This document shows, piece by piece, positions 1 through 64,000 of a stretch of 64,000 nucleotides of DNA (the first letter of the stretch is position 1; each line of letters starts with the position of its first letter). Source of the DNA: Nonomuraea rhodomycinica. Its GTDB lineage: Bacteria > Actinomycetota > Actinomycetes > Streptosporangiales > Streptosporangiaceae. The stretch covers positions 2,303,222 to 2,367,221 of the forward strand of contig NZ_JABWGO010000001.1 in assembly GCF_013363995.1 (NCBI RefSeq), written 5' to 3'. The notes under the pieces are model-generated. The model did no database searches. It worked only from the letters and a program-made list of their open reading frames with translations, and had not been told where the DNA came from. Made by a program: the position numbers and the translations under genes.

Positions 1-1227
1 GGTCCCGGCGTCGGCGCGGGTGCCGTCGTCCAGCTCCACCAGGACCCACGTCGTGCCGAGCGCCGAGCGGGCCACGTGCGCGAGGTGCTGGAGCTGGCCG
101 CCGGACTCCGTCAGGGAGTCCAGGACCGTGCCCGCCTGGGCCAGCACCTGGGCCGCCGAGGGCCGCGCCCCGAAGACCAGCCGGTCGGCGAGCGTCTCCA
201 GCCGCGCACGGATCGGCTGGAACACGAGGGTGATCAGCACGGCCAGGGCGACGGCCACGGCGACGGGCAGCCGTTCGCCGGCCACGACGCCGAACACCGT
301 CGCCACGGTGACGTAGAGCAGCGCGATCGCGGCCCACAGCGTCCCGTAGGCGAACGATCCCCGGACGACGACGCGGATGTCGAGGAGCCGATGGCGGACG
401 AGAGCCACCCCGAGGGCGGCGGGGACGGCGCCGAGCAGCGACAGCACGGCCAGGCCGCTCCAGTACGCGTTCCCGTCCCCGGCCACCAGGATCGCGACGA
501 AGCCGGCGGCGTTCAGCAGGACGCCCCCGGCCAGCCAGCGCAGGGGGAGCCGCTCGGCCGGCGGCGCGGAGCGCCGGCGGAACGCGAGCGAGCCGAGGGC
601 GCAGGCGGCGATCACCGGAGTGGCGACCGTGCCGGCGACGGCCATGGCGCTCGCGGCCGAACCGGCCGCGCCGGGCAGCGCCAGGGGGTTGGCGGCGGGC
701 ACCCCGTGATCCACGGCTCCCGGCGCGAACAGCACCCCGAGCGCCCGCACCGCGATGCAGAGACCGCCGATCCAGGCAAGAGGCCGCCACCGGGGCGAAG
801 GCAGCCGCCCGTCGGGGAAGAGCAGCGGGACGAAGATCCAGACGAGCCCGTAGTGCACACCGAACAACGCCGCGGCGACCAGGGCGAGGCCGGCTCCCGG
901 CGCGGTCACCCCGAAGCGGAGGAGGTAGCCGGCCCCGAGCCCGCCCATGCCGAAGCACAGGGCGACGGCCAGCAGCAGCCGGCCGAAGCGGTTGTCCGGC
1001 CGGCGCGTGGCGATCAGCCACGCGAGCAGCGGAAGCGGCATCCCGGCGGCGATGAACAGCCCTTGGGACAGGGGTACGGGGACCCCGCTCTCCAGCACGC
1101 TCCCGGTGATCGAGCCGCCGGCCGCCGTCAGGGCGATCACGGTGGGCAGCGCCCTGGCCGGTCCGCCGGCGGATGTGCGGGCTTCGAGCGGAACGGGCCC
1201 GGCTCCTGCGCCGATGACGGTCAGCAC
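1..1227 (-). CDS. Sensor histidine kinase-like membrane protein, C-terminus cut off by window edge
   Basis: The minus strand is open from about 1227 to the window edge with strong GC3 bias. The translation shows several hydrophobic membrane segments and, toward the edge, the stretch LVRHRLLDIRVVVRGS followed by another membrane pair. This pattern is familiar from the N-terminal membrane domain of actinobacterial NarL-type two-component histidine kinases. The part seen ends in a GAF-like segment; the kinase domain lies outside the window. The start is uncertain: GTG at 1227 has GAGG just upstream but tight spacing, and GTG at 1140 would place the first membrane helix at the N-terminus. It is divergent from the hydrolase at 1482. 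The kinase assignment is inference from the membrane part only. Confidence 0.6.
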   Translation of the reverse strand, partial: MLTVIGAGAGPVPLEARTSAGGPARALPTVIALTAAGGSITGSVLESGVPVPLSQGLFIAAGMPLPLLAWLIATRRPDNRFGRLLLAVALCFGMGGLGAGYLLRFGVTAPGAGLALVAAALFGVHYGLVWIFVPLLFPDGRLPSPRWRPLAWIGGLCIAVRALGVLFAPGAVDHGVPAANPLALPGAAGSAASAMAVAGTVATPVIAACALGSLAFRRRSAPPAERLPLRWLAGGVLLNAAGFVAILVAGDGNAYWSGLAVLSLLGAVPAALGVALVRHRLLDIRVVVRGSFAYGTLWAAIALLYVTVATVFGVVAGERLPVAVAVALAVLITLVFQPIRARLETLADRLVFGARPSAAQVLAQAGTVLDSLTESGGQLQHLAHVARSALGTTWVLVELDDGTRADAGT

Positions 1228-1481
1228 CCCCTCGGGCCGGTGGACGTGACGGCCGGGCCACGGTATCGCAGCCGTGGACGGCGGCGGCACGGCCGGTCGC
1301 CGGGCGAGGGCCCATGGCCGGGCGCGCTGTTCCCCATCAGGCCGATGATGGCAGCGCCGAGCGCGTTCTTCCTGTGGCTGGCCTCAGTTCTTCTCCGGAT
1401 CGCCGCCTTCGCGAGCGTGAGGCCGGCACCCTGGGCCCGCGCCCGCCTCCTGGTTACGTTCGGTCGCCGGAGGTGGACCTG

Positions 1482-2969
1482 GTGGTCAACATGCGAACCA
1501 CGGCCTGGACGAGCGCGATCGCGGCCGGGCTGGCAGCCGTCGCGGCTGCAGTGATCATGCCGGTGAGCCCGAGCCCGAGCGGGCAGAGCACGGGCGACGC
1601 CGCCCTGGCGCGGGCCGTGAGGCAGGTGGCCTCGCCGTGGGCGGGCCACGCGGGCCTGTCGGTCGCGCTGATAGCGGACGGCGTGACCAGGACGGCGGGG
1701 ATCGGCGCCGACCGGCTGCCCGAGGGACGGCCGGTCGGCTTGCGTACGTTGTTCGAGTTCGGCTCGGTCACCAAGGCCATGACCGCCATGCTCTTCGCCG
1801 ACATGGTGGAGAAGGGCGAGGTCCGGCCGCAGACCACGCTCGCCTCGCTCCTCCCCGAACTGCGCGGCTCCGCGGTGGCGGCGACGTCCCTGGAGGAGCT
1901 GGCCCAACACCGGTCGGGCATCCCCGGCGTGGCGCCGTCGCTCGGCGTCCCGGCGCTGCTCGGCAGCCTGGTCGGCGGCAACCCCTACGGCGGGCAGAGC
2001 GCCACGGACGTCGTCGCCGACGCCGTCCGGGCCGTCCCGGCGGGCAAGGGCGAGATCTCCTACTCCAACCATGGCTTCGCGCTGCTGGGCCAGGCGCTCG
2101 CGGCCAGGGCCGGCACCACGTACGGGGCGCTGCTGCGCGACCGTCTCCTCGGCCCCCTCGGGATGCGCGACACGGTCCTGATCGGCGACGCCGCCGCCCT
2201 GCCGGCGGACCGGGCGCGCGGCTACCTCACCTCGGGGCAGGAGGCACGTCCCTGGTCCAGCGAGGGGTACGCGCCGGCCGGGGCGGGCGGCTGGACGACG
2301 GCCGAGGATCTGGCCCGCTTCGTCTCCGCGCTCCTGGAGGGCACCGCGCCGGGGATGTCGGCGACCACGCCGCGCCGGCAGATCGCCCCCGGCGACCAGA
2401 TCGGCTACGGCTGGCGCGTCACCGACGGGATCACCTGGCACAACGGCGACACCGGCGGTTTCTCCAGCTACGTGGGGTTCGACGCGAAAGCCCGGCGCGG
2501 CGTCGTGGTCCTCGGGAACACGTCCGCGCCCGTCGACTCCATCGGTCTGGCCCTGCTCGGCGCGGACGCTCCGACGCCGGGGCAACAGCTCGTCTTCGAG
2601 CTGCCGGCGATCGCGCTCTCGGTCCTCGGCCTGCTGGCCGTGGCCAGGACGGTGGAGGTGGCGACGCGGCGCGGGCGGCGGCGCCTGCTGCCGCCGCCCG
2701 ACCGGCTGAAGCTGCTGACCATGACCTGGCGCGCGATGGTGCTGCTGGCCCTCCTGCTGCCCCTGGGCGCGTGGAACGTCCTGTGGCCCGCGCTGTGGCC
2801 CGCCGCGGCGGCCCTGCTCGCGGCCGGTGTCACGGCGGGGCTCCTGCGCGCTCCCCGGCTGCCTCTGGCGAGGGAGCCCCGGCGGGGACGCTGGGTGACG
2901 TCGGCGGCGTCGCTGCTGCTCTGGAGCGTCGTCGCCGCGGCTCTCGCGGTGGCGTGGGCCGTTCGATGA
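1482..2969 (+). CDS. Beta-lactamase-fold serine hydrolase with C-terminal membrane domain
   Basis: About 495 residues. The N-terminus carries a hydrophobic signal or anchor segment (roughly residues 8-27). The serine hydrolase domain has the class C/PBP nucleophile motif SVTK (Ser95-Lys98), the YSN motif at about residue 194 and HNGDTGG near residue 313, so the catalytic set is intact. After about residue 365 come four or so hydrophobic helices, giving a C-terminal membrane domain that simple class C esterases lack. GTG at 1482 is preferred because GGAGG sits 8 nt upstream; ATG at 1491 is the alternative. The active site probably faces outside the membrane and acts on an ester, amide or D-amino acid substrate that cannot be named from sequence. 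It is divergent from the kinase-like gene. Confidence 0.85.
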   Translation: MVNMRTTAWTSAIAAGLAAVAAAVIMPVSPSPSGQSTGDAALARAVRQVASPWAGHAGLSVALIADGVTRTAGIGADRLPEGRPVGLRTLFEFGSVTKAMTAMLFADMVEKGEVRPQTTLASLLPELRGSAVAATSLEELAQHRSGIPGVAPSLGVPALLGSLVGGNPYGGQSATDVVADAVRAVPAGKGEISYSNHGFALLGQALAARAGTTYGALLRDRLLGPLGMRDTVLIGDAAALPADRARGYLTSGQEARPWSSEGYAPAGAGGWTTAEDLARFVSALLEGTAPGMSATTPRRQIAPGDQIGYGWRVTDGITWHNGDTGGFSSYVGFDAKARRGVVVLGNTSAPVDSIGLALLGADAPTPGQQLVFELPAIALSVLGLLAVARTVEVATRRGRRRLLPPPDRLKLLTMTWRAMVLLALLLPLGAWNVLWPALWPAAAALLAAGVTAGLLRAPRLPLAREPRRGRWVTSAASLLLWSVVAAALAVAWAVR

Positions 2970-2975
2970 CCGTCC

Positions 2976-3025
2976 GCCGCGGACCGTTTGACGGCCCTTC
3001 GCCGCGGACCGTTCGACGGCGCTTC
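2976..3025. repeat. 25-bp direct tandem repeat, two copies
   Basis: Two adjacent 25-bp units (2976-3000 and 3001-3025) both begin GCCGCGGACCGTT and differ at two positions. They lie in the short gap between convergent genes. No termination hairpin of comparable strength was seen there. Confidence 0.8.
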
Positions 3026-3036
3026 GCCCGGGGCCG

Positions 3037-3966
3037 TCAGAGGACGGCGAGCGGGTTGACGGGGCTGCCGGTGCCGCCCTCGATCCTGAGCGGCGCCGCG
3101 ACGAACACGAACTCCGTCCGGTCGCGCGCGCTCAGCTCCTCCAGCCACAGCATCTCCACCAGGTGGACGCCGTGCCGGTGCAGCAGGATGAGGTGCAGGT
3201 CGTCCTCCAGGTCCTCCCCCGCGAGCTGGCGTCCGTCCAGGCCGCCGATCGCCGCGTTGTCCGAGGCGACCACGGCGACGTCCCGCGCGGCCAGCCACCG
3301 GCCGGCGTCCGCCGACAGGCCGGGCTGACCCGACCAGTACTCCTCGCGCGAGCGCCGCCACACCGCCGGCCAGCCGGTACGGACCACCGCCACGTCCCCC
3401 GGCCGCGGCTCGGGGCCGCACGCCGCCAGTTCCTCGGGCGTGATCCGGTGCCCGGCCGGCAGGTGGTCCAGGCCCAGCCGGCGCGGCACGTCGAACAGGA
3501 CACCCCGCCCCACCACCCCGCCCACCTGCTCGATGCCGCACCGGGTGGCCCCGTAGGAGCGCACCCGGGCGGCCGGGTGGCCGTTGTAGAGCTCGTCGCC
3601 GGACCACATGTGGCACAGCGCGTCCATGTGGGTGGTCGTGCCGTGGTGGGACACGATCAGCGCGTCGTCGGCCACCCGCAGCCCCGCGCCGACCGGTCGC
3701 GCGCCCGCCGCGTAGTCGCCGCCGTCCACCGACATGAAGTGCTGCGGGAGCGGCCTGCCCTTCAGGTGCGGCACGGTGCCGGGCGCGGGCGAGGACGTGG
3801 AGCCCCTGATCGGCAGGGCGAGGCTGAGCACCTCGCCCGTGACGGCGGAGCCCAGCGCGTCCAGGACGGTCCCGGGGGTGAGGAGGTTGAGCGTGCCGCG
3901 CTGGTCGGCTGGGCCGAAGCGGCCCCAGTTGTTAGGCTCGGCAACCAAGTAAGCGCTTCCTTTCAT
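3037..3966 (-). CDS. Cyclase-family metal-dependent hydrolase
   Basis: About 309 residues of the cyclase / kynurenine-formamidase-like family. The typical N-terminus WGRFGPADQRGTLNLL is present, as is the metal-binding signature HHGTTTHMDALCH, which matches the family pattern HxGTHxDxPxH. Family members hydrolyse cyclic amides, esters or lactones in degradation pathways; the substrate here is unknown. ATG at 3966 was chosen but has no good ribosome site; ATG at 3987 is in frame upstream. The start overlaps the divergent promoter region and a copy of the recurring 16-bp palindrome (3945-3960), so this gene probably belongs to the same regulon as the CoA catabolic genes further right. Confidence 0.85.
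   Translation of the reverse strand: MKGSAYLVAEPNNWGRFGPADQRGTLNLLTPGTVLDALGSAVTGEVLSLALPIRGSTSSPAPGTVPHLKGRPLPQHFMSVDGGDYAAGARPVGAGLRVADDALIVSHHGTTTHMDALCHMWSGDELYNGHPAARVRSYGATRCGIEQVGGVVGRGVLFDVPRRLGLDHLPAGHRITPEELAACGPEPRPGDVAVVRTGWPAVWRRSREEYWSGQPGLSADAGRWLAARDVAVVASDNAAIGGLDGRQLAGEDLEDDLHLILLHRHGVHLVEMLWLEELSARDRTEFVFVAAPLRIEGGTGSPVNPLAVL
3945..3960. promoter_or_regulatory. Copy 1 of recurring 16-bp palindrome-like operator
   Basis: CCAAGTAAGCGCTTCC lies between divergent genes. In context it matches the copy at 26558: both read CAACCAAG, three bases, GCGCT, two bases, CTT. It is the weakest left half-match of the six copies. It overlaps the first codons of the cyclase gene, which may mean that gene really starts further in. 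Confidence 0.45.
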
Positions 3967-3985
3967 GATGGGTCGGGAGGTCCTC

Positions 3986-5140
3986 ATGTGGTGCGAACCC
4001 CGGTTCTCGCGGGTGCGGGAGGTGTTCGAGCGGCACCTGGCGGACGGGGAGGAGCTGGGCGCCGCGTTCGCGGTGTTCCTGGACGGCGAGCCGGTGGTGG
4101 ACCTGTGGGGCGGCGTGGCCGACCGCCGCACCGGGCGCCCCTGGGCCGAGGACACGCCCGCCTTCGCGTACTCGTGCACGAAGGCCGTCACCGCGACCGT
4201 CCTGCTCCAGCTCGCCGAACGGGGGCTGGTGGACCTCTCCGCGCCGGTCGCGGACGTGTGGCCGGAGTTCGCCGCCGAGGGCAAGCAGGGCGTCACCGTC
4301 GAGCACCTGCTGACGCACGCGGCGGGGCTGCCGGTGGTGGAGGACCCGGTGCCCGTGGCGGAGTTCGGCGACCACGCGGCCATCGCGGCCCGCCTGGCCG
4401 GGCAGCGCCCGCTGTGGGAGCCCGGCTCGGCGCACGGCTACCACGCCCTGTCGTACGGGTTCCTGGTCGGCGAGGTGGTGCGGCGGGTGACGGGCAAGAC
4501 GGTGGGCGAGCTGGTCGCGGCGGAGATCGCCGGGCCGCTCGGGCTGGACCTGTGGGTGGGCGCCCCCGACCCGGTGCTCGCCCGCGCCGCCCGCCTGACG
4601 GCCGCCGCCGGCACGCCCGAGGGACGGCAGGACGCGCCGGCCGGCGGTGAGGGCGGCGCGTTCGGCATGATGGCCAGGGCCGTGCGCGATCCGGACAGCC
4701 TCATGAACCGGGCCCTCGGCAACCCCTCCATGCAGCGGCTCAAGGGCGGCGCCAACCATCCCGTCGTCATGCGCGCCGGCTGGCCCGCCGCCGGGGTCGT
4801 CACCACGGCCCGCGCCCTGGCCGGGTTCTACCGGTCGCTGCTCGCGGGCGAGCTCCTGCGGCCCGGCACGCTCGGCGACGCCCTGCGCCCCCGGGTCTCC
4901 GGGCCCGACCGGGTCCTGTACGTGGACAGCTCCTTCGGTCTCGGCTACATGCGCCCGGCGATGACGTTCTTCGTCCCATCGGCCACCGCGTTCGGCCACA
5001 CGGGGCTCGGCGGCTTCCTCGGTCTCGGCGACCCCGAGCACGGCCTGGCCGTCGGCTACGTCATGAACCGCATGGCCGGCGCTGTCTCCGGCAGCCTGCG
5101 CGCGTACCGGCTCACCGAGGCCGTCTACCGGTCCCTCTGA
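3986..5140 (+). CDS. Class C beta-lactamase-family esterase
   Basis: A 384-residue serine hydrolase of the EstB / class C beta-lactamase family. It shows YSCTKAVT (SxxK variant with Ser and Lys in register), YHALSYG as the Tyr motif, and HTGLGGF near the C-terminus. No signal peptide is visible, so it is likely cytoplasmic. ATG at 3986 is preceded by GGGAGGT with about 5 nt spacing; the upstream in-frame ATG at 3965 has no ribosome site. Family members hydrolyse short-chain esters or lactones. Placement opposite a cyclase-family hydrolase and next to an SDR suggests a role in ring or ester opening in the same catabolic programme (inference). Confidence 0.88.
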   Translation: MWCEPRFSRVREVFERHLADGEELGAAFAVFLDGEPVVDLWGGVADRRTGRPWAEDTPAFAYSCTKAVTATVLLQLAERGLVDLSAPVADVWPEFAAEGKQGVTVEHLLTHAAGLPVVEDPVPVAEFGDHAAIAARLAGQRPLWEPGSAHGYHALSYGFLVGEVVRRVTGKTVGELVAAEIAGPLGLDLWVGAPDPVLARAARLTAAAGTPEGRQDAPAGGEGGAFGMMARAVRDPDSLMNRALGNPSMQRLKGGANHPVVMRAGWPAAGVVTTARALAGFYRSLLAGELLRPGTLGDALRPRVSGPDRVLYVDSSFGLGYMRPAMTFFVPSATAFGHTGLGGFLGLGDPEHGLAVGYVMNRMAGAVSGSLRAYRLTEAVYRSL

Positions 5141-5148
5141 CCGGGCGG

Positions 5149-5904
5149 TCACTGCATCGTGACCCCGCCGCTCACCGACAGGGTCTGGCCGGTGATGTAG
5201 GCGGCGCGGTCGGTGCACAGGTAGGCGACGAGGCCGGCCACGTCGGCGGGCGTGCCGAGGCGGCGCAGCGGGATGCCCCGGGAGATCTTCTCAACCAGCC
5301 CCGGCTCGGCGGCGGACACGCGGCGCAGCATCGGGGTGTCCGTGGGGCCGGGGCAGACCACGTTGGAGGTGACGTTCGCCCGGGCCGCCTCCCTGGCGAG
5401 GGTCTTGGCCAGCCCGAACAGTCCCGCCTTCGTGGCCGCGTACGCGCCCTCGCCGCCCGAGCCCGCCCGCGCCCCGTCGGAGGAGACGAACACCAGCCGG
5501 CCCCAGCCCCGCGCCGTCATCCCGGGCAGGAGGAGCTTGGTCATGAGCATGGGGCCGCGCAGGTTCACCAGCCACATGAGGTCCCAGCCCGCCGGGTCGC
5601 TCTCGGCGAACGGCTCGACGATCGACAGGCCGGCGTTGTGGACGACGATGTCCGGCTCCAGGCCCCGTTCGCCGAGCTCGCGGCAGAACCGCTCCACCGA
5701 CTCGGGCGCGGAGAGGTCCACGGCCAGCGGTACGGCGCCGGTCAGCCCGGCGGCGACCGCGTCGGCGCCGTCCGCGTCCACGTCGGCGACGACCACGCGG
5801 GCGCCCAGGGCGGTCAGGTCGGCGGCTATGGCGGAGCCGATGGCGCCCGCCGCGCCGGTCACCACGGCGCTCCGCCCGTCGAGCCGCAGCCCCTCCATCG
5901 TCAC
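5149..5904 (-). CDS. Short-chain dehydrogenase/reductase
   Basis: About 251 residues of a classical SDR. The N-terminus has TGAAGAIGSAIA for NAD(P) binding, HNAG (the NNAG position, first Asn replaced by His), then SS and YAATK catalytic residues with Lys in place, and PGPTDTPM. The acidic end of the second beta strand (VVADVDAD) suggests NAD(H) preference. GTG at 5904 was chosen because it overlaps the upstream stop as GTGA and follows GGAGGGG by about 7 nt; ATG at 5898 is the alternative. It is translationally coupled to the isochorismatase-like gene. Confidence 0.88.
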   Translation of the reverse strand: MTMEGLRLDGRSAVVTGAAGAIGSAIAADLTALGARVVVADVDADGADAVAAGLTGAVPLAVDLSAPESVERFCRELGERGLEPDIVVHNAGLSIVEPFAESDPAGWDLMWLVNLRGPMLMTKLLLPGMTARGWGRLVFVSSDGARAGSGGEGAYAATKAGLFGLAKTLAREAARANVTSNVVCPGPTDTPMLRRVSAAEPGLVEKISRGIPLRRLGTPADVAGLVAYLCTDRAAYITGQTLSVSGGVTMQ

Positions 5905-6515
5905 CGCGTCCCCTCCCTTTCGCCCGCCTTCCAGCGCTCCACCAGCCGGGACGTCGTCACCCGGGTCGCGAGGAGGCTGACCGTGTGCTTGAGCACGGCC
6001 CGCGCGTACTCCTCCGGGATCCCGGCGACCGCGTCGGTGACCACCGTGACCCGGTAGCCGAGGTTCACCGCCTCCAGCGCCAGCCCCGGGATGCCCAGGT
6101 TCAGCGACACGCCGACGGCGACCACCGACGAGACCCCCAGCGAGCGCAGCGTCATGTCCAGGGACGTGCCGGTGAACGGGGAGAAGCCGTGGTACCGCCG
6201 GCTCTCCAGGTCTCCGGGGCCGCGCAGCTCGGGCAGCACCTCGACGGCCGGCGTGCCCTCCAGCATGTGGGCGGGGTCGTCGAGCAGCGACACGATGAAC
6301 GGGCAGTTGCGGGTGTGGGAGCCCGCCCGGTCGGCGCGGAAGGCGGCGGTGCAGTGGACGACGGGGATCCCGGCGGCCCGGGCGGCGTCGAGGACCGTCG
6401 CGGCGTTGGGCACGACGTCCCGGACCCGGCATGCCGTCACGAGGTCCGGAAATTTCGTGCGATCGCCGATGACGCCCCTCTGCATCTCCATGACGAGCAC
6501 CGCTTCGCGGTCCAC
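5901..6515 (-). CDS. Isochorismatase-like hydrolase lacking the usual catalytic triad
   Basis: About 204 residues with the isochorismatase/nicotinamidase fold pattern. The usual Asp-Lys-Cys triad appears changed: the Asp position reads VMEMQRG (Glu10), the Lys position reads SRRYHGF (Arg), and the Cys position reads GVSLNLGIPG (Gly about 141). It may therefore be a non-hydrolytic or mechanistically different subfamily. GTG at 6515 is chosen because GGAGG lies 4-5 nt upstream. The gene leads a two-gene operon with the SDR, and a copy of the recurring operator lies just upstream (6531-6546). The fold is confident; any activity is not. Confidence 0.8.
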   Translation of the reverse strand: MDREAVLVMEMQRGVIGDRTKFPDLVTACRVRDVVPNAATVLDAARAAGIPVVHCTAAFRADRAGSHTRNCPFIVSLLDDPAHMLEGTPAVEVLPELRGPGDLESRRYHGFSPFTGTSLDMTLRSLGVSSVVAVGVSLNLGIPGLALEAVNLGYRVTVVTDAVAGIPEEYARAVLKHTVSLLATRVTTSRLVERWKAGEREGTR

Positions 6516-6530
6516 CTGGCCTCCATCTAG

Positions 6531-6546
6531 CCGAGCGCTTGCTTGG
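6531..6546. promoter_or_regulatory. Copy 2 of recurring 16-bp operator
   Basis: CCGAGCGCTTGCTTGG; the minus-strand reading is CCAAGCAAGCGCTCGG. It lies 16 nt upstream of the isochorismatase-like start. A possible minus-strand -10 (TAGATG) follows it directly, so binding there would block transcription. Confidence 0.55.
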
Positions 6547-6756
6547 GAGCAGGTCAAGCGTACACGAGCCATCCCCGCCGCCCCGAGTGACACCAGCGCA
6601 ACCTTGGGCGAAATATCGCCAGTCGTGACAACCCGCACCCCGGATGAGACCGTCGAACCCGTAAGACCGCAGCAGCCGGAAAGGCCCGGAGCCGCCCGAA
6701 AAGGCGGCAGCACGCCACGGCGGCGGGCCGGACGGCTCACGTGATGGGGGTTGAAC

Positions 6757-8715
6757 GTGGTCCCTGGGTACCGGGAAGTGCGCCAGCTCGGCGCCGGTCA
6801 CACCGGTCGCGTGTTCCTCGCCACCTACGAGACCACCGGCGCCTACGTGGCGATCAAGTACCTGAACGCCACCCTGCGCAGGGACGCCGAGTTCATGGAG
6901 CGCTTCCGGACCGACGCCGCGTCCCTCGTCGAGATCGACGACCCGCACGTGGTCAGGCTGCACGAGTACGTCGAGACGCCCGGCCGGGCGGCCGTGGTGA
7001 TGGAGCTGGTCGACGGCGTCCCGCTGCGCGCCCTGCTGGCCGAGCACGGCCACGCGAGCCCGGAGGCGGCGCTGGTCGTGCTCAAGGGCACGCTGCTGGC
7101 CCTCGCGGCGGCGCACGAGCGCGGGGTGGCGCACCGGGACGTCAAACCCGAGAACGTCCTCGTGCAGGCCGACGGCACGGCCAAGCTGGGCGACTTCGGC
7201 GTCGTGGTCCACGCCGAGGAGCCGGGCGTGCCCGCCGGGAGCCCGCCGTACATGGCGCCGGAGCTGTGGACGCGCGGCGCCGCCGGGCCGCCCGCCGACC
7301 TGTACGCGGCGGCGTGCCTGCTGTTCGAGACCGTGAAGGGACGGCCGCCGTTCCGGGGCGGCGGCGTCGCCGAGCTGCGCGGACTGCACCTGAGTGAGCC
7401 GGTGCCGCTGGAGGTGGTGCCCGACACGCTGCGCGACCTGCTGCGGCGCGGCCTGGCCAAGGACCCGGCGGACAGGTACGCGTCGGCGCGGCGGTTCGCG
7501 GCCGAACTGGAGGAGGACGCGGTCGCGGGCTACGGCGCGGACTGGGAGCAGCGGGGCCGTCGCCATCTGGCGGAGCTGGCCACGCTGCTCGCGCTCCGCT
7601 TCCCGCTGGCCCCTTCCGGCGCCACGGCGGGGTCCCGTAGGGGCCGGCCGCTGCGCGACCGGCTGCGGAGGGTGCCGACGCTGCCGCCCCACCTGTGGAT
7701 CGCCGGTGCGGCCGTGACCGTCATGGCCATCGCGATCGCGGCGTCGGGCGACCGGCCGGGCCGCGACCCGGGCACTGTGCTGATGCCGCAGGACCCGGGA
7801 AACTCCACGGCCGGCGACCCCGCGGACCCACGGCGCTCCACGACCGGCGACCCCGCGGACCCGGCACGCGGGCGCGCGACCGCCACGCCGCGCCCGTCCG
7901 TGCCCGCCTCGTCGCGCCCGGCCACCTCGGGTCCCGTCGCGCCCGTCCCGGCCTCGTCGCGGCCCGTCCCCTCGGGGCAGGTCTCCTCGGGGCCGCCCGC
8001 GCCCACCTCGTCGTCCGCCGTGACCGCGCCGACGGGCCGCCAGGGCGGGGGCGCGCCGGTGGTCCGCTCCGCCGGCATCGTGCGGTGGAGCGGGTCGGCC
8101 GGGTCGGTACGGGTCTCCGCCGACGGCACGGGACCGGTACGGCTGCGCATCGCGTACACGCGGCGCGACGGCGACGGGCCGGCCCGTACGGTCGCCCGGG
8201 AGACGCGCACGCTGACCGGCGGCACCGTGTACACCAGCGGGGTGCTGCGCGACCTCGGCGACGTGCCGTGCGGCACGCGGGCGCACTTCGGCCTCCTGGT
8301 GGCGACCGAGCCCGCGGCCGACAACGGGCCGCAGATCAGCGAGGTCGAGGTGGACGGCGGCCCCTGCCCGTCGCCGACGCCCACCCCGCCCGGCACGGCC
8401 ACGGCGACCGGAGCGCCCACGCCGACCGCCGGCCGGGCGGCCGCGCCGCCGAGCCCGCCCACCGGCGTCCCGACGGAGCCCGCCAGCGTCCCGACGGAGC
8501 CCGCCGGCCTCACCACCGGAGACCCGGACCACCCCACCGACCCGCCCGGCCTCCGCACCGACGCCCCGGGCGAGCGCGTCGAGCCCGGCAATCCCGCCAA
8601 CCCCATCGACCCCGGCGACCCCGGCGAGCCGGCCGACTTACCCGAGCCGATCGACCTCCTCATCGGTGACCTCACCCACACCGGGGACTCCTCTCCGGCG
8701 GTCCCACGGTCCTGA
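6757..8715 (+). CDS. Receptor-type Ser/Thr protein kinase
   Basis: About 652 residues. The kinase domain occupies roughly residues 1-260 with GAGHTGRV glycine loop, VAIKYL lysine, HRDVKPEN catalytic loop, DFG and APE, so it should be active. A juxtamembrane segment leads to one membrane helix (LWIAGAAVTVMAIAIAASG, near residue 317). The outside part has a Pro/Ser/Thr-rich linker, a compact domain of about 110 residues (around 435-545) and a long Pro/Thr-rich tail. No PASTA repeats are present; I do not recognise the ectodomain. GTG at 6757 has GGGGG 6 nt upstream; TTG at 6751 is possible. It is divergent from the isochorismatase operon and followed by a hairpin at 8971. Confidence 0.92.
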   Translation: MVPGYREVRQLGAGHTGRVFLATYETTGAYVAIKYLNATLRRDAEFMERFRTDAASLVEIDDPHVVRLHEYVETPGRAAVVMELVDGVPLRALLAEHGHASPEAALVVLKGTLLALAAAHERGVAHRDVKPENVLVQADGTAKLGDFGVVVHAEEPGVPAGSPPYMAPELWTRGAAGPPADLYAAACLLFETVKGRPPFRGGGVAELRGLHLSEPVPLEVVPDTLRDLLRRGLAKDPADRYASARRFAAELEEDAVAGYGADWEQRGRRHLAELATLLALRFPLAPSGATAGSRRGRPLRDRLRRVPTLPPHLWIAGAAVTVMAIAIAASGDRPGRDPGTVLMPQDPGNSTAGDPADPRRSTTGDPADPARGRATATPRPSVPASSRPATSGPVAPVPASSRPVPSGQVSSGPPAPTSSSAVTAPTGRQGGGAPVVRSAGIVRWSGSAGSVRVSADGTGPVRLRIAYTRRDGDGPARTVARETRTLTGGTVYTSGVLRDLGDVPCGTRAHFGLLVATEPAADNGPQISEVEVDGGPCPSPTPTPPGTATATGAPTPTAGRAAAPPSPPTGVPTEPASVPTEPAGLTTGDPDHPTDPPGLRTDAPGERVEPGNPANPIDPGDPGEPADLPEPIDLLIGDLTHTGDSSPAVPRS

Positions 8716-8730
8716 CACCCGCGCCGACGC

Positions 8731-8872
8731 GCGAGCCGGCGCACGAAGCGGCGCACGACCCCGGCGCACGAAGCGGCGCACGAAGCGGCGCACAAGCCGG
8801 CGCACGAAGCGGCACACGACCCCCGCGCACGAGCCGGCGCGCGAGGCGGCGCATGAGGCGGCGTGCGAGCCG
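8731..8872. repeat. Degenerate 12-bp tandem repeat array
   Basis: About a dozen diverging copies of a 12-bp unit close to GGCGCACGAAGC follow the kinase stop codon. Short open frames through it are simply Arg/Thr/Lys repeats and are not credible genes. The rest of 8716-9026 holds a short GGGTC triplication (about 8895) and the hairpin at 8971; I see no gene in it. Confidence 0.8.
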
Positions 8873-8970
8873 CCCCGCCGCGCCCGCCCAGATCGGGTCG
8901 GGTCGGGTCGGCGGGTGAGGTCGCTGACGTGCGGCGCGGTGGACGGCGGGACCGCTCAAGGGTTGGGTCC

Positions 8971-8998
8971 CCGGAGCCGGAGGGAGACCCGGCTCCGG
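8971..8998. terminator. Hairpin terminator between convergent genes
   Basis: A perfect 9-bp stem CCGGAGCCG / CGGCTCCGG with a 10-nt loop. It sits between the kinase gene and the convergent end of the aldehyde dehydrogenase gene. No U-tract is present, as is common in high-GC actinobacteria. Confidence 0.55.
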
Positions 8999-9026
8999 CG
9001 GCGGTCCGCTCCCCCGAGCCGACCGC

Positions 9027-10565
9027 CTACGACGGCAGGTGGACGCCGTCGACCGTGCGGGGGACGCCCAGCGGGTTGTCCTCGCGCAGCTCCGGGGGAA
9101 GCAGGGCGTCCGGGGTGTTCTGGAAGCACACCGGCCGCAGCCAGCGCTCGATCGCGGTGCTGCCCACGGAGGTGGAGCCGCTGGTGGAGGCCGGGTAGGG
9201 GCCGCCGTGCTGCATGGCGGGGGCGACGGTCACGCCGGTGGGCCAGCCGTCCACGACGACGCGTCCGGCCAGCCCGCTCAACCTGGCCACCAGGCGCGCC
9301 GCGTCCCCGTCCCCGCCCTCGTCGGCGGCGAGGTGCGCGGTCGCCGTGAGGTTGCCGGGCAGCGCGTCCAGCACCGCGTCACGCTCCTCGGCCGAGCCGT
9401 AGCGGGCCAGGACGGTGACCGGCCCGAAGCACTCCTCCAGCAGCTCCTGGTGCTCCCCGCCGCCGGCGAGCCGCGCCGCCGCCACGGTGAGCATGCCGGG
9501 CCGCACCGCGAGCGGGGCCTCTCCGTCGGCGTCCGCCTCGCCGGCCGCCAGGACCTCCTGTACGCCGGGCAGCGCGGCCCGCTCGCGGACCCCGGCCAGG
9601 AACGCCGCCCGCATGCGCGGGTCGAGCAGCGGCCCCGAGGGCACCGCCGCCGACACGGCGGCCTCGACGACGGCGTCGCCCGCCGGACCCTCGGGGAGGA
9701 GCACCAGGCCGGGCTTGACGCAGAACTGGCCGAGCCCCTGGGTGTAGGAGGCGGCCAGGCCCGCCCCGATCTCCGCGGCCCGCGTCTCGGCCGCGCGCTC
9801 GGTCACCACCACCGGGTTGAGGCTGCCCAGCTCGCCGTGGAACGGGATCGGCCGGGGCCGCGAGCAGGCGATGTCGTACAGGGCCCGGCCGCCGCGCACC
9901 GACCCGGTGAAGCCGACCGCCGCGGTCAGCGGGTGGCGTACCAGCTCGGGACCCGCGTCGAAGCCGTGGACCAGGCCCACCACGTCCTCCGGCAGCCCGG
10001 CCTTGACCGCCGCCGCGCGCAGGATCCGCGCGCACAGGACGCTGGTGGCCGGGTGGTCCGGGTGCGCCTTGACCACGACGGGGCAGCCCGCGGCCAGCGC
10101 GCTCGCGGTGTCGCCGCCGGGCACGCTGAAGGCCAGCGGGAAGTTGCTCGCGGAGAAGACGGCGACCACGCCCAGGGGCACCTTGTAGCGCCGCAGGTCG
10201 GGCCGGGGGGCGGGCCTGGCGTCCGGGTCGGCGTGGTCGATGATCACGTCGAGGTGGGCGCCGGACTCGGCCACGTCCGCGAAGGCGCGCAGCTGGTAGC
10301 AGGTGCGCGCGAGCTCGCCGGTCAGGCGCGGCCGGCCGAGCGCGGACTCCGCGTCGGCGGTCGCGACGATCTCCTCGGCGGCGTCCTCCAGGAGCGCGGC
10401 GGCGGCGCGGAGCAGGTCGGCGCGCGCGGCGCGGTCCGCGAGGGCCTGCGTCGCGGCGGCCGCCGCGCGCACCGCGCGGTCCACGTCCTGGGGCGTCGAC
10501 TCCGTCGCGACGCGCTCGCGGGGCTCCCCGGTACGCGGGTCCACGCTCAGCACGGCGTTGGCCAT
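9027..10565 (-). CDS. Alpha-ketoglutarate-semialdehyde (2,5-dioxovalerate) dehydrogenase
   Basis: A 512-residue aldehyde dehydrogenase of the KGSADH subfamily. Visible features are ASNFPLAFSVPGGDTA, catalytic Glu245 in FHGELGSLNP and nucleophile Cys282 in GQFCVKPG, in the family's usual order. It oxidises 2-oxoglutarate semialdehyde to 2-oxoglutarate, the last step of hydroxyproline breakdown. The start MANAV has AAAGAGGA upstream. It is the last gene of the minus-strand operon that begins at 16309, and its neighbours supply every earlier step, which makes the substrate assignment strong. Arabinose or glucarate degradation could feed the same semialdehyde. Confidence 0.92.
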   Translation of the reverse strand: MANAVLSVDPRTGEPRERVATESTPQDVDRAVRAAAAATQALADRAARADLLRAAAALLEDAAEEIVATADAESALGRPRLTGELARTCYQLRAFADVAESGAHLDVIIDHADPDARPAPRPDLRRYKVPLGVVAVFSASNFPLAFSVPGGDTASALAAGCPVVVKAHPDHPATSVLCARILRAAAVKAGLPEDVVGLVHGFDAGPELVRHPLTAAVGFTGSVRGGRALYDIACSRPRPIPFHGELGSLNPVVVTERAAETRAAEIGAGLAASYTQGLGQFCVKPGLVLLPEGPAGDAVVEAAVSAAVPSGPLLDPRMRAAFLAGVRERAALPGVQEVLAAGEADADGEAPLAVRPGMLTVAAARLAGGGEHQELLEECFGPVTVLARYGSAEERDAVLDALPGNLTATAHLAADEGGDGDAARLVARLSGLAGRVVVDGWPTGVTVAPAMQHGGPYPASTSGSTSVGSTAIERWLRPVCFQNTPDALLPPELREDNPLGVPRTVDGVHLPS

Positions 10566-10588
10566 CTCGTCCTCTTTCGTCGGTCGTG

Positions 10589-12175
10589 TCACTGGTCGTG
10601 GTGGGGGTCGTCTGGTGACGTGCGGGAGCGGTCGAGCGCGGCCAGCTCGCCCAGGGTCACCGGGGCCGCCAGGCTGCGGGTGGACAGCGGGCGCAGGTCC
10701 TCGGCGGTGGTCTCGCGGCGGTTCAGGCAGGCCGCGATGCCCGCGGTGGCGAAGCCGCACACCCGTCCCTGGCACCAGCCCATGCCCGGCCTGGCCAGCA
10801 TCTTCAGGGTGCGCGGGTCGTGGGCGCAGAGGTCGGTGTGCGCCCGGCGCAGGTCGCCGTAGGAGACCTCCTCGCACCGGCAGACGAGCGTGCGCTCCTC
10901 CAGCCATTCCGTCCAGGCGCTCGGCACCGGGTACGTCCGGTGCATGGCCGCCGCGAACCGGCGCCCGCGGCCGATCGCCGCCCGCAGCCGGCCCATCAGG
11001 CCCGGGACGGCCGGCCGGCCGAGCGAGCGGGCGAGGGCCAGGGCGCTGAGGCGGCCCTCCTGCGTGGCCAGGACGGCGCCGCCCACCCCGGTCGCCTCCC
11101 CGGCGACGTACACGCCTTCGACGCTGCTGCGCTGGAAGCCGTCCACGGCCACGACGAGGGAGCCGTCGACGTCCTTCCTGGTGTCGGCGCCGAGCATGAG
11201 CGCGAGTTCGAGCGACGGGGTGAAGCCCCAGCCCAGGGCGACGAGGTCGGCCGCGATCTCCTTGACCGGTCCGGCCGGGCGGCCGTCCCGGTCGACGCGG
11301 CTGATCCGCACCGCCTCGACCCGGTCCTGGCCGAGGATCCGGGTGACCACGGTCCTGGTGCGGTACGGGATGCGGTGGCGGGCCATCAGCGCCGCGTACT
11401 GCGCCGCCTCGACGGCCTTGCCCGGGACGGAGGCGGCCCCCACGGGGTCGCGCAGCCAGCCGAGCGTGCCGTTGGCCTCGGCGACGGCCTCGACGGACGC
11501 CCCGGCCCGCGCGAGCCCGGTGGCGACCGGCAGCAGGAACGGCCCGGTCCCGGCGACCACGGCGCGCCTGCCCGCGAGCACGCGATGGCCCTTGAGCAGG
11601 GCCTGCACTCCCCCGGCGGTCATCACGCCGGGCAGGTCCCAGCCGGGCACGGGCAGTTGCCGGTCGTACCCGCCGGTGCAGAGGATCAGCGCCCGGGCCG
11701 TGACCTGCCCGGCCGCGTCCGGCGCGGAGGCGCCCGAGGGTGAGGAGGCCGCGAAGGTCTTCGCGGCTTCGCCCGCGCCGGAGGCCGAGGTGCTCTCCGG
11801 GGTCCCGACCGCACCGGAGGCCGAGATGCTCTCCGGGGTCCCGACCGCGCCGGATGGCGTCGTGCGGAGGGTGAACGTGCCGGCCTCGTCCCGTGTGACG
11901 AGGTAGACCTGGCGGCCGGGCAGGTAGCGGATGCGGCCGGCGGCACGCGCCGTGCGCAGGCGCTCGCGGAGCCCGGTGAACACGGGCCAGCCGTGGTGGC
12001 CCGCCCGGTCGTCCGGCCGGGCGTGCCGCTCGTCGTAGTGCCGCCAGTACTGGCCGCCGGGCTGCGCGGCGCCGTCCACCAGCGCCACGTCGAGCCCGGC
12101 CTCGGCCGCCTCGACGGCGGCGGCCAGACCGGCCGGACCGGCGCCGACCACGGCGACGTCATGCGTCCTCGTCAC
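10589..12175 (-). CDS. D-hydroxyproline dehydrogenase, FAD/NAD-type subunit with BFD-like [2Fe-2S] domain
   Basis: About 528 residues. The N-terminal dinucleotide fold GAGPAGLAAAVEAAEAG is followed by an NAD(P)/FAD oxidoreductase body, and the C-terminal region carries a cysteine cluster CRCEE...WCQGRVCG typical of BFD-like [2Fe-2S] domains. This subunit type pairs with a small ferredoxin and a DAO-type FAD subunit in heteromeric D-hydroxyproline and related amino-acid dehydrogenases. GTG at 12175 is chosen because AAGGAGG lies 5-6 nt upstream. The protein contains a low-complexity insertion with a 12-residue repeat (DNA repeat at 11775). The start overlaps the ferredoxin gene by 17 nt. Confidence 0.88.
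   Translation of the reverse strand: MTRTHDVAVVGAGPAGLAAAVEAAEAGLDVALVDGAAQPGGQYWRHYDERHARPDDRAGHHGWPVFTGLRERLRTARAAGRIRYLPGRQVYLVTRDEAGTFTLRTTPSGAVGTPESISASGAVGTPESTSASGAGEAAKTFAASSPSGASAPDAAGQVTARALILCTGGYDRQLPVPGWDLPGVMTAGGVQALLKGHRVLAGRRAVVAGTGPFLLPVATGLARAGASVEAVAEANGTLGWLRDPVGAASVPGKAVEAAQYAALMARHRIPYRTRTVVTRILGQDRVEAVRISRVDRDGRPAGPVKEIAADLVALGWGFTPSLELALMLGADTRKDVDGSLVVAVDGFQRSSVEGVYVAGEATGVGGAVLATQEGRLSALALARSLGRPAVPGLMGRLRAAIGRGRRFAAAMHRTYPVPSAWTEWLEERTLVCRCEEVSYGDLRRAHTDLCAHDPRTLKMLARPGMGWCQGRVCGFATAGIAACLNRRETTAEDLRPLSTRSLAAPVTLGELAALDRSRTSPDDPHHDQ
11775..11846. repeat. 36-bp in-frame tandem repeat in the dehydrogenase gene
   Basis: Two copies of a 36-bp unit, about 94% alike, encode a repeated 12-residue segment (SASGAVGTPEST / SASGAVGTPESI in translation order). 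The segment sits in a surface-type loop between the two halves of the flavoprotein. It looks like a recent slippage duplication that kept the frame. Confidence 0.85.
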
Positions 12176-12521
12176 GGCCACCTCCTTGAGAAGCGTCACG
12201 GGAGCCGCCGCCCCGCGACTCGTCGCCCTGCGGGGAGCCGACGGAGCGGTCCTGCGGGGAGCCGAGAGAGCGGTCCTGCGCGGAGTCGCCGAGCCGCATG
12301 CCGTCGGCGGCGGGGACCAGGCAGGCGCGCCGGTCCGGCACGCCGTCGATCGTGATCAGGCAGTCGAAGCAGACGCCGATGCCGCAGAACAGGCCGCGGG
12401 GCCGGCCCGCCTTGCGCGTGCTGCGCCAGTCGAGGATCCCCGCCGCGACCAGGGCGGCGCCGACGCTCTGGCCGGGCTCGGCGGGGACGGCGGCCCCTCG
12501 GAAGGTCATCCGATAGGTCAC
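12159..12521 (-). CDS. Small [2Fe-2S] ferredoxin-like subunit of D-hydroxyproline dehydrogenase
   Basis: About 120 residues. The core has the plant-type [2Fe-2S] ligand pattern CGIGVCFDC plus a later Cys (RACLV). Such small proteins form the electron-transfer subunit between two flavin subunits in heteromeric amino-acid dehydrogenases, here presumably D-hydroxyproline dehydrogenase. The last 30 or so residues are a Ser/Gly/Asp-rich tail containing an 8-residue repeat. GTG at 12521 follows GAGGAGG by 7 nt and overlaps the upstream stop codon as GTGA. The 3' end overlaps the next subunit gene by 17 nt. Confidence 0.88.
   Translation of the reverse strand: MTYRMTFRGAAVPAEPGQSVGAALVAAGILDWRSTRKAGRPRGLFCGIGVCFDCLITIDGVPDRRACLVPAADGMRLGDSAQDRSLGSPQDRSVGSPQGDESRGGGSRDASQGGGRDEDA
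12227..12274. repeat. 24-bp in-frame tandem repeat in ferredoxin tail
   Basis: Two full 24-bp units (12227-12250, 12251-12274) and a partial third encode DRSVGSPQ/DRSLGSPQ. The unit keeps the reading frame and lengthens only the C-terminal tail. Confidence 0.8.
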
Positions 12522-13729
12522 TGGGGCACCTCCTCGGTGTCCGGAGCGGCGTCCGGGAAGCGGTCGGGGGCGAACGGCTTGAGGTCGAGGTCGGGGGCGC
12601 GTCCCGTGAGGGCCTGCGCGACCAGCTTGCCGGTGCCGGCGGACAGCCCGATGCCGGCGCCCTCGTGGCCGCAGGCGTGCCACAGGCCGGGCGCGCGCGG
12701 GTCGGGGCCGATGACGGGCAGATGGTCCGGGCAGTACGGCCGGAAGCCGAGGTAGGTGCGCATGGCGCGGACCTCGCGCAGCATCGGGAACAGCGCGATC
12801 GCCTTGGCGGCGAGGGCGCTGATCGCCTCGACGGACACCGTGCGGTCGAAGCCGACGCGCTCCCGGGAGGCGCCGATGAGGATCGTGCCGCTGTCGGTGC
12901 CCTCGACCACGGGCGAGGTCTGCAGGCCGGCGTCGGAGCTGGCCACGTCGCCCACGTATTCGGCGGCGTACACCTTGTGCCGGATCGTGCGTGGCGGCAT
13001 GGGCTGGGTGACGAGGACGAACCCGCGCCGGGGCAGCACGGGGACGCGCACGCCGGCCAGCCCGGCCACGGCGCCGGCCCAGGTTCCGGCGGCGTTGAGC
13101 ACCGCCCCGGCGGGGATGTCGCCGCCGGTGGTGCGCACGCCCGTCACCCGGTCGCCGTCGCGCAGGAACCCCGTCACCTCGGTACGGGTGCGCACCTCCG
13201 CCCCCAGCCCGCGGGCCAGGCGGAGCAGGTGCGCGACCACCAGCATGGGCTGGACCTGGGCGTCCTGCGGGTAGAAGGCCGCCCCGGCGAGCCGCGGCGA
13301 CAGGTGCGGCTCGTAGTCGCGCAGCTCATCCCGGCCGACGTCGCGCACCTCGACGCCGTGCCGGCGCTGGTGGTCGCCGAGCTCGCGCAGCGCCGCCACG
13401 CTCGGCTCCGAGGCCGCGACGACCAGGCCGCCCTTGGCCTCGAACTCCCACAGCGGGGCGTGCTCGGCGAGGTCCTCGCGCCACACCCGCTGCGAGTACA
13501 GGGCCAGGTCGAGCTCGGGGCCGGCCTCCTTGTCGGAGACCAGCAGGTTGCCCTCGCCGGCGCTGGAGGTGCCCCCGGCGATGGCGCCGCGCTCGACGAC
13601 GACCACCCGCAGCCCGGCGAGGCAGGCGAAGTACGCGCTCGCGGCCCCCACCACGCCGGCGCCGACGACGACGAGGTCGGCGCCTTCGCGGCGCCGGCCC
13701 GCCGACCGCCCGAACCACTGCGGCGTCAT
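12518..13729 (-). CDS. D-hydroxyproline dehydrogenase, DAO-type FAD subunit
   Basis: About 403 residues of the glycine/D-amino-acid oxidase (DAO) family. It has an N-terminal FAD fold VVGAGVVGAASAYFACLAG, VVVERG at the ribose-binding strand, and a C-terminal FAD contact GHEGAGIGLSAGTGK. This would be the subunit that oxidises cis-4-hydroxy-D-proline to pyrroline-4-hydroxy-2-carboxylate, using the ferredoxin and the second flavoprotein as electron partners. ATG at 13729 has GAGGGGG 4-5 nt upstream and overlaps the regulator stop as ATGA. DAO-family substrate cannot be read from the sequence; the operon gives it. Confidence 0.88.
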   Translation of the reverse strand: MTPQWFGRSAGRRREGADLVVVGAGVVGAASAYFACLAGLRVVVVERGAIAGGTSSAGEGNLLVSDKEAGPELDLALYSQRVWREDLAEHAPLWEFEAKGGLVVAASEPSVAALRELGDHQRRHGVEVRDVGRDELRDYEPHLSPRLAGAAFYPQDAQVQPMLVVAHLLRLARGLGAEVRTRTEVTGFLRDGDRVTGVRTTGGDIPAGAVLNAAGTWAGAVAGLAGVRVPVLPRRGFVLVTQPMPPRTIRHKVYAAEYVGDVASSDAGLQTSPVVEGTDSGTILIGASRERVGFDRTVSVEAISALAAKAIALFPMLREVRAMRTYLGFRPYCPDHLPVIGPDPRAPGLWHACGHEGAGIGLSAGTGKLVAQALTGRAPDLDLKPFAPDRFPDAAPDTEEVPQ

Positions 13730-14409
13730 GTCGCCCCCTCGGCGCCGCCCGCCCACAGCCCGCGGACGTGCCCGATGTGGCGGTGCATCAGCAGCTCGGC
13801 CCCGGCCGGGTCGCGGGCCTGGATGAAGTCGAGCAGCTCGTGGTGCTCGGCGGCCGAGCGGCCCAGCCGGCCGCTCTGCAGCAGCGGGGTCAGGCCGAGC
13901 AGCCGGGTCCGCGAGCGCAGGCCGGACACGACGTCCACCAGCACCGGGTTGCGGCTGTAGCCGAGCAGGGTCAGGTGGAAGACGTGGTCCGCCTCGACGT
14001 AGCCCACCAGGTCGCCGCGCTCGGCGGCGTCCACGATGTCCTGGGCGAGCCTGCGCAGCCCGGGGAAGTCGTCCTCCGGGACGGCGCAGACGCTCTCCCG
14101 CACCGCCCGCGGCTCGATCAGCAGCCGCACGGCGGCCAGGTTGTCGAGGTCCTCCTCCGACACCTCGGTGACCCGGAAGCCCTTGTTCGGCTGCGGGACG
14201 ACCAGCCCCTCCTTCACCAGGTCGAGCATGGCCTCCCGCACGGGGGTGGCCGAGACGCCGAACTGGGTGCCGAGCGCCGGCGCCGAGTAGACGACGCCGG
14301 GCTCCAGCTCGCCGGAGATGATCGCGGCGCGCAGCGCCGCCCGGATCCGGTCCCGGAGGTTCTCTCGGGGACCGATGCCGGGCAGCTCCGGGACCGGGGA
14401 CAGGCTCAC
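13726..14409 (-). CDS. GntR family (FCD) regulator of the hydroxyproline operon
   Basis: A 227-residue regulator. The N-terminal winged helix-turn-helix (ENLRDRIRAALRAAIISGEL and GVSATPVREAMLDLVKEGLV) is followed by an FCD ligand domain with EADHVFHLTLL and the metal-type His residues (HHELLDFI, MHRHI). It lies inside the catabolic operon, overlapping both neighbours by 4 nt (GTGA, ATGA). The likely operator is the palindrome at 16352-16364 in the operon promoter, with related half-sites at 26201-26233. The ligand is probably hydroxyproline or a pathway intermediate (inference). Confidence 0.9.
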   Translation of the reverse strand: MSLSPVPELPGIGPRENLRDRIRAALRAAIISGELEPGVVYSAPALGTQFGVSATPVREAMLDLVKEGLVVPQPNKGFRVTEVSEEDLDNLAAVRLLIEPRAVRESVCAVPEDDFPGLRRLAQDIVDAAERGDLVGYVEADHVFHLTLLGYSRNPVLVDVVSGLRSRTRLLGLTPLLQSGRLGRSAAEHHELLDFIQARDPAGAELLMHRHIGHVRGLWAGGAEGAT

Positions 14410-15407
14410 AGCAGGAACCCCGCGGGGAACGGGTCGGTGGGGTCGAGGTGGAACTGCGAGGTGCCGGTGACCCAGGCGCGGCCGGTGATCGACGGCAGCA
14501 CCGCGGGCAGCCCGCCGACCGTGGTCTCGCCGAGCAGCCGGCCGGTGAAGCGCGTGCCGATGAACGACTCGTTGACGAAGTCCTCGCCGATCGCCAGCTC
14601 GCCCCGCGCGTGGAGCTGCGCCATCCGCGCGCTCGTGCCGGTGCCGCACGGCGAGCGGTCGAACCAGCCCGGGTGGATCGCCATGGCGTGCCGGGACAGC
14701 TTGGCCGTGGAGCCGGGCGCCTTGAGGTAGACGTGGTGGCAGCCGTTGATGTCGGCCCGCTCGGGGTGGACCGGGCGGTCGTGCTCGTTGACGGCGTCCA
14801 TGACGGCGAGCCCGGCGGCCAGCAGGTCGCCGGCGCGCGAGCGGTCGAACGGCAGGCCCAGCTCCGCCAGCTCGACGACGGCGTAGAAGTTGCCGCCGAA
14901 GGCCAGGTCGTAGCCCACCTCGCCGAACCCGGGCACCTCGACCTTCCGGTCCAGCGCGTACGAGAACGACGGCACGTTCTCGATGGTGACCGAGGTCGCC
15001 GCGCCGTCCTCGACCGCCACGGACGCGACCACGAGCCCGGCCGGGGTGTCCAGCCTGATCGTGGTGACCGGCTCGACGACGGGCACCATGCCGGTCTCGA
15101 CGAGGACGGTGGCGACGCCGATGGTGCCGTGCCCGCACATCGGCAGCAGCCCGGAGACCTCGATGAACAGCACGCCGTAGTCGGCGTCGGGGCGGGTGGG
15201 CGGCTGCAGGATGGCGCCGCTCATCGCGCCGTGGCCGCGCGGCTCGTACATGAGCAGCGTGCGCACGTCGTCGCTGTTGTCCATGAACCACTGCCGGCGC
15301 TCGGCCATGGTGGCGCCGGGGATCACGCCCACGCCGCCGACGATCACACGGGTGGGCATGCCCTCCGTGTGGGAGTCGACGGCGTGGAAGGTGCGACGCG
15401 ATCTCAC
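14406..15407 (-). CDS. 4-hydroxyproline 2-epimerase (proline racemase family)
   Basis: A 333-residue member of the proline racemase family. Both catalytic thiols are present: Cys91 in MCGHGTIG and Cys254 in SPCGTGTSA, so it is an epimerase/racemase and not the Cys/Thr dehydratase branch. Other signatures are DSHTEGMPTRV at the N-terminus and GNFYAVVE. It converts trans-4-hydroxy-L-proline to cis-4-hydroxy-D-proline, the first pathway step. GTG at 15407 overlaps the previous stop (GTGA), so translation is coupled. Its neighbours decide hydroxyproline over proline as substrate. Confidence 0.93.
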   Translation of the reverse strand: MRSRRTFHAVDSHTEGMPTRVIVGGVGVIPGATMAERRQWFMDNSDDVRTLLMYEPRGHGAMSGAILQPPTRPDADYGVLFIEVSGLLPMCGHGTIGVATVLVETGMVPVVEPVTTIRLDTPAGLVVASVAVEDGAATSVTIENVPSFSYALDRKVEVPGFGEVGYDLAFGGNFYAVVELAELGLPFDRSRAGDLLAAGLAVMDAVNEHDRPVHPERADINGCHHVYLKAPGSTAKLSRHAMAIHPGWFDRSPCGTGTSARMAQLHARGELAIGEDFVNESFIGTRFTGRLLGETTVGGLPAVLPSITGRAWVTGTSQFHLDPTDPFPAGFLL

Positions 15408-16309
15408 TTGTAGCCCTTGCGGATGACCGCCTCGGTGTCGGCGGTGATGCGGGCGGTCAGCTCGGGCGACAGCGGCAGGCGCGGCGGCCGGCAGGCGCCG
15501 CCCTTGAGCCCGGCGAGGTCCATCGACAGCTTGATCGACTGGACGAACTCGGTCTTGGAGTCCCAGCGCAGCAGGGGGTGCAGGTCGCGGTAGATCCGCA
15601 CCGCCTCGGCCAGGTCGGCGGGGTCGCCGGAGGTGGCCAGCCGGTAGAGGCGGACCGTCGCCTGCGGGATCATGTTCGGGTAGCCGGCGATCCAGCCGAC
15701 CGCCCCGGCGATGCCCAGTTCGAGCAGCACGTCGTCGGCGCCGATGAGCAGGTCCAGGTCGGGCGCGAGCTCGGCGATCTGGTACGCCCGGCGCACGTCG
15801 CCGGTGAACTCCTTGACCGCGACGATCAGGCCCTCGTGGAACAGCTCGGCGAGCAGGTCGGGGGTCAGGTCGACCTTGGTGTCGATGGGGTTGTTGTAGG
15901 CGACGACGGGCAGCCCGGCCTTGGCGACCTCGCGGTAGTGCTGGACCACGGCCTCGCGCTCGGCCCGGTAGGCGTTCGGCGGGAGCAGGAGCACGGAGGT
16001 GGCCCCGGCCTCGGCCGCCTGCTCGGCCCAGCGGCGGGCCTCCAGCGCGCCGTAGGCGGCGACGCCCGGCATGACGCCGAACCCGGCGGGGGCGGCCTGG
16101 ACGGCGGTCTCGACGACGCGGGCCCGCTCCTCGGCGGTGAGCGTCTGGTACTCGCCGAGCGACCCGTTGGGCGTCACTCCGTCGCAGCCGCCGGCGGCGA
16201 GGAAGCGCACGTGGTCGGCGAACGCGTCGTAGTCGACGGACAGGTCGTCGGTGAAGGGAAGGGCCGACGCGACGTGGATGCCGCGCCAGGGCGTGGCGGC
16301 GGTGGTCAT
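15404..16309 (-). CDS. Pyrroline-4-hydroxy-2-carboxylate deaminase (DapA/NanA family)
   Basis: A 301-residue class I aldolase of the dihydrodipicolinate synthase family. Schiff-base Lys166 is in VAVKEFTG and the catalytic Tyr138 in VVAYNNP. True DapA has GTTGE near residue 50; here it is PNGSLGEY, as in family members acting on other substrates. In hydroxyproline operons this enzyme removes ammonia from pyrroline-4-hydroxy-2-carboxylate to give 2-oxoglutarate semialdehyde. ATG at 16309 has AAAGGAGAG about 8 nt upstream. It is the first gene after the operator-bearing promoter at 16340-16368. Confidence 0.9.
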   Translation of the reverse strand: MTTAATPWRGIHVASALPFTDDLSVDYDAFADHVRFLAAGGCDGVTPNGSLGEYQTLTAEERARVVETAVQAAPAGFGVMPGVAAYGALEARRWAEQAAEAGATSVLLLPPNAYRAEREAVVQHYREVAKAGLPVVAYNNPIDTKVDLTPDLLAELFHEGLIVAVKEFTGDVRRAYQIAELAPDLDLLIGADDVLLELGIAGAVGWIAGYPNMIPQATVRLYRLATSGDPADLAEAVRIYRDLHPLLRWDSKTEFVQSIKLSMDLAGLKGGACRPPRLPLSPELTARITADTEAVIRKGYK

Positions 16310-16339
16310 GCTGAAGTCTCTCCTTTGTCAGGGTATCCG

Positions 16340-16368
16340 AGATTACTAGTGCAATGTCACATTGTCTA
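16340..16368 (-). promoter_or_regulatory. Promoter with GntR-type operator in the spacer
   Basis: On the minus strand, TAGACA (16363-16368) and TAATCT (16340-16345) are separated by 17 nt, a good -35/-10 pair. The spacer contains a perfect 13-bp palindrome CAATGTcACATTG (16352-16364), partly flanked by TAG/CTA. The half-site AGTGCAATG (plus strand, 16348-16356) recurs twice upstream of the GH127 gene. A repressor bound here would cover the promoter; the in-operon GntR protein is the obvious candidate. Confidence 0.7.
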
Positions 16369-17694
16369 CACGCGCGCCATCCATTTCTCCAGCTCACCGG
16401 CGTCCAGGGGCAGCACGCCGGACAGCACCTCGGCGCCCGTCTCCGTCACCAGGAGGTCGTCCTCGATGCGCACGCCGATGCCGCGCAGCTCGGGCGGCAC
16501 GGTCAGGTCGTGGGCGTGGAAGTAGAGCCCCGGCTCGACGGTGAGGACCATGCCGGGGGCCATGGCCGCGTCCTGATAGGCCTCGGGGGTGGAGCGGGCG
16601 CAGTCGTGGACGTCGAGGCCGAGGTGGTGGCCGATGCCGCACACCAGGTAGCGGCGGTGGTGCTGGCCGGTGTCGGACAGCGCCTCGTCCACCGAGACGG
16701 GCAGCAGCCCCCAGTCGGCCAGGCCGTGCGCGATGACCTCCATGGCGGCGTGGTGGAAGTCGGTGAAGCGGCGGCCGGGAGCCACCGCCGCGAGCCCGGC
16801 GCGGTGCGCCCGCTCCACGAGGTCGTGCACCTGCCGCTGGACCGGGGAGAACGTCCCGGAGGCCGGGAAGGTCCGGGTCACGTCGGCCGTGTAGTAGGAG
16901 TTGGTCTCCACGCCCATGTCGAGCAGCAGCAGCTCGTCGGGCAGCACGGGGCCGTCGCAGCGCACCCAGTGCAGGGTGGGCGCGTGCCGGCCGCTGCCGA
17001 CGATGGTGGCGTAGCCGGGGCCGTTGCCGTAGGCGCGGGCGTAGCGGTCGAAGGTGCCCTGGAGCCACCGCTCGCCGGCTCCCGCCACGGCCGCCGGGAT
17101 CTCGCGGATGACCGCGGCGAACCCCTCGACCGTGCGGTCCACCGCCTCCCGGAGCTGCCCGACCTCCCACTCGTCCTTGTACATGCGCAGGTCGGCCAGC
17201 GTGCGGCCGGCCTCCTCGTCCAGGCCCGGCTCCAGGCCGAGCTCGGCCAGCTCCGCCAGCGGCCGGACCGGGACGCCGAGGGCCCGCGCCCAGTCGTCGA
17301 GTCCCGGCGCGGCCCCGACCCACAGCTCGCCGTACCGGGCGTCGGTCCAGAACGCCGGGTCGCCCGGGTAGGCGGGCGGCGGCAGGTAGAGGGTGGCGTC
17401 GGCGCCGCGCAAAACCACGACGGCGTTCTCGACGGAGCAGCCGGTCAGCCAGAAGAAGTCGCTGTCCGGGCGGAAGTCGTAGGCCGTGTCGTTGCTGCGG
17501 ACGGGGGCCTCGCCCGCGCCCAGCACGAGGGTCCGGCCGGGCAGCGCCTCGGCCAGCCTGGCCCGGTGCTCGGCCGCGGCCCGGGCGGCGCCCGGGACGA
17601 CCGGCGGGGTCCGGTCGGGGGTGCCCCAGCCGGTGTCCATGTACGCGGTGAACGCGGGGATCTCGGAAAGCTTCGGGGGCCTGCCGTCACGCAC
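16366..17694 (-). CDS. Xaa-Pro aminopeptidase (aminopeptidase P, M24B)
   Basis: A 442-residue M24 metallopeptidase. An N-terminal creatinase-like domain (SDFFWLTG near residue 78) precedes the pita-bread domain with all five metal ligands in order: LLLLDMG, YTADVTRTFP, GIGHHLGLDVHD, LTVEPGLYF and GVRIEDD. It removes N-terminal residues ahead of proline (and likely hydroxyproline) in imported peptides. GTG at 17694 overlaps the preceding peptidase gene by 8 nt. It belongs to the transport/peptidase half of the locus, and its stop codon overlaps the -35 of the downstream catabolic promoter. Confidence 0.92.
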   Translation of the reverse strand: MRDGRPPKLSEIPAFTAYMDTGWGTPDRTPPVVPGAARAAAEHRARLAEALPGRTLVLGAGEAPVRSNDTAYDFRPDSDFFWLTGCSVENAVVVLRGADATLYLPPPAYPGDPAFWTDARYGELWVGAAPGLDDWARALGVPVRPLAELAELGLEPGLDEEAGRTLADLRMYKDEWEVGQLREAVDRTVEGFAAVIREIPAAVAGAGERWLQGTFDRYARAYGNGPGYATIVGSGRHAPTLHWVRCDGPVLPDELLLLDMGVETNSYYTADVTRTFPASGTFSPVQRQVHDLVERAHRAGLAAVAPGRRFTDFHHAAMEVIAHGLADWGLLPVSVDEALSDTGQHHRRYLVCGIGHHLGLDVHDCARSTPEAYQDAAMAPGMVLTVEPGLYFHAHDLTVPPELRGIGVRIEDDLLVTETGAEVLSGVLPLDAGELEKWMARV

Positions 17695-18979
17695 CGGTGA
17701 TCTCTCCTCCCATGTCGCGGATCATCTCGCCCAGCCGGTCGAAGACGCGGGGGTCGGTGATGCCGTCGTGTTCGTACTCGTTGGTGATCCAGCAGCGGGT
17801 GTTGCCGGTCCGGGAGGCCGTGTCCAGTTGCAGGCCGGCGTCCACGAACATGTCGTCGTGGTAGACGGCCGCGGCGACCGGCACCTCGTTGGCGGCCAGC
17901 CGGTCGTGGTCGTACAGCGGCGGCCACTCCTCGCGGGCGGCCATCAGCTCGACGGCGCCGCGGAACGGGCGCAGCTCGGCGATCTCCTCGAACATCCAGG
18001 GGTAGATCATCTCGCCGGTGAACAGCAGCGGGCGGGCGTCCTCGGCGAAGGCCGGGTGCCGGGGCCGCTCGGCCTGCGCGGCCCACGCGGTCGCGCCCGG
18101 GCCGTGCCCGTAGATGCTCTCCTGCAGCGCCGCGAACAGCGGGTTGTCGCTGTAGGAGGTGCGCGCCAGCACCTGGTGCAGGAACGTCGCCGACAGCTCC
18201 TCGCCGTTGAACGCCTCGTCGAGCAGGTAGTGCATGCGCTCGTAGCCGGGCTTCATGCCGAGGTCGATGCCGAGCGACTGGAAGCGCCGCACGGTGAGCG
18301 CGTCGCCGTCGGGGAGCCGCACGTCGCCGGCCGCGAGCCGGTCGGCGACGCGGCCGGCCAACTCGGCGTGCTGCGGGTAGCGCCGGTAGAACTCCCTGTT
18401 CTTGGCCTCGACCCGGGGGTAGGTGCGCCGGTACACCTCGGCCGCCGACGGGTCGAGGCCGGGCAGGCCGCCCGTGACGCGGCAGGAGCGCAGGGCCTCC
18501 GGCGCCCTCGACAGGTACGTCAGCGTGAGGAAGCCGCCGTACGACTGGCCGATCGTGCTCCAGCGCCGGCCGCCGTAGACGGTCCTGCGCACGTGCTCGT
18601 GGTCGGCCACGATGGAGTCGGCGCGGAAGCAGGCGAGGAAGTCCGCGCCCTGCTCGGCGGTGGCGAACGCGCTCATGCGGCGGCCGTCGATCCGGGTGCT
18701 GCGGCCGGTGCCGCGCTGGTCCATCACGACGACGCGGTGCGTCTTCAGCGCCTGCCCGATCCAGCCGTCCGGGGCGAGCGGGCGCGGGCCCTTGCCGCCC
18801 GGGCCGCCCTGGAGGTAGACCAGGCACGGCAGGTCCTCGCGGGCGCGCCCGGGGTCGGTGATCTCGCGGAAGAAGACCTCGATCTCGCCGCGTCCCGGGT
18901 CGGACCAGTCGAGCGGCACGGGGACGACGTGCTCGCGCACGTGCATGCCGGGGATGGTGTAGGTCGCGGTGACGGTCAC
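17687..18979 (-). CDS. Prolyl aminopeptidase-like alpha/beta hydrolase (S33)
   Basis: A 430-residue alpha/beta hydrolase. It has the S33 signature LQGGPGG, VMDQRGTGRS, and nucleophile Ser in GQSYGGFL; the C-terminal NEYEHDG supplies the late His. This order is typical of proline iminopeptidases, which release N-terminal proline. It complements the neighbouring Xaa-Pro aminopeptidase so that proline/hydroxyproline-rich peptides can be taken apart completely. No signal peptide is seen, so it acts in the cytoplasm. GTG at 18979 follows AGGAGGG by about 8 nt and overlaps the ABC ATPase stop (GTGA). Confidence 0.9.
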   Translation of the reverse strand: MTVTATYTIPGMHVREHVVPVPLDWSDPGRGEIEVFFREITDPGRAREDLPCLVYLQGGPGGKGPRPLAPDGWIGQALKTHRVVVMDQRGTGRSTRIDGRRMSAFATAEQGADFLACFRADSIVADHEHVRRTVYGGRRWSTIGQSYGGFLTLTYLSRAPEALRSCRVTGGLPGLDPSAAEVYRRTYPRVEAKNREFYRRYPQHAELAGRVADRLAAGDVRLPDGDALTVRRFQSLGIDLGMKPGYERMHYLLDEAFNGEELSATFLHQVLARTSYSDNPLFAALQESIYGHGPGATAWAAQAERPRHPAFAEDARPLLFTGEMIYPWMFEEIAELRPFRGAVELMAAREEWPPLYDHDRLAANEVPVAAAVYHDDMFVDAGLQLDTASRTGNTRCWITNEYEHDGITDPRVFDRLGEMIRDMGGEITGA

Positions 18980-19794
18980 CGGGCGGCCCTCCTTCTGCGG
19001 TCCCATTCGGGGTTGATCCGGGGGATCGCGGCCAGCAGCGTCTTGGTGTAGGGGTCGCCCGGGGCCTTGAAGACCTCCTCGCACGGCCCCTGCTCCACGA
19101 TCTTGCCCTTGTTCATGACGGCGACCCGCTGGGCGAGCTGCCGGACCACGGCCAGGTCGTGGGCGATGAAGATGTAGCTGAAGCCGCTCTCCCGCTGGAG
19201 CCTGCGCAGCAGCTCGATGATCTGCGCCTGGACGGAGACGTCGAGCGCCGAGACGGCCTCGTCGCAGATCACCAGCTTGGGATCGACGGCCAGGGCGCGG
19301 GCGATGCCGATCCGCTGGGCCTGCCCGCCGGAGAACTGCGCCGGGTAGCGGTGCGCGTGGTCGGGGTTGAGGCCGACCCGCTCCATCAGCTCGCGGGTGT
19401 ACGCCCGCCGGCCGCCCTTCGGCGCGATGCCCTGGTAGTCCAGGGGCGCCATGAGGATGCGCTCGACGGTGTGCCGCGGGTTGAGCGAGGAGAACGGGTC
19501 CTGGAAGACGACCTGCACCTTGGCGCGGTAGCGGGCGAGCCGGGCCCCGGCGGCGTGGGTGATGTCCTCGCCGTCGAACTCCAGGGTGCCGGAGGTGGGC
19601 TCCATGAGCTTGGCGACGATCCGCGCGCTGGTGGACTTGCCGCACCCGGACTCGCCCACGACGGCCAGCGTCTCGCCGAGCCGCACGTCGAAGCTGACGC
19701 CGTCCACCGCGGTGAACTCGTTCTTGCGCCGGTACGGCCCGCGCGTGGTGAACCGCTTGGTCAGGTCGCGGACGCGGAGCAGGACGTCACTCAC
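18976..19794 (-). CDS. Oligopeptide ABC transporter ATP-binding protein (OppF-like)
   Basis: A 272-residue ABC ATPase with Walker [10 protein letters not shown], signature [15 protein letters not shown], Walker [12 protein letters not shown] and switch His IFIAHDL. The C-terminal extension [11 protein letters not shown] is the peptide-importer (OppD/F) hallmark. It is the second ATPase of a complete Opp set encoded 18976-24226. GTG at 19794 overlaps the OppD-like stop (GTGA). Confidence 0.93.
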
Positions 19795-20591
19795 AGGACC
19801 ACCTCGTCGTCGATGCGCGGGATGCTCTCCAGCAGCATCCGCGTGTAGTCGTGGCGCGGGGCGGCGAAGACCTGCTCGGCGTCGCCGTACTCGACCTGCT
19901 CGCCGCGGCACATGACGAGCACGCGGGTGGCGATCGAGCTGATCACGGCCAGGTCGTGGGTGACGAACACCATGCCGGTGCCGGTCTCCCGCTGCAGGCC
20001 GGCCAGCAGGCCGAGGATCTGCGCCTGCACGGTCACGTCCAGGGCGGTGGTCGGCTCGTCGGCGATGAGCAGCGCCGGCGAGCACACCAGCGCCATCGCG
20101 ATCATGACGCGCTGCCGCTGCCCGCCGGAGAACTGGTGGGGGTAGTAGCCGGCCCGCCGCTCGGGCTCCGGGATGCCCACCTGCGTCAGGGCCTCGACCA
20201 CGACCCGGCGGGCCTCCTTGCGCGAGCACCTGCGGTGGGCCCGGTACATCTCCTCGATCTGCAGGCCGACCGTGTAGTACGGGTTGAGCGACGACAGCGG
20301 GTCCTGGAAGATCATCGAAGCCTGCTCGCCCCGGACGCGGCGCATCTCCCGGTCCGGGCGGCCGAGCAGCTCGACGCCGTCCAGCCGGATGCTGCCCCGC
20401 GTCGTGGCGCCGGGCGGCAGCAGGCCCATGACGGCCAGGCTGGTCATCGACTTGCCGGAGCCGGACTCGCCGACGATGCCGACGGTCTCGTTGCGTCCCA
20501 CCGTGAACGACACGTCCTTGACCACGTCCACGGGACCGCGGGTGGTCGGGAAGGTGACCGTGAGGTCCTCCACGACGAGCAGCTCGCTCAT
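19791..20591 (-). CDS. Oligopeptide ABC transporter ATP-binding protein (OppD-like)
   Basis: A 266-residue ABC ATPase. Walker A is GESGSGKSM, signature [15 protein letters not shown], Walker [12 protein letters not shown], switch VFVTHDL, and the peptide-importer tail [14 protein letters not shown] is present. It works as a heterodimer with the OppF-like protein to drive peptide import. It lacks the long C-terminal region of some OppD proteins. ATG at 20591 overlaps the permease stop (ATGA). Confidence 0.93.
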
Positions 20592-21577
20592 GACACCCTC
20601 ACTCTCGGGTCGAGGCCGGTGTAGAGGAGGTCCACGACGACGTTGCCGGCCATCACGAAGAACGCGGCCAGCAGGGTCACCGCCATGATGACCGGCTGGT
20701 CGTTCTTGGCGATCGAGTCGGCCGCCATCTTGCCGATGCCGTTGAGCCCGAAGACCGTCTCGGTGATCAGCGCGCCGCCGAGCAGCGCGGCGAAGTCCAT
20801 GCCGAAGATGGTGACGATCGGGGTCAGCGCGGGCCGCAGCGCGTGGCGGCGCATCGTGAGCGCCGGGCTCAGGCCCTTGGACCGCGCGGTGCGCATGAAG
20901 TTCTGCGCCAGCGTGTCGATCACGTTCGCCCTGGTCAGGCGGGCGTACAGGCAGGCGTAGCCGGTGGCGAGCACCAGCCACGGCATCAGGTACGACTGGA
21001 ACCACAGCAGCGGGTCCTCGGAGAACGGCACGGCCGAGGGGAACGGCAGGATCTGCAGCTTGACCACGAGCACGTACTGCAGGGTGAGCGCGAGCACGTA
21101 GTTGGGGATGCTGGCGCCGCCGAGGGCCAGGCCCATGGCGGTCCGGTCCCACCAGGAGCCCTCCTTGACCGCGCTGAGCAGCCCGGCGGCGATGCCGACG
21201 ATCAGCCACAGGACCGCCGCGCCCACCGCGACCGTGGCGCTGACCGGCAACCGGTCCACGATCATCTGGGTCACCGACTGGCTGCTCTGGAAGGAGTAGC
21301 CGAGGCAGGGCGCCGGGCAGTGGACGAGGTTGGGGCCGCTGCCGTAGTCGCGGCCGGCGACGAGCCCGCTCAGGTAGTCCCACAACTGCGTGAGGAACGG
21401 CTTGTCGAGCCCCAGGGAGGCGCGGATCTGGGCGACGCGGTCAGGGGTGCAGGTCTTGCCGCAGATCATCAGCGCCGGGTCCGGCGACAGCTTGAAGAAG
21501 ATCAGGTACGTGAACACGCACACGAGCAGCAGCAGGAAGACCAGCCCTGCCAGCCGGCCGGCGACGTAGCGGGCCAT
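20588..21577 (-). CDS. Oligopeptide ABC transporter permease (OppB-like)
   Basis: A 329-residue inner-membrane permease with six hydrophobic segments. The N-terminal helix and LGLDKPFLTQLWDYL segment are OppB-typical, and the EAA-loop region reads ARSKGLSPALTMRRHALRPA. It has an unusually Cys-containing external loop between the first helices (CGKTCTP, CPAPC), which might be disulfide-bonded. Start ATG at 21577 shares one base with the upstream stop (TGATG). Confidence 0.92.
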   Translation of the reverse strand: MARYVAGRLAGLVFLLLLVCVFTYLIFFKLSPDPALMICGKTCTPDRVAQIRASLGLDKPFLTQLWDYLSGLVAGRDYGSGPNLVHCPAPCLGYSFQSSQSVTQMIVDRLPVSATVAVGAAVLWLIVGIAAGLLSAVKEGSWWDRTAMGLALGGASIPNYVLALTLQYVLVVKLQILPFPSAVPFSEDPLLWFQSYLMPWLVLATGYACLYARLTRANVIDTLAQNFMRTARSKGLSPALTMRRHALRPALTPIVTIFGMDFAALLGGALITETVFGLNGIGKMAADSIAKNDQPVIMAVTLLAAFFVMAGNVVVDLLYTGLDPRVRVS

Positions 21578-22533
21578 CAGGACGCCTCCCCCGCGTCCGA
21601 CGCCGCCCGGATCCGGTCCCCGAGCACGGTCAGCGACAGCACCGTGAGGAACAGGAACAGTCCGGGCACCGCGAAGTACATGGGGTCGGTCGCGTACCAG
21701 CTCACCGCGCTGGAGATCATCTGCCCCCACGAGGGGGTCGGCGGGGTGACGCCCACCCCGAGGAACGACAGGCCGGCCTCGGTGCCGATGTAGCCGGGCA
21801 CGGCCAGCGTCGTCATGACGATCAGCGAGTTGCGCAGGTTGGGCAGGATCTCCTTGAACACGATGGCGCCGGTGGAGGCGCCGGAGGCGCGGGCGGCCTC
21901 GACGAACTCGCGGTTGACCAGCGTGAGGGTCTGCCCGCGCACCACGCGGGCGAGGTACGGCCACCCGAACACGGTGATCACCGTGACCAGCAGGACCGAG
22001 CGGTCACCCGTCGGCAGGGACGACAGGATCGCGATCATGAAGATCAGCGCGGGGAAGGCCATGAGGAAGTCCATGATCCGGGAGATGACCTGGTCCACCC
22101 AGCCCTGGTAGAACCCGGCGAGCAGGCCGAGCACCACGCCGAGCAGGGTGGTCAGCACGGTCGCCGAGATCGCGATCAGGAACGACACGCGGGCGCCGTA
22201 GGCGATGCGGGCCAGGATGTCGCGCCCGTTCTGCGGCTCCACGCCGAGCAGGTGGTCGGCGCTGACGCCGCCGAACGAGCCGCGCGGCAGGCCGCCGAGA
22301 TTGGTGTCGACGGCGGCGGGGTCGAAGTCGTTCGGCCCGTGCCCGGTGACGGCGGAGATCAGCGGCGCGCAGATCGCCATGAGCACGACCAGGCCGAGGA
22401 ACGCCGTGCTGAGGACGGCTCCCCGGTCGCGCAGCAGGGCGCGCGCGATCCGGCGCCCCTCCGTGGCGGGCGCGTCTCCCGCGCCCGCCGGAGGGTCCGC
22501 CATCGCTTCGTGCGAGGGTGCGGCGGTGGTCAT
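21577..22533 (-). CDS. Oligopeptide ABC transporter permease (OppC-like)
   Basis: A 318-residue permease with an N-terminal cytoplasmic extension, an OppC-type first helix, a long loop (PNDFDPAAVDTNLGG) before HLLGVEPQNGRDILAR, and EAA motif EAARASGASTGAIVFKEILPN. It pairs with the OppB-like protein to form the channel. The first 20 or so residues are Ala/Pro-rich; an internal ATG 10 codons in is an alternative start. Confidence 0.92.
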   Translation of the reverse strand: MTTAAPSHEAMADPPAGAGDAPATEGRRIARALLRDRGAVLSTAFLGLVVLMAICAPLISAVTGHGPNDFDPAAVDTNLGGLPRGSFGGVSADHLLGVEPQNGRDILARIAYGARVSFLIAISATVLTTLLGVVLGLLAGFYQGWVDQVISRIMDFLMAFPALIFMIAILSSLPTGDRSVLLVTVITVFGWPYLARVVRGQTLTLVNREFVEAARASGASTGAIVFKEILPNLRNSLIVMTTLAVPGYIGTEAGLSFLGVGVTPPTPSWGQMISSAVSWYATDPMYFAVPGLFLFLTVLSLTVLGDRIRAASDAGEAS

Positions 22534-22540
22534 GGGTGTC

Positions 22541-24226
22541 CTACTTGCTCGGGTCCTTGAGCCCGACCGAGACCAGGTCGATCCCGGCGGAGTACGAGTC
22601 GTGGAGGTAGGCGCCCGCGATGTTCTCGCCGATGACGGTCACGTTCTTCTCGTAGAGCAGGGGCACGATGGGGGCCTTCTCCATGATCTGCTTGTCCAGC
22701 TCGCCGTAGGCGGCGTTGGCGGCGTTGACGTCGGTCATCGCGGCGATCTCGTCGATGCGCCTGTTGATGGCCTCGTCGTCGATCTGGGCGAGGTTGCTGT
22801 TGCCCTTCTCGAAGATGTTGCGGCCGTCGAACAGCGGAGGCAGGAAGGTGGCGCCGGACGACCAGTCCGGGCACCAGCCGGTGAGGGCCGCGTCGTGCTG
22901 CCGGGCGGGCGTGCCGATCACCTCGTAGAAGGTGGACGTGTCCATGTTGTTGATCTTGACGTTGATGCCCAGCGGCTTCAGCGACTCCTGGATGGCGACG
23001 GCCATGCCCTGCTGGCGGGGCACCGGGCGCACGTCGAGGGTCAGGTCGAAGCCCTTGTCCTGGCCCGCCTCGGCGAGCAGCTGCTTGGCCTTGGCCGGGT
23101 CCGTCGGGTAGGGGTCGTAGTCGAGGCGGCCGACGATGGTCGGCGGCTGGATCGCGCCGCCCTTGGTGGCCAGCGTCGTGCCGCCGTCACCGGCGACCAC
23201 GTTGTCCTTGTTGATCGCGTAGTTGATCGCCTGGCGGACCTTCACGTCGTCGAGCGGCTTCTTGGTGGTGTTCAGGCTCATGTACGTGGTGCAGCCCATG
23301 TACCCGGACAGCGTGCGCGCCTTGTAGCGCGGGTCCTGGATGCGGGCCACGGTGGCCGGCTGGATCGCGCCCGCGATCGCGTCGGCGTCGGCGCCCTGCC
23401 CGGCGAGCATGCGCTCGTCGATGGTCGCGCCGTCGAGCCCGAAGGTGATCTCGAAGGAGTCCGGCCTGGCGGCGCGGACGGTGTCGGTCGCGGCCTTCCA
23501 GTGCGGGTTGCGCACCAGCTTCAGCTTCGCGCCGCGCTGGTAGCTCTCCACCTTGTACGGGCCGGACGCGATCGGCTTGGTGTCGAACGCGCCGGCCGCG
23601 CCCGTGCCCTTGGGGAACGGCACGAAGTTGGGCTGCACCAGCGCGCTGGCGAAGTCGGCGAACGGCTTCTTCAGGTGGAAGACGATCGTCTTGGGGTCGG
23701 GGGTCTCGATCGTGTCGAGCTCGCCCGAGACGTACGGGCCCTTGTAGTCCTTGGGCGCGTCGATGAGCAGCTTGGCGTAGGGCGAGCCGATGCCGGCCTC
23801 GGGGTCCCACGCGCGCTCGACGCCGAACTTCATCGCCTCGCTGGTGATCGGCGTGCCGTCCTCGAAGAAGATGTCGTCCTTGAGGGTGAACGTCCAGGTC
23901 TTGTTGCCGTCGGAGGGGGTGCCGGTGCTGGTGGCGAGGTCGGGGACCACCTTCGTGCCCTCCGTGCCGGGACCCGCGCCGAACGTGGTCAGGCCCCGGT
24001 AGATGAGCCGGTAGAAGTTGTTGACGCCGCCGTCCCAGCCCCGGACCGGGTCCAGGTGGGAGTAGTCCGCGGTCTGCAGGACGTGGACCGTGCCGCCGGA
24101 GGCGGCGGCCTTGGCCTCGGAGCCCGAGGCCGCGGTGCCCTTCCCACCGCTTCCGCCGCCGCCGCACGCCGCGACCGCCAACGTGGTGAGCACCGAGACG
24201 CCGGCGAGGGCGGCCGATCTCCTCAT
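22541..24226 (-). CDS. Peptide-binding lipoprotein of the ABC importer (OppA-like)
   Basis: A 561-residue solute-binding protein of family 5. A lipoprotein signal peptide ends in the lipobox LAVAAC, followed by a Gly/Ser/Lys linker. Family 5 signatures include YRLIYRGLTTFG, WTFTLKDDIFFEDGTPIT and VRQAINYAINKD. It captures peptides outside the cell for the permeases encoded next. Given the proline peptidases, hydroxyproline enzymes and GH127 arabinosidase in the same run, hydroxyproline-rich (glyco)peptides are the likely ligand; that is inference. ATG at 24226 has GAAGG 5 nt upstream. Confidence 0.92.
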   Translation of the reverse strand: MRRSAALAGVSVLTTLAVAACGGGGSGGKGTAASGSEAKAAASGGTVHVLQTADYSHLDPVRGWDGGVNNFYRLIYRGLTTFGAGPGTEGTKVVPDLATSTGTPSDGNKTWTFTLKDDIFFEDGTPITSEAMKFGVERAWDPEAGIGSPYAKLLIDAPKDYKGPYVSGELDTIETPDPKTIVFHLKKPFADFASALVQPNFVPFPKGTGAAGAFDTKPIASGPYKVESYQRGAKLKLVRNPHWKAATDTVRAARPDSFEITFGLDGATIDERMLAGQGADADAIAGAIQPATVARIQDPRYKARTLSGYMGCTTYMSLNTTKKPLDDVKVRQAINYAINKDNVVAGDGGTTLATKGGAIQPPTIVGRLDYDPYPTDPAKAKQLLAEAGQDKGFDLTLDVRPVPRQQGMAVAIQESLKPLGINVKINNMDTSTFYEVIGTPARQHDAALTGWCPDWSSGATFLPPLFDGRNIFEKGNSNLAQIDDEAINRRIDEIAAMTDVNAANAAYGELDKQIMEKAPIVPLLYEKNVTVIGENIAGAYLHDSYSAGIDLVSVGLKDPSK

Positions 24227-24278
24227 TTCGCCTTCTTTCATCAGTTGTTGCAGTTGCAGCGGCGGCGGTGAGCTGCCG

Positions 24279-26177
24279 TCACCGCGACCTGACCCACACG
24301 CGCATGGCCTCGGGCCTGCGGTTGCCCCACAGGAAGTAGGGGACGAGGGCGGCGGAGACGTCCGCCGCCGGGGTGGACGGGGGCTGCGCGCCGAACTCCG
24401 GGTACAGCTCCACCGGCGGGGGCGCGGCGACGCCGGCCGGCACCCGGAGGACGACGGCTCCCGGGAGTTCCTCGGACGCGCCGATGTTTGCGCTAACAAC
24501 AGCGGCCGGCGACAGCACGAGGTCGTCCACGGGGGCCGGCACGTCCTGCTGCTCGACGCAGTAGACCAATGGCCCGCGGGCCACGGCGACCGCGCCGCGG
24601 GCCGCGTCCACGTACGGGTGCGGCACGTGGGCGCGCACCGGCATCGGCAGGCGCAGGCGCAGCACGTCGCCCTCGGCCCAGCGGCGCTCCACGGTCAGCC
24701 AGCCGTCCCGCGCCGCGACGGGCTCGCCGTCCAGCGTCGCGCCGCGCGCCCAGGCGGGGATCCGCAGCTTCAGGGCGTACGGACGCTCGGGGGCGCGTTC
24801 GATCGTGACGCGGACGTCGCCGTCCCAGGGGTAGGCCGTCTCGACGGCCAGCGCGACGGCGTCCGTCTCGACGCGGGACTCGGCGTACTGGGCGAGGTGG
24901 AGCACGCCGTCGCGTTCGGCCGCCGCGTAGTCGCCGAGCTGCGCCATCCACCGCACGATGTTCGGCGGGCAGCACGGGCAGCCGAACCACGACCGGCGCA
25001 GCTCCTCGCCGCCGGTCTCGGCGCCGCTGCGCTGCTGGTGGTCGGGGCGGCGCTGGAGCGGGTTGTCGTAGAAGAACGCCTTGCCGTCGGCGGACAGGCC
25101 CACCGCGTAGGCGTTGTAGAGCACCCGCTCGAAGACGTCGAGGTAGCGCGCGCTCCCCGTGGCCAGGAACATCCGCCAGCCCCACTGCATCACGGCGATG
25201 GCGGCGCAGGTCTCGCTGTAGGAGCGCTCGGACGGCAGCTCGTAGCGGTCGCCGATGGCCTCGTCGGAGTGCCGGCTGCCGAGCCCGCCGGTGATGTAGA
25301 GCTTGGTGGCGACCATGTCGTCCCAGAGGCGCTCCAGCGCGTCGAGGAGGGTCCGGTCGCCGGTCTCGACGGCCACGTCGGCCGCACCGGCGGCGAGGTA
25401 GGCCATGCGCACCGCGTGCCCGGTGACCGACGGCAGCTCGCGCAGCGGCACATGGTCCTGGAAGTACTCCGGCGGGAAGATGCTGTGCTTGAGCCTGCCC
25501 CGCCCGCGCCGCTCGACGAACAGCGCGGCCTGCGTCAGGTAGTCGCGCTCGCCGGTCTCCCGGTAGAGCTCCACGAGGGCCATCTCCACCTCGGGGTGAC
25601 CGCAGACGGCCTCCTCGCGGCCCGCGCCGAAGCGCCGCACGACGAGGTCGGCGAACCTGACCGCCACGGCGAGCAGCCGGTCGTCGCCCATCCGGCGCGA
25701 GGCGGCGACGGCGGCCTGGATGAGGTGGCCCAGGTTGTACATCTCGTGTCCCCAGGCCAGGTCCTCCCACGGCTTCCTGTCCGCGGCCGGGTCCTGGAAG
25801 AACGAGTTGAGGTAGCCGTCCTCGGCCTGTACCCGCTCCAGCAGGCCCACGACCTCGTCGAAGAACTCCCGCTCGGCCTCCCCCGCCTCGCCCCGGCCGA
25901 GCTCGTACGCCAGGCCCTCCAGGGTCTTGTACAGGTCGGTGTCGAGGAACGGGTAGCGGCCCCGGTAGGGCGGCGCGTCGTCCTCGGTCAGCCGGCGCAG
26001 GTTGGCGACGTTGCCCGCGGCGCGGAGCTGCTCGACGGTGTGCGGGATGGTCGCGCGACGGTTGCGCTCCTGCCACTCACGAAGCAGGCCACCGGTGATG
26101 CGGACGCCCGCGACCGGGGAGACGGCCCCGGCCTCGGTCCGTACGGCTCCGGCCGGCGGCTTGGACTCCAGGGACAT
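24279..26177 (-). CDS. GH127 beta-L-arabinofuranosidase
   Basis: A 632-residue glycoside hydrolase family 127 protein. The key residues line up with Bifidobacterium longum HypBA1: acid/base Glu306 (SRHSDEAIGD), zinc ligands Glu322 and Cys324 (YSETC), and the cluster CPCCPPN with nucleophile Cys402 and ligand Cys403. The spacing Glu306-Glu322 (16) equals Glu322-Glu338 of HypBA1. HypBA1 releases L-arabinose from arabinofuranosyl-hydroxyproline of plant extensin. No signal peptide is visible, so it is cytoplasmic and would act after uptake. ATG at 26177 has AGGAGGAG upstream. It is the first gene of the transport/peptidase/hydroxyproline run. Confidence 0.92.
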   Translation of the reverse strand: MSLESKPPAGAVRTEAGAVSPVAGVRITGGLLREWQERNRRATIPHTVEQLRAAGNVANLRRLTEDDAPPYRGRYPFLDTDLYKTLEGLAYELGRGEAGEAEREFFDEVVGLLERVQAEDGYLNSFFQDPAADRKPWEDLAWGHEMYNLGHLIQAAVAASRRMGDDRLLAVAVRFADLVVRRFGAGREEAVCGHPEVEMALVELYRETGERDYLTQAALFVERRGRGRLKHSIFPPEYFQDHVPLRELPSVTGHAVRMAYLAAGAADVAVETGDRTLLDALERLWDDMVATKLYITGGLGSRHSDEAIGDRYELPSERSYSETCAAIAVMQWGWRMFLATGSARYLDVFERVLYNAYAVGLSADGKAFFYDNPLQRRPDHQQRSGAETGGEELRRSWFGCPCCPPNIVRWMAQLGDYAAAERDGVLHLAQYAESRVETDAVALAVETAYPWDGDVRVTIERAPERPYALKLRIPAWARGATLDGEPVAARDGWLTVERRWAEGDVLRLRLPMPVRAHVPHPYVDAARGAVAVARGPLVYCVEQQDVPAPVDDLVLSPAAVVSANIGASEELPGAVVLRVPAGVAAPPPVELYPEFGAQPPSTPAADVSAALVPYFLWGNRRPEAMRVWVRSR

Positions 26178-26200
26178 GCGGGCGGCTCCTCCTGATGCGT

Positions 26201-26263
26201 GCCATTGCACTTGTGCTGTGTGGCATTGCACTGCACCCTAGGACGGTGGCGGATGACCGCCAA
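26201..26263 (-). promoter_or_regulatory. GH127 operon promoter with two repressor half-sites
   Basis: On the minus strand TTGGCG (26258-26263) and TAGGGT (26235-26240) are 17 nt apart. Immediately downstream are two directly repeated boxes, AGTGCAATGCCAC and AGTGCAATGGCAC, 21 bp apart (plus-strand cores 26222-26232 and 26201-26211). The same AGTGCAATG half-site occurs in the promoter palindrome at 16348-16364, so both transcription units are probably controlled by the same GntR protein. The remaining stretch to 26557 is AT-richer near 26275-26320 and then GC-rich; I see no gene in it. Confidence 0.6.
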
Positions 26264-26557
26264 GAGGGCATCGGGAAAGTGAACAATTCGTTATAAATCC
26301 GCATAGATCATGATTTATCGCCGCATTTCGCCAGGCTGGGCGGGGTGCGGCGGGCCGCCGGCGGCTCCCGGGCCCGCCGGGCGATGACCCGCGCCCGGAG
26401 CCGTCTCCCGCGCCGCGAGCAGCGGCGCCGGGCAGAGCAATTTCACATGGCAGATCTGCCCGCTGTGCGGAGCCGCCTCGCGGCCCGGGCTCACGTACGC
26501 CCGGTGGACGCCGTGCCCACCCCCTCGTCCAGCGGTCGTCCGGCCCTTGTCGGGCAA

Positions 26558-26573
26558 CCAAGCGTGCGCTAGC
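26558..26573 (+). promoter_or_regulatory. Copy 3 of recurring 16-bp operator, overlapping a leaderless-type promoter
   Basis: CCAAGCGTGCGCTAGC, nearly identical in a wider window to the copy at 39046 (AACCAAGCGTGCGCTAG in both). TAGCTT at its right end is a plausible -10 only 8 nt before the ATG at 26584, and no ribosome site exists, so the mRNA is probably leaderless and the operator covers the -10. Confidence 0.65.
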
Positions 26574-26583
26574 TTGGCAAGCG

Positions 26584-26946
26584 ATGACCGGTGACACCTC
26601 CGCCTACTGGGCCGCCTGCAGGCGCGGCGAGCTGGTCGTCCAGCGCTGTACGGACTGCGGCCGGCGGGTCCACCTCCCCGAGGCGGCCTGCCCCTGGTGC
26701 GGCGGAGGCGGGCTGGTCTTCGAGCCGGTCTCCGGCGACGGCGTGGTGCACACCTGCACCGTCGTGCACCGGTCCTTCGCACCCGGCTACCGGGGACGCG
26801 AGCCGTACGTGCTGGCCTGGGTGGACCTGCCGGAAGGGGCCCGCGTGTTCGGGCAGGTCGTGGGCTGCGCGCCGGATGAGGTCCGCATCGGGATGCCGGT
26901 GCGGGTGACGTTCGTGGACGACCTACCGCATTGGAGACCCCTGTGA
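26584..26946 (+). CDS. Zn-ribbon/OB-fold protein (DUF35 family)
   Basis: A 120-residue protein. The N-terminal rubredoxin-like zinc ribbon has two Cys pairs (CTDCGR and CPWCGG), and the remainder is an OB-fold (VFEPVSGDGVVHTCTVVHRSF, DLPEGARVFGQVVG). Such proteins accompany thiolase-like or hydratase-like subunits in acyl-CoA and steroid side-chain degradation and bind acyl-CoA. No thiolase partner is adjacent here. It is the first gene of a catabolic operon and probably starts leaderless. Confidence 0.88.
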   Translation: MTGDTSAYWAACRRGELVVQRCTDCGRRVHLPEAACPWCGGGGLVFEPVSGDGVVHTCTVVHRSFAPGYRGREPYVLAWVDLPEGARVFGQVVGCAPDEVRIGMPVRVTFVDDLPHWRPL

Positions 26947-27278
26947 GCGTGCTCGGCAAGCTCGGCAACGTGCTCATCCCCGTGGCCGACCTCGACCAGG
27001 CGATCGCCTTCTACGGGCTGCCGGTGAAGTTCCGCGACGGCGACCGGTTCGCGGCCCTGGACGGCGGCGGCGTGACCGTGGCGCTGGCCGGCCCCGCCGA
27101 GCAGGTCACCGACACGGCGGCGCCCTCGTACAAGGTGGACGACGTGGCGCGGGCCGTGCGCGAGCTGTCGGCGCGCGGCGGCGAGGTGGTGCGCGCCCCC
27201 GAGGAGGGGCCGCACGAGACGCGCGCCGTCCTGCGCGACCCGTCGGGCAACGTCTTCGTCCTGTACGCGCCCCTCTGA
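26943..27278 (+). CDS. VOC (glyoxalase-fold) family protein
   Basis: About 111 residues, one VOC module pair: LGNVLIPVADLDQAIAFYG at the start and a closing DPSGNVFVLYAPL. Metal-binding positions are not obvious, so enzyme or binding role is open. GTG at 26943 overlaps the previous stop as GTGA with GGAG 6 nt upstream; a TTG at 26931 is possible but lacks a ribosome site. It sits between the Zn-ribbon protein and an acyl-CoA ligase. Confidence 0.82.
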   Translation: MSVLGKLGNVLIPVADLDQAIAFYGLPVKFRDGDRFAALDGGGVTVALAGPAEQVTDTAAPSYKVDDVARAVRELSARGGEVVRAPEEGPHETRAVLRDPSGNVFVLYAPL

Positions 27279-27418
27279 CGCCGCGCCGACCCCGTCCCGT
27301 ACGCGCCCCGCCCGACCCGCCGCACCCGCCCGAACCCGGCCACCCGCCCGCCGCACCCGAGCCCGACCGCCCGCCGGCCCCTGCTCCACCAGCCCGACCG
27401 CCTGATCCGGAGGCCCCC

Positions 27419-28978
27419 ATGGCGCGATCCCCCTACGGCAACTACGGCCACGCGATCCTGACCGCCGGAGCGATGCGCACCCCGGACCGCGAGGCGCTCA
27501 CCTACTGCGGCGAGCGCCGCTTCACCTACGACCGGCTCAACCGGCTCGTCAACCGCCGCGCCCACGCCCTGCTCGCCGCCGGGATCACCCCCGGCCAGCG
27601 GGTCGGCGCGCTGCTCAACGAGACCCTGCACGTCGCCGAGGTCTACCTCGCCCAGGCCAAGACGGGCGTCGTCACCGCCGCGCTGAACCCGTACTGGCCG
27701 GTCGGCACCCTGCGCGCGGTCGTCGAGCAGTCGGGCTGCACGGCGTTCGTGTACGACGCGACGGTGGAGGCGGCCGTGGCCGAGATCCGGCCCGCGCTCC
27801 CGGGGGTGACCACGTGGATGAAGGTGGGCGGGCCCGGCGACGGCGCGGTGGACCTCGACGCGCTGGCCGCCGAGGCGCCCGAGGACGAGCCGCCGATCGC
27901 GGGCGGCCACGACGACCCGCTCGCCCTCTACTACACCTCCGGCACGACCGGGCTGCCGAAGGCGGTCGTCCACACGCACGCCTCGTCGCTGGCCACGGCC
28001 CAGATCTGGCTGGACGTGCCGCGCGGGCCCGAGTCGGTGTTCGGCACCGGCGCGATCATCTGGGGCATCGGGTTCCCGGCCATCGTGGGCCCGGCCCTGT
28101 ACGCGGGCATGCGGCTGGTGCTGGAGCAGGACTGGGGTCCGCAGAACTTCCTGCGCGTCGTGCCGCGCGAACGGGTCACCCACGTGTCGCAGATCCCCTC
28201 GTTCTACGCGGCGCTGCTCGGCTCGGCCGGGCACGAGGGCGTGGACCTGTCGTCCGTCGAGGTCATCATGCTGGGCGGCGAGCCGCTGACCGCCACCATG
28301 CTGGAGCGCATCAAGCGGCGCCTGCCCGGCGCCGCCGTCTACTCCTACTACGGCCAGACCGAGGCCCCGTACACCTGCATGGGCCGCGTCGACGACGGCT
28401 CGACCCCGCTCGGCTCGTCGGGACGGGCCCGCACCGGCAACGCGGTCCGCGTGACCGGCCCCACCGGTGCGCGGGTGGTCGGCGAGACCGGCGAGATCAA
28501 CCTCGCCGGCCCGCACGTGATGGCCGGGTACGACGGCCTGCCGGACCGGACGGCCGAGGTGCTGCGCGGCGGCTGGTACGTCGGCGGCGACCTCGGCACG
28601 GTGTCCGAGGACGGGGTGCTGCGGGTGCTCGGGCGGCGCGAGGACGCGATACTCAAGGGCGGCGTGTGGAGCCAGCCGGTCGCCGTCGAGGAGGCGGCCG
28701 CGGCGCTGGACGGCGTCGCCGAGGCGGGCGCGGTGGGCGTCCCGGCGCACGTCGAGGGCCAGGAGGCCGTGGAGCAGGAGATCCTGCTGGCCGTGGTGCC
28801 CCGCGCCGGTCACACCCTCGACTCCTCCAAGCTGGCGCTGGCCCTGGCCGACACGCTGCCGGCGCACCAGCGGCCCGACCACATCGTGGTGGCCGACGAG
28901 CTGCCGCACTTCCAGGACGCCTCGGGCGGGCCGGGCAAGCTGCTGCGGCGGGAGCTGCACCGGCTGCTGGAGCGCTGA
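27419..28978 (+). CDS. AMP-forming acyl-CoA synthetase
   Basis: A 519-residue ANL-superfamily ligase. The AMP-binding motif YYTSGTTGLPKA is present, with YSYYGQTEAP (A5-like), GGWYVGGDLG (A7) and a C-terminal hinge RREDAILKGG. The final catalytic Lys region reads GGPGKLLRRELHRLL. It activates a carboxylic acid as its CoA thioester; the acid is unknown. ATG at 27419 has GGAGG about 6 nt upstream. The 140-nt gap before it is C-rich and shows no other feature. Confidence 0.92.
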   Translation: MARSPYGNYGHAILTAGAMRTPDREALTYCGERRFTYDRLNRLVNRRAHALLAAGITPGQRVGALLNETLHVAEVYLAQAKTGVVTAALNPYWPVGTLRAVVEQSGCTAFVYDATVEAAVAEIRPALPGVTTWMKVGGPGDGAVDLDALAAEAPEDEPPIAGGHDDPLALYYTSGTTGLPKAVVHTHASSLATAQIWLDVPRGPESVFGTGAIIWGIGFPAIVGPALYAGMRLVLEQDWGPQNFLRVVPRERVTHVSQIPSFYAALLGSAGHEGVDLSSVEVIMLGGEPLTATMLERIKRRLPGAAVYSYYGQTEAPYTCMGRVDDGSTPLGSSGRARTGNAVRVTGPTGARVVGETGEINLAGPHVMAGYDGLPDRTAEVLRGGWYVGGDLGTVSEDGVLRVLGRREDAILKGGVWSQPVAVEEAAAALDGVAEAGAVGVPAHVEGQEAVEQEILLAVVPRAGHTLDSSKLALALADTLPAHQRPDHIVVADELPHFQDASGGPGKLLRRELHRLLER

Positions 28979-28981
28979 GGG

Positions 28982-31342
28982 ATGGCGGCCGGCGACGACG
29001 CGGGCGGGCCCGCGGGCGAGACGACGCGCGAGCACGACTCCGGGGTCGTCTTCGAGCACGAGGCCAAGGCGCTGCTACGGGAGGCCGGGGTGCCGGTGCC
29101 GCGCGGCGTCGTGGTCACCGGGCCCGCGCCGGACTTCGGGGCGATCGGCGGGCTGGCCGAGCCGCTGGTGCTCAAGGCGTTCGGGCCCGGACTGCTCCAC
29201 AAGTCCGACTCCGGCGCGGTGCGGCTCGGGCTGCGGCGCGCCGAGGTGGCGGACGCGGCCGGGCGCATGCGCGCGGCGCTGGCCGAGCACGGGATCACGC
29301 CGAGCGGGTTCCTCGTGGAGGAGCAGGCCGAGGCCGGGGTGGAGCTGATCGCGGGGCTGGTGCGCGATCCCGGGTTCGGGCCGGTGCTGCTGGCGGGGCT
29401 GGGCGGGGTGTGGGCGGAGGCGCTGCGCGACACCGCCCTCGCCCTGTGCCCGGTCTCGGAGGACGACGCCCGCCGCATGCTCGGCTCGCTGCGCGGGTCG
29501 GTGCTGCTCCACGGGTACCGGGGCCGGGCCGGGGTGGACGTCGGCGCGGTGGTCAAGCTGCTCATGACGCTGGGCGGGCCCGGCGGGCTGTGGGAACGGC
29601 TGGAGCTGGGCGAGTTCGAGGCCAACCCGGTGATCGCCACGCCGTCGGGCGTGGTCGCCGTGGACGCCCGCCACGTCCCGTCCGCGTCCCCCCCGGAACG
29701 CGCGACCGGCGGCGGCGACGGTGACTTCCGGAAGCTGTTCGAGCCGCGCTCCGTGGCCGTGGTCGGCGCCTCCACCACCCGTCCGAACTTCGGCAACATG
29801 TTCCTCGGCTTCTACCGGGCCGCCGGGATGCCCGTGGTGGCCGTTCACCCCGAGGCCGCCGAGGTCGCCGGTGTCCCGGCCGTGCGGTCGCTCGCCGAGG
29901 CGGGCGCCGACTACGCGCTGGTCGCGGTCCCCGCCGAACGCTGCGCCGACGTCGTACGGCAGGCGACCGGCGTGGCGTACACGCAGGTCATGAGCGGAGG
30001 GTTCGGCGAGGCGGGACGCCCCCAGCTGGAGGCCGAGCTGGTGGAGGCGGCGCGCGCGGCCGGCACGCGGCTGCTCGGCCCCAACTGCATGGGCGTGTAC
30101 TGCCCGCGGGGACGCCAGACGTTCACCGGCGGCGGGCTCGGCCCGCCCGGGACGGTGGCGCTGATCTCGCAGAGCGGCGGCCTCGCCGGCGAGGTGATCA
30201 AGGTCGGCGAGCGGCGCGGCCTGGCCTTCAGCCGGGTCGCCACCGTGGGCAACGCCGCCGACGTCACGCCCGCCGAGCTGCTGCGCTGGCTGTCGCACGA
30301 CCCCGAGACGAGGGCCGTGGGCCTGTACCTGGAGGACCCGCGCCAAGGGCGGGCCCTGTACGAGGCGCTGGCGGCGACCACGCTGCCCGTCGCGCTGCTG
30401 GTCGGTGGGCGCAGCGCGCAGGGCCGCCGGGCGGCGGCCTCCCACACCGGCGGGCTGGTCGGCGACGGGCGGATCTGGCGGGCGCTGGCCGAGCAGACCG
30501 GCGCCGCGCTGGTCGGCAGCCAGGACGACCTGATCGGCGTGCTGTCGTTCTTCCAGGCGCACGGGGCGCGGCCCGCGTCCGGTGACGGGGTGCTGGTGAT
30601 CGGGCCGAGCGGCGGGGCGAGCGTCCTCGCGGCCGACGCCTTCGACCAGGCCGGGGTACGGCTGGAGCCGCTGCCCGAGGGCGCCCTGCCGGACCTGCGC
30701 GGGCTCGGTCTCGGGGCGGGCAGCACGCTGGCCAACCCGCTGGAGGTGCCCGTCGGCCCGCGCAGCCGCCCCGATCTGGTGCGCGACGCCGTCGCCGCGA
30801 TCCTGCGGCGACAGCCGTACCGGGACGTCGTGGCGCACGTCAACGTGCAGAGCTTCTTCACCTACGGCACGGCGGCCGAGCCGCTGCTGGAGTACGCCCG
30901 GGCCCTCGGCGGGGCGCAGGAGGAGCTGGCCGGGACCAGGTTCACGCTGGTCACGCGTAACGGCGAGTGCGCGCCGGCGGGGGTGGAGGACGAGGTGCGG
31001 CGGATCGCCGCGCGGGCGGGCGTCCCGGTGTACCGGTCGATGGAGGCGGCGGCGGTGGCGGTCGCGGCCGGCCGGACACTGGACCGCCTCACCCCGGACG
31101 GGCACCCCTCGAACGGGCGCCTCTCGAACGGGCCTGCCGGAGACGGACGCCCCTCGGACCGTCCTGTCGCAGAAGGGCGCGGGCGCGCTGGTGACGGACG
31201 CTCCGTTGACGGACCCGCCGTTGACGGACGCGCCGTAGAGCGACGCGCCGTTGACGGGCGCGCCACTGAGGGACCCGCCGTAGACGGGCGCGCCGGTGAC
31301 GGGCCGGAGCTCGGGCGGGGATTCGGGCGGGCGGGATCGTGA
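28982..31342 (+). CDS. ADP-forming acyl-CoA ligase, ATP-grasp domain first
   Basis: A 786-residue fused NDP-forming acyl-CoA synthetase. The ATP-grasp (beta) domain is N-terminal (EHEAKALLREAGVPVPRG; LKAFGPGLLHKSDSGAV), followed by the CoA-binding and ligase domains (PRSVAVVGASTTRPNFG; ISQSGGLAGEV) with the phospho-histidine motif SHTGGLVGD. This is the reverse of the alpha-beta order in many family members. After about residue 700 the protein dissolves into a repetitive Asp/Gly/Arg/Pro tail encoded by short tandem repeats. It starts 4 nt after the AMP-forming ligase, so two CoA-ligase types share one operon. Confidence 0.88.
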   Translation: MAAGDDAGGPAGETTREHDSGVVFEHEAKALLREAGVPVPRGVVVTGPAPDFGAIGGLAEPLVLKAFGPGLLHKSDSGAVRLGLRRAEVADAAGRMRAALAEHGITPSGFLVEEQAEAGVELIAGLVRDPGFGPVLLAGLGGVWAEALRDTALALCPVSEDDARRMLGSLRGSVLLHGYRGRAGVDVGAVVKLLMTLGGPGGLWERLELGEFEANPVIATPSGVVAVDARHVPSASPPERATGGGDGDFRKLFEPRSVAVVGASTTRPNFGNMFLGFYRAAGMPVVAVHPEAAEVAGVPAVRSLAEAGADYALVAVPAERCADVVRQATGVAYTQVMSGGFGEAGRPQLEAELVEAARAAGTRLLGPNCMGVYCPRGRQTFTGGGLGPPGTVALISQSGGLAGEVIKVGERRGLAFSRVATVGNAADVTPAELLRWLSHDPETRAVGLYLEDPRQGRALYEALAATTLPVALLVGGRSAQGRRAAASHTGGLVGDGRIWRALAEQTGAALVGSQDDLIGVLSFFQAHGARPASGDGVLVIGPSGGASVLAADAFDQAGVRLEPLPEGALPDLRGLGLGAGSTLANPLEVPVGPRSRPDLVRDAVAAILRRQPYRDVVAHVNVQSFFTYGTAAEPLLEYARALGGAQEELAGTRFTLVTRNGECAPAGVEDEVRRIAARAGVPVYRSMEAAAVAVAAGRTLDRLTPDGHPSNGRLSNGPAGDGRPSDRPVAEGRGRAGDGRSVDGPAVDGRAVERRAVDGRATEGPAVDGRAGDGPELGRGFGRAGS
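31083..31310. repeat. Short-period tandem repeats forming the ligase tail
   Basis: Many degenerate 15-18-bp units around GACGGACGCGCCGTT extend the end of the ADP-forming ligase gene. They keep the frame and encode repeats such as DGRAVDGRA. The tail is unlike any ligase domain and probably arose by slippage. Confidence 0.75.
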
Positions 31343-31393
31343 AGGCCGGCGCGGGAGCGGCCGGCGTGGGCGTGGGAGCGGCGGGAGGTCGCG

Positions 31394-32143
31394 GTGGGAC
31401 TGCTTGACGGCAAGGTGGCGCTGGTCACGGGCGGCGCGCGGGGCATGGGCGAGGCGCACGTGCGGCTGTTCCGCGAGGAGGGCGCCGAGGTGGTCTTCGG
31501 CGACGTGCTGGACGAGGAGGGCAAGGCGCTCGCGGAGGAGACGGGCGCGACCTTCGTGCACCACGACGTGACCGACCGGGCGGAGTGGGCGCGGGCCGTG
31601 GAGACCGCCGTGTCGCTGCACGGCCGCCTGAACGTCCTGGTCAACAACGCCGGGATCCTGAAATTTCGGCGTATCGCCGATATGGAGCCGGAGGAGTTCG
31701 ACCGCGTGATCGAGGTGAACCTCAAGGGCACGTGGCTCGGCGTCAAGTCGGTCATCGAGCCCATGAAGGCGGCCGGGCGCGGCTCGATCGTCAACATCTC
31801 CTCGATCGAGGGCTTCGTCGGCGCCGAGGGGCTGTCGGCGTACGCGGCCTCGAAGTTCGCGGTGCGCGGGGTGACCAAGTCGGCGGCGCGGGAGCTGGCC
31901 CCCTTCAAGATCCGCGTCAACTCGGTGCACCCCGGCGCCATCAACACGTCCATGGCCATGAACCCGGACATGATGGGCGAGGTCGACGCCGAGGCGTTCG
32001 TGCGCGCCATGGTGATCAAACGGTTCGCCAAGCCGGTGGAGGTCTCGCACGTGGTGGCGTTCCTGGCCTCGGACCGGTCGAGCTACTGCACGGGCAGCGA
32101 GTTCACGGTGGACGGCGGCCTCACCACCGGCGCCGGTTACTGA
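31394..32143 (+). CDS. SDR, hydroxysteroid/3-oxoacyl-type dehydrogenase
   Basis: A 249-residue classical SDR: TGGARGMGEAH for the cofactor, NNAG, NISSIEG, catalytic YAASK, and HPGAINTSM. The sequence resembles the 3-alpha/20-beta-hydroxysteroid dehydrogenase (FabG3) group of actinobacteria. Asp at the end of the second strand (VVFGDVLDE) points to NAD(H). GTG at 31394 follows GGGAGGT by 5 nt. It closes the operon begun at 26584; the next gene is convergent. Confidence 0.9.
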   Translation: MGLLDGKVALVTGGARGMGEAHVRLFREEGAEVVFGDVLDEEGKALAEETGATFVHHDVTDRAEWARAVETAVSLHGRLNVLVNNAGILKFRRIADMEPEEFDRVIEVNLKGTWLGVKSVIEPMKAAGRGSIVNISSIEGFVGAEGLSAYAASKFAVRGVTKSAARELAPFKIRVNSVHPGAINTSMAMNPDMMGEVDAEAFVRAMVIKRFAKPVEVSHVVAFLASDRSSYCTGSEFTVDGGLTTGAGY

Positions 32144-32169
32144 GAACGCGGGGCGGCCGGCTTCCTCGC

Positions 32170-32793
32170 TCAGGTGACCTTGAGGCCGACCCACTCGGCC
32201 GGGGTGATGAACAGGCCGGTCGCCTCCACCAGCACGGTGCCGTCCGGCAGGGCGATGCGTCCGTCGGCCCACGACTTGCGGCCCTCCGACCGGGTGTGCT
32301 CGGCCGTGGCGACGAGCGGCCGGCCGTACGGGACGGTCGCCCGGTAGCGGACGGTGAGCGTGCCGGTGAGCCCGGCCACCCCGGCGGCGGCGACCGCCTG
32401 GCCGAGCAGGTGGTCGAGGACCATCGCGCTGATCCCGCCGTGGACGGCGGAGGGCGGCCCCTCGTGCAGGGGCCGGAAGGCGATGTCGGCCCGGACGCCG
32501 CGCTCGGGGTCGCGCTCGACCACGAGGGGCAGCGCGTGCGGGTTGGCGGCGCCCGTGACGGCGTTGCCGAGATGCCGCACGGTGCCGTCCGCGCCGATCT
32601 CCAGCGGCTGCGGCGTCTCCCGCGCGGCCGCGCGCAGGCGCGCGGTCAGGGCGGCCAGTTCGGCGGCGACGGCGGCGATCTCGCTCCCGCCCACCTCGGT
32701 GAGGGCGACGGCGTCCATGAAGTCCCTGGTCTCCTGGGCGAGGGCGCAGAGGGCTTCGAGGCGGGCGTCCTGGGCGGCGACGTCGATCGTCAT
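32170..32793 (-). CDS. PaaI/YigI-type acyl-CoA thioesterase
   Basis: A 207-residue hot-dog protein. A helical N-terminal extension (about 75 residues) precedes the hot-dog domain with the active-site helix region HGGISAMVLDHLLG, typical of PaaI-type thioesterases. It would release acids from CoA thioesters and free CoA during catabolism. ATG at 32793 has no strong ribosome site, and a perfect KstR-consensus palindrome lies 11 nt upstream, which suggests a leaderless, repressor-controlled transcript. Confidence 0.88.
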   Translation of the reverse strand: MTIDVAAQDARLEALCALAQETRDFMDAVALTEVGGSEIAAVAAELAALTARLRAAARETPQPLEIGADGTVRHLGNAVTGAANPHALPLVVERDPERGVRADIAFRPLHEGPPSAVHGGISAMVLDHLLGQAVAAAGVAGLTGTLTVRYRATVPYGRPLVATAEHTRSEGRKSWADGRIALPDGTVLVEATGLFITPAEWVGLKVT

Positions 32794-32803
32794 GGCCGCA
32801 TCT

Positions 32804-32817
32804 TAGAACATGTTCTA
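32804..32817 (-). promoter_or_regulatory. KstR-like operator (TNNAACNNGTTNNA)
   Basis: TAGAACATGTTCTA is a perfect 14-bp palindrome and fits the published mycobacterial/rhodococcal KstR consensus exactly. It lies directly upstream of the thioesterase start. Whether the regulator is KstR itself or another TetR protein cannot be told here. Confidence 0.65.
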
Positions 32818-32954
32818 GCAAATCAGGATCTTCGGCGCTAGACCTAGATCTTTTGCCTATAAACGGCACGTTCTTTGGACAAATCTGGCAAGCTCTTGAC
32901 CTGCACCTTCACCTCCGCCATCAGCGCGACACGCGCTTGACGGGTGCTTTACCT

Positions 32955-33089
32955 GGCTATTCGTCACGGTAGCCTCGATCGTCACGAAAACTACAGGCCT
33001 CCGGATCTGTCACACGTGTCCCGGGTACCCCGTGTACCCCAGGTTGCGCGGATGAATCCGGTCTTGCCCGGAAGGTTTCTCTGCACTAC
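32955..33089 (+). ncRNA. Possible partial ydaO-type (c-di-AMP) riboswitch leader
   Basis: The leader of the CHAP gene contains ACCCCAGG, GGATGAATCC and GGAAGGTTTCTC in the order and spacing seen in actinobacterial ydaO riboswitches upstream of cell-wall hydrolases. The usual final block (CGAACCCGACAG) is absent because the coding region starts there, so this may be a shortened or degenerate element. TTTACC and TAGCCT around 32949-32976 form a possible promoter with 16-nt spacing. Weak call. Confidence 0.3.
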
Positions 33090-35795
33090 ATGACGCCAGA
33101 GATGCGGAAGTTCATCGACCTGCTCGAGAGCCAGCTCGGCTACTCGGAGCGGGGCGGTGCGTACACCAAGTTCGGCGACTGGTACGGCAAGAACGTCGAG
33201 TTCGACGCCGACTACACCTCCGCGCCGTGGTGCGACATGATGCTCTCGTGGGCCGCGCACAAGCTCGGCTACGAGGAGTGGATGGGCCAGTTCGCCTGGA
33301 CCGTCAGTCACGCCAAGTGGTTCCGCAAGCACGACGCCTGGGGACGCAAGCCCGAGCCCGGAGCCTTCGTCTTCTTCGACTGGAGCGGCTCCCACGACCT
33401 CGACCGGATCGACCACGTGGGCATCGTGACCCGGGTCGAGGGCCACACGATCCACACGATCGAGGGCAACATCGACGGCGGCGTCCTCAAGCGCAAGGAA
33501 CGCGACACGAGCAAGGTGGTCGGCTACGGCTACCCGTGGCGGATCAAGGAGCGTCTCGACCGCGAGGCCCGCCAGAACCAGGTGGATCCCGTCCTGCCTC
33601 CGGCGAACACCGACACCGGGCTCCTCCAGCAGACCGACAGCACGCTCGGGGCGCTGATCCCGTACTCCGAGGTCACCATCGTCCAGCCGCCGCTGGCCGC
33701 CCGCGCCCAGCCGAGCGCGAAGCCCACCAACGGCGCCCAGCAGGCCGCCGACCCCACGCCTCAGCGCCAGCCGGCCCAGCCGCAGGCCCAGCCCCAGACC
33801 CAGCCTCAGGCGCTGCCGCAGGCCACCAGCTCGGCCGCCACGAACGCCGACAAGGCCGCCAAGAAGGGCAAGCACGCCAAGCCCGCCACGGCCGACACCA
33901 AGGCAGTCACCAGAGAGCCGCTGACGCCGCTCGTGGACGCCTCCGCCTCGCACCCGTCCCCGGTGCTGGATTCGCCGACGCTGGTGGGCTCCGCGCTGGT
34001 GGCCGCCCTCGCGCTGCTCGCGGTGGCCAAGACCCGGCACATGCGCGCCCGGCCCGCTCCGGCCGCCGCCGCGCCGGCCGCGCCCGGCCGCCGCCGCCAC
34101 CGCCGTCCCCGCCGCCCGGCCGCCGCCCCGGCCGCCGGGAGCGCCCCGGTCATGGCCACGATGGTGCGCCGTACGACGGCGGACGCCACGCTGACGACCC
34201 GGACCACCGCCGCGGCCCGCGCCACGGCCGGAGCGGCGCCGGCGGCCGGCGCCACGGCCACGGCCGGCGCGACACTGGTCGCGATCACCACGGCCCGCGG
34301 CGCGGCGGCTCTCGCGGGCGGCGCCTCCTCTGCCGCCGGGGCGGGGCGTTCCGCTCACCGGGCCGCCGACGCCCTGCTGGAGACGGTGGAGCCGGTCAGC
34401 GCGTCGCGCGCGGCGGCACTCGGCGGTTCCCCCTCCGCGTCGCGCTCCGCTTCCGGGTACGGCGCCGGGGCCGCGTCCTCCGCGGACTTCTTCCCGGTCG
34501 ACCCGGCCGCCACGGGCCCCATGCCCCTGCACCCCGACATCCTCGCCTCCCTCTCGGAGGACGCGTCCGCGGCTCCGCTGGAGCCCACGGCCATCCACCA
34601 GGGAACGCCGCTGGAGGCGCTCGGCGCCCGCCGCATCGTCCCGGCCGAGACCTCGCCGGACCCGGCGGCCCACCCCAGGTTCGTGCCGCTGGAGACGGCC
34701 GCGGCGCAGTGGGGGCCGCCTCTGGAGACGATCGCCGCGCGTCTGTCGCTGCCGCCCGGCACGTTCGCGATCCCGGAGGCGACGAGCCGGTTCGACGCGT
34801 TCGGCGCCCGCCCGGTCGCCATGCCGGTCGCCATGCCGGACGTCGCCGACCTGCTCCGTGACGCTCAGACCCTCGTGCGCGACGCCCAGGGCCTGCCGCG
34901 CGAGCAGGACCCGTGGGACGCCTTCGGCCGTACGTCCCGTCCCGTGGGCCTCGGCGAGCCCGTGGGCCCCGGCGAGCCCTCCCCCGCCCCGTACGCCCTC
35001 CTGGACGGCCCTCGCGGCGCCTCTCACGGACGAGCGGCGGCCGCGGACGGCCTCCACGGCGGCCACGGCGGCCACGCCCGCACCGAGGACGGCCTCCGGG
35101 ACCGCTCGGCGCGCTCCAGCGGCGGCTACCGGGGGCGGAGGCGGCGCAGCGGGCACCCCGTCGAGGAGCCGGCCGCGTTCTCGCCCGACGCCGCCCCTCG
35201 CGGCCGCCGTCACCGCGGGGCGGCGCAGCACCGCGCCGAGCAGCCGCACCACATGGACGCCCGCCGGATCGACCCCTACTGGGCCCACCCGCAGCCCGTG
35301 TCCCGCCACGGCGACTCCCACACGCCGCCCCACCACGCGGACTGGTACCGGAGCGACTCCCACACTCCGCCCCACCACCCGGACTCGCACCGGAGCGACT
35401 CCCACACGCCCGCCGCCCCTCACGCGGACGCGCACCCCGGCGACTCCCGTCGCTCCACCACCCACGGGTCCGACGCCCATCGCGGCGACGCCCACCGGGC
35501 GGGTGGCCGGTGGGACGTGCGCCAGCTGGAGCCCCGCTGGTCCGACCAGTTCGCCCAGGATGGACCGCTCCGGGGCCGCCGCCACCGCTTGCCCGCCACG
35601 CCGCCGCTCTCGGCGCCGCCCCTCCGTGAGGCGTCGACGGAGAGCCGGGTCTTCGCGGGCGCCGCGAGCGCGACGACGGGTCAGCCCACGCCCTCGACCC
35701 CCGTCCTGGGAGTCTCGGACCGTTCCCCGGCCGCCGCGGTCACCGACTCCCCCGCCCGGGACGGCCGCCGCCGGAGGGGCCGCCACCGCGCCTGA
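33090..35795 (+). CDS. CHAP-domain cell-wall peptidase with membrane segment and low-complexity tail
   Basis: A 901-residue protein. Residues 1-160 form a CHAP domain with nucleophile Cys48 (APWCDMML), His109 (DHVGIV) and an acidic residue near 125 (HTIEGNID). A Gln/Pro-rich linker follows, then one membrane helix near residue 300 (LVGSALVAALALLAVAKT), an Ala/Thr-rich stretch, and a tail with His-rich repeats (SDSHTPPHH). CHAP domains cut peptidoglycan peptides. No Sec signal is seen before the CHAP domain, so topology is unclear. The ribosome site GGAAGG is rather far (14 nt) from the ATG. Confidence 0.85.
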   Translation: MTPEMRKFIDLLESQLGYSERGGAYTKFGDWYGKNVEFDADYTSAPWCDMMLSWAAHKLGYEEWMGQFAWTVSHAKWFRKHDAWGRKPEPGAFVFFDWSGSHDLDRIDHVGIVTRVEGHTIHTIEGNIDGGVLKRKERDTSKVVGYGYPWRIKERLDREARQNQVDPVLPPANTDTGLLQQTDSTLGALIPYSEVTIVQPPLAARAQPSAKPTNGAQQAADPTPQRQPAQPQAQPQTQPQALPQATSSAATNADKAAKKGKHAKPATADTKAVTREPLTPLVDASASHPSPVLDSPTLVGSALVAALALLAVAKTRHMRARPAPAAAAPAAPGRRRHRRPRRPAAAPAAGSAPVMATMVRRTTADATLTTRTTAAARATAGAAPAAGATATAGATLVAITTARGAAALAGGASSAAGAGRSAHRAADALLETVEPVSASRAAALGGSPSASRSASGYGAGAASSADFFPVDPAATGPMPLHPDILASLSEDASAAPLEPTAIHQGTPLEALGARRIVPAETSPDPAAHPRFVPLETAAAQWGPPLETIAARLSLPPGTFAIPEATSRFDAFGARPVAMPVAMPDVADLLRDAQTLVRDAQGLPREQDPWDAFGRTSRPVGLGEPVGPGEPSPAPYALLDGPRGASHGRAAAADGLHGGHGGHARTEDGLRDRSARSSGGYRGRRRRSGHPVEEPAAFSPDAAPRGRRHRGAAQHRAEQPHHMDARRIDPYWAHPQPVSRHGDSHTPPHHADWYRSDSHTPPHHPDSHRSDSHTPAAPHADAHPGDSRRSTTHGSDAHRGDAHRAGGRWDVRQLEPRWSDQFAQDGPLRGRRHRLPATPPLSAPPLREASTESRVFAGAASATTGQPTPSTPVLGVSDRSPAAAVTDSPARDGRRRRGRHRA

Positions 35796-35899
35796 CGCCC
35801 ACGGCGTCGACGAGGAAGCCACGGGGACCCCGGCTCCTCGCGACGCCAACGCGTCCCCGCCGATTCGGCGTGGAGACCGGCCGCCCCGCCACGCCGGCG

Positions 35900-36015
35900 A
35901 CGGCACGGTGATCGCGCAGGGCCTCATCACCGGGGGCACCGACTGCTCCGCCCTGTACACCAAGCTCTCGGGCGTGCGGGCCTGGAACTCGGGCGTCTCG
36001 GTCCTGACGGACTAG
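35900..36015 (+). pseudogene. Orphan C-terminal fragment of a secreted-protease-like protein
   Basis: A short stretch with perfect GC3 bias reads GTVIAQGLITGGTDCSALY then TKLSGVRAWNSGVSVLTD before a TAG at 36013. This looks like the C-terminal end of a trypsin-like (S1) secreted peptidase, but the body of the gene is missing. Upstream, the same frame runs through noncoding-looking sequence and the shifted CHAP gene. It may be a remnant or a domain cut off from a neighbour. Confidence 0.35.
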
Positions 36016-36043
36016 AACGCGGTCAGTCGCGCGATGCCCTGTC

Positions 36044-36871
36044 CTACGCGCGCGTGACGCCGTACCGGGCCGCGAAGGACTCCAGAGCCGACACCGCGTC
36101 CCTGCTCCGCTTCCACGGACGGACGATGAGCCGGTTCACCCCGAGCGCCGCCCAGGACGGCACCTCGTCCGGCGACCCCAGCTCGTACGCGTGGACCGTC
36201 ACCGACCTCGTCCCCCCGAGCGCCGCGAGGCGGTCGAGCTGGGGCCGGATCGACTCCAGCGTGTGCGGCATGCTGATCCAGCCGTCGCACAGCCGCGCGG
36301 CCCGGCGCAGCGCGGCGGGCGACTCGCCGCCGCACAGGATCGGCAGCCGGTGCTGGACGGGCTTCGGCTCGAACGCCACCTCCGGGAACGAGTAGAACCT
36401 CCCGGAGTGCGCCACCACGGGCTCGTCCCAGAGCCGCCGGGTCACCTCGATGACCTCGTCCAGCCGGGCGCCCCGGTCCGCGAACGGCACCCCGGCCGCG
36501 TCCCATTCGCCCCGGTACCACCCGGCGCCCACCCCGCAGATCGCCCGGCCGGACGACACCACGTCGAGCGTGGCGAAGGCGCGCGCCGACACGAACGGGT
36601 GCCGCAACGCGAGCAGGTGCACGGCGGTGCCCAGCCGGACGCGGGTGGTGTGCGCGGCCAGCCAGCACAGGTACGCCGGGGCGTCGAACAGGGGCGTGGA
36701 CGGCTTGATGCCCGGGTCCGAGGTGCCCGGGTAGACCGCCGACGACAGGTCGGTGGTGAACACCAGATGCTCGGGCAGCCACACCGACTCGAACCCGAGC
36801 CGGTCGGCCGCCACCGCGACGTCCTTCCACGCGGCCGGGTGGATGAGGCCCAGGGGCACGCCGTACTTCAC
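36044..36871 (-). CDS. F420-dependent LLM-class oxidoreductase
   Basis: A 275-residue luciferase-like monooxygenase-fold protein of the F420-dependent group: WLPEHLVF, TTRVRLGTAVHLLALRHPF, SGRAICGVGAGWYRGEWDAAGVPF and PILCGGESPAALRRAARLCDGW are characteristic. It probably reduces or oxidises a pathway intermediate with F420. GTG at 36871 overlaps the acyl-CoA dehydrogenase stop (GTGA), so it is the third gene of the 39037-36044 operon. Confidence 0.9.
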   Translation of the reverse strand: MKYGVPLGLIHPAAWKDVAVAADRLGFESVWLPEHLVFTTDLSSAVYPGTSDPGIKPSTPLFDAPAYLCWLAAHTTRVRLGTAVHLLALRHPFVSARAFATLDVVSSGRAICGVGAGWYRGEWDAAGVPFADRGARLDEVIEVTRRLWDEPVVAHSGRFYSFPEVAFEPKPVQHRLPILCGGESPAALRRAARLCDGWISMPHTLESIRPQLDRLAALGGTRSVTVHAYELGSPDEVPSWAALGVNRLIVRPWKRSRDAVSALESFAARYGVTRA

Positions 36872-37878
36872 GGGTACCGCCGCAGGTCGCCGCCGGCGAG
36901 GGCCTCGCGGATCCTGGCCCGGTGCTCGGCCGCGCCGCCGTACGCGGCCGACAGCGACCACGCGCGGGCCAGCCAGAACCTCAGGTCGAGTTCCTCGGTG
37001 TAGCCGATCGCGCCGTGCGTCTGGAGCGCGGCGCGGGCGGCGAGGTCGGCGGCCTCGCCGGCCGCCGCCTTGGCGGCGCTCACGTCCCGACCCACATCAG
37101 GCACGGCCCTCACCTCCAGACCCGCATCGGGTACGGCCGCCTCCACGGCCAGTGCGGCCCGGTGGACCAGCGGCGCGGCGAAGGCGACGGCGACCGCCAC
37201 GTCGGCCAGCCGGTGCTTGACCGCCTGGAACGACCCGATCGGCGCGCCGAACTGCCTCCTGCTCCGCGCGTAGGCCACGGAGACCTCCAGCAGCCTCCGC
37301 GCCACCCCGATGAGCTGGGCGGCGGTCGCCACGGTGGCCGCGCGCAGCGCCGGGGCGAGCGGCCGGTCCAGCGGCGTGGACTCCGTGTACGTCACCTCGG
37401 ACAGACGCCGGCACGGGTCCGGTCCCGGCAGGGGCCGCAGCCGCGCCGCCTCGCGTCCCACCACCACCGCACCGCCGTCACGTCCCCTCGTGCTCGGCGC
37501 GGCGACCACGATGAGGTCGGCCAGGTCCGCGTCCGGCGCGCCGGCGCCGCCCGGCGGCACCACGCTCACCCGCACGGCCCCGGAGGCCAGCTTGGGCACC
37601 CCCGGCAGCAGGTACGGCGCGACGACGGCCGTCTCCACGACCGGCCCCGGCAGGCAGGCCCGGCCGGTCTCCTCCAGGGCGGGCAGGGCGTCCACCAGGC
37701 AGAGTCCCAGCCCGTCGGCCTCGGGGGGCACGAGCAGCCCGAAGAAGCCCACGGCGGCGAGCCGGTCCCACGCGGGCAGCCGCTCGCTGCGCAACGCCGA
37801 GGCCGGGCAGTGCTCGGTCAGGACGTCTCGTACGGTCTCGGCCAGCGCGAGCTGGTCCGGGGTGAAGGCGAAGTCCAT
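36868..37878 (-). CDS. Acyl-CoA dehydrogenase, short partner subunit
   Basis: A 336-residue acyl-CoA dehydrogenase that is shorter than the usual 380 or so. N-terminal MDFAFTPDQLALAETVRDVL and C-terminal helices with RQFGAPIGSFQAVKHRLAD and THGAIGYTEELDLRFWLAR are present, while the central beta domain is reduced. The canonical catalytic Glu is not obvious. Such short proteins form heteromers with a full-size partner (here the gene at 37937-39037), as described for steroid side-chain ChsE pairs. ATG at 37878 has GGAGG 9 nt upstream. Confidence 0.88.
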   Translation of the reverse strand: MDFAFTPDQLALAETVRDVLTEHCPASALRSERLPAWDRLAAVGFFGLLVPPEADGLGLCLVDALPALEETGRACLPGPVVETAVVAPYLLPGVPKLASGAVRVSVVPPGGAGAPDADLADLIVVAAPSTRGRDGGAVVVGREAARLRPLPGPDPCRRLSEVTYTESTPLDRPLAPALRAATVATAAQLIGVARRLLEVSVAYARSRRQFGAPIGSFQAVKHRLADVAVAVAFAAPLVHRAALAVEAAVPDAGLEVRAVPDVGRDVSAAKAAAGEAADLAARAALQTHGAIGYTEELDLRFWLARAWSLSAAYGGAAEHRARIREALAGGDLRRYP

Positions 37879-37936
37879 CGAGGGGGCCTCCCGGCTCGGC
37901 ACGGACAGGACTCGGTACGCACACGAGGGGTGGGCG

Positions 37937-39037
37937 TCACCGGGGCAGCCCCAGGACGCGCTCGGCGATGATCGTGCGCTGGATCTCGTTGGTGCCCGCG
38001 TAGATCGGCCCCGCCAGGGCGAACAGGAACCCGTCGAGCCACGGCGTCGTCCCCGCCCGCTCGCCCAGCAGTTCCATGGCCAGGCCGTGCATCCGCAGGT
38101 CCAGCTCCGACCAGAAGACCTTGCCCATGCTGGACGCGGGCCCGATCTCCTCCCCGGCCGTGATGCGGCGGGCGGTGTGGAAGGTGTGCAGCCGGTACGC
38201 CTCGGCGTCGATCCAGCACCGGGCGGCCCGGTCGGCGAGCGCCGGGTCGGCGTCGCGGGCCAGGGCGACGAGCCGGTCGGCGGTGGCCAGGAAGCGGCCG
38301 GGGCTGCGCAGGGTGAGGCCGCGTTCGGAGGAGGTGGCGGCCATGGCGATGCGCCACCCGTCGCCGGGTTCGCCGATCACCATCGTGTCGGGCACGTACA
38401 CGCCGTCGAAGAACAGCTCCGCGAACCCGGGCAGCCCGTCGAGCTGGGCGACGGGCCGCACGGCGACGTCCTCCAGCGGGAACATGACGTAGGTCAGCCC
38501 CTTGTGGCGCGCCCCGGAGGTGCGGAACAGGCCGAACCCGTGCGAGGCGTACGCGGCCCGGGAGCTCCACGTCTTCTGCCCGTACAGCCGCCAGCCGCCG
38601 TCGGCCCGCTCGGCGCGGGAGGTGAGCGCGGCCAGGTCGCTGCCCGCCTCGGGCTCGGACCACGCCTGCGCCCAGACCTGGTCGGCGCGGGCCATGCCGG
38701 GCAGCCAGGCGCGCCGCTGCTCCTCGGTGCCGAACGCCATCAGGGTCGGGGCGAGCAGGAAGATCCCGTTCTGGCTGACCCTGCCGGGAGCGCCGGCGGC
38801 CCAGTACTCCTCCTCGAAGATCAGCCATTCGACCAGCGACGCGCCGCGCCCGCCGTACTCCTCGGGCCAGGAGACGGCGGACAGGCGGGCGGAGGCCAGC
38901 AGCGCCTCCCAGGCGCGGTGCGCCTCGAAGCCCTCGGGGGTGTCCATCGACGGCGGCCGCTCGGGTACGTGCCGGGCCAGCCAGTCGCGGACCTCGGCGC
39001 GGAAGTCCCGTTCGGCCCTGGTGAAGTCGAGATCCAC
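37937..39037 (-). CDS. Acyl-CoA dehydrogenase, partner subunit
   Basis: A 366-residue acyl-CoA dehydrogenase with WPEEYGGRGAS, QAWSEPEAGSDLA (flavin/substrate loop), GQKTWSS and the C-terminal GPIYAGTNEIQRTIIAERV. Next to the shorter dehydrogenase it likely makes an alpha2beta2 enzyme. The start is GTG at 39037 with no ribosome site. TAGGTT 7 nt upstream could be a -10, giving a leaderless mRNA, and the recurring operator overlaps this promoter. Confidence 0.92.
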   Translation of the reverse strand: MDLDFTRAERDFRAEVRDWLARHVPERPPSMDTPEGFEAHRAWEALLASARLSAVSWPEEYGGRGASLVEWLIFEEEYWAAGAPGRVSQNGIFLLAPTLMAFGTEEQRRAWLPGMARADQVWAQAWSEPEAGSDLAALTSRAERADGGWRLYGQKTWSSRAAYASHGFGLFRTSGARHKGLTYVMFPLEDVAVRPVAQLDGLPGFAELFFDGVYVPDTMVIGEPGDGWRIAMAATSSERGLTLRSPGRFLATADRLVALARDADPALADRAARCWIDAEAYRLHTFHTARRITAGEEIGPASSMGKVFWSELDLRMHGLAMELLGERAGTTPWLDGFLFALAGPIYAGTNEIQRTIIAERVLGLPR

Positions 39038-39045
39038 GAGACCAA

Positions 39046-39061
39046 CCTAGCGCACGCTTGG
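39046..39061 (-). promoter_or_regulatory. Copy 4 of recurring 16-bp operator
   Basis: CCTAGCGCACGCTTGG (minus strand CCAAGCGTGCGCTAGG), the most symmetric copy along with 48344. It overlaps the likely -10 of the acyl-CoA dehydrogenase operon. Confidence 0.7.
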
Positions 39062-39106
39062 TTAGCTGACCAGGCGCCGCGGCTCGCGGCCGGGGAGGGA
39101 CGCCGC

Positions 39107-39631
39107 TCACACTCCGGCGCGCTGCTCCGCGACGCCGGCCTCACGGATGCGGAAGACGGGATGGCGCGGCGCGATGCGGTGGAACTCCGGCAAGGGGTCC
39201 GTCGGCCGCAGTCCCAGGTGGGGCCGGGCGGCAGGCGCGACGGCCAGGTAGCGGCGCAGGATCTCCGCGCGCCGCCCGGGCGGGACCTCCTCCAGCACGA
39301 TCCGGGTCTCGCGCCCCTGACGGCGCAGCACCGCCTCACCCCCTGCGGCCCGGACGTTGCGCACCCAGTTCGCGTCCGGCCCGAGCATCGACACGAGGAA
39401 CTCGCCGCCGCGGTGGGCCGCGACCGCGACCGGGACCGCCGTGACGGTGCCGCTGCGGCGCCCCGCCACCTTCAGCACCGCGCACTGGCGCGGTGACAGC
39501 CGCCGGGCCCCGTACAACATGACGTCGAGCCGGTTCACGAGCCGCATGAACGCGTTCGGCCGCCCGCGCCGGTACATCGCGCGCTTGAGCGCCGCGAACC
39601 CGCGTACGACGGCGCGCGCCCCTGCGGTCAT
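39107..39631 (-). CDS. Deazaflavin (F420)-dependent nitroreductase-family protein
   Basis: A 174-residue split-barrel protein of the DUF385/Ddn family. Typical segments are LKVAGRRSGTVTAVPVAVA, GGEFLVSMLGPDANWVRNVRAAGGEA and the Tyr-containing RYLAVAP. Family members bind F420 and reduce nitro compounds or quinones. ATG at 39631 has GGAGGAGG 5 nt upstream and overlaps the membrane protein stop (ATGA), so the two genes form an operon facing the TetR gene. Confidence 0.88.
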   Translation of the reverse strand: MTAGARAVVRGFAALKRAMYRRGRPNAFMRLVNRLDVMLYGARRLSPRQCAVLKVAGRRSGTVTAVPVAVAAHRGGEFLVSMLGPDANWVRNVRAAGGEAVLRRQGRETRIVLEEVPPGRRAEILRRYLAVAPAARPHLGLRPTDPLPEFHRIAPRHPVFRIREAGVAEQRAGV

Positions 39632-40068
39632 TCCGTCCTCCTCCACAGCACGACCGCGGCGAGACCGGCGACGCAGGGAAGGACCTGCAGCCAGCCCGGC
39701 AGGGGCGCGAGGCCGACATCGCCCGAGGTGTCCCGGACGGTCAGGCCGGCGACGGCGACGCAGACCGCGATCGCGAGCAGCCCGGCCGCCAGCGGGCGGG
39801 CCCAGCGCTTGCCGGCCCGGGCCGCCCACGCCGTGCCGAGCCAGCCGAGCAGTCCCAGCACCCCGATCGTGGACAGGATCGCCAGGTACGCGGTGACGGC
39901 GGAGTCGATCGCGCCGGACCCGTAGGCCGGATAGCCCGCCTTGATGTGGTCGGCCAGGACGCTCCGGTCGATCAGCGGGTAGACGGCGGCGACCACGGTG
40001 AGTCCCGCCCCGACGTACATCATCGCCACCGGTGTCCGGTTGCGCGGTCGCTGCCTCAGCTCGGTCAT
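39628..40068 (-). CDS. Small membrane protein, four helices
   Basis: A 146-residue protein with four hydrophobic helices (around 14-30, 58-78, 88-108, 125-142) and no recognised motif. The second half of the first loop is short and polar (YPLIDRSVLADHIKAGYP). It is the first gene of the operon with the nitroreductase and is divergent from tetR, with paired inverted repeats in between, so it is probably the main target of that repressor. Confidence 0.82.
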   Translation of the reverse strand: MTELRQRPRNRTPVAMMYVGAGLTVVAAVYPLIDRSVLADHIKAGYPAYGSGAIDSAVTAYLAILSTIGVLGLLGWLGTAWAARAGKRWARPLAAGLLAIAVCVAVAGLTVRDTSGDVGLAPLPGWLQVLPCVAGLAAVVLWRRTE

Positions 40069-40084
40069 GGCGCGAAGCCCCTCA

Positions 40085-40160
40085 TTCAGAAAGTCACTAT
40101 CTTCTGAAAGTGACTCTAAGCTTCGAGCTTCGAGACAGTCAATGTCTTCTGACAGTGACA
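40085..40160. promoter_or_regulatory. Two 24-bp TetR-type operator copies
   Basis: A 24-bp element at 40092-40115 (AGTCACT-10 nt-AGTGACT) is repeated at 40137-40160 with 20 of 24 bases identical. The first copy also interlocks with a second perfect inverted repeat, TTCAGAA-10 nt-TTCTGAA (40085-40108). They lie between the divergent membrane-protein operon and tetR, and a -10-like TACGGT sits 7 nt before the tetR ATG. Confidence 0.7.
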
Positions 40161-40185
40161 TGCTGAGTCCTGGTACGGTGACCGC

Positions 40186-40806
40186 ATGAGCGGGCTTCGC
40201 GAGCGCCGGCGGGACAAGGCCATGCGCGCCATCCAGGAATGCGCCCTCGACCTGTTCGACGAGAGAGGGTTCGCCGCGGTCACGATCGAGGAGATCGCGG
40301 CCGCGGCCGAGGTGTCGCCGTCGTCGGTGTACCGCTACTTCGGCACCAAGGAAGGCATCGTGGTGGCCGACGAGTTCGACCGGATGAACCCGGCGGACCT
40401 CCTGGACCCCGGCGATCCCGTCGGCAGCCTGTTGCGCGCCGTGCGCGCCTACGAGGCCGCGCCGGAGGCCGCCACCGGCTCCGCGGACGCGTCCACAGGC
40501 CCTCAGGCCGCGAGGAGCCCGTGGCGCAGGGTGCGCTATTTCTTCGCCGAGCCGTCCGTCCGCGTGGCCGTCCTCGCCAATCTCGACCGGGCGAGCCGGC
40601 GGATCGCGCCGCTGCTCGCGGCGGCCGGCGAACTGACCGGGACACAGGCCCGCGTGGTCACGAACGCCCTCGTCTTCGGCTACTTCGCCGCGCTGGAGCA
40701 GTGGTACCTCGACGGCGGCAGCCGCCCCATCGCCGGCTACGTCGAGGAGGGCCTGCGTCCCCTGCGCGGCGTCCTGCGGGCCTCCGGCCACGGCGGTCCC
40801 GCGTGA
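40186..40806 (+). CDS. TetR family repressor
   Basis: A 206-residue TetR protein. The helix-turn-helix is in the first 55 residues (FDERGFAAVTIEEIAAAAEV, SVYRYFGTKEGIV). The C-terminal ligand domain is unremarkable. It probably represses itself and the divergent membrane protein/nitroreductase operon through the two 24-bp operators upstream. Transcription may be leaderless. Confidence 0.92.
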   Translation: MSGLRERRRDKAMRAIQECALDLFDERGFAAVTIEEIAAAAEVSPSSVYRYFGTKEGIVVADEFDRMNPADLLDPGDPVGSLLRAVRAYEAAPEAATGSADASTGPQAARSPWRRVRYFFAEPSVRVAVLANLDRASRRIAPLLAAAGELTGTQARVVTNALVFGYFAALEQWYLDGGSRPIAGYVEEGLRPLRGVLRASGHGGPA

Positions 40807-40813
40807 CGGTCCC

Positions 40814-41785
40814 TCATCGGGGCCGGAAGGCGCGCCGCAGCGCGGCCAGCCGGGTCGCGGAGACGGCCCGGCCCAGCTCGGTGTCCGGCAGCAGCACGTC
40901 GAACCCGTGGAAGCCGCCCGGATACAGGTGGAACTCCGTCGAGACCCCCGCCTCGGCGAGCCGCCGGGCGTAGTCGAGCGCCTCGTCCCGGAAGATCTCC
41001 AGCTCCGTCACGTCCACGAACGCCGGAGGCAGCCCGGCCAGGTCCGCGGCCCGGGCCGGCGCCGCGTACGGGGAGACGTCCGCGCCGCCCGCCCGGTCGC
41101 CGAGCAGGGCCCGCCAGCCGAAGGCGTTGGCCGCGCCGTCCCACAGCGGGGCGTCGGCGAGGCGGCGGCTGGACGGGGTGACGCCGCGGTCGTCGAGCAT
41201 CGGGCCGGCCAGGAGCTGGAACGCCACGGCCGGGCCGCCCCGGTCGCGGGCCAGCAGGGCCGTGGCCGCGGCCAGGCCGCCGCCCGCGCTCATCCCGGCG
41301 ACGGCCAGCCGGGACGGGTCGGCGCCGAGCCCGGCGGCGTTCGCGGCGGTCCACACGAGCCCGGCGTAGCAGTCCTCGACGGGCGCGGGGTGCGGGTGCT
41401 CGGGCGCGAGCCGGTAGTCGACGGAGACGGCGACGCAGCCGAGCCGCTCCACGTACCCGGCGAGCAGGCCGTCGTCCATCTCCGGCCGGCCGAAGACCAT
41501 GCCGCCGCCGTGGATCCAGTACAGACATGGCCTACCGGCCGCGGCCGAGGGCGGGGCCGCCGGGAGGAGGACGCGCAGGCGCACGTCGCCCTCGGGGCCG
41601 GGCACACGCCGGTCCTCGACCACCACCCCCGGCCCCGGCGGCGGCACGAGCGCCAGCAGGGCGTCCAGTTCGGCCCGCCGGGCCGCGACGACCTCGGGCG
41701 TGAGCGTCGCCGCCTCCAGCGTGTGCAGCGGCGCCCGCTCCAGGGCCTCGCGCAGCTCCGGGTCGAGGTTGGGGTGCAGCGTCAT
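40814..41785 (-). CDS. HSL-family alpha/beta hydrolase (esterase)
   Basis: A 323-residue hormone-sensitive-lipase-type esterase. The oxyanion motif is IHGGGMVFG, the nucleophile Ser is in GMSAGGGLA, Asp is in the PAFVDVTELEIFRDE region and His in GGFHGFD. No signal peptide is seen. It is convergent with tetR (8 nt between stops). Substrates of the family are short or branched esters. Confidence 0.92.
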   Translation of the reverse strand: MTLHPNLDPELREALERAPLHTLEAATLTPEVVAARRAELDALLALVPPPGPGVVVEDRRVPGPEGDVRLRVLLPAAPPSAAAGRPCLYWIHGGGMVFGRPEMDDGLLAGYVERLGCVAVSVDYRLAPEHPHPAPVEDCYAGLVWTAANAAGLGADPSRLAVAGMSAGGGLAAATALLARDRGGPAVAFQLLAGPMLDDRGVTPSSRRLADAPLWDGAANAFGWRALLGDRAGGADVSPYAAPARAADLAGLPPAFVDVTELEIFRDEALDYARRLAEAGVSTEFHLYPGGFHGFDVLLPDTELGRAVSATRLAALRRAFRPR

Positions 41786-41831
41786 GCCCCATGTCTTTCC
41801 TCGGTACGGGGCCCCGTACCCTCGCCGGCGC

Positions 41832-42488
41832 CTACGCGAGGAGTTCGACGACGCGCTCGGCCAGCGGGGCCGCGCTGGCCGGGTTCTGGCCGGTGGCGAG
41901 GCGGCCGTCCACGACCACCTGGGCCTGCCAGTCCGGCGCCCCCTCGTGCCGCGCGCCCCGCTCCACCAGCGCGTCGGCCAGCAGGAACGGCACGACCTCG
42001 GCCACGCCGGCGGCCTTCTCCTCGCTGTTGGTGAACGCGGCGACCCGCTTGCCGTCCACCAGGTGCGTGCCGTCGGACAGCGTGAGGTTCACCAGCGCGG
42101 ACGGCCCGTGGCAGACGGCGGCCACCACGCCGCCGCGCTCGTAGACCTCCCTCCCGACGCGGGCGACGTCGGGGTCCGGCGGGAAGTCCCACATGGTGCC
42201 GTGGCCGCCGGCGTAGAAGACGGCGTCGTAGGCGGAGCCGTCCACGTCGGCCAGCCTGGCGGTGTCATGGGCCGCCTCCGTGGCGAGGAAGGCGTTCTGC
42301 ACCTCGTCGGACGGGTCGTGGCCGTCCTGGGGCGGCTCGCCGCCGCGCACGCTGGCCACGTCCACCTGGAACCCGGCCGCGCGGAACACCTCCCACGGGT
42401 GGGCCGCCTCGGACACGTAGTAGCCGGTCCGGCGCACGCCGCCGAGGTCGTCATGGCTGGTCAGTGCGATGAGAATGCGCTTGGTCAT
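41832..42488 (-). CDS. DJ-1/PfpI family protein (Hsp31-like)
   Basis: A 218-residue protein of the DJ-1/PfpI superfamily. The nucleophile-elbow Cys is in AAVCHGPSALV, and YAGGHGTMWDFP is the Hsp31-type acidic/His region. Homologues act as glyoxalase III/deglycase or chaperone. It is divergent from a LysR gene with 71 nt between starts, so the LysR protein probably controls it. Confidence 0.9.
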   Translation of the reverse strand: MTKRILIALTSHDDLGGVRRTGYYVSEAAHPWEVFRAAGFQVDVASVRGGEPPQDGHDPSDEVQNAFLATEAAHDTARLADVDGSAYDAVFYAGGHGTMWDFPPDPDVARVGREVYERGGVVAAVCHGPSALVNLTLSDGTHLVDGKRVAAFTNSEEKAAGVAEVVPFLLADALVERGARHEGAPDWQAQVVVDGRLATGQNPASAAPLAERVVELLA

Positions 42489-42559
42489 GTCCCCAGGATG
42501 CCGCGCGCCGCCATCAGTCACCAATAGCGCACAGCCCGTCCAGCCATCAGAATACTGAT

Positions 42560-43423
42560 ATGTCGGTATCACTGGATCTGCTCAGGACCTTCCTCGCGGT
42601 CTACCGCACGGGGTCGATCACGGCGGCGGCGCAGACGCTGCGCCTGTCGCAGCCCGCCGTCACCGCCCAGGTCAAGTCCCTGGAGGCGGCCCTGGAACGG
42701 CCGCTGTTCGACCGCATGCCGCGCGGGGTGACGCCCACGGCCGCCGCGGACGAGCTGGCCCGCCGGGTGGCCGCGTCCCTGGACACGCTGGACGCCGTCG
42801 TCGGCGCGCGGCTGCCGGTCGGGCGCGCGGTGCACCTGGGCGGGCCGGCGGAGTTCCTGTCGGAGCAGGTGGTGCCGATGCTGGCGCCGCTGGTGCGCGA
42901 CGGGCTGCGCGTGCGCCTCACGTTCGGGCTGTCCGACGACCTGCTCGCCGACCTCGCCGCCGGGCGGCTCGACCTGGTGGTCTCCACGATCCGGCCGCGC
43001 CACCGCGGCATCCAGGCCGAGCCGGTGTACGACGAGGAGTTCGTGCTGGTCGCCGCCGCGGCCGCGGCGGGGCGGTGGCCGGACGAGCTGCCGCTGATCG
43101 CCTACGCGGAGGACCTGCCGATCGTGCGGCGCTACTGGCGCACGGTCTTCGGCCGCCGCCCGTCGGCCGACGCCCGGATGGTGATCCCCGACCTGCGGGG
43201 CGTCCTGAACGCGGTGCTGGCCGGGATGGGGTGCTCGGTGCTGCCCTCGTACCTGTGCCGCGCGCACCTGGCGTCCGGGGCGCTGGTGGCGCTGGCCGAG
43301 CCGGAGGTGCCGCCGATCAACACCGGCTACCTCGCGGTCCGCTCGGGCGGCCTGTCCGCCGAGCCGGTCGCCCGCGTCCACGCCCACCTGCTCGCGGCGA
43401 TCCGCGCCGTCCCCTCCTTCTGA
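42560..43423 (+). CDS. LysR family transcriptional regulator
   Basis: A 287-residue LysR protein. The N-terminal winged helix reads LLRTFLAVYRTGSITAAAQT and LSQPAVTAQVKSLE, followed by a periplasmic-binding-type effector domain. It is divergent from the DJ-1/PfpI gene, the usual LysR target arrangement. Its TGA stop forms the first three bases of a perfect 16-bp tandem repeat. Confidence 0.92.
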   Translation: MSVSLDLLRTFLAVYRTGSITAAAQTLRLSQPAVTAQVKSLEAALERPLFDRMPRGVTPTAAADELARRVAASLDTLDAVVGARLPVGRAVHLGGPAEFLSEQVVPMLAPLVRDGLRVRLTFGLSDDLLADLAAGRLDLVVSTIRPRHRGIQAEPVYDEEFVLVAAAAAAGRWPDELPLIAYAEDLPIVRRYWRTVFGRRPSADARMVIPDLRGVLNAVLAGMGCSVLPSYLCRAHLASGALVALAEPEVPPINTGYLAVRSGGLSAEPVARVHAHLLAAIRAVPSF

Positions 43424-43516
43424 TCACGCCGCTCGCTGATCACGCCGCTCGCTGATCACGCCGCTCGCTGATCACGCCGCTCGCTGATCACGCCGCTCGC
43501 TGATCACGCCGCTCGC
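43421..43516. repeat. Six perfect 16-bp tandem repeats
   Basis: Six identical copies of TGATCACGCCGCTCGC fill 43421-43516 exactly, from the LysR stop codon to 2 nt before the stop of livG. There is no spacer variation and no leader, so this is a minisatellite and not a CRISPR. Each unit contains the palindrome TGATCA. Confidence 0.97.
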
Positions 43517-43518
43517 GG

Positions 43519-44259
43519 TCAGCCCAGGTACGCGGCCCGCACCACCGGGTCCTGCCGGACCTCCTCAGGCGGCCCCGTGGCGATGACCCGGCCGAGGTCG
43601 AGCACCACCAGCCGGTCGCAGGCGTCCATCACGAAACCCATGTCGTGCTCGACGAGCAGCACCGTGGTGTCCAGCGCCGCGACGACCGCGCGCAGCCGGG
43701 CGGTCTGCTCGGCGTCGAGCCCGGAGGTGGGCTCGTCGAGCAGCAGCAGCCTCGGCCGGTCGGCCAGGGCGCGGGCCAGCTCCACCAGCCGCCGCTGCCC
43801 CACCGGCAGCGCCGCCGCGTACGCGTCGCGCAGCGCGGTCAGCCCGCACATCTCCAGCACCTCCGCCACGCGCGCCAGCCGCTCACGCTCCAGCCGCCGG
43901 CGCGCGGGCCCGCCCACCAGGTCGGCGGCCAGGCCGCCTCCGCCGCCGTGCCAGTCGAGGGCCGCTAGCACGTTGCCGGCCACCGTGAGCCGCCCGAACA
44001 CCTGGGTGCGCTGGAACGTGCGCCGCAGCCCGCGCCGGGCGCGCCGGACCGCGGACGCGCGGGTCAGGTCCTCCCCGGCCACGCTCACCCGTCCCGCGCC
44101 CGGCCGGCGCAGCCCCGACACCACGTCGAACAGCGTCGTCTTGCCCGCGCCGTTCGGCCCGATCACCCCGCACACCTGCCCCCGGGGCACCTCGAACGAC
44201 ACCCCGTCCAGGGCCTTGACGCCGCCGAAGGACACGGACACGTCGCTCACCCGCAGCAT
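43519..44259 (-). CDS. livG: Branched-chain amino acid-type ABC transporter ATP-binding protein (LivG)
   Basis: A 246-residue ABC ATPase. Walker A is GPNGAGKTT, the Q-loop region RRTFQRTQVFGRLTV is LivG-typical, the signature is the degenerate LPVGQRRLVELARAL, and Walker B is LLLLDEPTSGLD. ATG at 44259 shares a base with the upstream stop (TGATG). It is the last gene of the transporter operon begun at 48298. Confidence 0.92.
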   Translation of the reverse strand: MLRVSDVSVSFGGVKALDGVSFEVPRGQVCGVIGPNGAGKTTLFDVVSGLRRPGAGRVSVAGEDLTRASAVRRARRGLRRTFQRTQVFGRLTVAGNVLAALDWHGGGGGLAADLVGGPARRRLERERLARVAEVLEMCGLTALRDAYAAALPVGQRRLVELARALADRPRLLLLDEPTSGLDAEQTARLRAVVAALDTTVLLVEHDMGFVMDACDRLVVLDLGRVIATGPPEEVRQDPVVRAAYLG

Positions 44260-47030
44260 CACGACACCCCCAGGTAGGCGGCGGTCAGGCGGTCGGCGTC
44301 CACCTCGGAGCGCGGGCCGGCCCAGGTGATCCGGCCGAGCCGCATGAACGCCACGCGGTCGGCCACGGCCAGCGCCTCGGTGGCCTTCTCCTCGACCAGC
44401 AGCAGGGCCACCCCGCGCTCGCGCAGCTCGGCGAACACCTCGAACACCTGCCGGACCACGAGCGGGGCCAGCCCCAGCGACGGCTCGTCGGCGATGAGCA
44501 CGCGGGGCGGCCTGACGAGCGCGGGGGCCAGGGTGAGGAGCTGCTGCTCGCCGCCGGACAGCTCCCCGGCGAGCACGGCGCGGCGAGCGGCGAGCTGCGG
44601 CATCCGCTCGTACGCGGGGGCGGGGTCGTCGAGCCAGGTGCGCAGGTTCTCCTCCACGGTGAGCCCGGGGAAGACGCCCCGGCCCTCGGGCGCCAGCAGC
44701 ACCCCGGCCCTGGCCCTGCGGTGCGCGGGCCACGCCGTGACGTCCTGGCCGTCGAGCAGCACCCGGCCGGCGGCCACGGGCAGGTCGCCGGCGGCGACGG
44801 CGCAGGCGGTGGACTTGCCGGCGCCGTTCGCGCCGAGCAGCGCGACCACCTCGCCGGGCCGTACGGACAGCTCGACGCCGCGCAGCACCGTGCAGTCGGC
44901 GTAGCCCGCCATCACGTCCTCCAGCCGGAACAGGACGGGCTCCCCGCGGTCGAGGACGGGGGACGGCCGCCCGCGGTCGAGGGCGGAGGACGACCGCCCG
45001 CGGTCGAGGGCGGAGGACGACCGCCCGCGGTCGAGGTGGGAGGACGGCTGTCCGCGGTCGAGGGTGGGGGACGCGGAGGGGGACGGCCGGTCCGCGGCGT
45101 CACGCGGCGGGGGCGCCGCCGCGGGCTCCGTCTCCTGGTCGCGCGTCCGGCGGCGCGTCCGGCGCCGGTGGCGGGACTCGGCGAACTGCGCCAGCACCCC
45201 GTCCGGATGCCGGGCCAGGACCATCCCGCCCGCCCCGAACAGGATGGCCCCCACGTGCGCCGACAGACCCCACGCGGCCAGCAGCTCGGGCATGGCCGCG
45301 GCGACCAGCCCGCCGAGCACCGCGCCGCCGACCCGGCGCACCCCCTGGAGCACCACCACGGCCAGCCAGACGAACCCGGAGAAGGCCGGCAGGTCGGTCG
45401 CCGTGATCGACTCCTTGGAGACGGCGAACAGCACGCCGCCCAGCCCGGCGATCCCCGACGCCAGCACGAACAGCAGGATCTTGGCGCGGGGCGCGGACAG
45501 CCCCGAGGTGGCGGCGGCGGCCGGCGAGGAGCGGACCGCGAGGATCGCCCGCCCGGAGGCCGAGCGTTCGAGGTTGCGCACCAGCAGCCCGGCCAGCCCG
45601 ACGAGCGCGAGCAGCAGCACCACCCGCACCCGCGGGTCGGAGGTGTCGGCGAACCCGAGGGACAGCGCGGGCAGCGGCCAGCCGATCGTGCCGTTGCTGA
45701 ACGCGTCCACCTGGAACAGCACCTGGTCGGCGAGCAGCGCGAGGGCCAGCGTGGCGAGCGTCAGCACCCGTCCGCCGAGCCGCAGCGCGGGCAGCGCGAC
45801 CAGCAGGCCCACCGCGCACGCGGCGAGCACCCCGAGCAGGATCGCGGCGAAGAACGGCAGCCCCGACGCGTACGCCCACCCGCAGGTCAGCGCCGCCATC
45901 GCGGCGAACGACGCCTGGGCCAGGTTGACCATGCCGCCGATCCCGGTGACCACCACGAACGAGCAGAAGATCAGCGCCAGCACCAGCCCGTTGGCCGCGA
46001 CGCCCACGTAGTACTCCGGGCCCACGGCGGTGAAGGCGAGCAGCGCGGCCAGGGCCAGCGCCCACGGCAGGCGGCGCCGCCACGGCGGCACCCCGGCCAG
46101 GTGGTCGGGCGGCGGCGCGTCCTCGGCCGTGCTGCCCGCCACCCGCTCGCGGGAGCGGTTCAGCAGCACCAGCCCCGCGAACAGCAGGATCACCGGCACG
46201 GCGGTCCGCAGCCCGGTGACCTGCTCCAGGAAGTCGGTGTACCCGGCGACCAGGTTCTGCACGACGCCCAGCCCGAGCCCGGCGGCGAACGTCCACGGCA
46301 CCGACCGCAGCCGCCCGAACACCGCCGCCGTGGCCGAGGCGAACAGCAGCACCGTGTACGCGGTGGCGTCGAGCCCGATCACCGGCACGGCCAGCACCCC
46401 GGCGAGCCCGGCCAGGCCGGAGCCGAGCATCCAGGCCAGGGCGGAGGTGGCGTCCACGTCCACGCCGCGCAGCGTGGCCAGGCGCCGCCGGTCCACGGAG
46501 GCGCGCATGCGCAGCCCGTACGGGGTGTGCCGGAGGAACGCCCACAGGCCGGCGGCGGTGAGCGCGGAGAGCGCGAACGTGATGAGCTGGTCGGTGTCGA
46601 GACGGACGCCGAGCACGTCGAGGGCGACGGCCGGGTGGGGGCCGACGCCGCGCGGCAGGGCGGTGGCGTCGGCGGGCGGCAGGCCGAGCAGGTCCACGGC
46701 GAGCAGGCCGAGGGCGGGCAGCGCGATCGTCAATCCGATGGTGGCGACGATCTGCGCCGTCTCCCCGGCCCGGGCCAGGCCGCGGAACATGGCGCGGTGC
46801 AGCACGTAGCCGAGCGCGGGCGCGAAGAGGCCGACCGCGAGCAGCGCCGACAGCCACGGGGGCAGCCCGGCCCGGTCGCACTGGTAGAACAGCAGCGCCG
46901 CCATGAAGCCGACGGCGCCGTGGGCGAAGTTGAACACGCCGGTGGCCGCGTACGACAGGGTGAGCCCCGCCCCCATCACGGCGAAGACGGCGCCGGTGAC
47001 GAGCCCGCTGAGGAGGTATCCGGTGATCAT
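44259..47030 (-). CDS. LivH-LivM-LivF triple fusion (two permeases plus ATPase)
   Basis: One uninterrupted 923-residue frame. Residues 1 to about 300 are a LivH permease (GLTLSYAATGVFNFAHGAVGF), about 330-640 a LivM permease (GIGGMVNLAQASFAAMAAL; the EAA-like loop RAILAVRSSPAAAATSG), then a repeat linker (LDRG units, about 665-710), then a LivF ATPase with GANGAGKST, LSGGEQQLLTLAPAL and LIADEPSLGLAP. LivH-LivM and LivM-ATPase fusions are known; all three together is unusual. ATG at 47030 overlaps the binding-protein stop (ATGA). With LivG it gives a full transporter from three genes. Confidence 0.92.
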   Translation of the reverse strand: MITGYLLSGLVTGAVFAVMGAGLTLSYAATGVFNFAHGAVGFMAALLFYQCDRAGLPPWLSALLAVGLFAPALGYVLHRAMFRGLARAGETAQIVATIGLTIALPALGLLAVDLLGLPPADATALPRGVGPHPAVALDVLGVRLDTDQLITFALSALTAAGLWAFLRHTPYGLRMRASVDRRRLATLRGVDVDATSALAWMLGSGLAGLAGVLAVPVIGLDATAYTVLLFASATAAVFGRLRSVPWTFAAGLGLGVVQNLVAGYTDFLEQVTGLRTAVPVILLFAGLVLLNRSRERVAGSTAEDAPPPDHLAGVPPWRRRLPWALALAALLAFTAVGPEYYVGVAANGLVLALIFCSFVVVTGIGGMVNLAQASFAAMAALTCGWAYASGLPFFAAILLGVLAACAVGLLVALPALRLGGRVLTLATLALALLADQVLFQVDAFSNGTIGWPLPALSLGFADTSDPRVRVVLLLALVGLAGLLVRNLERSASGRAILAVRSSPAAAATSGLSAPRAKILLFVLASGIAGLGGVLFAVSKESITATDLPAFSGFVWLAVVVLQGVRRVGGAVLGGLVAAAMPELLAAWGLSAHVGAILFGAGGMVLARHPDGVLAQFAESRHRRRTRRRTRDQETEPAAAPPPRDAADRPSPSASPTLDRGQPSSHLDRGRSSSALDRGRSSSALDRGRPSPVLDRGEPVLFRLEDVMAGYADCTVLRGVELSVRPGEVVALLGANGAGKSTACAVAAGDLPVAAGRVLLDGQDVTAWPAHRRARAGVLLAPEGRGVFPGLTVEENLRTWLDDPAPAYERMPQLAARRAVLAGELSGGEQQLLTLAPALVRPPRVLIADEPSLGLAPLVVRQVFEVFAELRERGVALLLVEEKATEALAVADRVAFMRLGRITWAGPRSEVDADRLTAAYLGVS
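44944..45070. repeat. 27-bp in-frame repeat forming the LivM-LivF linker
   Basis: Five units of 27 bp starting at about 44944, 44971, 44998, 45025 and 45052 encode nine-residue repeats like LDRGRSSSA. They join the second permease to the ATPase domain and keep the frame, so the fusion junction itself is a minisatellite. Confidence 0.9.
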
Positions 47031-48298
47031 TTCAGCGGCACGTTGTCGAAGCACTTCAGGCTCTTGGCCACCGTGAACGCGCCGCCCTCCAGCTTGACCA
47101 GGGCGCCGCAGCCGTTCGGCTCGGTGTGGTCCTGCGGGAAGCGGATGCGGCCGAATCCGGCGTTCTCGTAGGAGTAGCCGCTGTTGGCGGTGGCCAGGAA
47201 CCTCTCGCGGGTGAGGTCCTTGCCCGTCTTGGCGAGCAGGTCGAGGAAGATGTCGGCGGCCCAGTAGCCGATCGCCATGTGCTGGGTGAGCGTGGCGCCG
47301 GGCGCGACCTTCTGGACGTCGGCCTTGAACGCGGCGATCTCGGGGGCGGTCGACTCGAACGGCTCGAACATCGGCGCGGCGACGACGCCCTCCAGCGCCT
47401 GCGCGCTGGCCGGGTCCTTGAGGACGGCGGCGTCGTAGCTGGTGGCGTCGGTGAGCACGCCCCGGTAGCCGGCGCGCTTGAGTGCGGCGTAGAGGCCGAC
47501 GTTGAACTTGGTGCCGGCGATGACCGACACGACGACGTCGGGCGGCTCGCCGCCGTCCGAGGTCATGATCTTGTTGACGTACGGGAGCCAGTCGGGGGGC
47601 GGCGCGGCGGCGGGCAGGCCGGAGTTGACGCCGGCCAATTCGAACCCGGCCGCGGCGAACGACTGGGAGATCGTCGTCCCGCCGTACTTGCTGCCGCTGG
47701 AGTCGGTGGTCTGGACGTAGACGCTCTTGCCCCGCGCGCCCCCGAGCAGGTCGGCCATCTGCCTGCCCCACCAGGTCTGCGAGCCGGCCCCCTTGCGGGG
47801 CGCCAGGCAGCCGTTGTAGCCGAAGCCGGTCCTCGTCCCGCACCACTGCGGGCCGGTGGCCCAGCCGAACCACGGCACGCCCTGCTGCTCCAGGAACGCC
47901 GCCCCGCCGAAGTTGGGCGCGTGCACGGGCACCAGCGCGAACACCTGGTCCTTCTGCACGAGCTTGCGGGCCGCCGCGTCGCCCTTGGCCGCGTCCTGGC
48001 CGTCGTCCTCGGCGCCGACGAACTCGATCGTGCGCCCGTGGACGCCGCCCTCGGCGTTGGCCCGTCCGAAGCGGGCCCTGGCGCCGATCTCGGCGTCCTT
48101 GGTGGAGTAGCCGCTGGCGCTGGTCTTGGTGAGCACGCCGCCGACCTTGACGGTGGTCGCGGTGACGCCGGGCGCGGCGCCGCCGGTCGTGGCGGGTGTC
48201 CTGCGCTCGGCGGCGCAGCCGGTCAGCAGCAGCGTCACGGCCAGCGCGCCCGCCAGGCCCGCCGTGCTCCGCCGCACCTCGTGATGTCGTCGCACCAT
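47027..48298 (-). CDS. ABC transporter substrate-binding lipoprotein (LivJ/K-type)
   Basis: A 423-residue type I periplasmic-binding protein. The signal peptide ends in the lipobox LLLTGC. The mature part starts TVKVGGVLTKTSASGYSTKD and keeps the leucine-binding fold order. Several extra Cys (PQWCGTRTGFGYNGC, late NGCG...KCFDN) could form disulfides. In catabolic neighbourhoods such proteins often bind aromatic or other organic acids. ATG at 48298 has a GAGGTGAAGG ribosome region, and a recurring operator lies 46 nt further upstream. Confidence 0.9.
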   Translation of the reverse strand: MVRRHHEVRRSTAGLAGALAVTLLLTGCAAERRTPATTGGAAPGVTATTVKVGGVLTKTSASGYSTKDAEIGARARFGRANAEGGVHGRTIEFVGAEDDGQDAAKGDAAARKLVQKDQVFALVPVHAPNFGGAAFLEQQGVPWFGWATGPQWCGTRTGFGYNGCLAPRKGAGSQTWWGRQMADLLGGARGKSVYVQTTDSSGSKYGGTTISQSFAAAGFELAGVNSGLPAAAPPPDWLPYVNKIMTSDGGEPPDVVVSVIAGTKFNVGLYAALKRAGYRGVLTDATSYDAAVLKDPASAQALEGVVAAPMFEPFESTAPEIAAFKADVQKVAPGATLTQHMAIGYWAADIFLDLLAKTGKDLTRERFLATANSGYSYENAGFGRIRFPQDHTEPNGCGALVKLEGGAFTVAKSLKCFDNVPLK

Positions 48299-48343
48299 CG
48301 CCTTCACCTCTTGGGTACGGCGTGCGCCACGCCCCCGTCTTGG

Positions 48344-48359
48344 CCTAGCGCTCGCTTGG
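48344..48359 (-). promoter_or_regulatory. Copy 5 of recurring 16-bp operator
   Basis: CCTAGCGCTCGCTTGG (minus strand CCAAGCGAGCGCTAGG). TAGGCC on the minus strand could be the -10 of the transporter operon, so the operator again overlaps the promoter core. Confidence 0.65.
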
Positions 48360-48413
48360 TTTCGGCCAGCGTAAATTCGGCCCCGGAGGGTGTCAACGGA
48401 CGACGAGATCTTG

Positions 48414-48429
48414 CCGAGCAATCGCTTGC
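48414..48429 (+). promoter_or_regulatory. Copy 6 of recurring 16-bp operator
   Basis: CCGAGCAATCGCTTGC, a weaker match, but with its own perfect inverted repeat GAGCAA-4 nt-TTGCTC. It lies in the -35 region of the alcohol dehydrogenase promoter; TAGCGT at 48449-48454 is 6 nt before the ATG, indicating a leaderless mRNA. Confidence 0.5.
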
Positions 48430-48460
48430 TCACATCGCGCGGCCGGGCTAGCGTGAGCGC

Positions 48461-49549
48461 ATGCTCATGCGCGCCGCCGTGCTGACCGCCTTCGACCAGC
48501 CGATGGAGATCCGCGAGGTGGAGATCGCCGACCCCGGCCCCGGCGAGGTGCGGGTCCAGATCAAGGCGTCGGGGGTCTGCGGCTCCGACCTCAAGGCCAT
48601 CGACGGCAAGAGCCCGGTCGTCGCGCGGCTGCCGTACATCCTCGGCCACGAGAGCGCCGGCGTCGTCGAGAGCGTCGGGCCGGGCGTGACCACGGTCCGG
48701 CCCGGCGACCACGTCATCATCTCGATGAACGGCCCCTGCGGAAGGTGCCGCCACTGCGGCGCCGGCCGCTTCCACCTGTGCTCCGGCCCGGCCCGCATGC
48801 GGGCCGTCATGGGCGGCGAGCCGCGCGTCACGCTGGACGGCGCGCAGACCCGCCGCTTCATCGGCATCGGCTCGTTCGCCGAGTACACGGTGGTCAACGA
48901 GCCCATGTGCGTGCGGATCGCCACGGAGGCGCCGTTCGACGTGATGTCCCTGCTGGCCTGCGGCGTCGTGACGGGGGTCGGCGCCGTGCTCAACGTGGCG
49001 CGGGTGGCCCCGGGCTCCAGCGTCCTCGTCGTGGGCTGCGGCGGCGTCGGCCTCAACGTCATCCAGGGCGCGGTGCTCGCCGGCGCGACCACGATCATCG
49101 CCGCCGACGTGGCGGAGGCCAAGCTCAAGCTCGCCGAGCGCTTCGGCGCCACGCACACGCTCATCCCCGGGGACCTGCCCGCGCAGGTCGGCGAGGTGGT
49201 GCGGGGCGGCGTGGACCACGCCTTCGACGTGACGGGGGTGCCGGGCGTGCTCGCCCAGGCGTTCGCCGCCACGGCCCCGGGCGGAGCCACCGTCATGGTC
49301 GGCAGCCCGCCGGCGGGCCGGCCGGTGGAGGTGGACCCGTCGCTGCTGTTCTCCTCCCGTCGCCTCATGGGCACCCAGGGCGGCGACGCGGCGCCGCACC
49401 GCGACCTGCCCATGCTCGCGGCGCAGTACCAGCGGGGCCGCCTGGACCTGGGCGGGCTCATCACGGAGCGGCTGCCGCTGGACCAGATCAACGACGCGGT
49501 CGCCCACGTCCGCCAGGGCACGGTCGCCCGTACGGTCATCGTCTTCTGA
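48461..49549 (+). CDS. Zinc-dependent alcohol dehydrogenase (MDR family)
   Basis: A 362-residue medium-chain dehydrogenase. Catalytic zinc ligands are Cys in GVCGSDLK and His in GHESAGVV; the structural zinc loop CGRCRHCGAGRFHLC has all four Cys. Cofactor site VVGCGGVGLNVIQGA ends in AADVAEAK, favouring NAD(H). It resembles acyl/aryl alcohol dehydrogenases of degradation pathways. No ribosome site precedes ATG 48461, and a second ATG is 2 codons later. Confidence 0.92.
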   Translation: MLMRAAVLTAFDQPMEIREVEIADPGPGEVRVQIKASGVCGSDLKAIDGKSPVVARLPYILGHESAGVVESVGPGVTTVRPGDHVIISMNGPCGRCRHCGAGRFHLCSGPARMRAVMGGEPRVTLDGAQTRRFIGIGSFAEYTVVNEPMCVRIATEAPFDVMSLLACGVVTGVGAVLNVARVAPGSSVLVVGCGGVGLNVIQGAVLAGATTIIAADVAEAKLKLAERFGATHTLIPGDLPAQVGEVVRGGVDHAFDVTGVPGVLAQAFAATAPGGATVMVGSPPAGRPVEVDPSLLFSSRRLMGTQGGDAAPHRDLPMLAAQYQRGRLDLGGLITERLPLDQINDAVAHVRQGTVARTVIVF

Positions 49550-49568
49550 CCGCCCGACTTCTCTGTTA

Positions 49569-49586
49569 TTCTAACGATCCTTAGAA
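49569..49586 (+). promoter_or_regulatory. ArsR-type operator
   Basis: TTCTAA-CGATCC-TTAGAA, a perfect 6-bp inverted repeat with a 6-nt spacer in an AT-rich pocket just upstream of the cupin gene. The ArsR protein encoded second in this operon is the natural ligand. Confidence 0.65.
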
Positions 49587-49603
49587 AAGCAGAGGAGATG
49601 GTC

Positions 49604-50119
49604 ATGTCGTACCCCGAGCCCCGTTACCTCGCCGAGAAGGGCGAGGTCAGCGCCCGGTTCCGCCCCGCCGGAACGCCCGCCGACCTGGTGATGGGCCCCC
49701 ACACCGACGACCCGGCGCAGCGCCGCACCCACGTCCACCACCTGGGCACCGGCGCCACCACCAACGGCGCGTTCGGGCTCTACCGCTGGGAGATGGGCCC
49801 GCGTCCCGGCGGCGCCGGCGCGCACTTCCACCGCACCATCACCGAGTCCTTCTACGTCCTCGACGGCTCGGTGCGCCTGTTCAACGGCGACCGGTGGATC
49901 GACGGCAACCCGGGCGACTTCCTGTTCGTCCCCGAGGGCGGCATCCACGGCTTCCGCAACGAGTCGGGCGCCCCGGCGACCATGCTCATCCTGTTCACCC
50001 CCGGCGCCCCCCGCGAGGGGTACTTCGAGGAGCTGGCCGAGATCGCCACGACCGGCCGGGAGCTCACCGAGGAGGAGTGGACCGAGCTCTTCCTCCGCCA
50101 CGACCAGTACATGGTCTGA
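49604..50119 (+). CDS. Cupin-domain protein
   Basis: About 171 residues with one cupin barrel. Metal ligands are in GAHFHRTITESFYVLDG (His, His, Glu) and IHGFRN (His). ATG at 49604 is chosen because GAGGAG is 6 nt upstream; ATG at 49598 would have none. It is the first gene of a two-gene unit with the ArsR-rhodanese regulator, so it is probably induced when that repressor is released. The substrate is unknown. Confidence 0.88.
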   Translation: MSYPEPRYLAEKGEVSARFRPAGTPADLVMGPHTDDPAQRRTHVHHLGTGATTNGAFGLYRWEMGPRPGGAGAHFHRTITESFYVLDGSVRLFNGDRWIDGNPGDFLFVPEGGIHGFRNESGAPATMLILFTPGAPREGYFEELAEIATTGRELTEEEWTELFLRHDQYMV

Positions 50120-50769
50120 TGGCCGCTTTCCCCGAAGAGCCGATCTACGAGCAGCTCGCCCGCATCGGCAAGGTGCTGTCCAACCCGGTGCGGCTGCGCC
50201 TGCTCGACGTGCTCGACCAGCAGGAGTGCACGGTGGAGGAGCTGGCCGAGGAGGCGGGCATCGCGCTGAAGAACACCTCGGCGCAGCTCCAGCAGCTCCG
50301 TGCCGCCCACCTGGTCACCAGCCGGAAGGAGGGCACCAAGGTCTTCTACCGGCTGGCCGACGAGGGGGTGTCGCGCTTCCTCGGGGAGATGCAGGCGTTC
50401 GCGCACGGACGGCTGGCCGACCTGCGCGAGGCGGTGGCCCACCACCTGGGCTCACCCGAGGGCGTGACGGCCGCCGAGCTGGCCGCCCGGCTGGAGGACC
50501 CGGGCACGATCGTCGTGGACGTGCGCTCGGCGACGGCCTTCGCCACGGCCCACCTGCCGGGCGCGGTGTCGCTGCCGCTGGCCGAGCTGCGCGACCGCCT
50601 GGAGGAGCTGCCACGCGAGGCGGAGATCGTCGCCTACTGCGGCGGGCCGTACTGCGTCGTGTCGCCCGAGGCGGTGCGGGTGCTGCGGCGCAACGGTTTC
50701 CGGGCGCTGTCGCTGGAGGGAGGCATCACCGGCTGGCGCCGCTCGGGGCGGTCCACCACCCCCGGCTGA
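50119..50769 (+). CDS. ArsR regulator fused to a rhodanese domain
   Basis: A 216-residue fusion. The winged-helix ArsR domain (LSNPVRLRLLDVLDQQECTV, ALKNTSAQLQQLRAAHLVTS) fills residues 1-105. A rhodanese domain follows (IVVDVRSATAFATAHLPGA) with active-site Cys in AYCGGPYCVVS. This architecture is known and is thought to sense sulfur species or redox state through the rhodanese Cys. The start shares one base with the cupin stop (TGATG). Confidence 0.93.
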   Translation: MAAFPEEPIYEQLARIGKVLSNPVRLRLLDVLDQQECTVEELAEEAGIALKNTSAQLQQLRAAHLVTSRKEGTKVFYRLADEGVSRFLGEMQAFAHGRLADLREAVAHHLGSPEGVTAAELAARLEDPGTIVVDVRSATAFATAHLPGAVSLPLAELRDRLEELPREAEIVAYCGGPYCVVSPEAVRVLRRNGFRALSLEGGITGWRRSGRSTTPG

Positions 50770-50877
50770 CAAACCGCCACAAAGGGGTATATATCGGGAC
50801 AGTACGGGCGTGAATCACACGGGCACCGAGCGTTGACCAAGGGTTTCCGATCCGGGACAGTGAAGGGACCGAAGGCC

Positions 50878-51594
50878 ATGGGCAGCAGTCTCCGTCTCGC
50901 ACTCCTCGGCGGTTTCCGGCTTCTGGCCGGCGACGACCAGATCAACGTCTCCAACGGCTCCGAACGCCTGCTCGCCTTCATCGCGCTGGGCTGCCGGGCC
51001 GTCTCACGCCACCTGGCGGCGGCCACGCTGTGGCCCGACGCGCCGGAGCACCGCGCGTACGCGAGCCTGCGCTCGGCGCTGGCCCGCCTGGACGCCTCCG
51101 GACGCCGGATGCTGCGCGTCGGCGCCACCGAGGTGAGCCTGGCCCCCGACACGCACGTCGACCTGCACGAGGCCCGCGCCCTGGCCGAGCGGATCCTCGA
51201 CCCGGCCGCCGCCTGCCCCGACCTCGACCGCCGCGCCATCGAGGTGCTGTCGCACGGCCTGCTGCCCGGCTGGTACGACGACTGGGTCCTCGGCGAGGCC
51301 GAGCAGTGGCACCAGCAGCGCCTGCACGCCCTGGAGGCGCTGTCGGCCCGTTTCGTCCGGGCGGGCAGGTTCGCCGACGCGGTGGCCGCGGCGAGCGTGG
51401 CCCTGCACGCCGAGCCGCTGCGGGAGAGCGCCTGCGCGGCCCTGGTGGAGGCCCACCTGGCCGAGGGCAACCAGGCCGAGGCGCTGCGCCAGTACCGGCT
51501 CTACGTGCGCGGCCTGCGCGAGGAGCTCAGCCTGTCGCCCACGCCCCGGCTGCGCGGCCTGGTCGCCGGCCTGCGCCCGCCGGAGGAGCGCTAG
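50878..51594 (+). CDS. BTAD-domain (SARP-like) regulator
   Basis: About 238 residues. The N-terminal 90 residues resemble an OmpR-type DNA-binding domain (ALLGGFRLLAGDDQINV, LATLWPDAPEHRAYASLRSALARL) and the rest is the bacterial transcriptional activation domain (ALEALSARFVRAGRFADAVA, CAALVEAHLAEGNQAEALRQY). SARP proteins usually activate secondary-metabolite or developmental genes, but none are adjacent. ATG at 50878 was preferred; GTG at 50860 and TTG at 50833 are in frame upstream. Confidence 0.88.
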   Translation: MGSSLRLALLGGFRLLAGDDQINVSNGSERLLAFIALGCRAVSRHLAAATLWPDAPEHRAYASLRSALARLDASGRRMLRVGATEVSLAPDTHVDLHEARALAERILDPAAACPDLDRRAIEVLSHGLLPGWYDDWVLGEAEQWHQQRLHALEALSARFVRAGRFADAVAAASVALHAEPLRESACAALVEAHLAEGNQAEALRQYRLYVRGLREELSLSPTPRLRGLVAGLRPPEER

Positions 51595-51603
51595 ACGACG
51601 CCG

Positions 51604-51630
51604 GTGATGCCGCCGTCACGCCGGCATCAC
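51604..51630 (+). terminator. Hairpin after the BTAD regulator
   Basis: A perfect 9-bp stem GTGATGCCG / CGGCATCAC with a 9-nt loop starts 10 nt after the stop codon. Confidence 0.5.
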
Positions 51631-51725
51631 GGGGCGGTGACTGGAACCCCGCCATGCTTTCTGGTGAGCGCCGGACTACCCGCAGGTGGTCGTCACCGCG
51701 GGCCGGCGGGATCAAGGAGACAGGA

Positions 51726-52064
51726 ATGCGTACCAGGCGAGTGATGATGCTGGCCGGTCCGGCACTCCTCGGCGCGCTCGCGTTCGGTCCGGCCGCGGCC
51801 TCTCCCGCGTCCGCCTCCGCGGGCACCGCCAAGGCGCCGGCAGCGGTCGCCCAGGCGAGCGCCACCGTGCACACCGTGGCCGTCAAGCCCGGCAAGAAGC
51901 GCTACAACAAGGGCTACAACAAGGGCTTCAGCGACGGCCGGTTCGACTGCAAGGCCGGCACCCCGTTCGACCTGAACTTCACCGGCTCGGACCCGTTCAG
52001 CATGGGCTACCGCAACGGTTACATGAGCGGCTTCCACAGCTGCACGCCGCCGAAGAAGCCGTAA
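51726..52064 (+). CDS. Small secreted protein
   Basis: A 112-residue protein with a Sec signal peptide (GPALLGALAFGPAAASPASA) and a basic mature part. The mature region has a short KKRYNKGYNKGFSDGRF stretch and two Cys (FDCKAG, FHSCTP) that probably form a disulfide. I do not recognise a family. The Gly/Tyr-rich turns (YNKGYNKGF, YRNGYMSGF) look like two copies of a small repeat. ATG at 51726 is preceded by AAGGAGA. A strong terminator follows. Confidence 0.82.
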   Translation: MRTRRVMMLAGPALLGALAFGPAAASPASASAGTAKAPAAVAQASATVHTVAVKPGKKRYNKGYNKGFSDGRFDCKAGTPFDLNFTGSDPFSMGYRNGYMSGFHSCTPPKKP

Positions 52065-52097
52065 CCCGCGACCTCTGGACACCTTCCCCGGTGGACG

Positions 52098-52133
52098 AAG
52101 GGCCCCGCACCGCCTGGGCGGTGCGGGGCCCTT
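52098..52133. terminator. Strong bidirectional terminator
   Basis: A perfect 16-bp stem AAGGGCCCCGCACCGC / GCGGTGCGGGGCCCTT with loop CTGG, between the secreted-protein gene and the convergent MMPL gene. It carries AA/TT ends usable in both directions. Confidence 0.85.
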
Positions 52134-52136
52134 CCC

Positions 52137-52194
52137 GTGCGGTCCCGTGCGGTCCCGTCCGGTTTCGCGCGGTCCCGTGCGGTCCTGTGCGGGG
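52137..52194. repeat. 10-bp tandem repeats
   Basis: About five to six degenerate copies of GTGCGGTCCC lie between the terminator and the end of the MMPL gene. Nothing coding is apparent. Confidence 0.75.
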
Positions 52195-52204
52195 CGAGGC
52201 CGGG

Positions 52205-54457
52205 TCAGCCGCGGGCGCCCACGGGCTCGGGCAGGTCGTCGCGCTGCTCCTGGCCGGCGCCGCCGCCGGGACGGACGTCGTGGTCGTCCTCCTCGTGCCC
52301 TTCGACCGACAGGTTGGGCAGCAGCCGGTCCAGCCAGCGCGGGCACCACCAGTTCGCCCGGCCGAGCAGCACCATCGTCGCCGGCACGAGGAAGCCCCGG
52401 ATGATCGTGGCGTCCACCGCGATGGCCGCCGCCAGGCCCACCCCGAACGTCTTGACCATGGGGTCCGGATAGGCGATGAACGCCACGAACACCGACACCA
52501 TGATGAGCGCCGCCAAGGTGATCACCCGGCCGGTCGAGCCCAGCCCCTCGGCGACCGCGCGGGAGTTGTCCCGGTGCCGCAGGTACGCCTGCCGTACGGC
52601 CGTCAGCAGGAACACCTCATAGTCCATCGACAGCCCGAACAGCACCGCGAACAGCATGAGCGGCACGTAGCTCTCGATCGGCACCGTGAAGAAGAACGTC
52701 TGGAGCGAGGACGACTCCAGCGGCGGGTCCATGCCGACGAGCCGGCTGCCGAGCCCGACGGAGAAGACCATCGCGAGCGTGCCGAAGGCGGCGCCGAGCG
52801 AGATGAGGTTCATGACCGCGGCCTTCAGCGCGACGACCGGGGCGCGGAAGGCCAGCAGCAGGAGGAGGGCGCTGAGCAGCACGACCACGCCGATGACCAG
52901 CGGGGTCCGCTCGGCCATGCGGTCGCCGGCGTCGGTCAGCGCGGCGACCTTGCCGCCGACGTGCAGCGTGGCGCCGGGGACCGACAGGGCCCGCACGTCG
53001 TGCACGACGTCGGCGGAGCGGCTGTCGCTGGGCGCGTACTCGGGGATCGCCTGGATCAGCACCGTCCGGCCCGTGTCGCCGACCTTGGCGGGGGCGACGT
53101 GCGCGACACCGTCCACGTTCTCGACGGCGTCGCTGAGCCGCTTCACCACGGGCGCCTTGGCGTCGGCCGCCTTCTCGTCGAGCTCGGCGACGACCAGCAG
53201 CGGCCCGTTGACGCCGGGGCCGAAGCCGGAGGCCATCAGCTCGTACGCGCGGCGCGGCTCGGAGCCCTGCGCGGCGTACCCGTCGTCGAGCGGCCCGAGC
53301 TTGAGCGCCAGCGCGGGCGCGGTGATCGCCGCCAGCACGACGACACTGCCGATCAGCACCCGCCACGGGCGGCGGGCCACCCACGCGCCGAGCCCGGCCC
53401 AGCCGGAGGAGTCGCCGCCGCGGCGCCGGCCGAGGAAGGGCAGCCTGAGCGCGTTCACGCGGTGGCCGAGCAGCCCGAGCAGGGCCGGGACCAGCGTGAT
53501 CGAGGTGAGCACGGCGGTGACCACCGAGACGCCGGTGACCAGGCCCAGCGTGCGCAGCAGCGGGAACCCGCCGAGCACGAGGGCGCTCAGCGCGACGATG
53601 ACCGTGCCGCCCGCGAACACCACAGCCCCGCCCGAGCTCGCCACCGTACGGCGCACCGACTCCTGGACGGGCACGCCGTCGGCCAGCAGCTTGCGGTGCC
53701 GCGACAGCAGGAACAGCGCGTAGTCGATGCCCACGCCGAGCCCGATCATCGTGGCCATGATGCCGGCCTGCTTCGGCACGTCCGCGACGTGGCCGAGCAG
53801 GCCGATGACGCCCAGCCCGGCGGCCACGCTGACCAGCGCGGTGAAGATCGGCACCAGCGCCGCCGTCAGCGTGCCGAACGCGAGGACGAGCACCAGCAGC
53901 GCGCACAGCACGCCGATGATCTCGCTCGGCCCGGTCTTGATCTCCTTGTCGGCCGGGGTGGAGCTGTCGGCGGCGACGACCTCCAGGCCGGCCGCCCGGG
54001 CCGGCTGCGCGGCCCGCGAGACGGCCTGGGCGGCCTCGGCGGGCTTGGCGGGGTCGTGACCCTCCATCCGGACGGTGATGAGGCCGATCTGCAGGTTGGA
54101 GGCGATGCCGCCGCGGCGGAACGGCGTGTCGACCTGCTTGACGTGCGGGACCGCGCGGATGTCGGCGATCGCCCGTTCGACGGCCTCCTTGCGGGGCTTG
54201 TCGATGAGCTGCCCCTGAGGCGCGTAGAGGACGAGCTGCACGGTGCCGCCCGTCTCGTAACCGGGGCCGAAGCCGGAGCGCATCAGGTCGTGAGCGCGCT
54301 GCGCGTCCGTGCCGGGGATCGTCGCGTCGTTGCTGACAGGGCTGCCGAGCACGAGGCTGGCGCCCATCAGGCCGGCCGCCGCGACCACCCATAAGGTCAG
54401 TACCACCATCCCGTGCCGGGCGCACCAGCCGCCCAGCCGCCCCAAGAACCGCGTCAT
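52205..54457 (-). CDS. MMPL/RND family membrane transporter
   Basis: A 750-residue MMPL protein with two repeats of one helix, a large external domain and five helices. Typical motifs are GLGVGIDYALFLLSRHR in the first half and FGLSMDYEVFLLTAVRQAYL in the second (proton-relay Asp in each), with GRVITLAALIMVSVFVAF. Relatives export lipids or drugs. ATG at 54457 has GAGGGGG about 6 nt upstream. It is divergent from a TetR gene with an 18-bp operator between. Confidence 0.93.
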   Translation of the reverse strand: MTRFLGRLGGWCARHGMVVLTLWVVAAAGLMGASLVLGSPVSNDATIPGTDAQRAHDLMRSGFGPGYETGGTVQLVLYAPQGQLIDKPRKEAVERAIADIRAVPHVKQVDTPFRRGGIASNLQIGLITVRMEGHDPAKPAEAAQAVSRAAQPARAAGLEVVAADSSTPADKEIKTGPSEIIGVLCALLVLVLAFGTLTAALVPIFTALVSVAAGLGVIGLLGHVADVPKQAGIMATMIGLGVGIDYALFLLSRHRKLLADGVPVQESVRRTVASSGGAVVFAGGTVIVALSALVLGGFPLLRTLGLVTGVSVVTAVLTSITLVPALLGLLGHRVNALRLPFLGRRRGGDSSGWAGLGAWVARRPWRVLIGSVVVLAAITAPALALKLGPLDDGYAAQGSEPRRAYELMASGFGPGVNGPLLVVAELDEKAADAKAPVVKRLSDAVENVDGVAHVAPAKVGDTGRTVLIQAIPEYAPSDSRSADVVHDVRALSVPGATLHVGGKVAALTDAGDRMAERTPLVIGVVVLLSALLLLLAFRAPVVALKAAVMNLISLGAAFGTLAMVFSVGLGSRLVGMDPPLESSSLQTFFFTVPIESYVPLMLFAVLFGLSMDYEVFLLTAVRQAYLRHRDNSRAVAEGLGSTGRVITLAALIMVSVFVAFIAYPDPMVKTFGVGLAAAIAVDATIIRGFLVPATMVLLGRANWWCPRWLDRLLPNLSVEGHEEDDHDVRPGGGAGQEQRDDLPEPVGARG

Positions 54458-54482
54458 CGCAGGCCCCCTCCTCGACGGCCGT

Positions 54483-54500
54483 CCTGTACGGTCGTACAGG
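54483..54500. promoter_or_regulatory. TetR operator between MMPL and tetR genes
   Basis: CCTGTACGGTCGTACAGG is a perfect inverted repeat of 8+2+8 bp, typical for autoregulating TetR proteins. An AT-rich stretch (ATCGATATAT) with a likely tetR promoter follows. Confidence 0.8.
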
Positions 54501-54554
54501 GCTACCATAGATCGATATATCCCCGAAGGCTGAGGCGAGTACGGAAATGAGACG

Positions 54555-55076
54555 ATGACCACAGCCGACGACACCCGCAGCAGGATCCTCGCCGCCGCCC
54601 GCCGCCTGTTCGCCGAGCGCGGCTACGCGCAGACGTCCCTGGCCGACATCGCGGCGGCCGTCGGCCTGACCAAGACCGCCGTCGCCTACCACTTCCACCC
54701 CAAGGACCGGCTGGCGGCCGAACTGCTCGCCCCCTGCGCCGACGACGTCATCGCGCTGCTGGGCGCCGAGTTCCCCGACCGCGCGGCGTTCCTGGACGCG
54801 CTGGTCGCCTTCACCGTCCGGCACCGCACCGTGCTACGCCTGGTCATGGAGGACGTCGGCGGGGCCGACGACGCCCCGCCCGGCTCACCCGGCGAAGCCA
54901 TCAGGACCTTCCGCGACGAACTGTTCGCCCGACTGGTCGGCCCGGAACCGGACGCCGCGGCGCGGGTGCGCGGCTGGGCGGTGCTGGGAGCGTTGCAGTG
55001 GGCCGTGGTGCACACGACGGACCTGCCGGAGGACCAGGTCCGAGACGTCCTGCTGCACGCCGCCCAGGCGATCTGA
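54555..55076 (+). CDS. TetR family repressor of the MMPL exporter
   Basis: A 173-residue TetR protein. The helix-turn-helix is LFAERGYAQTSLADIAAAVG and TKTAVAYHFHPKDRLA. The C-terminal domain is short, as in several exporter regulators. The 18-bp palindrome upstream is its likely operator. A partial, frameshifted second copy of this gene lies at 58174-58576. Confidence 0.92.
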   Translation: MTTADDTRSRILAAARRLFAERGYAQTSLADIAAAVGLTKTAVAYHFHPKDRLAAELLAPCADDVIALLGAEFPDRAAFLDALVAFTVRHRTVLRLVMEDVGGADDAPPGSPGEAIRTFRDELFARLVGPEPDAAARVRGWAVLGALQWAVVHTTDLPEDQVRDVLLHAAQAI

Positions 55077-55213
55077 CTGTTCGTTCGAAGGCAAGGTCCT
55101 CACAGAGGGACGCGCTCCGCGCGAGGGGCGCTCGGGCAGCGCCTCCCAGGGGGCTCCCGCCCCCTTCGACCCCCGCCAAGGGCACGGCCCTCGCTCCGCT
55201 CGGACGCCTTACC

Positions 55214-55251
55214 GGGGGCTACGCCCCCAGTGGGGGCCTACCGGCCCCCAC
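55214..55251. terminator. Pair of GC-rich hairpins
   Basis: GGGGGC-TAC-GCCCCC (55214-55228) and GTGGGGGCC-TACC-GGCCCCCAC (55230-55251) stand next to each other. Further similar GGGGGCTCCCGCCCCC sequence lies near 55150-55170. Such elements end transcripts in this group. The stretch 55077-55213 holds no gene. Confidence 0.6.
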
Positions 55252-55545
55252 GCCCCCGGTCCCGGACCAGGTCAGCAAGAAGGCGCCTCGAACGGATTCG
55301 AGGAATTCAGCGGAGAGGAAGCCGAAGTCCGTGTCCGCCGAGACGATGACCCGCTGCTCTGCCACAGCAAGGGACATGACCATGGTGTCAGGTGCACTCG
55401 TCGCCTGGAGGTCGCGAACATGGACGGCGTCATGGCCGGCCTTCGTCAGCAGCTCGGCGACCCTTTGTGAGAGGTTCTCGTCGACAAGCGATCGAAAATC
55501 ATGTGTTCTCCCCTCCTCTTCGAGGGTGGCCAGGTCTGATTCATA
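55219..55545 (-). pseudogene. Truncated DUF5615/PIN-like toxin remnant
   Basis: The minus strand reads RSLVDENLSQRVAELLTKAG, then HDAVHVRDLQATSAPDT and VIVSADTDFGFLSAEFLE, the core of a DUF5615 PIN-like toxin. There is no start codon in frame (the nearby ATG is in another frame), and the C-terminus runs into the GC-rich hairpins and stops. Upstream residues (DLATLEEGRTHD) may derive from a lost antitoxin. It looks like a broken toxin-antitoxin module. From 55546 to 55791 I see no gene. Confidence 0.6.
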
Positions 55546-55791
55546 TCAGCGAGTCAGCTGCCGTCTACCGGCAAGCGCGAGGGCGGTTCCTGCCCACGGC
55601 TCGATCTGGATCCCGCGTCACGCCAGCGGCCGCCGGTCATAACCAGCATGCGCACCTCATCGGGCGGGTAAGCGCTTGTCGAACCTCTGCGTTTGCTTGC
55701 GTCCGCGCCACAGGACCTCGTCGGCATCCGAAATTCACCGATCCACCGCATTCCTCGCCTCAACTGCACATTTCGGCAGGCATCATCGCGC

Positions 55792-56166
55792 TCACTCACC
55801 CAAGTGGCGAAGCCGTCCCGCCAGCTCCGGAATGTCCTCCAACTCTCCCGTCGTCACCGCGATGATCAGCCTTTCGGCTTCATCCACGTCCCGGTACTCC
55901 AGGATCTCCCCGTTGTCCTCCAGGAAGGCGACGGCGGCCGTCCAGGCGAGCCGCTTGTTGCCGTCCACCAGCGGGTGCCCGATCAGGATGCTCTGCATCA
56001 GGGCCGCCGCCTTCTCCCACAGATCCGGATAGGCGTCGTCGCCGAACACGGTCGTCTGCGGGCGCAGCACCGCGCCGTGCATCTGGCCGCCGTCGCGGAG
56101 ACAGACCTCGGGCAGCACCTCCTCGGCCAGAGCGAAAAGGTCCTCGGTGATCGGGTAGCCGGTCAC
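55792..56166 (-). CDS. doc: Doc-type (Fic family) toxin
   Basis: A 124-residue Doc toxin. The Fic motif reads HPLVDGNKRLAW (usual HxFxDGNKR), and the N-terminal MTGYPITEDLFALAEEV is typical. Doc proteins phosphorylate EF-Tu and stop translation. GTG at 56166 overlaps the antitoxin stop by 4 nt, the usual toxin-antitoxin coupling. Confidence 0.92.
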   Translation of the reverse strand: MTGYPITEDLFALAEEVLPEVCLRDGGQMHGAVLRPQTTVFGDDAYPDLWEKAAALMQSILIGHPLVDGNKRLAWTAAVAFLEDNGEILEYRDVDEAERLIIAVTTGELEDIPELAGRLRHLGE

Positions 56167-56366
56167 CGCGCGAGCCTCTCGAGGAGTTCCCGGTCGCGCT
56201 CGGCGACCTTCCGCCCGATCGCCCGGTAGCGTTCACGCCGCCGACGGGCGATGTAGTCGTCGATCGCCGCCACCATCGCCGAGTTGACGCTCTGCCCGTC
56301 ATCACCGGCGATCTTCTTGATCTGCTCGTACGTCTCATCCGGCAGCCGAAGCCGTGTCTCAGCCAT
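56163..56366 (-). CDS. Ribbon-helix-helix antitoxin of the Doc pair
   Basis: A 67-residue protein. ETRLRLPDETYEQIKKIAG is a ribbon-helix-helix beginning, and the C-terminal Arg/Glu-rich helix (RERYRAIGRKVAERDREL) would cover the toxin. It lacks the Phd fold, so the pair is a mixed RHH-Doc module. ATG at 56366; the directly repeated GGTACCAC boxes upstream are the likely autoregulatory operator. Confidence 0.88.
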   Translation of the reverse strand: MAETRLRLPDETYEQIKKIAGDDGQSVNSAMVAAIDDYIARRRRERYRAIGRKVAERDRELLERLAR

Positions 56367-56375
56367 GCCGGCGAC

Positions 56376-56396
56376 GGTACCACTTTTTGGTACCAC
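56376..56396 (-). promoter_or_regulatory. Antitoxin operator: direct repeat of GGTACCAC
   Basis: GGTACCAC-TTTTT-GGTACCAC, two identical boxes 13 bp apart, each with a palindromic GGTACC core, 10 nt upstream of the antitoxin start. RHH proteins commonly bind paired short boxes like these. Confidence 0.6.
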
Positions 56397-56479
56397 GTTC
56401 CGGTGATATATCGCGGACACTCCCAACCCGTGCCAGTACCCTTTGCCGACGAGTGGAAGAGGTCGGCTCGATCGAAGCG

Positions 56480-56817
56480 ATGTCCGCGCGGGATCTGCGG
56501 ATCATCCAGGAGTGCCGGGACGCCGCCGTCCACGGCCCGTCTTCGAGGACTGGGAGTTCGACACCCTCATGGGCCTCACGCGCGACGAGGTCGCCGCGAT
56601 CCCCACGTCATGGCCGCACGTGGACGACGCCGACGCGCGGGACGTCGCGGTCAACAACGTGCTGAACAATCTTCTCGGCCACCCCCACGGATACGCCAGG
56701 CGATCGCACGAGTTCTTCTCAGCGGCGCCGGAGGAGGTGGCGGACGTGCTGACACGCTGGCGGGGTGACGAGGCGTTCGACGCCTCACCCAGAGGTACCT
56801 TCGATCGCCTCCTCTGA
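56480..56817 (+). pseudogene. Frameshifted gene for an unknown actinobacterial protein
   Basis: Two frames together make one protein. MSARDLRIIQECRDAAVHGP (from ATG 56480) is followed, one base off, by VFEDWEFDTLMGLTRDEVAA and a smooth continuation to the TGA at 56815. The break is at 56540-56546, where GGCCCGTC would read GGCCCCGTC with one more C. About 112 residues if repaired. Family unknown to me. A smaller fragment of a related gene is at 61657-61760, again beside APH-like sequence. Confidence 0.65.
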
Positions 56818-56938
56818 GACGAGCCGCCACCCGTCGGCCAGGATGCGCTCACGAGACGGGAGGCCATGGCCCCGGTAGCACGGTCCGTGGTCTGATCGCG
56901 GACGATCCACCTCCACTCGCGGCCTGGCCTGGGAGAAG

Positions 56939-57946
56939 TCAGTCCCAACAGAACTGACGGCCGAAGGAGGTGTTCTTGGAGGCGAGGCCGGCGACGGGCT
57001 TGTTGGTGATGAGCTTGACGCCGGTGTCGGTGAAACCGGACGCCTTCACGCCCGACTCCGCGTACTCGACGACGGCTTGGACGCCCATCTCCGCCATCTT
57101 CAGCGGAGACTGCTGCGAAGTGGCCGCGATCTGACCGACCTCCACGGCCCGGACGCCGGCGCAACCGCCGTCGACCGACACGACGAGCACGTGCTTCTCC
57201 ACGCCTGCGGCCTTGAGGGCGGCGTGGGCGCCGAAGGCGGTGGGCTCGTTGACCGTGTACACCACATTGAGGTCAGGAACTGCGCGCAGGCAGTCCCGCA
57301 TGACGATCCGGCCCAGGGTCTGGTCGCCGTAGCTGTAGGTGGAGCACACGATCGACGGGTCGCCCTCGGCAAGGCCGAAGCCTTTCAGGAAGCCGGCGTG
57401 CCGGAGCCGGCTGGTGGAACTTACCGGCGCCGCATCCAGCATGGCAACCCTGGCCGGCCTGTCGCCCATCACGTCCTTGGCGTACATGCCGATCAGCTGA
57501 CCGGCCTTGAAATTGTCCGTGCCCAACAGGGCGTCCGTGGCGTTCTGCGGCTTGGTGGGCGTGTCGAGCGCGATGACGAGCACCCCCGCGGCCCTGGCCT
57601 TCCTGATCGACGGGACGATCGCCGTGGCGTCGTTCGGGGTGATCAGAATGCCCTTGACGCCCGCCTTCACCATGTTCTCGATCGCGGTGGCCTGGGACGC
57701 GTTGTCACCGGTGAACCTGCCGGCCGCGGTCATCAGTGTCGCGCTCCGGGCCGCGGCCATGGCCTGCGCGCTCTGTCTCATCGCCACGAAGTACGGGTTC
57801 GCCTCCGTCTTGGTGATCAGCCCGATCTTGATCTCGGGCTCCCCGGCCTCCCGAGAGGCGACAGGGCCGCAGGCCGCGGCCGCCAGGGTCGCCGCCGCGG
57901 CGACCACGAAGGCCGTGAGCCGAGCGGCTCGTGTGGTGCGACGCAT
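56939..57946 (-). CDS. Sugar-type ABC substrate-binding lipoprotein (orphan)
   Basis: A 335-residue ribose/fructose-type periplasmic-binding protein. The lipobox is LAAAAC, the mature protein starts IKIGLITKTEANPYFVAM, and ILITPNDATAIVPSIRKARA and VVSVDGGCAGVRAVE match the fold. Sugar contacts are not resolvable. No permease or ATPase gene is nearby, so it either works with a distant transporter or is left over. A small inverted repeat TGTCAGGACA (58066-58075) lies about 120 nt upstream. Confidence 0.9.
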   Translation of the reverse strand: MRRTTRAARLTAFVVAAAATLAAAACGPVASREAGEPEIKIGLITKTEANPYFVAMRQSAQAMAAARSATLMTAAGRFTGDNASQATAIENMVKAGVKGILITPNDATAIVPSIRKARAAGVLVIALDTPTKPQNATDALLGTDNFKAGQLIGMYAKDVMGDRPARVAMLDAAPVSSTSRLRHAGFLKGFGLAEGDPSIVCSTYSYGDQTLGRIVMRDCLRAVPDLNVVYTVNEPTAFGAHAALKAAGVEKHVLVVSVDGGCAGVRAVEVGQIAATSQQSPLKMAEMGVQAVVEYAESGVKASGFTDTGVKLITNKPVAGLASKNTSFGRQFCWD

Positions 57947-58118
57947 GCCCCTGGTTCCCGGATGATGGTGATGCTCGAACGATGTTCGGCGAATCGCATC
58001 ATGACATTCGTGAGTGTGCCCCTATCTGTGCCAGCATTAGGGCCGTTTTCTCCCGAAAGTGTTTATGTCAGGACAAGGACTCGGCAAAACGGTCGAACGG
58101 CTACGGCCTCCGGCGGCT

Positions 58119-58169
58119 ACGAGTCGGCCAGGACGCGTTCCAAGGTGCGCCGGCCCATCCGGCTCATAC
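58119..58169 (-). pseudogene. Fragment of an APH-type kinase gene end
   Basis: About 50 nt closely match the 3' end of the aph-like gene at 61763-61815. The minus-strand reading is RMGRRTLERVLADS and a stop, against LGRRTLERILAEA and a stop in the intact gene. The rest of the gene is absent; the tetR fragment begins directly after it. Confidence 0.55.
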
Positions 58170-58173
58170 GGCC

Positions 58174-58576
58174 CGTCGCTGGCCGACACCGCGGCGGCCG
58201 TCGGCCCGACCAAGACCGCCGTCGCCTACCACTTCCACCCAAGGACCGGCTGGCGGCCGAACTGCTCGCCCCCTGCGCCGACGACGTCATCGCGCTGCTG
58301 GGCGCCGAGTTCCCCGACCGCGGGGCGTTCCTGGACGCGCTGGTCGCCTTCACCGTCCGGCACCGCACCGTGCTACGCCTGGTCATGGAGGACGTCGGCG
58401 GGGCCGACGACGCACCACCCGGCTCACCCGGCGAAGCCATCAGGACCTTCCGCGACGAACTGTTCGCCCGACCGGTCGGCCCGGAACCGGACGCCGCGGC
58501 GCGGGTACGCGGCTGGGCGGTGCTGGGAGCGTTGCAGTGGGCCGTGGTGCACACGACGGACCTGCCGGAGGAGTGA
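58174..58576 (+). pseudogene. Partial, frameshifted duplicate of the tetR at 54555
   Basis: Nearly 400 nt match 54635-55033 with about nine changes and one deleted C in the HFHPKDRL region (CACCCC to CACCC, near 58240). The copy lacks the first 26 codons including part of the helix-turn-helix, and ends GAGGAGTGA instead of continuing. It cannot make a DNA-binding protein. Confidence 0.9.
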
Positions 58577-58714
58577 TCAGGCGATGCTTGGTGCCGTCCC
58601 GTCCTCGATCGACCGGGGACGGACCGCAGCCCGGGAGAAATGGCGACGAACCGGAGCGTGAAACGCGATACACAAAAGACGAATTCGACCTTTGCGACAG
58701 CCCCGCGCACATGA

Positions 58715-58749
58715 CATGCCCTTCCTCGCGGAGCGCGAGGAAGGGCATG
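58715..58749. terminator. Perfect 16-bp hairpin terminator
   Basis: CATGCCCTTCCTCGCG and CGCGAGGAAGGGCATG pair perfectly around a GAG loop. It lies about 65 nt past the end of the secreted-protein gene on the minus strand and could serve it. The rest of 58577-58812 shows no gene. Confidence 0.75.
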
Positions 58750-58812
58750 AACATCGTGTCCGACGGCGCGAATCCTGGCCCAGGGCGTCGCTCGAACGAC
58801 CCGCCGGACCTT

Positions 58813-59145
58813 CTATGCATTCCACAGGACGAAGAGGTCGGCGCCGTAGTAGTTGTTGGTGTACCGGCACTCGAACTTGCGCCAGTAAGCGCTCCTGAGA
58901 CCGTTCTGCCCGTCGACCGAACACCGATCCCCGGCTACATATCGCAGGTCATCGTAGTAACTGCGGTAGTAGACACACTCGTCACAGCGCACCCAGGTGT
59001 CGGGTGACGCGGACGGGGCGTCCATCGCTCGGGGAGTGCTCGCGACGGCCGTCCCGGGCATGGCCGTGAACGCACCGAGCACCAGTGCCGCCATGGCGGC
59101 GACCATTCCGCCGCGGGCCAGGCGAACCCAACGTGCGAGCGACAT
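58813..59145 (-). CDS. Small secreted cysteine-containing protein
   Basis: A 110-residue protein. A signal peptide (GGMVAAMAALVLGAFTAM, cut near AVAS) is followed by a mature domain of about 70 residues with four Cys (RCDEC, DRCSV, FECRY) and many Tyr. No family recognised. ATG at 59145 has GAAGGAG 5 nt upstream. It is the last of three separate minus-strand secreted-protein genes. Confidence 0.82.
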   Translation of the reverse strand: MSLARWVRLARGGMVAAMAALVLGAFTAMPGTAVASTPRAMDAPSASPDTWVRCDECVYYRSYYDDLRYVAGDRCSVDGQNGLRSAYWRKFECRYTNNYYGADLFVLWNA

Positions 59146-59263
59146 ACGCGCTCCTTCCAGGTTGATGACACCAGGCACAGATGATGCGCCGGAGAGTTTC
59201 GAGGACCGACGAGAGCGCCACTCCAGAGAGCAAGCAGCCGGACGCTTTCTCAGGAGAGCTCGG

Positions 59264-59617
59264 CTAGCACAGCTGCCCGGCATACCATGCATTGTCGGAG
59301 AACAGAAGTGAATCCAGGACCACGTCTGCTCGTGGACCCACGCACGTGAACGTGTTCGACCTGTTGATCTTGTCGATCTCGACCACGATGTAAGTGTCCC
59401 CGCAATGCTTGTACCAGAGATGAGTGGCGTCTCGGTAGGCGCCACATTGTCTCCCTATCGGAGCCTCAGCGGTACCTGCTCCGCCTTCGCGGTCGACATA
59501 TGTGGCGATCGTTCCGCCGGCGGCGGACGACGCTTGAGCGGCCGGCGCCATAAAAGCGACGCTCGCCACTGCCGCCGCCGCTACGGCGAATCTGGTCGCG
59601 GCCTTGAGAAGAGTCAT
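59264..59617 (-). CDS. Small secreted protein, possibly DUF6355-like
   Basis: A 117-residue protein with a signal peptide (FAVAAAAVASVAFMAPAAQA) and a mature domain carrying RQCGAYRD, LWYKHCGDTYIVVEID, TFTCVGPR and a terminal Cys. The pattern C..Y...WY.HC...VVEID...C resembles DUF6355 secreted proteins. No enzyme motif is seen. It has its own ATG with modest ribosome site. Confidence 0.78.
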   Translation of the reverse strand: MTLLKAATRFAVAAAAVASVAFMAPAAQASSAAGGTIATYVDREGGAGTAEAPIGRQCGAYRDATHLWYKHCGDTYIVVEIDKINRSNTFTCVGPRADVVLDSLLFSDNAWYAGQLC

Positions 59618-59731
59618 TCATCCCTCACGCAAGGACAGGCGCCTGAGCGCCGTGCCGATTTCTCTGAAGCACCAGAGGCACCAGCTGCCTCCGAGTACGA
59701 GAAGATCCTTTCCACTCGGATCGAGGAGAGC

Positions 59732-60277
59732 TCAGTACCACTTCTGGTAGTCGCCCTGGTTGATCGGGGAAAGGTAGACCGAGCCCTCCCAGTTGCTGTC
59801 GAGGGCTTGATCCGACTCCCATTGGATGATGTGACCGGTGTCGAACAGCCTCCATTTCTGGTAATCGCCGCCATTGCAGGCGAGCGTGTAGACGCTGCCG
59901 GTGGCTGAGGTTCCGTCGAGACACTCCTGGCTCCACGAGTTCACCAGGGATCTGTAATTTCCCCCACCGACCCAAGTCCAGGTCTGGGCGGGACCGTAGT
60001 TGCACGGACTCGTGAAAACGTGCCCCACCGCGCCACCGAACCCCTGCTCCAGGCATCGGTTCGTGGCCTTGTTCCTTACGTAGCCCGCCGCCTGGGCTCC
60101 GACGTTCGCCGGCTCCATGGTGAAGCCGGAGTCGGCCAATGTTGCCTGGGCCGCCGGTGTCAGGGTGACCGGCGCGGCGACCGCGGCACTTGTCGGCGTC
60201 GGCGCCAGTCCGGTGCCGGCGGCTGCAGTTGCCATGACAGCCAGGCTCATCAGCGTGGTGCGAATTCGGTCACGCAT
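59732..60277 (-). CDS. Secreted ricin-type beta-trefoil lectin protein
   Basis: A 181-residue protein. After a signal peptide (SLAVMATAAAGTGLAPTPTS) comes a beta-trefoil with NRCLEQ, the QTWTW and QKWRL/QKWY (QxW) motifs of ricin B domains, and paired Cys. It probably binds carbohydrate outside the cell. It stands upstream of the two other small secreted-protein genes in the same direction. Confidence 0.85.
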   Translation of the reverse strand: MRDRIRTTLMSLAVMATAAAGTGLAPTPTSAAVAAPVTLTPAAQATLADSGFTMEPANVGAQAAGYVRNKATNRCLEQGFGGAVGHVFTSPCNYGPAQTWTWVGGGNYRSLVNSWSQECLDGTSATGSVYTLACNGGDYQKWRLFDTGHIIQWESDQALDSNWEGSVYLSPINQGDYQKWY

Positions 60278-60478
60278 GCTCAGTGAACCCTTTCATCCCG
60301 TGGGCCGGCATCAGGCGGTGCCGTCCCTTCTTCGGAAAGTCGGTCTGCTCACTGTCGCAGGAAGAAATCGCGTGCCGCGAGGCTTGTAAGTTCTGGCTTA
60401 ACCGTGCCGCTCAGGGCCTTGTGTGACCGCTCGGCGGCATTCCGTTAAGGCGATTGCGACGCGTATGTGGGGGGGCGG

Positions 60479-61480
60479 ATGCACAGAATTCACTTCACGG
60501 CCGACGACCTGGCGCGGGTGCGGGTGGCGCCGACGTTAGGTCCCATGGCCGAGACCCTGTTCAGCCTGTACGCGCTGCGCGGGCGGGCGGAGGAGACGAT
60601 GTTCGGTGCGTGGCGCCGCCGGGTGCGCGGCGGCATCGACTCGCGGTTCGCCGTCCTGGCCGCCATCACCCCCGCGCGACCGCCGAGCTTTGACATGGCC
60701 CTGCTCGCCGGGCGGGGCCGCGACCTGGCCGAGAACGCCGAGACTTTCCTGGCCAGCCCCAGGAAGGCTGTCCGGGCGGAGCTGGATTTCTACGCCGGCC
60801 ACCACGGCCGGGTGCCGGCCGCGCTGGCCGGGATCGTCGACACCCTCACCGCCCGGCGGGAGGTGCTGTCCACGGTGGAGGCGTACCATCGTGGCGCTGT
60901 CGGGCCGCATTGGCGGGGTATTCGCGCCCATCTCGACGCCGAGCGCGCCCAGCGCGGCACGGTCCTGCTCGACCGCGGCGTTGACGGCCTGCTGTCCAGC
61001 CTGCACCCGAGCATCCGGTGGTCGCCGCCGATCCTCCATGTCGACAGCAGCCAGTTCGACGCTGATTTTCCCCTCAATGGGCGGGGGCTGCTCCTGGTGT
61101 CGTCGTTCTTCCTGCGCTTCCCCGCGGTGATGTACGAACCGGGCAACCCCGCCGACTGCATCCTGATCTATCCTGCCGCGCTCGGCGTCGACCACGCCGC
61201 GAGCATCTGGACGGGCGGCCCGACGACGCGGGCGCTGGCCAACCTCCTCGGGCGTACCCGCGCGTCGGTGCTCACCGCCATCGCCGACGGCGTGAACACC
61301 ACCGGCGCCCTGGCCAGGCGCCTGGACGTCTCCTCGGCGGCCATCAGCCAGCACACCGCCGTGCTGCGCGAGGCCGGCCTGATCACCACACGCCGGCATC
61401 ACAGCAGTGTCCTGCATCACTCCACCCACGCCGGTCGAGCCCTCCTCGACCGGCACGACACACCCCGCCCGGCCGCCTGA
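60479..61480 (+). CDS. ArsR-type winged-helix regulator with large N-terminal domain
   Basis: A 333-residue protein. Residues 1-240 match the DUF5937-type region found before ArsR domains in actinobacteria (MHRIHFTADDLARVRVAPT at the start). The winged helix is C-terminal (LARRLDVSSAAISQHTAVL, REAGLITTRR). No metal Cys motif is seen. ATG at 60479 follows a G7 run; GTG at 60467 is in frame. The nearest target is not clear. Confidence 0.88.
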   Translation: MHRIHFTADDLARVRVAPTLGPMAETLFSLYALRGRAEETMFGAWRRRVRGGIDSRFAVLAAITPARPPSFDMALLAGRGRDLAENAETFLASPRKAVRAELDFYAGHHGRVPAALAGIVDTLTARREVLSTVEAYHRGAVGPHWRGIRAHLDAERAQRGTVLLDRGVDGLLSSLHPSIRWSPPILHVDSSQFDADFPLNGRGLLLVSSFFLRFPAVMYEPGNPADCILIYPAALGVDHAASIWTGGPTTRALANLLGRTRASVLTAIADGVNTTGALARRLDVSSAAISQHTAVLREAGLITTRRHHSSVLHHSTHAGRALLDRHDTPRPAA

Positions 61481-61656
61481 CGCCGCATCCAGCACGTTCC
61501 CACACGCCCTCGGTTGACCGAGCAGCGCCTCGTGCAGCGGTTTCCGGTGAGATACCGCGCGGCACCCCAGTACGCGGCTCTGCGTAACGCGGATCTTCCC
61601 CCACGGATCGTCCCGGTCATGCGGCCATCTTCACATGCGCCCACCAAGCCTCTAGC

Positions 61657-61760
61657 TTGATCATCCGTTGGCTCGATCCAAGCGATGACCCGCGTCTGGC
61701 CCCACCCGGGACGAGGTCGCCGGGATCACCACGTCATGGCACATCCGGTCGACAACGAGC
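61657..61760 (+). pseudogene. Small remnant related to the gene at 56480
   Basis: TCGATCCAAGCGATG and RDEVAGITTSW correspond to TCGATCGAAGCGATG and RDEVAAIPTSW of the 56480 gene, but the middle is deleted. It lies directly beside the end of the aph-like gene, the same pairing hinted at near 56820-56860. The rest of 61481-61656 shows no gene. Confidence 0.45.
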
Positions 61761-61762
61761 CG

Positions 61763-62680
61763 CTACGCCTCGGCCAGGATGCGTTCCAAGGTGCGCCGGC
61801 CCAGGCGGCTCATCGCCGGATTGCTGTCGAGGTAGTACCAGACCAGCCCCATCGCCTGCTGGAACGCCCACGCCTTGCCCCGTTCCCATTCCACGTCGTC
61901 GCAGCCGAGCCGTTCCCTGAGCACCTGCCGCGGCCCGGTCTCCAGCAGGTGCCACGCGCTCACCAGGTCGAGGGCGGGGTCGGCGGGCCCGAAGCCGCCG
62001 ACGTCGAGGATCCCGCTCAGCCGGCCGTCCGACACCAGCACGTTGCCGGGGATCAGATCGCCGTGGGTCATCACGTCCCCCGCCGGGTCGCGGGGCAGGT
62101 TCCGCATCTTCGCCCACAGGTCGCGAAGCCGGTCCACGTCCAGGGGCAGCCGGCCGGCCTCCCGCAGCTCCTCGCTGTGCCTGAGACAGGTCTCCACCCA
62201 CGCGTCGTGGGTACGCAGGTCGCCCCCTCGGCCGTCGCCGGAGAAGGTCCGGCCGCGCGTGCCGATCGCGCGCAGGTCGCCGATGAGATCGGCGAGATCG
62301 TGGGCGAATCCGGCCGACTCCCCCGGGTCCTCGTCGGAGGCCACGACACCGGGCAGCCACGTCTGCACCGACCACGGAAGCGGGTAGTCCGCCCCGGGTT
62401 CGCCGAGCGCCACCGGCTCGGGCGTCGGGAACCGGGTGCGGCCGGCCAGTTCCCGGGCCGCCTCGGCCTCGGTCCTCAGCACGCGCCGGATCGACTCGGC
62501 GTCGCCGGGCTGCAGCGGGAGGCGAGCCGCCAGGTCGTCGCCGATGCGGAAGATGGCGTTGACCGTTCCCTGGGAGGCGACCTTCCTGACGGGCAGCCCG
62601 CGCCACTGCGGGAACTGCTCCTCCACCAGCGCCCGCACCGTGTCGGGCGTCAGCGTCAGCTGGCCGGCGTGCATCTTCAC
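61763..62680 (-). CDS. Aminoglycoside phosphotransferase-family kinase (APH)
   Basis: A 305-residue APH-fold kinase. Catalytic loop THGDLIPGNVLV is present, and the metal Asp motif reads LDVGGFGPADPALDL in place of the usual DFG/DWE-like sequence. The N-terminal lobe has QGTVNAIFRIGDDLAARLP. Such proteins may phosphorylate aminoglycosides, macrolides or other small molecules; close activity cannot be assigned. GTG at 62680 (VKMHAGQLT) matches family N-termini better than the ATG 2 codons later. Confidence 0.9.
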   Translation of the reverse strand: MKMHAGQLTLTPDTVRALVEEQFPQWRGLPVRKVASQGTVNAIFRIGDDLAARLPLQPGDAESIRRVLRTEAEAARELAGRTRFPTPEPVALGEPGADYPLPWSVQTWLPGVVASDEDPGESAGFAHDLADLIGDLRAIGTRGRTFSGDGRGGDLRTHDAWVETCLRHSEELREAGRLPLDVDRLRDLWAKMRNLPRDPAGDVMTHGDLIPGNVLVSDGRLSGILDVGGFGPADPALDLVSAWHLLETGPRQVLRERLGCDDVEWERGKAWAFQQAMGLVWYYLDSNPAMSRLGRRTLERILAEA

Positions 62681-62786
62681 GCCGGTGAGCGTCCCGCGCC
62701 CCGATCCGCGACCGCAACCCGTTTTCGTTCGCATGACGGTCAGGTCGATCAGGACGCCCGAAGGAGCGACGTCCGCGCATGCGCCG

Positions 62787-63638
62787 TCAGGACCTCCCCA
62801 GCTTCTCCTCCATCCAGGCGACGCCGAAGCGCACCACGTCCCCGGCCTCGAACAGGTGACTGTCCGCCGCGCCCACCAGGCCACGCCGCACCATCCCCGC
62901 GGCGATCATCTCCTCGGCGATGACGGCGAACGGCCAGCGGCCCTCGGGCACCACGGAGGAGTAGTCGAAGGCCCCGTCCTCCGAGTCGATGTCGCGGAAG
63001 CGGCGCCAGACCCGCTCACCGTCCACGAGGATCGGCTGCTCGTACTCCACGAACCGCTTGCCCGGCGCGTCGGCCAGCGCCTCGGCGTGGTGCAGCAGGG
63101 TGAGCGTGTCCAGCGGGGCGCCCAGCAGCAGCACCCGGCCCCCGGCGGCGACCAGCCTGGCCAGCGGGCTGCCGGGGCCGTGCGGGTCGTCCCACGGGTG
63201 GTCGGCCATCAGCTCGGCGGCCGACGCGCCGAGGGCGGCGAAGCTCGCGTCCGGATGCCGGCTGCGGACCGCGCCGGGCCGGCGGCGCAGCGCCTCCGGC
63301 AGGCGGCCGTTGGCGTGGTCGGCCTCGCTCAGCTCCGGGTCGTACGCGGGATGCCCCTCGCGCAGGGCCTCCCGCCACGGCCGGGGCCAGCCGGTGAAGT
63401 CGTACGGCGGGGCGTCGTTCCAGCCGCAGGTGACCATGAGGGTGCCGCGCTCCCCCACGACGTCGAGCAGGGCGTCGATGACGGTTCGCGTGCCGCCGGA
63501 CACGTACCCGATGGCCGACATGCGGGTGTGGAACATGACGACGTCCCCCTCGGCGAGGCCGAGAGCGGTGAGGTCGCGGGCGATCCGGTCGCGGGTCACC
63601 GGGCCGTCGGAGTGCTTGAGCAGCGCCAGCTCGTCCAT
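62787..63638 (-). CDS. AAC(3)-family aminoglycoside N-acetyltransferase
   Basis: A 283-residue protein of the antibiotic NAT (AAC(3)) family. Signature segments are VVMFHTRMSAIGYVSGG, ERGTLMVTCGWNDAPPYDF and RVLLLGAPLDTLTLLHHAE (CoA/active-site His-Glu region). It would acetylate the 3-amino group of 2-deoxystreptamine antibiotics. It lies 106 nt ahead of the APH gene in the same direction, so the two may be one resistance unit. ATG at 63638 has no clear ribosome site and a long leader. Confidence 0.92.
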   Translation of the reverse strand: MDELALLKHSDGPVTRDRIARDLTALGLAEGDVVMFHTRMSAIGYVSGGTRTVIDALLDVVGERGTLMVTCGWNDAPPYDFTGWPRPWREALREGHPAYDPELSEADHANGRLPEALRRRPGAVRSRHPDASFAALGASAAELMADHPWDDPHGPGSPLARLVAAGGRVLLLGAPLDTLTLLHHAEALADAPGKRFVEYEQPILVDGERVWRRFRDIDSEDGAFDYSSVVPEGRWPFAVIAEEMIAAGMVRRGLVGAADSHLFEAGDVVRFGVAWMEEKLGRS

Positions 63639-63718
63639 GATCGGAAGATATCGGCGGCGCGGACCTCGTGGACAGCGGGTTTCCGCGCCCGCGCACCTGG
63701 GGCCCGCAGCGGGAAGCC

Positions 63719-63739
63719 CGGCGAGGGGGTTCCCCGCCG
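63719..63739 (-). promoter_or_regulatory. Hairpin in the aac(3) leader
   Basis: CGGCGaGGGGGTTCCCCGCCG folds into a stem of about 8 bp with one bulge. It stands between the stop of a 39-codon ORF and the aac(3) start, the place expected for an attenuator. Confidence 0.4.
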
Positions 63740-63765
63740 AGCCTCTTTCCGGGTCGGGTGCGAGC

Positions 63766-63885
63766 TCAGTGACGGTTGCGGAGCCGGCGGCGCGCGAGTG
63801 ACGCGCCAGAGCTGTCGTCCTCTGGTGAGCGATGAGGATCGAACACCGGCACGTAGGGCAGGCCCAGGTACTTCAGGATAGACAT
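63766..63885 (-). CDS. 39-residue ORF upstream of aac(3)
   Basis: ATG at 63885 has GGAGA 5 nt upstream. The peptide starts MSILKYLGLPYVPVFDPHRS and ends in the basic ARRRLRNRH. It is not a known family to me. Position, ribosome site and the hairpin after it suggest either a leader peptide or a small protein in its own right. The remaining bases to 64000 hold no gene I can support. Confidence 0.5.
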   Translation of the reverse strand: MSILKYLGLPYVPVFDPHRSPEDDSSGASLARRRLRNRH

Positions 63886-64000
63886 GGTGTTCTCCGTTTG
63901 ATATCTCTGGCGGGTCCTGGTACCTCCCCCGCCCTCCTCCGCCACAACACCCCGGCTGTCCCGAGACTGCCCCGGCCGAGGGGGCTGTGACCTGGTTTTT

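Follow-up and report, generated by a model that had tools for sequence, protein, structure and literature searches.

Among the proteins of the plant cell wall, hydroxyproline-rich glycoproteins form a major class. The bacterial route described for bifidobacteria imports the sugar alone (PMC7263609 and PMC10850190, excerpts). As regards hydroxyproline itself, the loci of proteobacteria and other bacteria encode a route composed of epimerase, oxidase or dehydrogenase, deaminase and alpha-ketoglutaric semialdehyde dehydrogenase (KGSADH), and the excerpts of PMC4113996 and PMC4364671 describe for them neither a glycosidase nor a glycopeptide import step; the string 'glycos' has 0 occurrences in PMC4113996. 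Streptomyces coelicolor no longer grows on hydroxyproline once its epimerase gene is deleted (PMC6608401, in excerpt). The locus of Nonomuraea rhodomycinica analysed here resembles these loci in its putative hydroxyproline route, to which genes for a GH127-family enzyme, a peptide-type importer and prolyl peptidases are joined. This linkage is conserved, and relatives of the gene block recur across several actinobacterial families. We consider it fairly probable that the locus forms a regulon of two units which serves the use of arabinosylated hydroxyproline peptides.

The window (the whole stretch of 64,000 nucleotides that was analysed) contains, at 9027-26177, 15 contiguous genes, all on the minus strand; intergenic gaps never exceed 56 bases, and several neighbours overlap by 1-41 bases (Table 1); the nearest called neighbours on either side lie on the opposite strand. 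Pfam confirmed the families that the original prediction had attributed to these genes. The same prediction had seen a single operon: the single locus stands, but the 56-base gap before the deaminase gene, with an operator-like site of its own, makes single-operon status doubtful, and the layout probably represents two co-regulated transcription units.

Table 1. Genes and predicted regulatory elements of the locus (positions in the window)
Feature	Position	Strand	Domains and remarks
Promoter-like -35	26258..26263	-	TTGGCG; 17-base spacer
Promoter-like -10	26235..26240	-	TAGGGT
HypR-type operator 1 (predicted)	26220..26230	-	TGCAATGCCAC
HypR-type operator 2 (predicted)	26199..26209	-	TGCAATGGCAC; 21 bases from operator 1
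GH127 beta-L-arabinofuranosidase-family enzyme, 632 aa	24279..26177	-	PF07944 303, PF20736 66.5, PF20737 74.4 bits (catalytic, middle, C-terminal domains)
Oligopeptide-type lipoprotein substrate-binding protein	22541..24226	-	SBP_bac_5; lipobox VAAC
OppC-type importer permease	21577..22503	-	BPD_transp_1 + OppC_N
OppB-type importer permease	20588..21577	-	BPD_transp_1_N + BPD_transp_1
OppD-type importer ATPase	19791..20591	-	ABC_tran + oligo_HPY
OppF-type importer ATPase	18976..19794	-	ABC_tran + oligo_HPY
S33-type alpha/beta hydrolase, probable prolyl (hydroxyprolyl) aminopeptidase	17687..19006	-	Abhydrolase_1
M24 aminopeptidase P (Xaa-Pro/Xaa-Hyp cleavage)	16366..17694	-	AMP_N + Peptidase_M24
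HypR-type operator 3 (predicted), perfect	16350..16360	+	TGCAATGTCAC; upstream of deaminase gene
DHDPS-family protein, probable Delta1-pyrroline-4-hydroxy-2-carboxylate deaminase	15404..16309	-	PF00701
Proline-racemase-family protein, probable 4-hydroxyproline 2-epimerase	14406..15407	-	PF05544 (Pro_racemase), 435 bits
HypR-like GntR/FCD regulator	13726..14409	-	GntR + FCD
D-hydroxyproline dehydrogenase FAD (DAO) subunit	12518..13729	-	PF01266, 258 bits
D-hydroxyproline dehydrogenase small 2Fe-2S subunit	12159..12509	-	PF13510 (Fer2_4)
D-hydroxyproline dehydrogenase Pyr_redox_2 subunit	10589..12199 (start approximate)	-	PF07992 + weak PF04324
Aldehyde dehydrogenase, probable alpha-ketoglutaric semialdehyde dehydrogenase	9027..10565	-	PF00171 (Aldedh)

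The genes for the DAO, Fer2_4, Pyr_redox/BFD, DHDPS and Pro_racemase proteins lie all together, as in the S. coelicolor hydroxyproline operon. The residues singled out from the letters alone, Cys91/Cys254 in the racemase-family protein and Lys166 in the DHDPS-family protein, are indeed present and invariant: the Cys-Cys catalytic pair in 18 of 18 aligned rows, and K166, together with Y138, in 32 of 32. Residue 244 of the putative epimerase is Ile in all 18 rows, being Tyr or Cys in known HypE and Phe in proline racemase, which counts against the regulon. Against NCBIfam, this protein missed the cut-offs of both 4-hydroxyproline epimerase (NF010578, 359 vs 376 bits) and proline racemase (365 vs 556 bits), and the aldehyde dehydrogenase that of the alpha-ketoglutaric semialdehyde dehydrogenase GucD model (NF042993, 94 vs 770 bits). 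The nearest solved structures of the latter protein are 1eyy (384 bits) and 3v4c (348 bits), which we take to be linked to type III KGSADH. The Fer2_BFD match (PF04324) in the Pyr_redox_2 subunit is weak (22.4 bits, cut-off 26).

The hydroxyproline pathway and the Weimberg-type oxidation of L-arabinose end in the same semialdehyde. A Weimberg-type role for the DHDPS and aldehyde dehydrogenase pair was set aside, since the DHDPS and epimerase genes share 4 bases and the arabinose dehydrogenase and arabinonate dehydratase families are absent among the 15 genes; this was done despite the lone deaminase of nine other Nonomuraea-type operons and the deaminase, aldehyde dehydrogenase and GntR set of Kribbella catacumbae.

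As for the importer, the nearest solved match of its binding protein is 2wok (274 bits), annotated as 'clavulanic acid biosynthesis oligopeptide binding protein 2'. The best solved match of the S33 hydrolase is Arabidopsis AT3g61540 (8jgn, 352 bits), followed by proline iminopeptidases at 22-24 bits; it misses the NCBIfam prolyl aminopeptidase cut-off (30.7 vs 259.75 bits), and a literature search of open-licence papers found none on Arabidopsis DM3. Its residues S155, D384, D385 and H413, kept in 48 of 48 rows, show an S33-type Ser-Asp-His arrangement, in which the motif assigns the roles to S155, D384/D385 and H413. The M24 protein matches aminopeptidase P structures at up to 185 bits; it was aligned to 5wze and 4pv4, and the five metal ligands D259, D271, H356, E387 and E411 are found in 40 of 40 rows.

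The conservation of this arrangement was studied by comparing 55 loci of the clade to which the window GH127 belongs with 24 other GH127 loci. The binding-protein gene lies alongside GH127 in 54 of the 55 (the exception stops at a contig end), all five Opp-type importer genes are present in 52, an S33 or M24 peptidase gene in 51, a hydroxyproline enzyme gene in 26, and either a hydroxyproline enzyme or a GntR gene in 39, while the importer, peptidase, hydroxyproline enzyme and GntR families each gave 0/24 among the other loci at the thresholds used. A search for GH127 beside an epimerase gene in other genomes had been proposed as a check, and this neighbourhood was found in 13/55 clade loci vs 0/24 others, always with a deaminase gene. 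Importer, peptidase, deaminase and epimerase genes are united in these 13 loci, which span five families; the epimerase gene is co-directional in, for example, L005, L035, L048, L049 and L055, and divergent in L037, L039, L044, L045, L051 and L053. L005 belongs to Nonomuraea roseoviolacea subsp. carminata, and the stretch examined covers it from GH127 as far as the epimerase gene. The gene set occurs, then, in other genomes and is not unique to N. rhodomycinica, and the recurrence of the same order in other genera means that the arrangement is not due to chance.

Some of the counts point the other way. Sixteen of the 55 clade loci have neither a hydroxyproline enzyme nor a GntR gene in the stretch examined; short contigs account for three of these, and in one (L043) a deaminase gene lies in an additional stretch. 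Moreover, the epimerase gene lies inside the locus in only 3 of the 14 Streptosporangiales genomes with a clade GH127. Among 15 other Nonomuraea-type loci, the deaminase alone joins the GH127 operon in nine, and no such gene does so in five, one of which is incomplete. At the genome level, an epimerase gene was found in 33 of 33 clade genomes tested, which is weak evidence, since 7 of the 9 actinobacterial genomes sampled through other GH127 loci only (where a clade copy is possible) have one too.

The two halves of the locus are further connected by their predicted operators. A motif was built from seven EMSA-positive sites of S. coelicolor HypR (PMC6608401, excerpts) and used with a threshold of at least 12.5 bits. 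Matches lie upstream of 51/55 clade GH127 genes vs 1/21 other GH127 genes, the background being 36/782 other ORFs and 26/550 shuffles; in seven clade loci the deaminase gene, too, has a match upstream. In the window, the predicted hydroxyproline-repressor operator is present in the promoter region of each half, and before GH127 it is placed just downstream of the promoter-like sequence. The 13-base form AGTGCAATGNCAC has exactly three copies in the 9.6-Mb genome, all of them at this locus, and its reversed control has 0. Of 56 regions, 39 have the operator after a promoter-like -10 (3-5 bases off in 37 of the 39), compared with 0/560 shuffles. In K. catacumbae, the form GTGCAATGTCACA, besides occurring at the GH127 operon, has a single other copy, which precedes a set of deaminase, aldehyde dehydrogenase and GntR genes; the absence of the exact operator from the two Kribbella epimerase loci examined counts against the regulon. 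The window GntR matches 12 of 14 functional residues of S. coelicolor HypR at a constant +3 offset (mismatches Arg71 to Pro and Leu209 to Ile), and HypR is not among its best 120 listed relatives. Also counting against the regulon, HypR did not respond to hydroxyproline in vitro (PMC6608401, excerpts).

Gene families, catalytic residues, conserved linkage and shared operators, all read directly from the DNA, are the basis of the mechanism that we propose. In the first unit (GH127 through aminopeptidase P), the Opp-type importer would bring in glycopeptides, the cytoplasmic GH127 would strip beta-L-arabinofuranose from hydroxyproline, or from a short arabinose chain on hydroxyproline, and aminopeptidase P and the S33 aminopeptidase would next release hydroxyproline. 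In the second (deaminase through aldehyde dehydrogenase), the epimerase, the three-subunit D-hydroxyproline dehydrogenase, the deaminase and the semialdehyde dehydrogenase would convert hydroxyproline to 2-oxoglutarate. The GntR of this second unit would repress both through the shared operators, repression being lifted by hydroxyproline or a hydroxyproline product. We infer the substrate, the reaction order, the repression and the inducer, arabinosylated hydroxyproline peptides appearing to be the substrate class that unites the genes best; they may come from extensin or from other arabinosylated hydroxyproline proteins and peptides. The use of glycopeptides claimed by the original prediction is partly supported, by the conserved linkage and the shared operators, and gives up its single-operon form for probably two units.

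CLE and HypSys are small arabinosylated plant signal peptides. A broader proposal, which seems to us rather unlikely, is that actinobacteria share a conserved import of intact hydroxyproline-arabinosylated peptides, with cytoplasmic deglycosylation before proteolysis and a peptide-linked GH127 subfamily, and that the substrates include CLE/HypSys-type peptides, so that plant peptide hormones would be eaten besides wall fragments.

The original prediction had related the GH127 enzyme to the HypBA1 type. The family holds, and the 12 HypBA1 catalytic or subsite residues checked are all kept and invariant in 56/56 clade rows, but in a tree with three solved reference enzymes the protein sits apart from them (36-38% identity), in an actinobacterial clade of its own. 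Its nearest solved relatives are 6ex6 (BT3674), 4qjy and HypBA1. HypBA1 H142, Y145, H194, H270, R273, E322, E338, C340, E366, Y386, C417 and C418 correspond to H144, Y147, H194, H254, R257, E306, E322, C324, E350, Y370, C402 and C403. In GH127 enzymes a Cys serves as the nucleophile, and the Zn ligands are three Cys and one Glu (PMC10850190, excerpts); these positions (HypBA1 E338, C340, C417, C418) and E322 are among those kept. The GH127-type substrate residues H142, Y145, H194 and R273 (HypBA1 numbering) are likewise present, their positions being occupied by different residues in GH146 (same excerpts). The subsite residues are common to all GH127 rows compared and therefore do not point to hydroxyproline-linked arabinose specifically. 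Inspection by eye revealed no signal peptide. An AlphaFold model (mean pLDDT 66.8 from a shallow 22-row alignment, with low confidence in stretches containing active-site residues) served for fold matching only. We know of no characterised enzyme of this clade, and none of its members was among the solved structures found, which counts against the hydroxyproline-glycopeptide reading. The protein is a putative beta-L-arabinofuranosidase.

Unglycosylated hydroxyproline peptides, such as collagen or gelatin fragments, could also be the food, with GH127 as a passenger or in another role: the importer and peptidases require no glycan, and the S. coelicolor HypR regulon contains a putative collagenase, interpreted as collagen use (PMC6608401, excerpts). 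We find this unlikely in view of a GH127 gene that heads its unit, with the binding-protein gene in 54/55 clade loci, whose product has the checked catalytic residues intact in 56/56 rows, and of the secreted GH146-like arabinofuranosidase genes beside at least 4 of the 55 loci. No more and no less unlikely is the cleavage by GH127 of another imported beta-L-arabinofuranoside (arabinobiose, arabinogalactan side chains, pectin), the regulator being shared merely because both nutrients are plant-wall-derived. Family-5 binding proteins can carry sugars, BT3674, a near characterised relative, is tied to arabinogalactan, and the N. rhodomycinica genome has an L-arabinose isomerase-family gene. Another near relative, HypBA1, cleaves arabinobiose (PMC10850190, excerpts); however, the closest match of the binding protein is an oligopeptide-binding protein, and peptidase genes of the S33 or M24 type accompany the importer in 51/55 clade loci. 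Finally, it is very improbable that GH127 hydrolyses aceric acid linkages or is some other family member that does not act on arabinose. Its sole NCBIfam match is the aceric acid hydrolase model (NF049879), but at 379.8 bits vs a cut-off of 950; BT3674, 4qjy and HypBA1 are all closer to it, in sequence and in modelled fold, than 5mqo (BT_1003, named aceric acid hydrolase in the excerpts of PMC10850190); and the HypBA1 subsite residues are retained.

If the reading as arabinosylated hydroxyproline peptides is true, a block leading under one repressor from glycopeptide to 2-oxoglutarate would account for the way in which actinobacteria of the soil draw carbon as well as nitrogen from hydroxyproline-rich glycoproteins. 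The locus would also suggest a substrate on which a GH127 clade without a solved member can be tested, add a second target set for HypR-type regulators, and yield candidate tools to take arabinose off hydroxyproline peptides.

The locus joins two known systems. The first is the HypR regulon of S. coelicolor (SCO6289-SCO6293; PMC6608401, excerpts), which likewise comprises DAO, Fer2_4, FAD/BFD oxidoreductase, DHDPS and Pro_racemase genes, with a GntR/FCD regulator of matching residues and an identical operator core. Unlike in the window, its KGSADH gene lies away from the hydroxyproline operon, and GH127, Opp importer and prolyl peptidase genes are not listed in the operon in those excerpts; words starting with 'arabino' are absent from the main text of the paper. 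The main addition is that the operator mapped in S. coelicolor is here predicted also before GH127 and the deaminase gene. The bond proposed for the window GH127, Araf-beta-Hyp, is described as the target of Bll4HypBA1 and XeHypBA1 (PMC10850190, excerpts), which belong to another family, GH146, whereas the subsite residues of the window protein are GH127-type. The second system is the HypAA/HypBA2/HypBA1 cluster of Bifidobacterium longum, where a cytoplasmic GH127 and an importer similarly serve the beta-arabino-oligosaccharides of hydroxyproline-rich glycoproteins, but the sugar is released outside the cell and a sugar-type transporter takes up arabinobiose (PMC7263609 and PMC10850190, excerpts). 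Pfam found no GH121, GH43 or other extracellular glycosidase and no sugar-type importer among the 15 genes of the window, whose peptide-type importer, peptidases and hydroxyproline catabolism point instead to uptake of the whole glycopeptide.

Fifteen genes, all on the minus strand, were called from codon-position composition in the studied locus, with gaps of at most 56 bases and several overlaps between them. These calls and the Pfam matches bear out the gene number, strand and families of the original prediction; the residues it named, Cys91 and Cys254 of the epimerase (proline-racemase family) and Lys166 of the deaminase (DHDPS family), are all present. Every gene finds a use in one reading, the uptake and breakdown of peptides arabinosylated on hydroxyproline (Hyp), as proposed from sequence: the importer would take up such peptides, the predicted GH127 activity would remove arabinose in the cytoplasm, Hyp would then be released from the peptides and converted to 2-oxoglutarate by the route known from other bacteria (PMC4113996, PMC4364671, in the parts available), and two promoters would both be repressed by one GntR protein. 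The host genome (9.6 Mb, 90 contigs) is Nonomuraea-like, and the closest loci in a GH127 scan are those of N. roseoviolacea subsp. carminata and N. montanisoli (GH127 94-95% identical).

Table. Features of the window and of related loci (positions are those of the window, or of a fetched stretch where an L-number is given; for the three gene groups, the span of the whole fifteen-gene block)
Feature	Position	Setting	Basis or remark
GH127 and importer genes: GH127, family-5 substrate-binding protein, two permeases, two ATPases	26177-9027 (-)	fifteen-gene block	Pfam
Peptidase genes: alpha/beta hydrolase, aminopeptidase P-like M24 protein	26177-9027 (-)	fifteen-gene block	Pfam
Catabolic half: DHDPS-family, proline-racemase-family, GntR/FCD, DAO, Fer2_4, Pyr_redox_2, aldehyde dehydrogenase	26177-9027 (-)	fifteen-gene block	Pfam
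Operator-like site core TGCAATGTCAC	16350-16360	gap before deaminase gene	predicted
Operator-like site TGCAATGCCAC, one mismatch	26220-26230	before GH127	predicted
Operator-like site TGCAATGGCAC, one mismatch	26199-26209	before GH127	predicted
tRNA-Val (cac), 101 bases	36833-36933	overlaps predicted minus-strand genes	ARAGORN; may be false or unusual
923-residue protein	44259-47030		branched-chain-amino-acid-type permease and ATPase domains together
Secreted GH146-like gene, Streptomyces violens	L009:18537-20444	79 bases after S33 gene	PF07944
Secreted GH146-like gene, Streptosporangium subroseum	L012:6367-9042	adjoins locus	PDB match, GH146 enzymes
Secreted GH146-like gene, Terrabacter	L051:1-2055	beside GH127 or Hyp genes	PF07944
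Secreted GH146-like gene, Intrasporangiaceae isolate	L053:2-1669	beside GH127 or Hyp genes	PF07944
Epimerase-like stretch, Streptomyces sp. MP131-18	L046:21123-21503	beside GH127 locus	called only as 126-residue ORF
Second, distant racemase-family gene (38%), Specibacter	L055:5054-6052	immediately upstream of GH127	
Second Hyp locus of the window's genome	L088:15442-19500	contig C33	
Catabolic module, neighbouring genus	L095:6365-11851	beside different Opp-type importer	
Exact operator (G209, contig C28)	L119:7671	about 400 bases before 915-residue ORF	ORF role unassigned

The scan yielded 79 loci, 55 with a GH127 at least 59% identical to that of the window (the clade) and 24 others at 35-48%. 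The full five-gene importer is found in 52 of the 55 clade loci (substrate-binding protein 54; OppC, OppB and OppD 53 each; OppF 52) and an S33 or M24 peptidase gene in 51 (46 and 37, respectively), while deaminase and GntR genes each occur in 24; distal genes (DAO 8, Fer2 7, Pyr_redox 6, ALDH 4) are counted as lower bounds, since each stretch reaches no farther than 10 kb beyond GH127, or less where the contig runs out. At the thresholds used, none of these families appeared in any of the 24 other loci. The search suggested earlier, for GH127 genes beside epimerase genes elsewhere, succeeded in 13/55 clade loci versus 0/24 others, the 13 belonging to Streptosporangiaceae, Streptomycetaceae, Promicromonosporaceae, Intrasporangiaceae and Micrococcaceae, with Hyp genes co-directional with GH127 in some and divergent in others. 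Deaminase, epimerase, DAO or Pyr_redox is present in 26/55 clade loci, and one of these or GntR in 39/55; the fetched stretches of the remaining 16 hold none of them. Further stretches from Specibacter and Arthrobacter sp. MYb227 reveal more of the gene set; in MYb227 the epimerase gene appears to follow the deaminase gene directly, judging from match position and fetched stretch.

In the taxonomic order to which the window belongs, a clade GH127 (at least 75% identity) occurs in 14 of 200 genomes, all of which hold an epimerase somewhere and only three, the window's genome included, within the locus. Among 15 other Nonomuraea-type loci ([Actinomadura] parvosata included), nine have only a deaminase gene after the peptidases, at the GH127 operon end (L013, L014, L015, L016, L018, L020, L028, L042, L083), five have none and one is cut short. 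Streptomyces sp. MP131-18 has an intact epimerase gene and a full Hyp module elsewhere in its genome (L098).

At the genome level, the epimerase was found in 33/33 clade genomes tested, representing 33 of the 55 loci (best E-values all <1e-150), in 25/396 genomes of a phylum-wide sample that included the window's own (E 1e-120), and in 8/18 genomes that entered the scan only through other GH127 loci (7/9 of the actinobacterial ones), these being classed by scan loci alone, so that a clade copy may lie elsewhere in them. It is thus physical linkage, not mere presence, that bears the argument.

Among solved enzymes, the window GH127 is closest in sequence to 6ex6 (titled arabinofuranosidase BT3674; 369 bits), 4qjy (354 bits) and HypBA1 (3wkw; 305 bits), ahead of 5mqo (titled BT_1003, the aceric acid hydrolase in the available part of PMC10850190; 269 bits), and is 36-38% identical to the first three, the arabinofuranosidases. 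Twelve catalytic or subsite positions of HypBA1 carry the same residues in the window protein and throughout the clade (56/56 rows, 55 loci plus the window), as well as in 25 other GH127 rows; they fit an arabinofuranosidase-type -1 site and, being common to both groups, leave the aglycone undecided. In a 49-row tree with the window and 28 of the 55 clade loci, hand-thinned for diversity, the clade was grouped at 100/100 support with no reference enzyme inside. The host genome has four PF07944 matches, all with GH127-type residues. Inspected by eye, the GH127 shows no signal peptide, while the substrate-binding protein carries a lipobox; the glycosidase should therefore be cytoplasmic.

This binding protein most resembles an oligopeptide-binding protein from the clavulanic acid cluster, and the M24 protein matches aminopeptidase P. 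Among solved structures, the S33 protein is far closer to Arabidopsis AT3g61540 (352 bits), which we take to be a prolyl aminopeptidase, than to proline iminopeptidases (22-24 bits); a literature search found no paper on AT3g61540. The epimerase and the semialdehyde dehydrogenase both fall below curated cut-offs, and Ile occupies the epimerase position by which HypE is distinguished from proline racemase. The host genome also holds an L-arabinose isomerase-family gene. The four secreted GH146-like neighbours are a minimum, from a scan of part of the neighbour genes; their N-termini are twin-arginine-like, the positions of H142/H194/R273 hold A/Y/Q, two of them include a Laminin_G_3 domain, and the L012 protein, the one searched, is closest in the PDB to the GH146 enzymes 5opj and 8k7y.

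With regard to regulation, the available part of PMC6608401 describes HypR, a GntR/FCD regulator of Streptomyces coelicolor, as footprinted, with sites tested by EMSA and no response to Hyp in vitro. The window GntR shares 12/14 of the DNA-contact, metal and effector-binding residues named for it, the three metal histidines among them, with the numbering shifted by +3 throughout. The two predicted sites before GH127 are spaced 21 bases. Sites with up to two mismatches are not above chance in the whole window (11 versus 17.4 expected), and the evidence for the predicted operators is their position and quality, not their number. A weight matrix built solely from the seven EMSA-positive S. coelicolor sites given there scored at least 12.5 bits upstream of 51/55 clade GH127 genes versus 1/21 others (three dropped for short upstream sequence), 36/782 other ORFs and 26/550 Markov shuffles, related loci not being independent and some background matches being neighbours that share one gap; the region before the deaminase gene likewise gives a matrix match in seven clade loci. 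The pattern AGTGCAATGNCAC occurs three times in the host genome, always at this locus, and its reverse never. In the window, the first operator begins four bases after the TAGGGT of a promoter-like TTGGCG-17-TAGGGT; such a promoter with an operator just downstream was found in 39/56 regions (3-5 bases apart in 37 of the 39) and in 0/560 shuffles, a partly circular count, the operator pattern having been hand-widened to forms occurring in these loci.

A 13-base operator form has ten matches in six Kribbella and Nonomuraea-type genomes: judged by position, eight at clade GH127 promoters, one before the deaminase-ALDH-GntR set of K. catacumbae and one in L119. The general Hyp loci of two Nonomuraea-type genomes have a related but different form, TAATATGTCAC, and the exact form is absent at the two Kribbella epimerase loci examined; the predicted operator thus links the GH127 unit with Hyp genes that share its locus or regulon, and not with all Hyp loci of the cell. 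In the second Hyp locus of the host genome (L088), which has the variant operator TAATATGTCAC upstream, the deaminase and epimerase genes are accompanied by GntR, by another racemase-family gene (36%) and by a gene of the ornithine-cyclodeaminase family, characteristic of trans-3-Hyp use.

A neighbouring genus of the same family has the catabolic module in the same order (L095; deaminase 85%, epimerase 95%, GntR 79%, DAO 87%, Fer2 87% and Pyr_redox 73% identical to the window), and the clade GH127 is absent from that 19-kb stretch, which suggests that, in the lineage of the window, the module and the GH127-importer unit were separate before they came together; the module may have been transferred horizontally.

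By title or abstract opening, no publication uniting these functions was found in the open-licence literature. Judging from the available parts of the papers, the catabolic half is of the S. coelicolor type (PMC6608401) and the GH127 half is similar to the HypBA1 system of bifidobacteria (PMC10850190, PMC7263609), from which the present block differs in having a peptide-type importer and peptidases.
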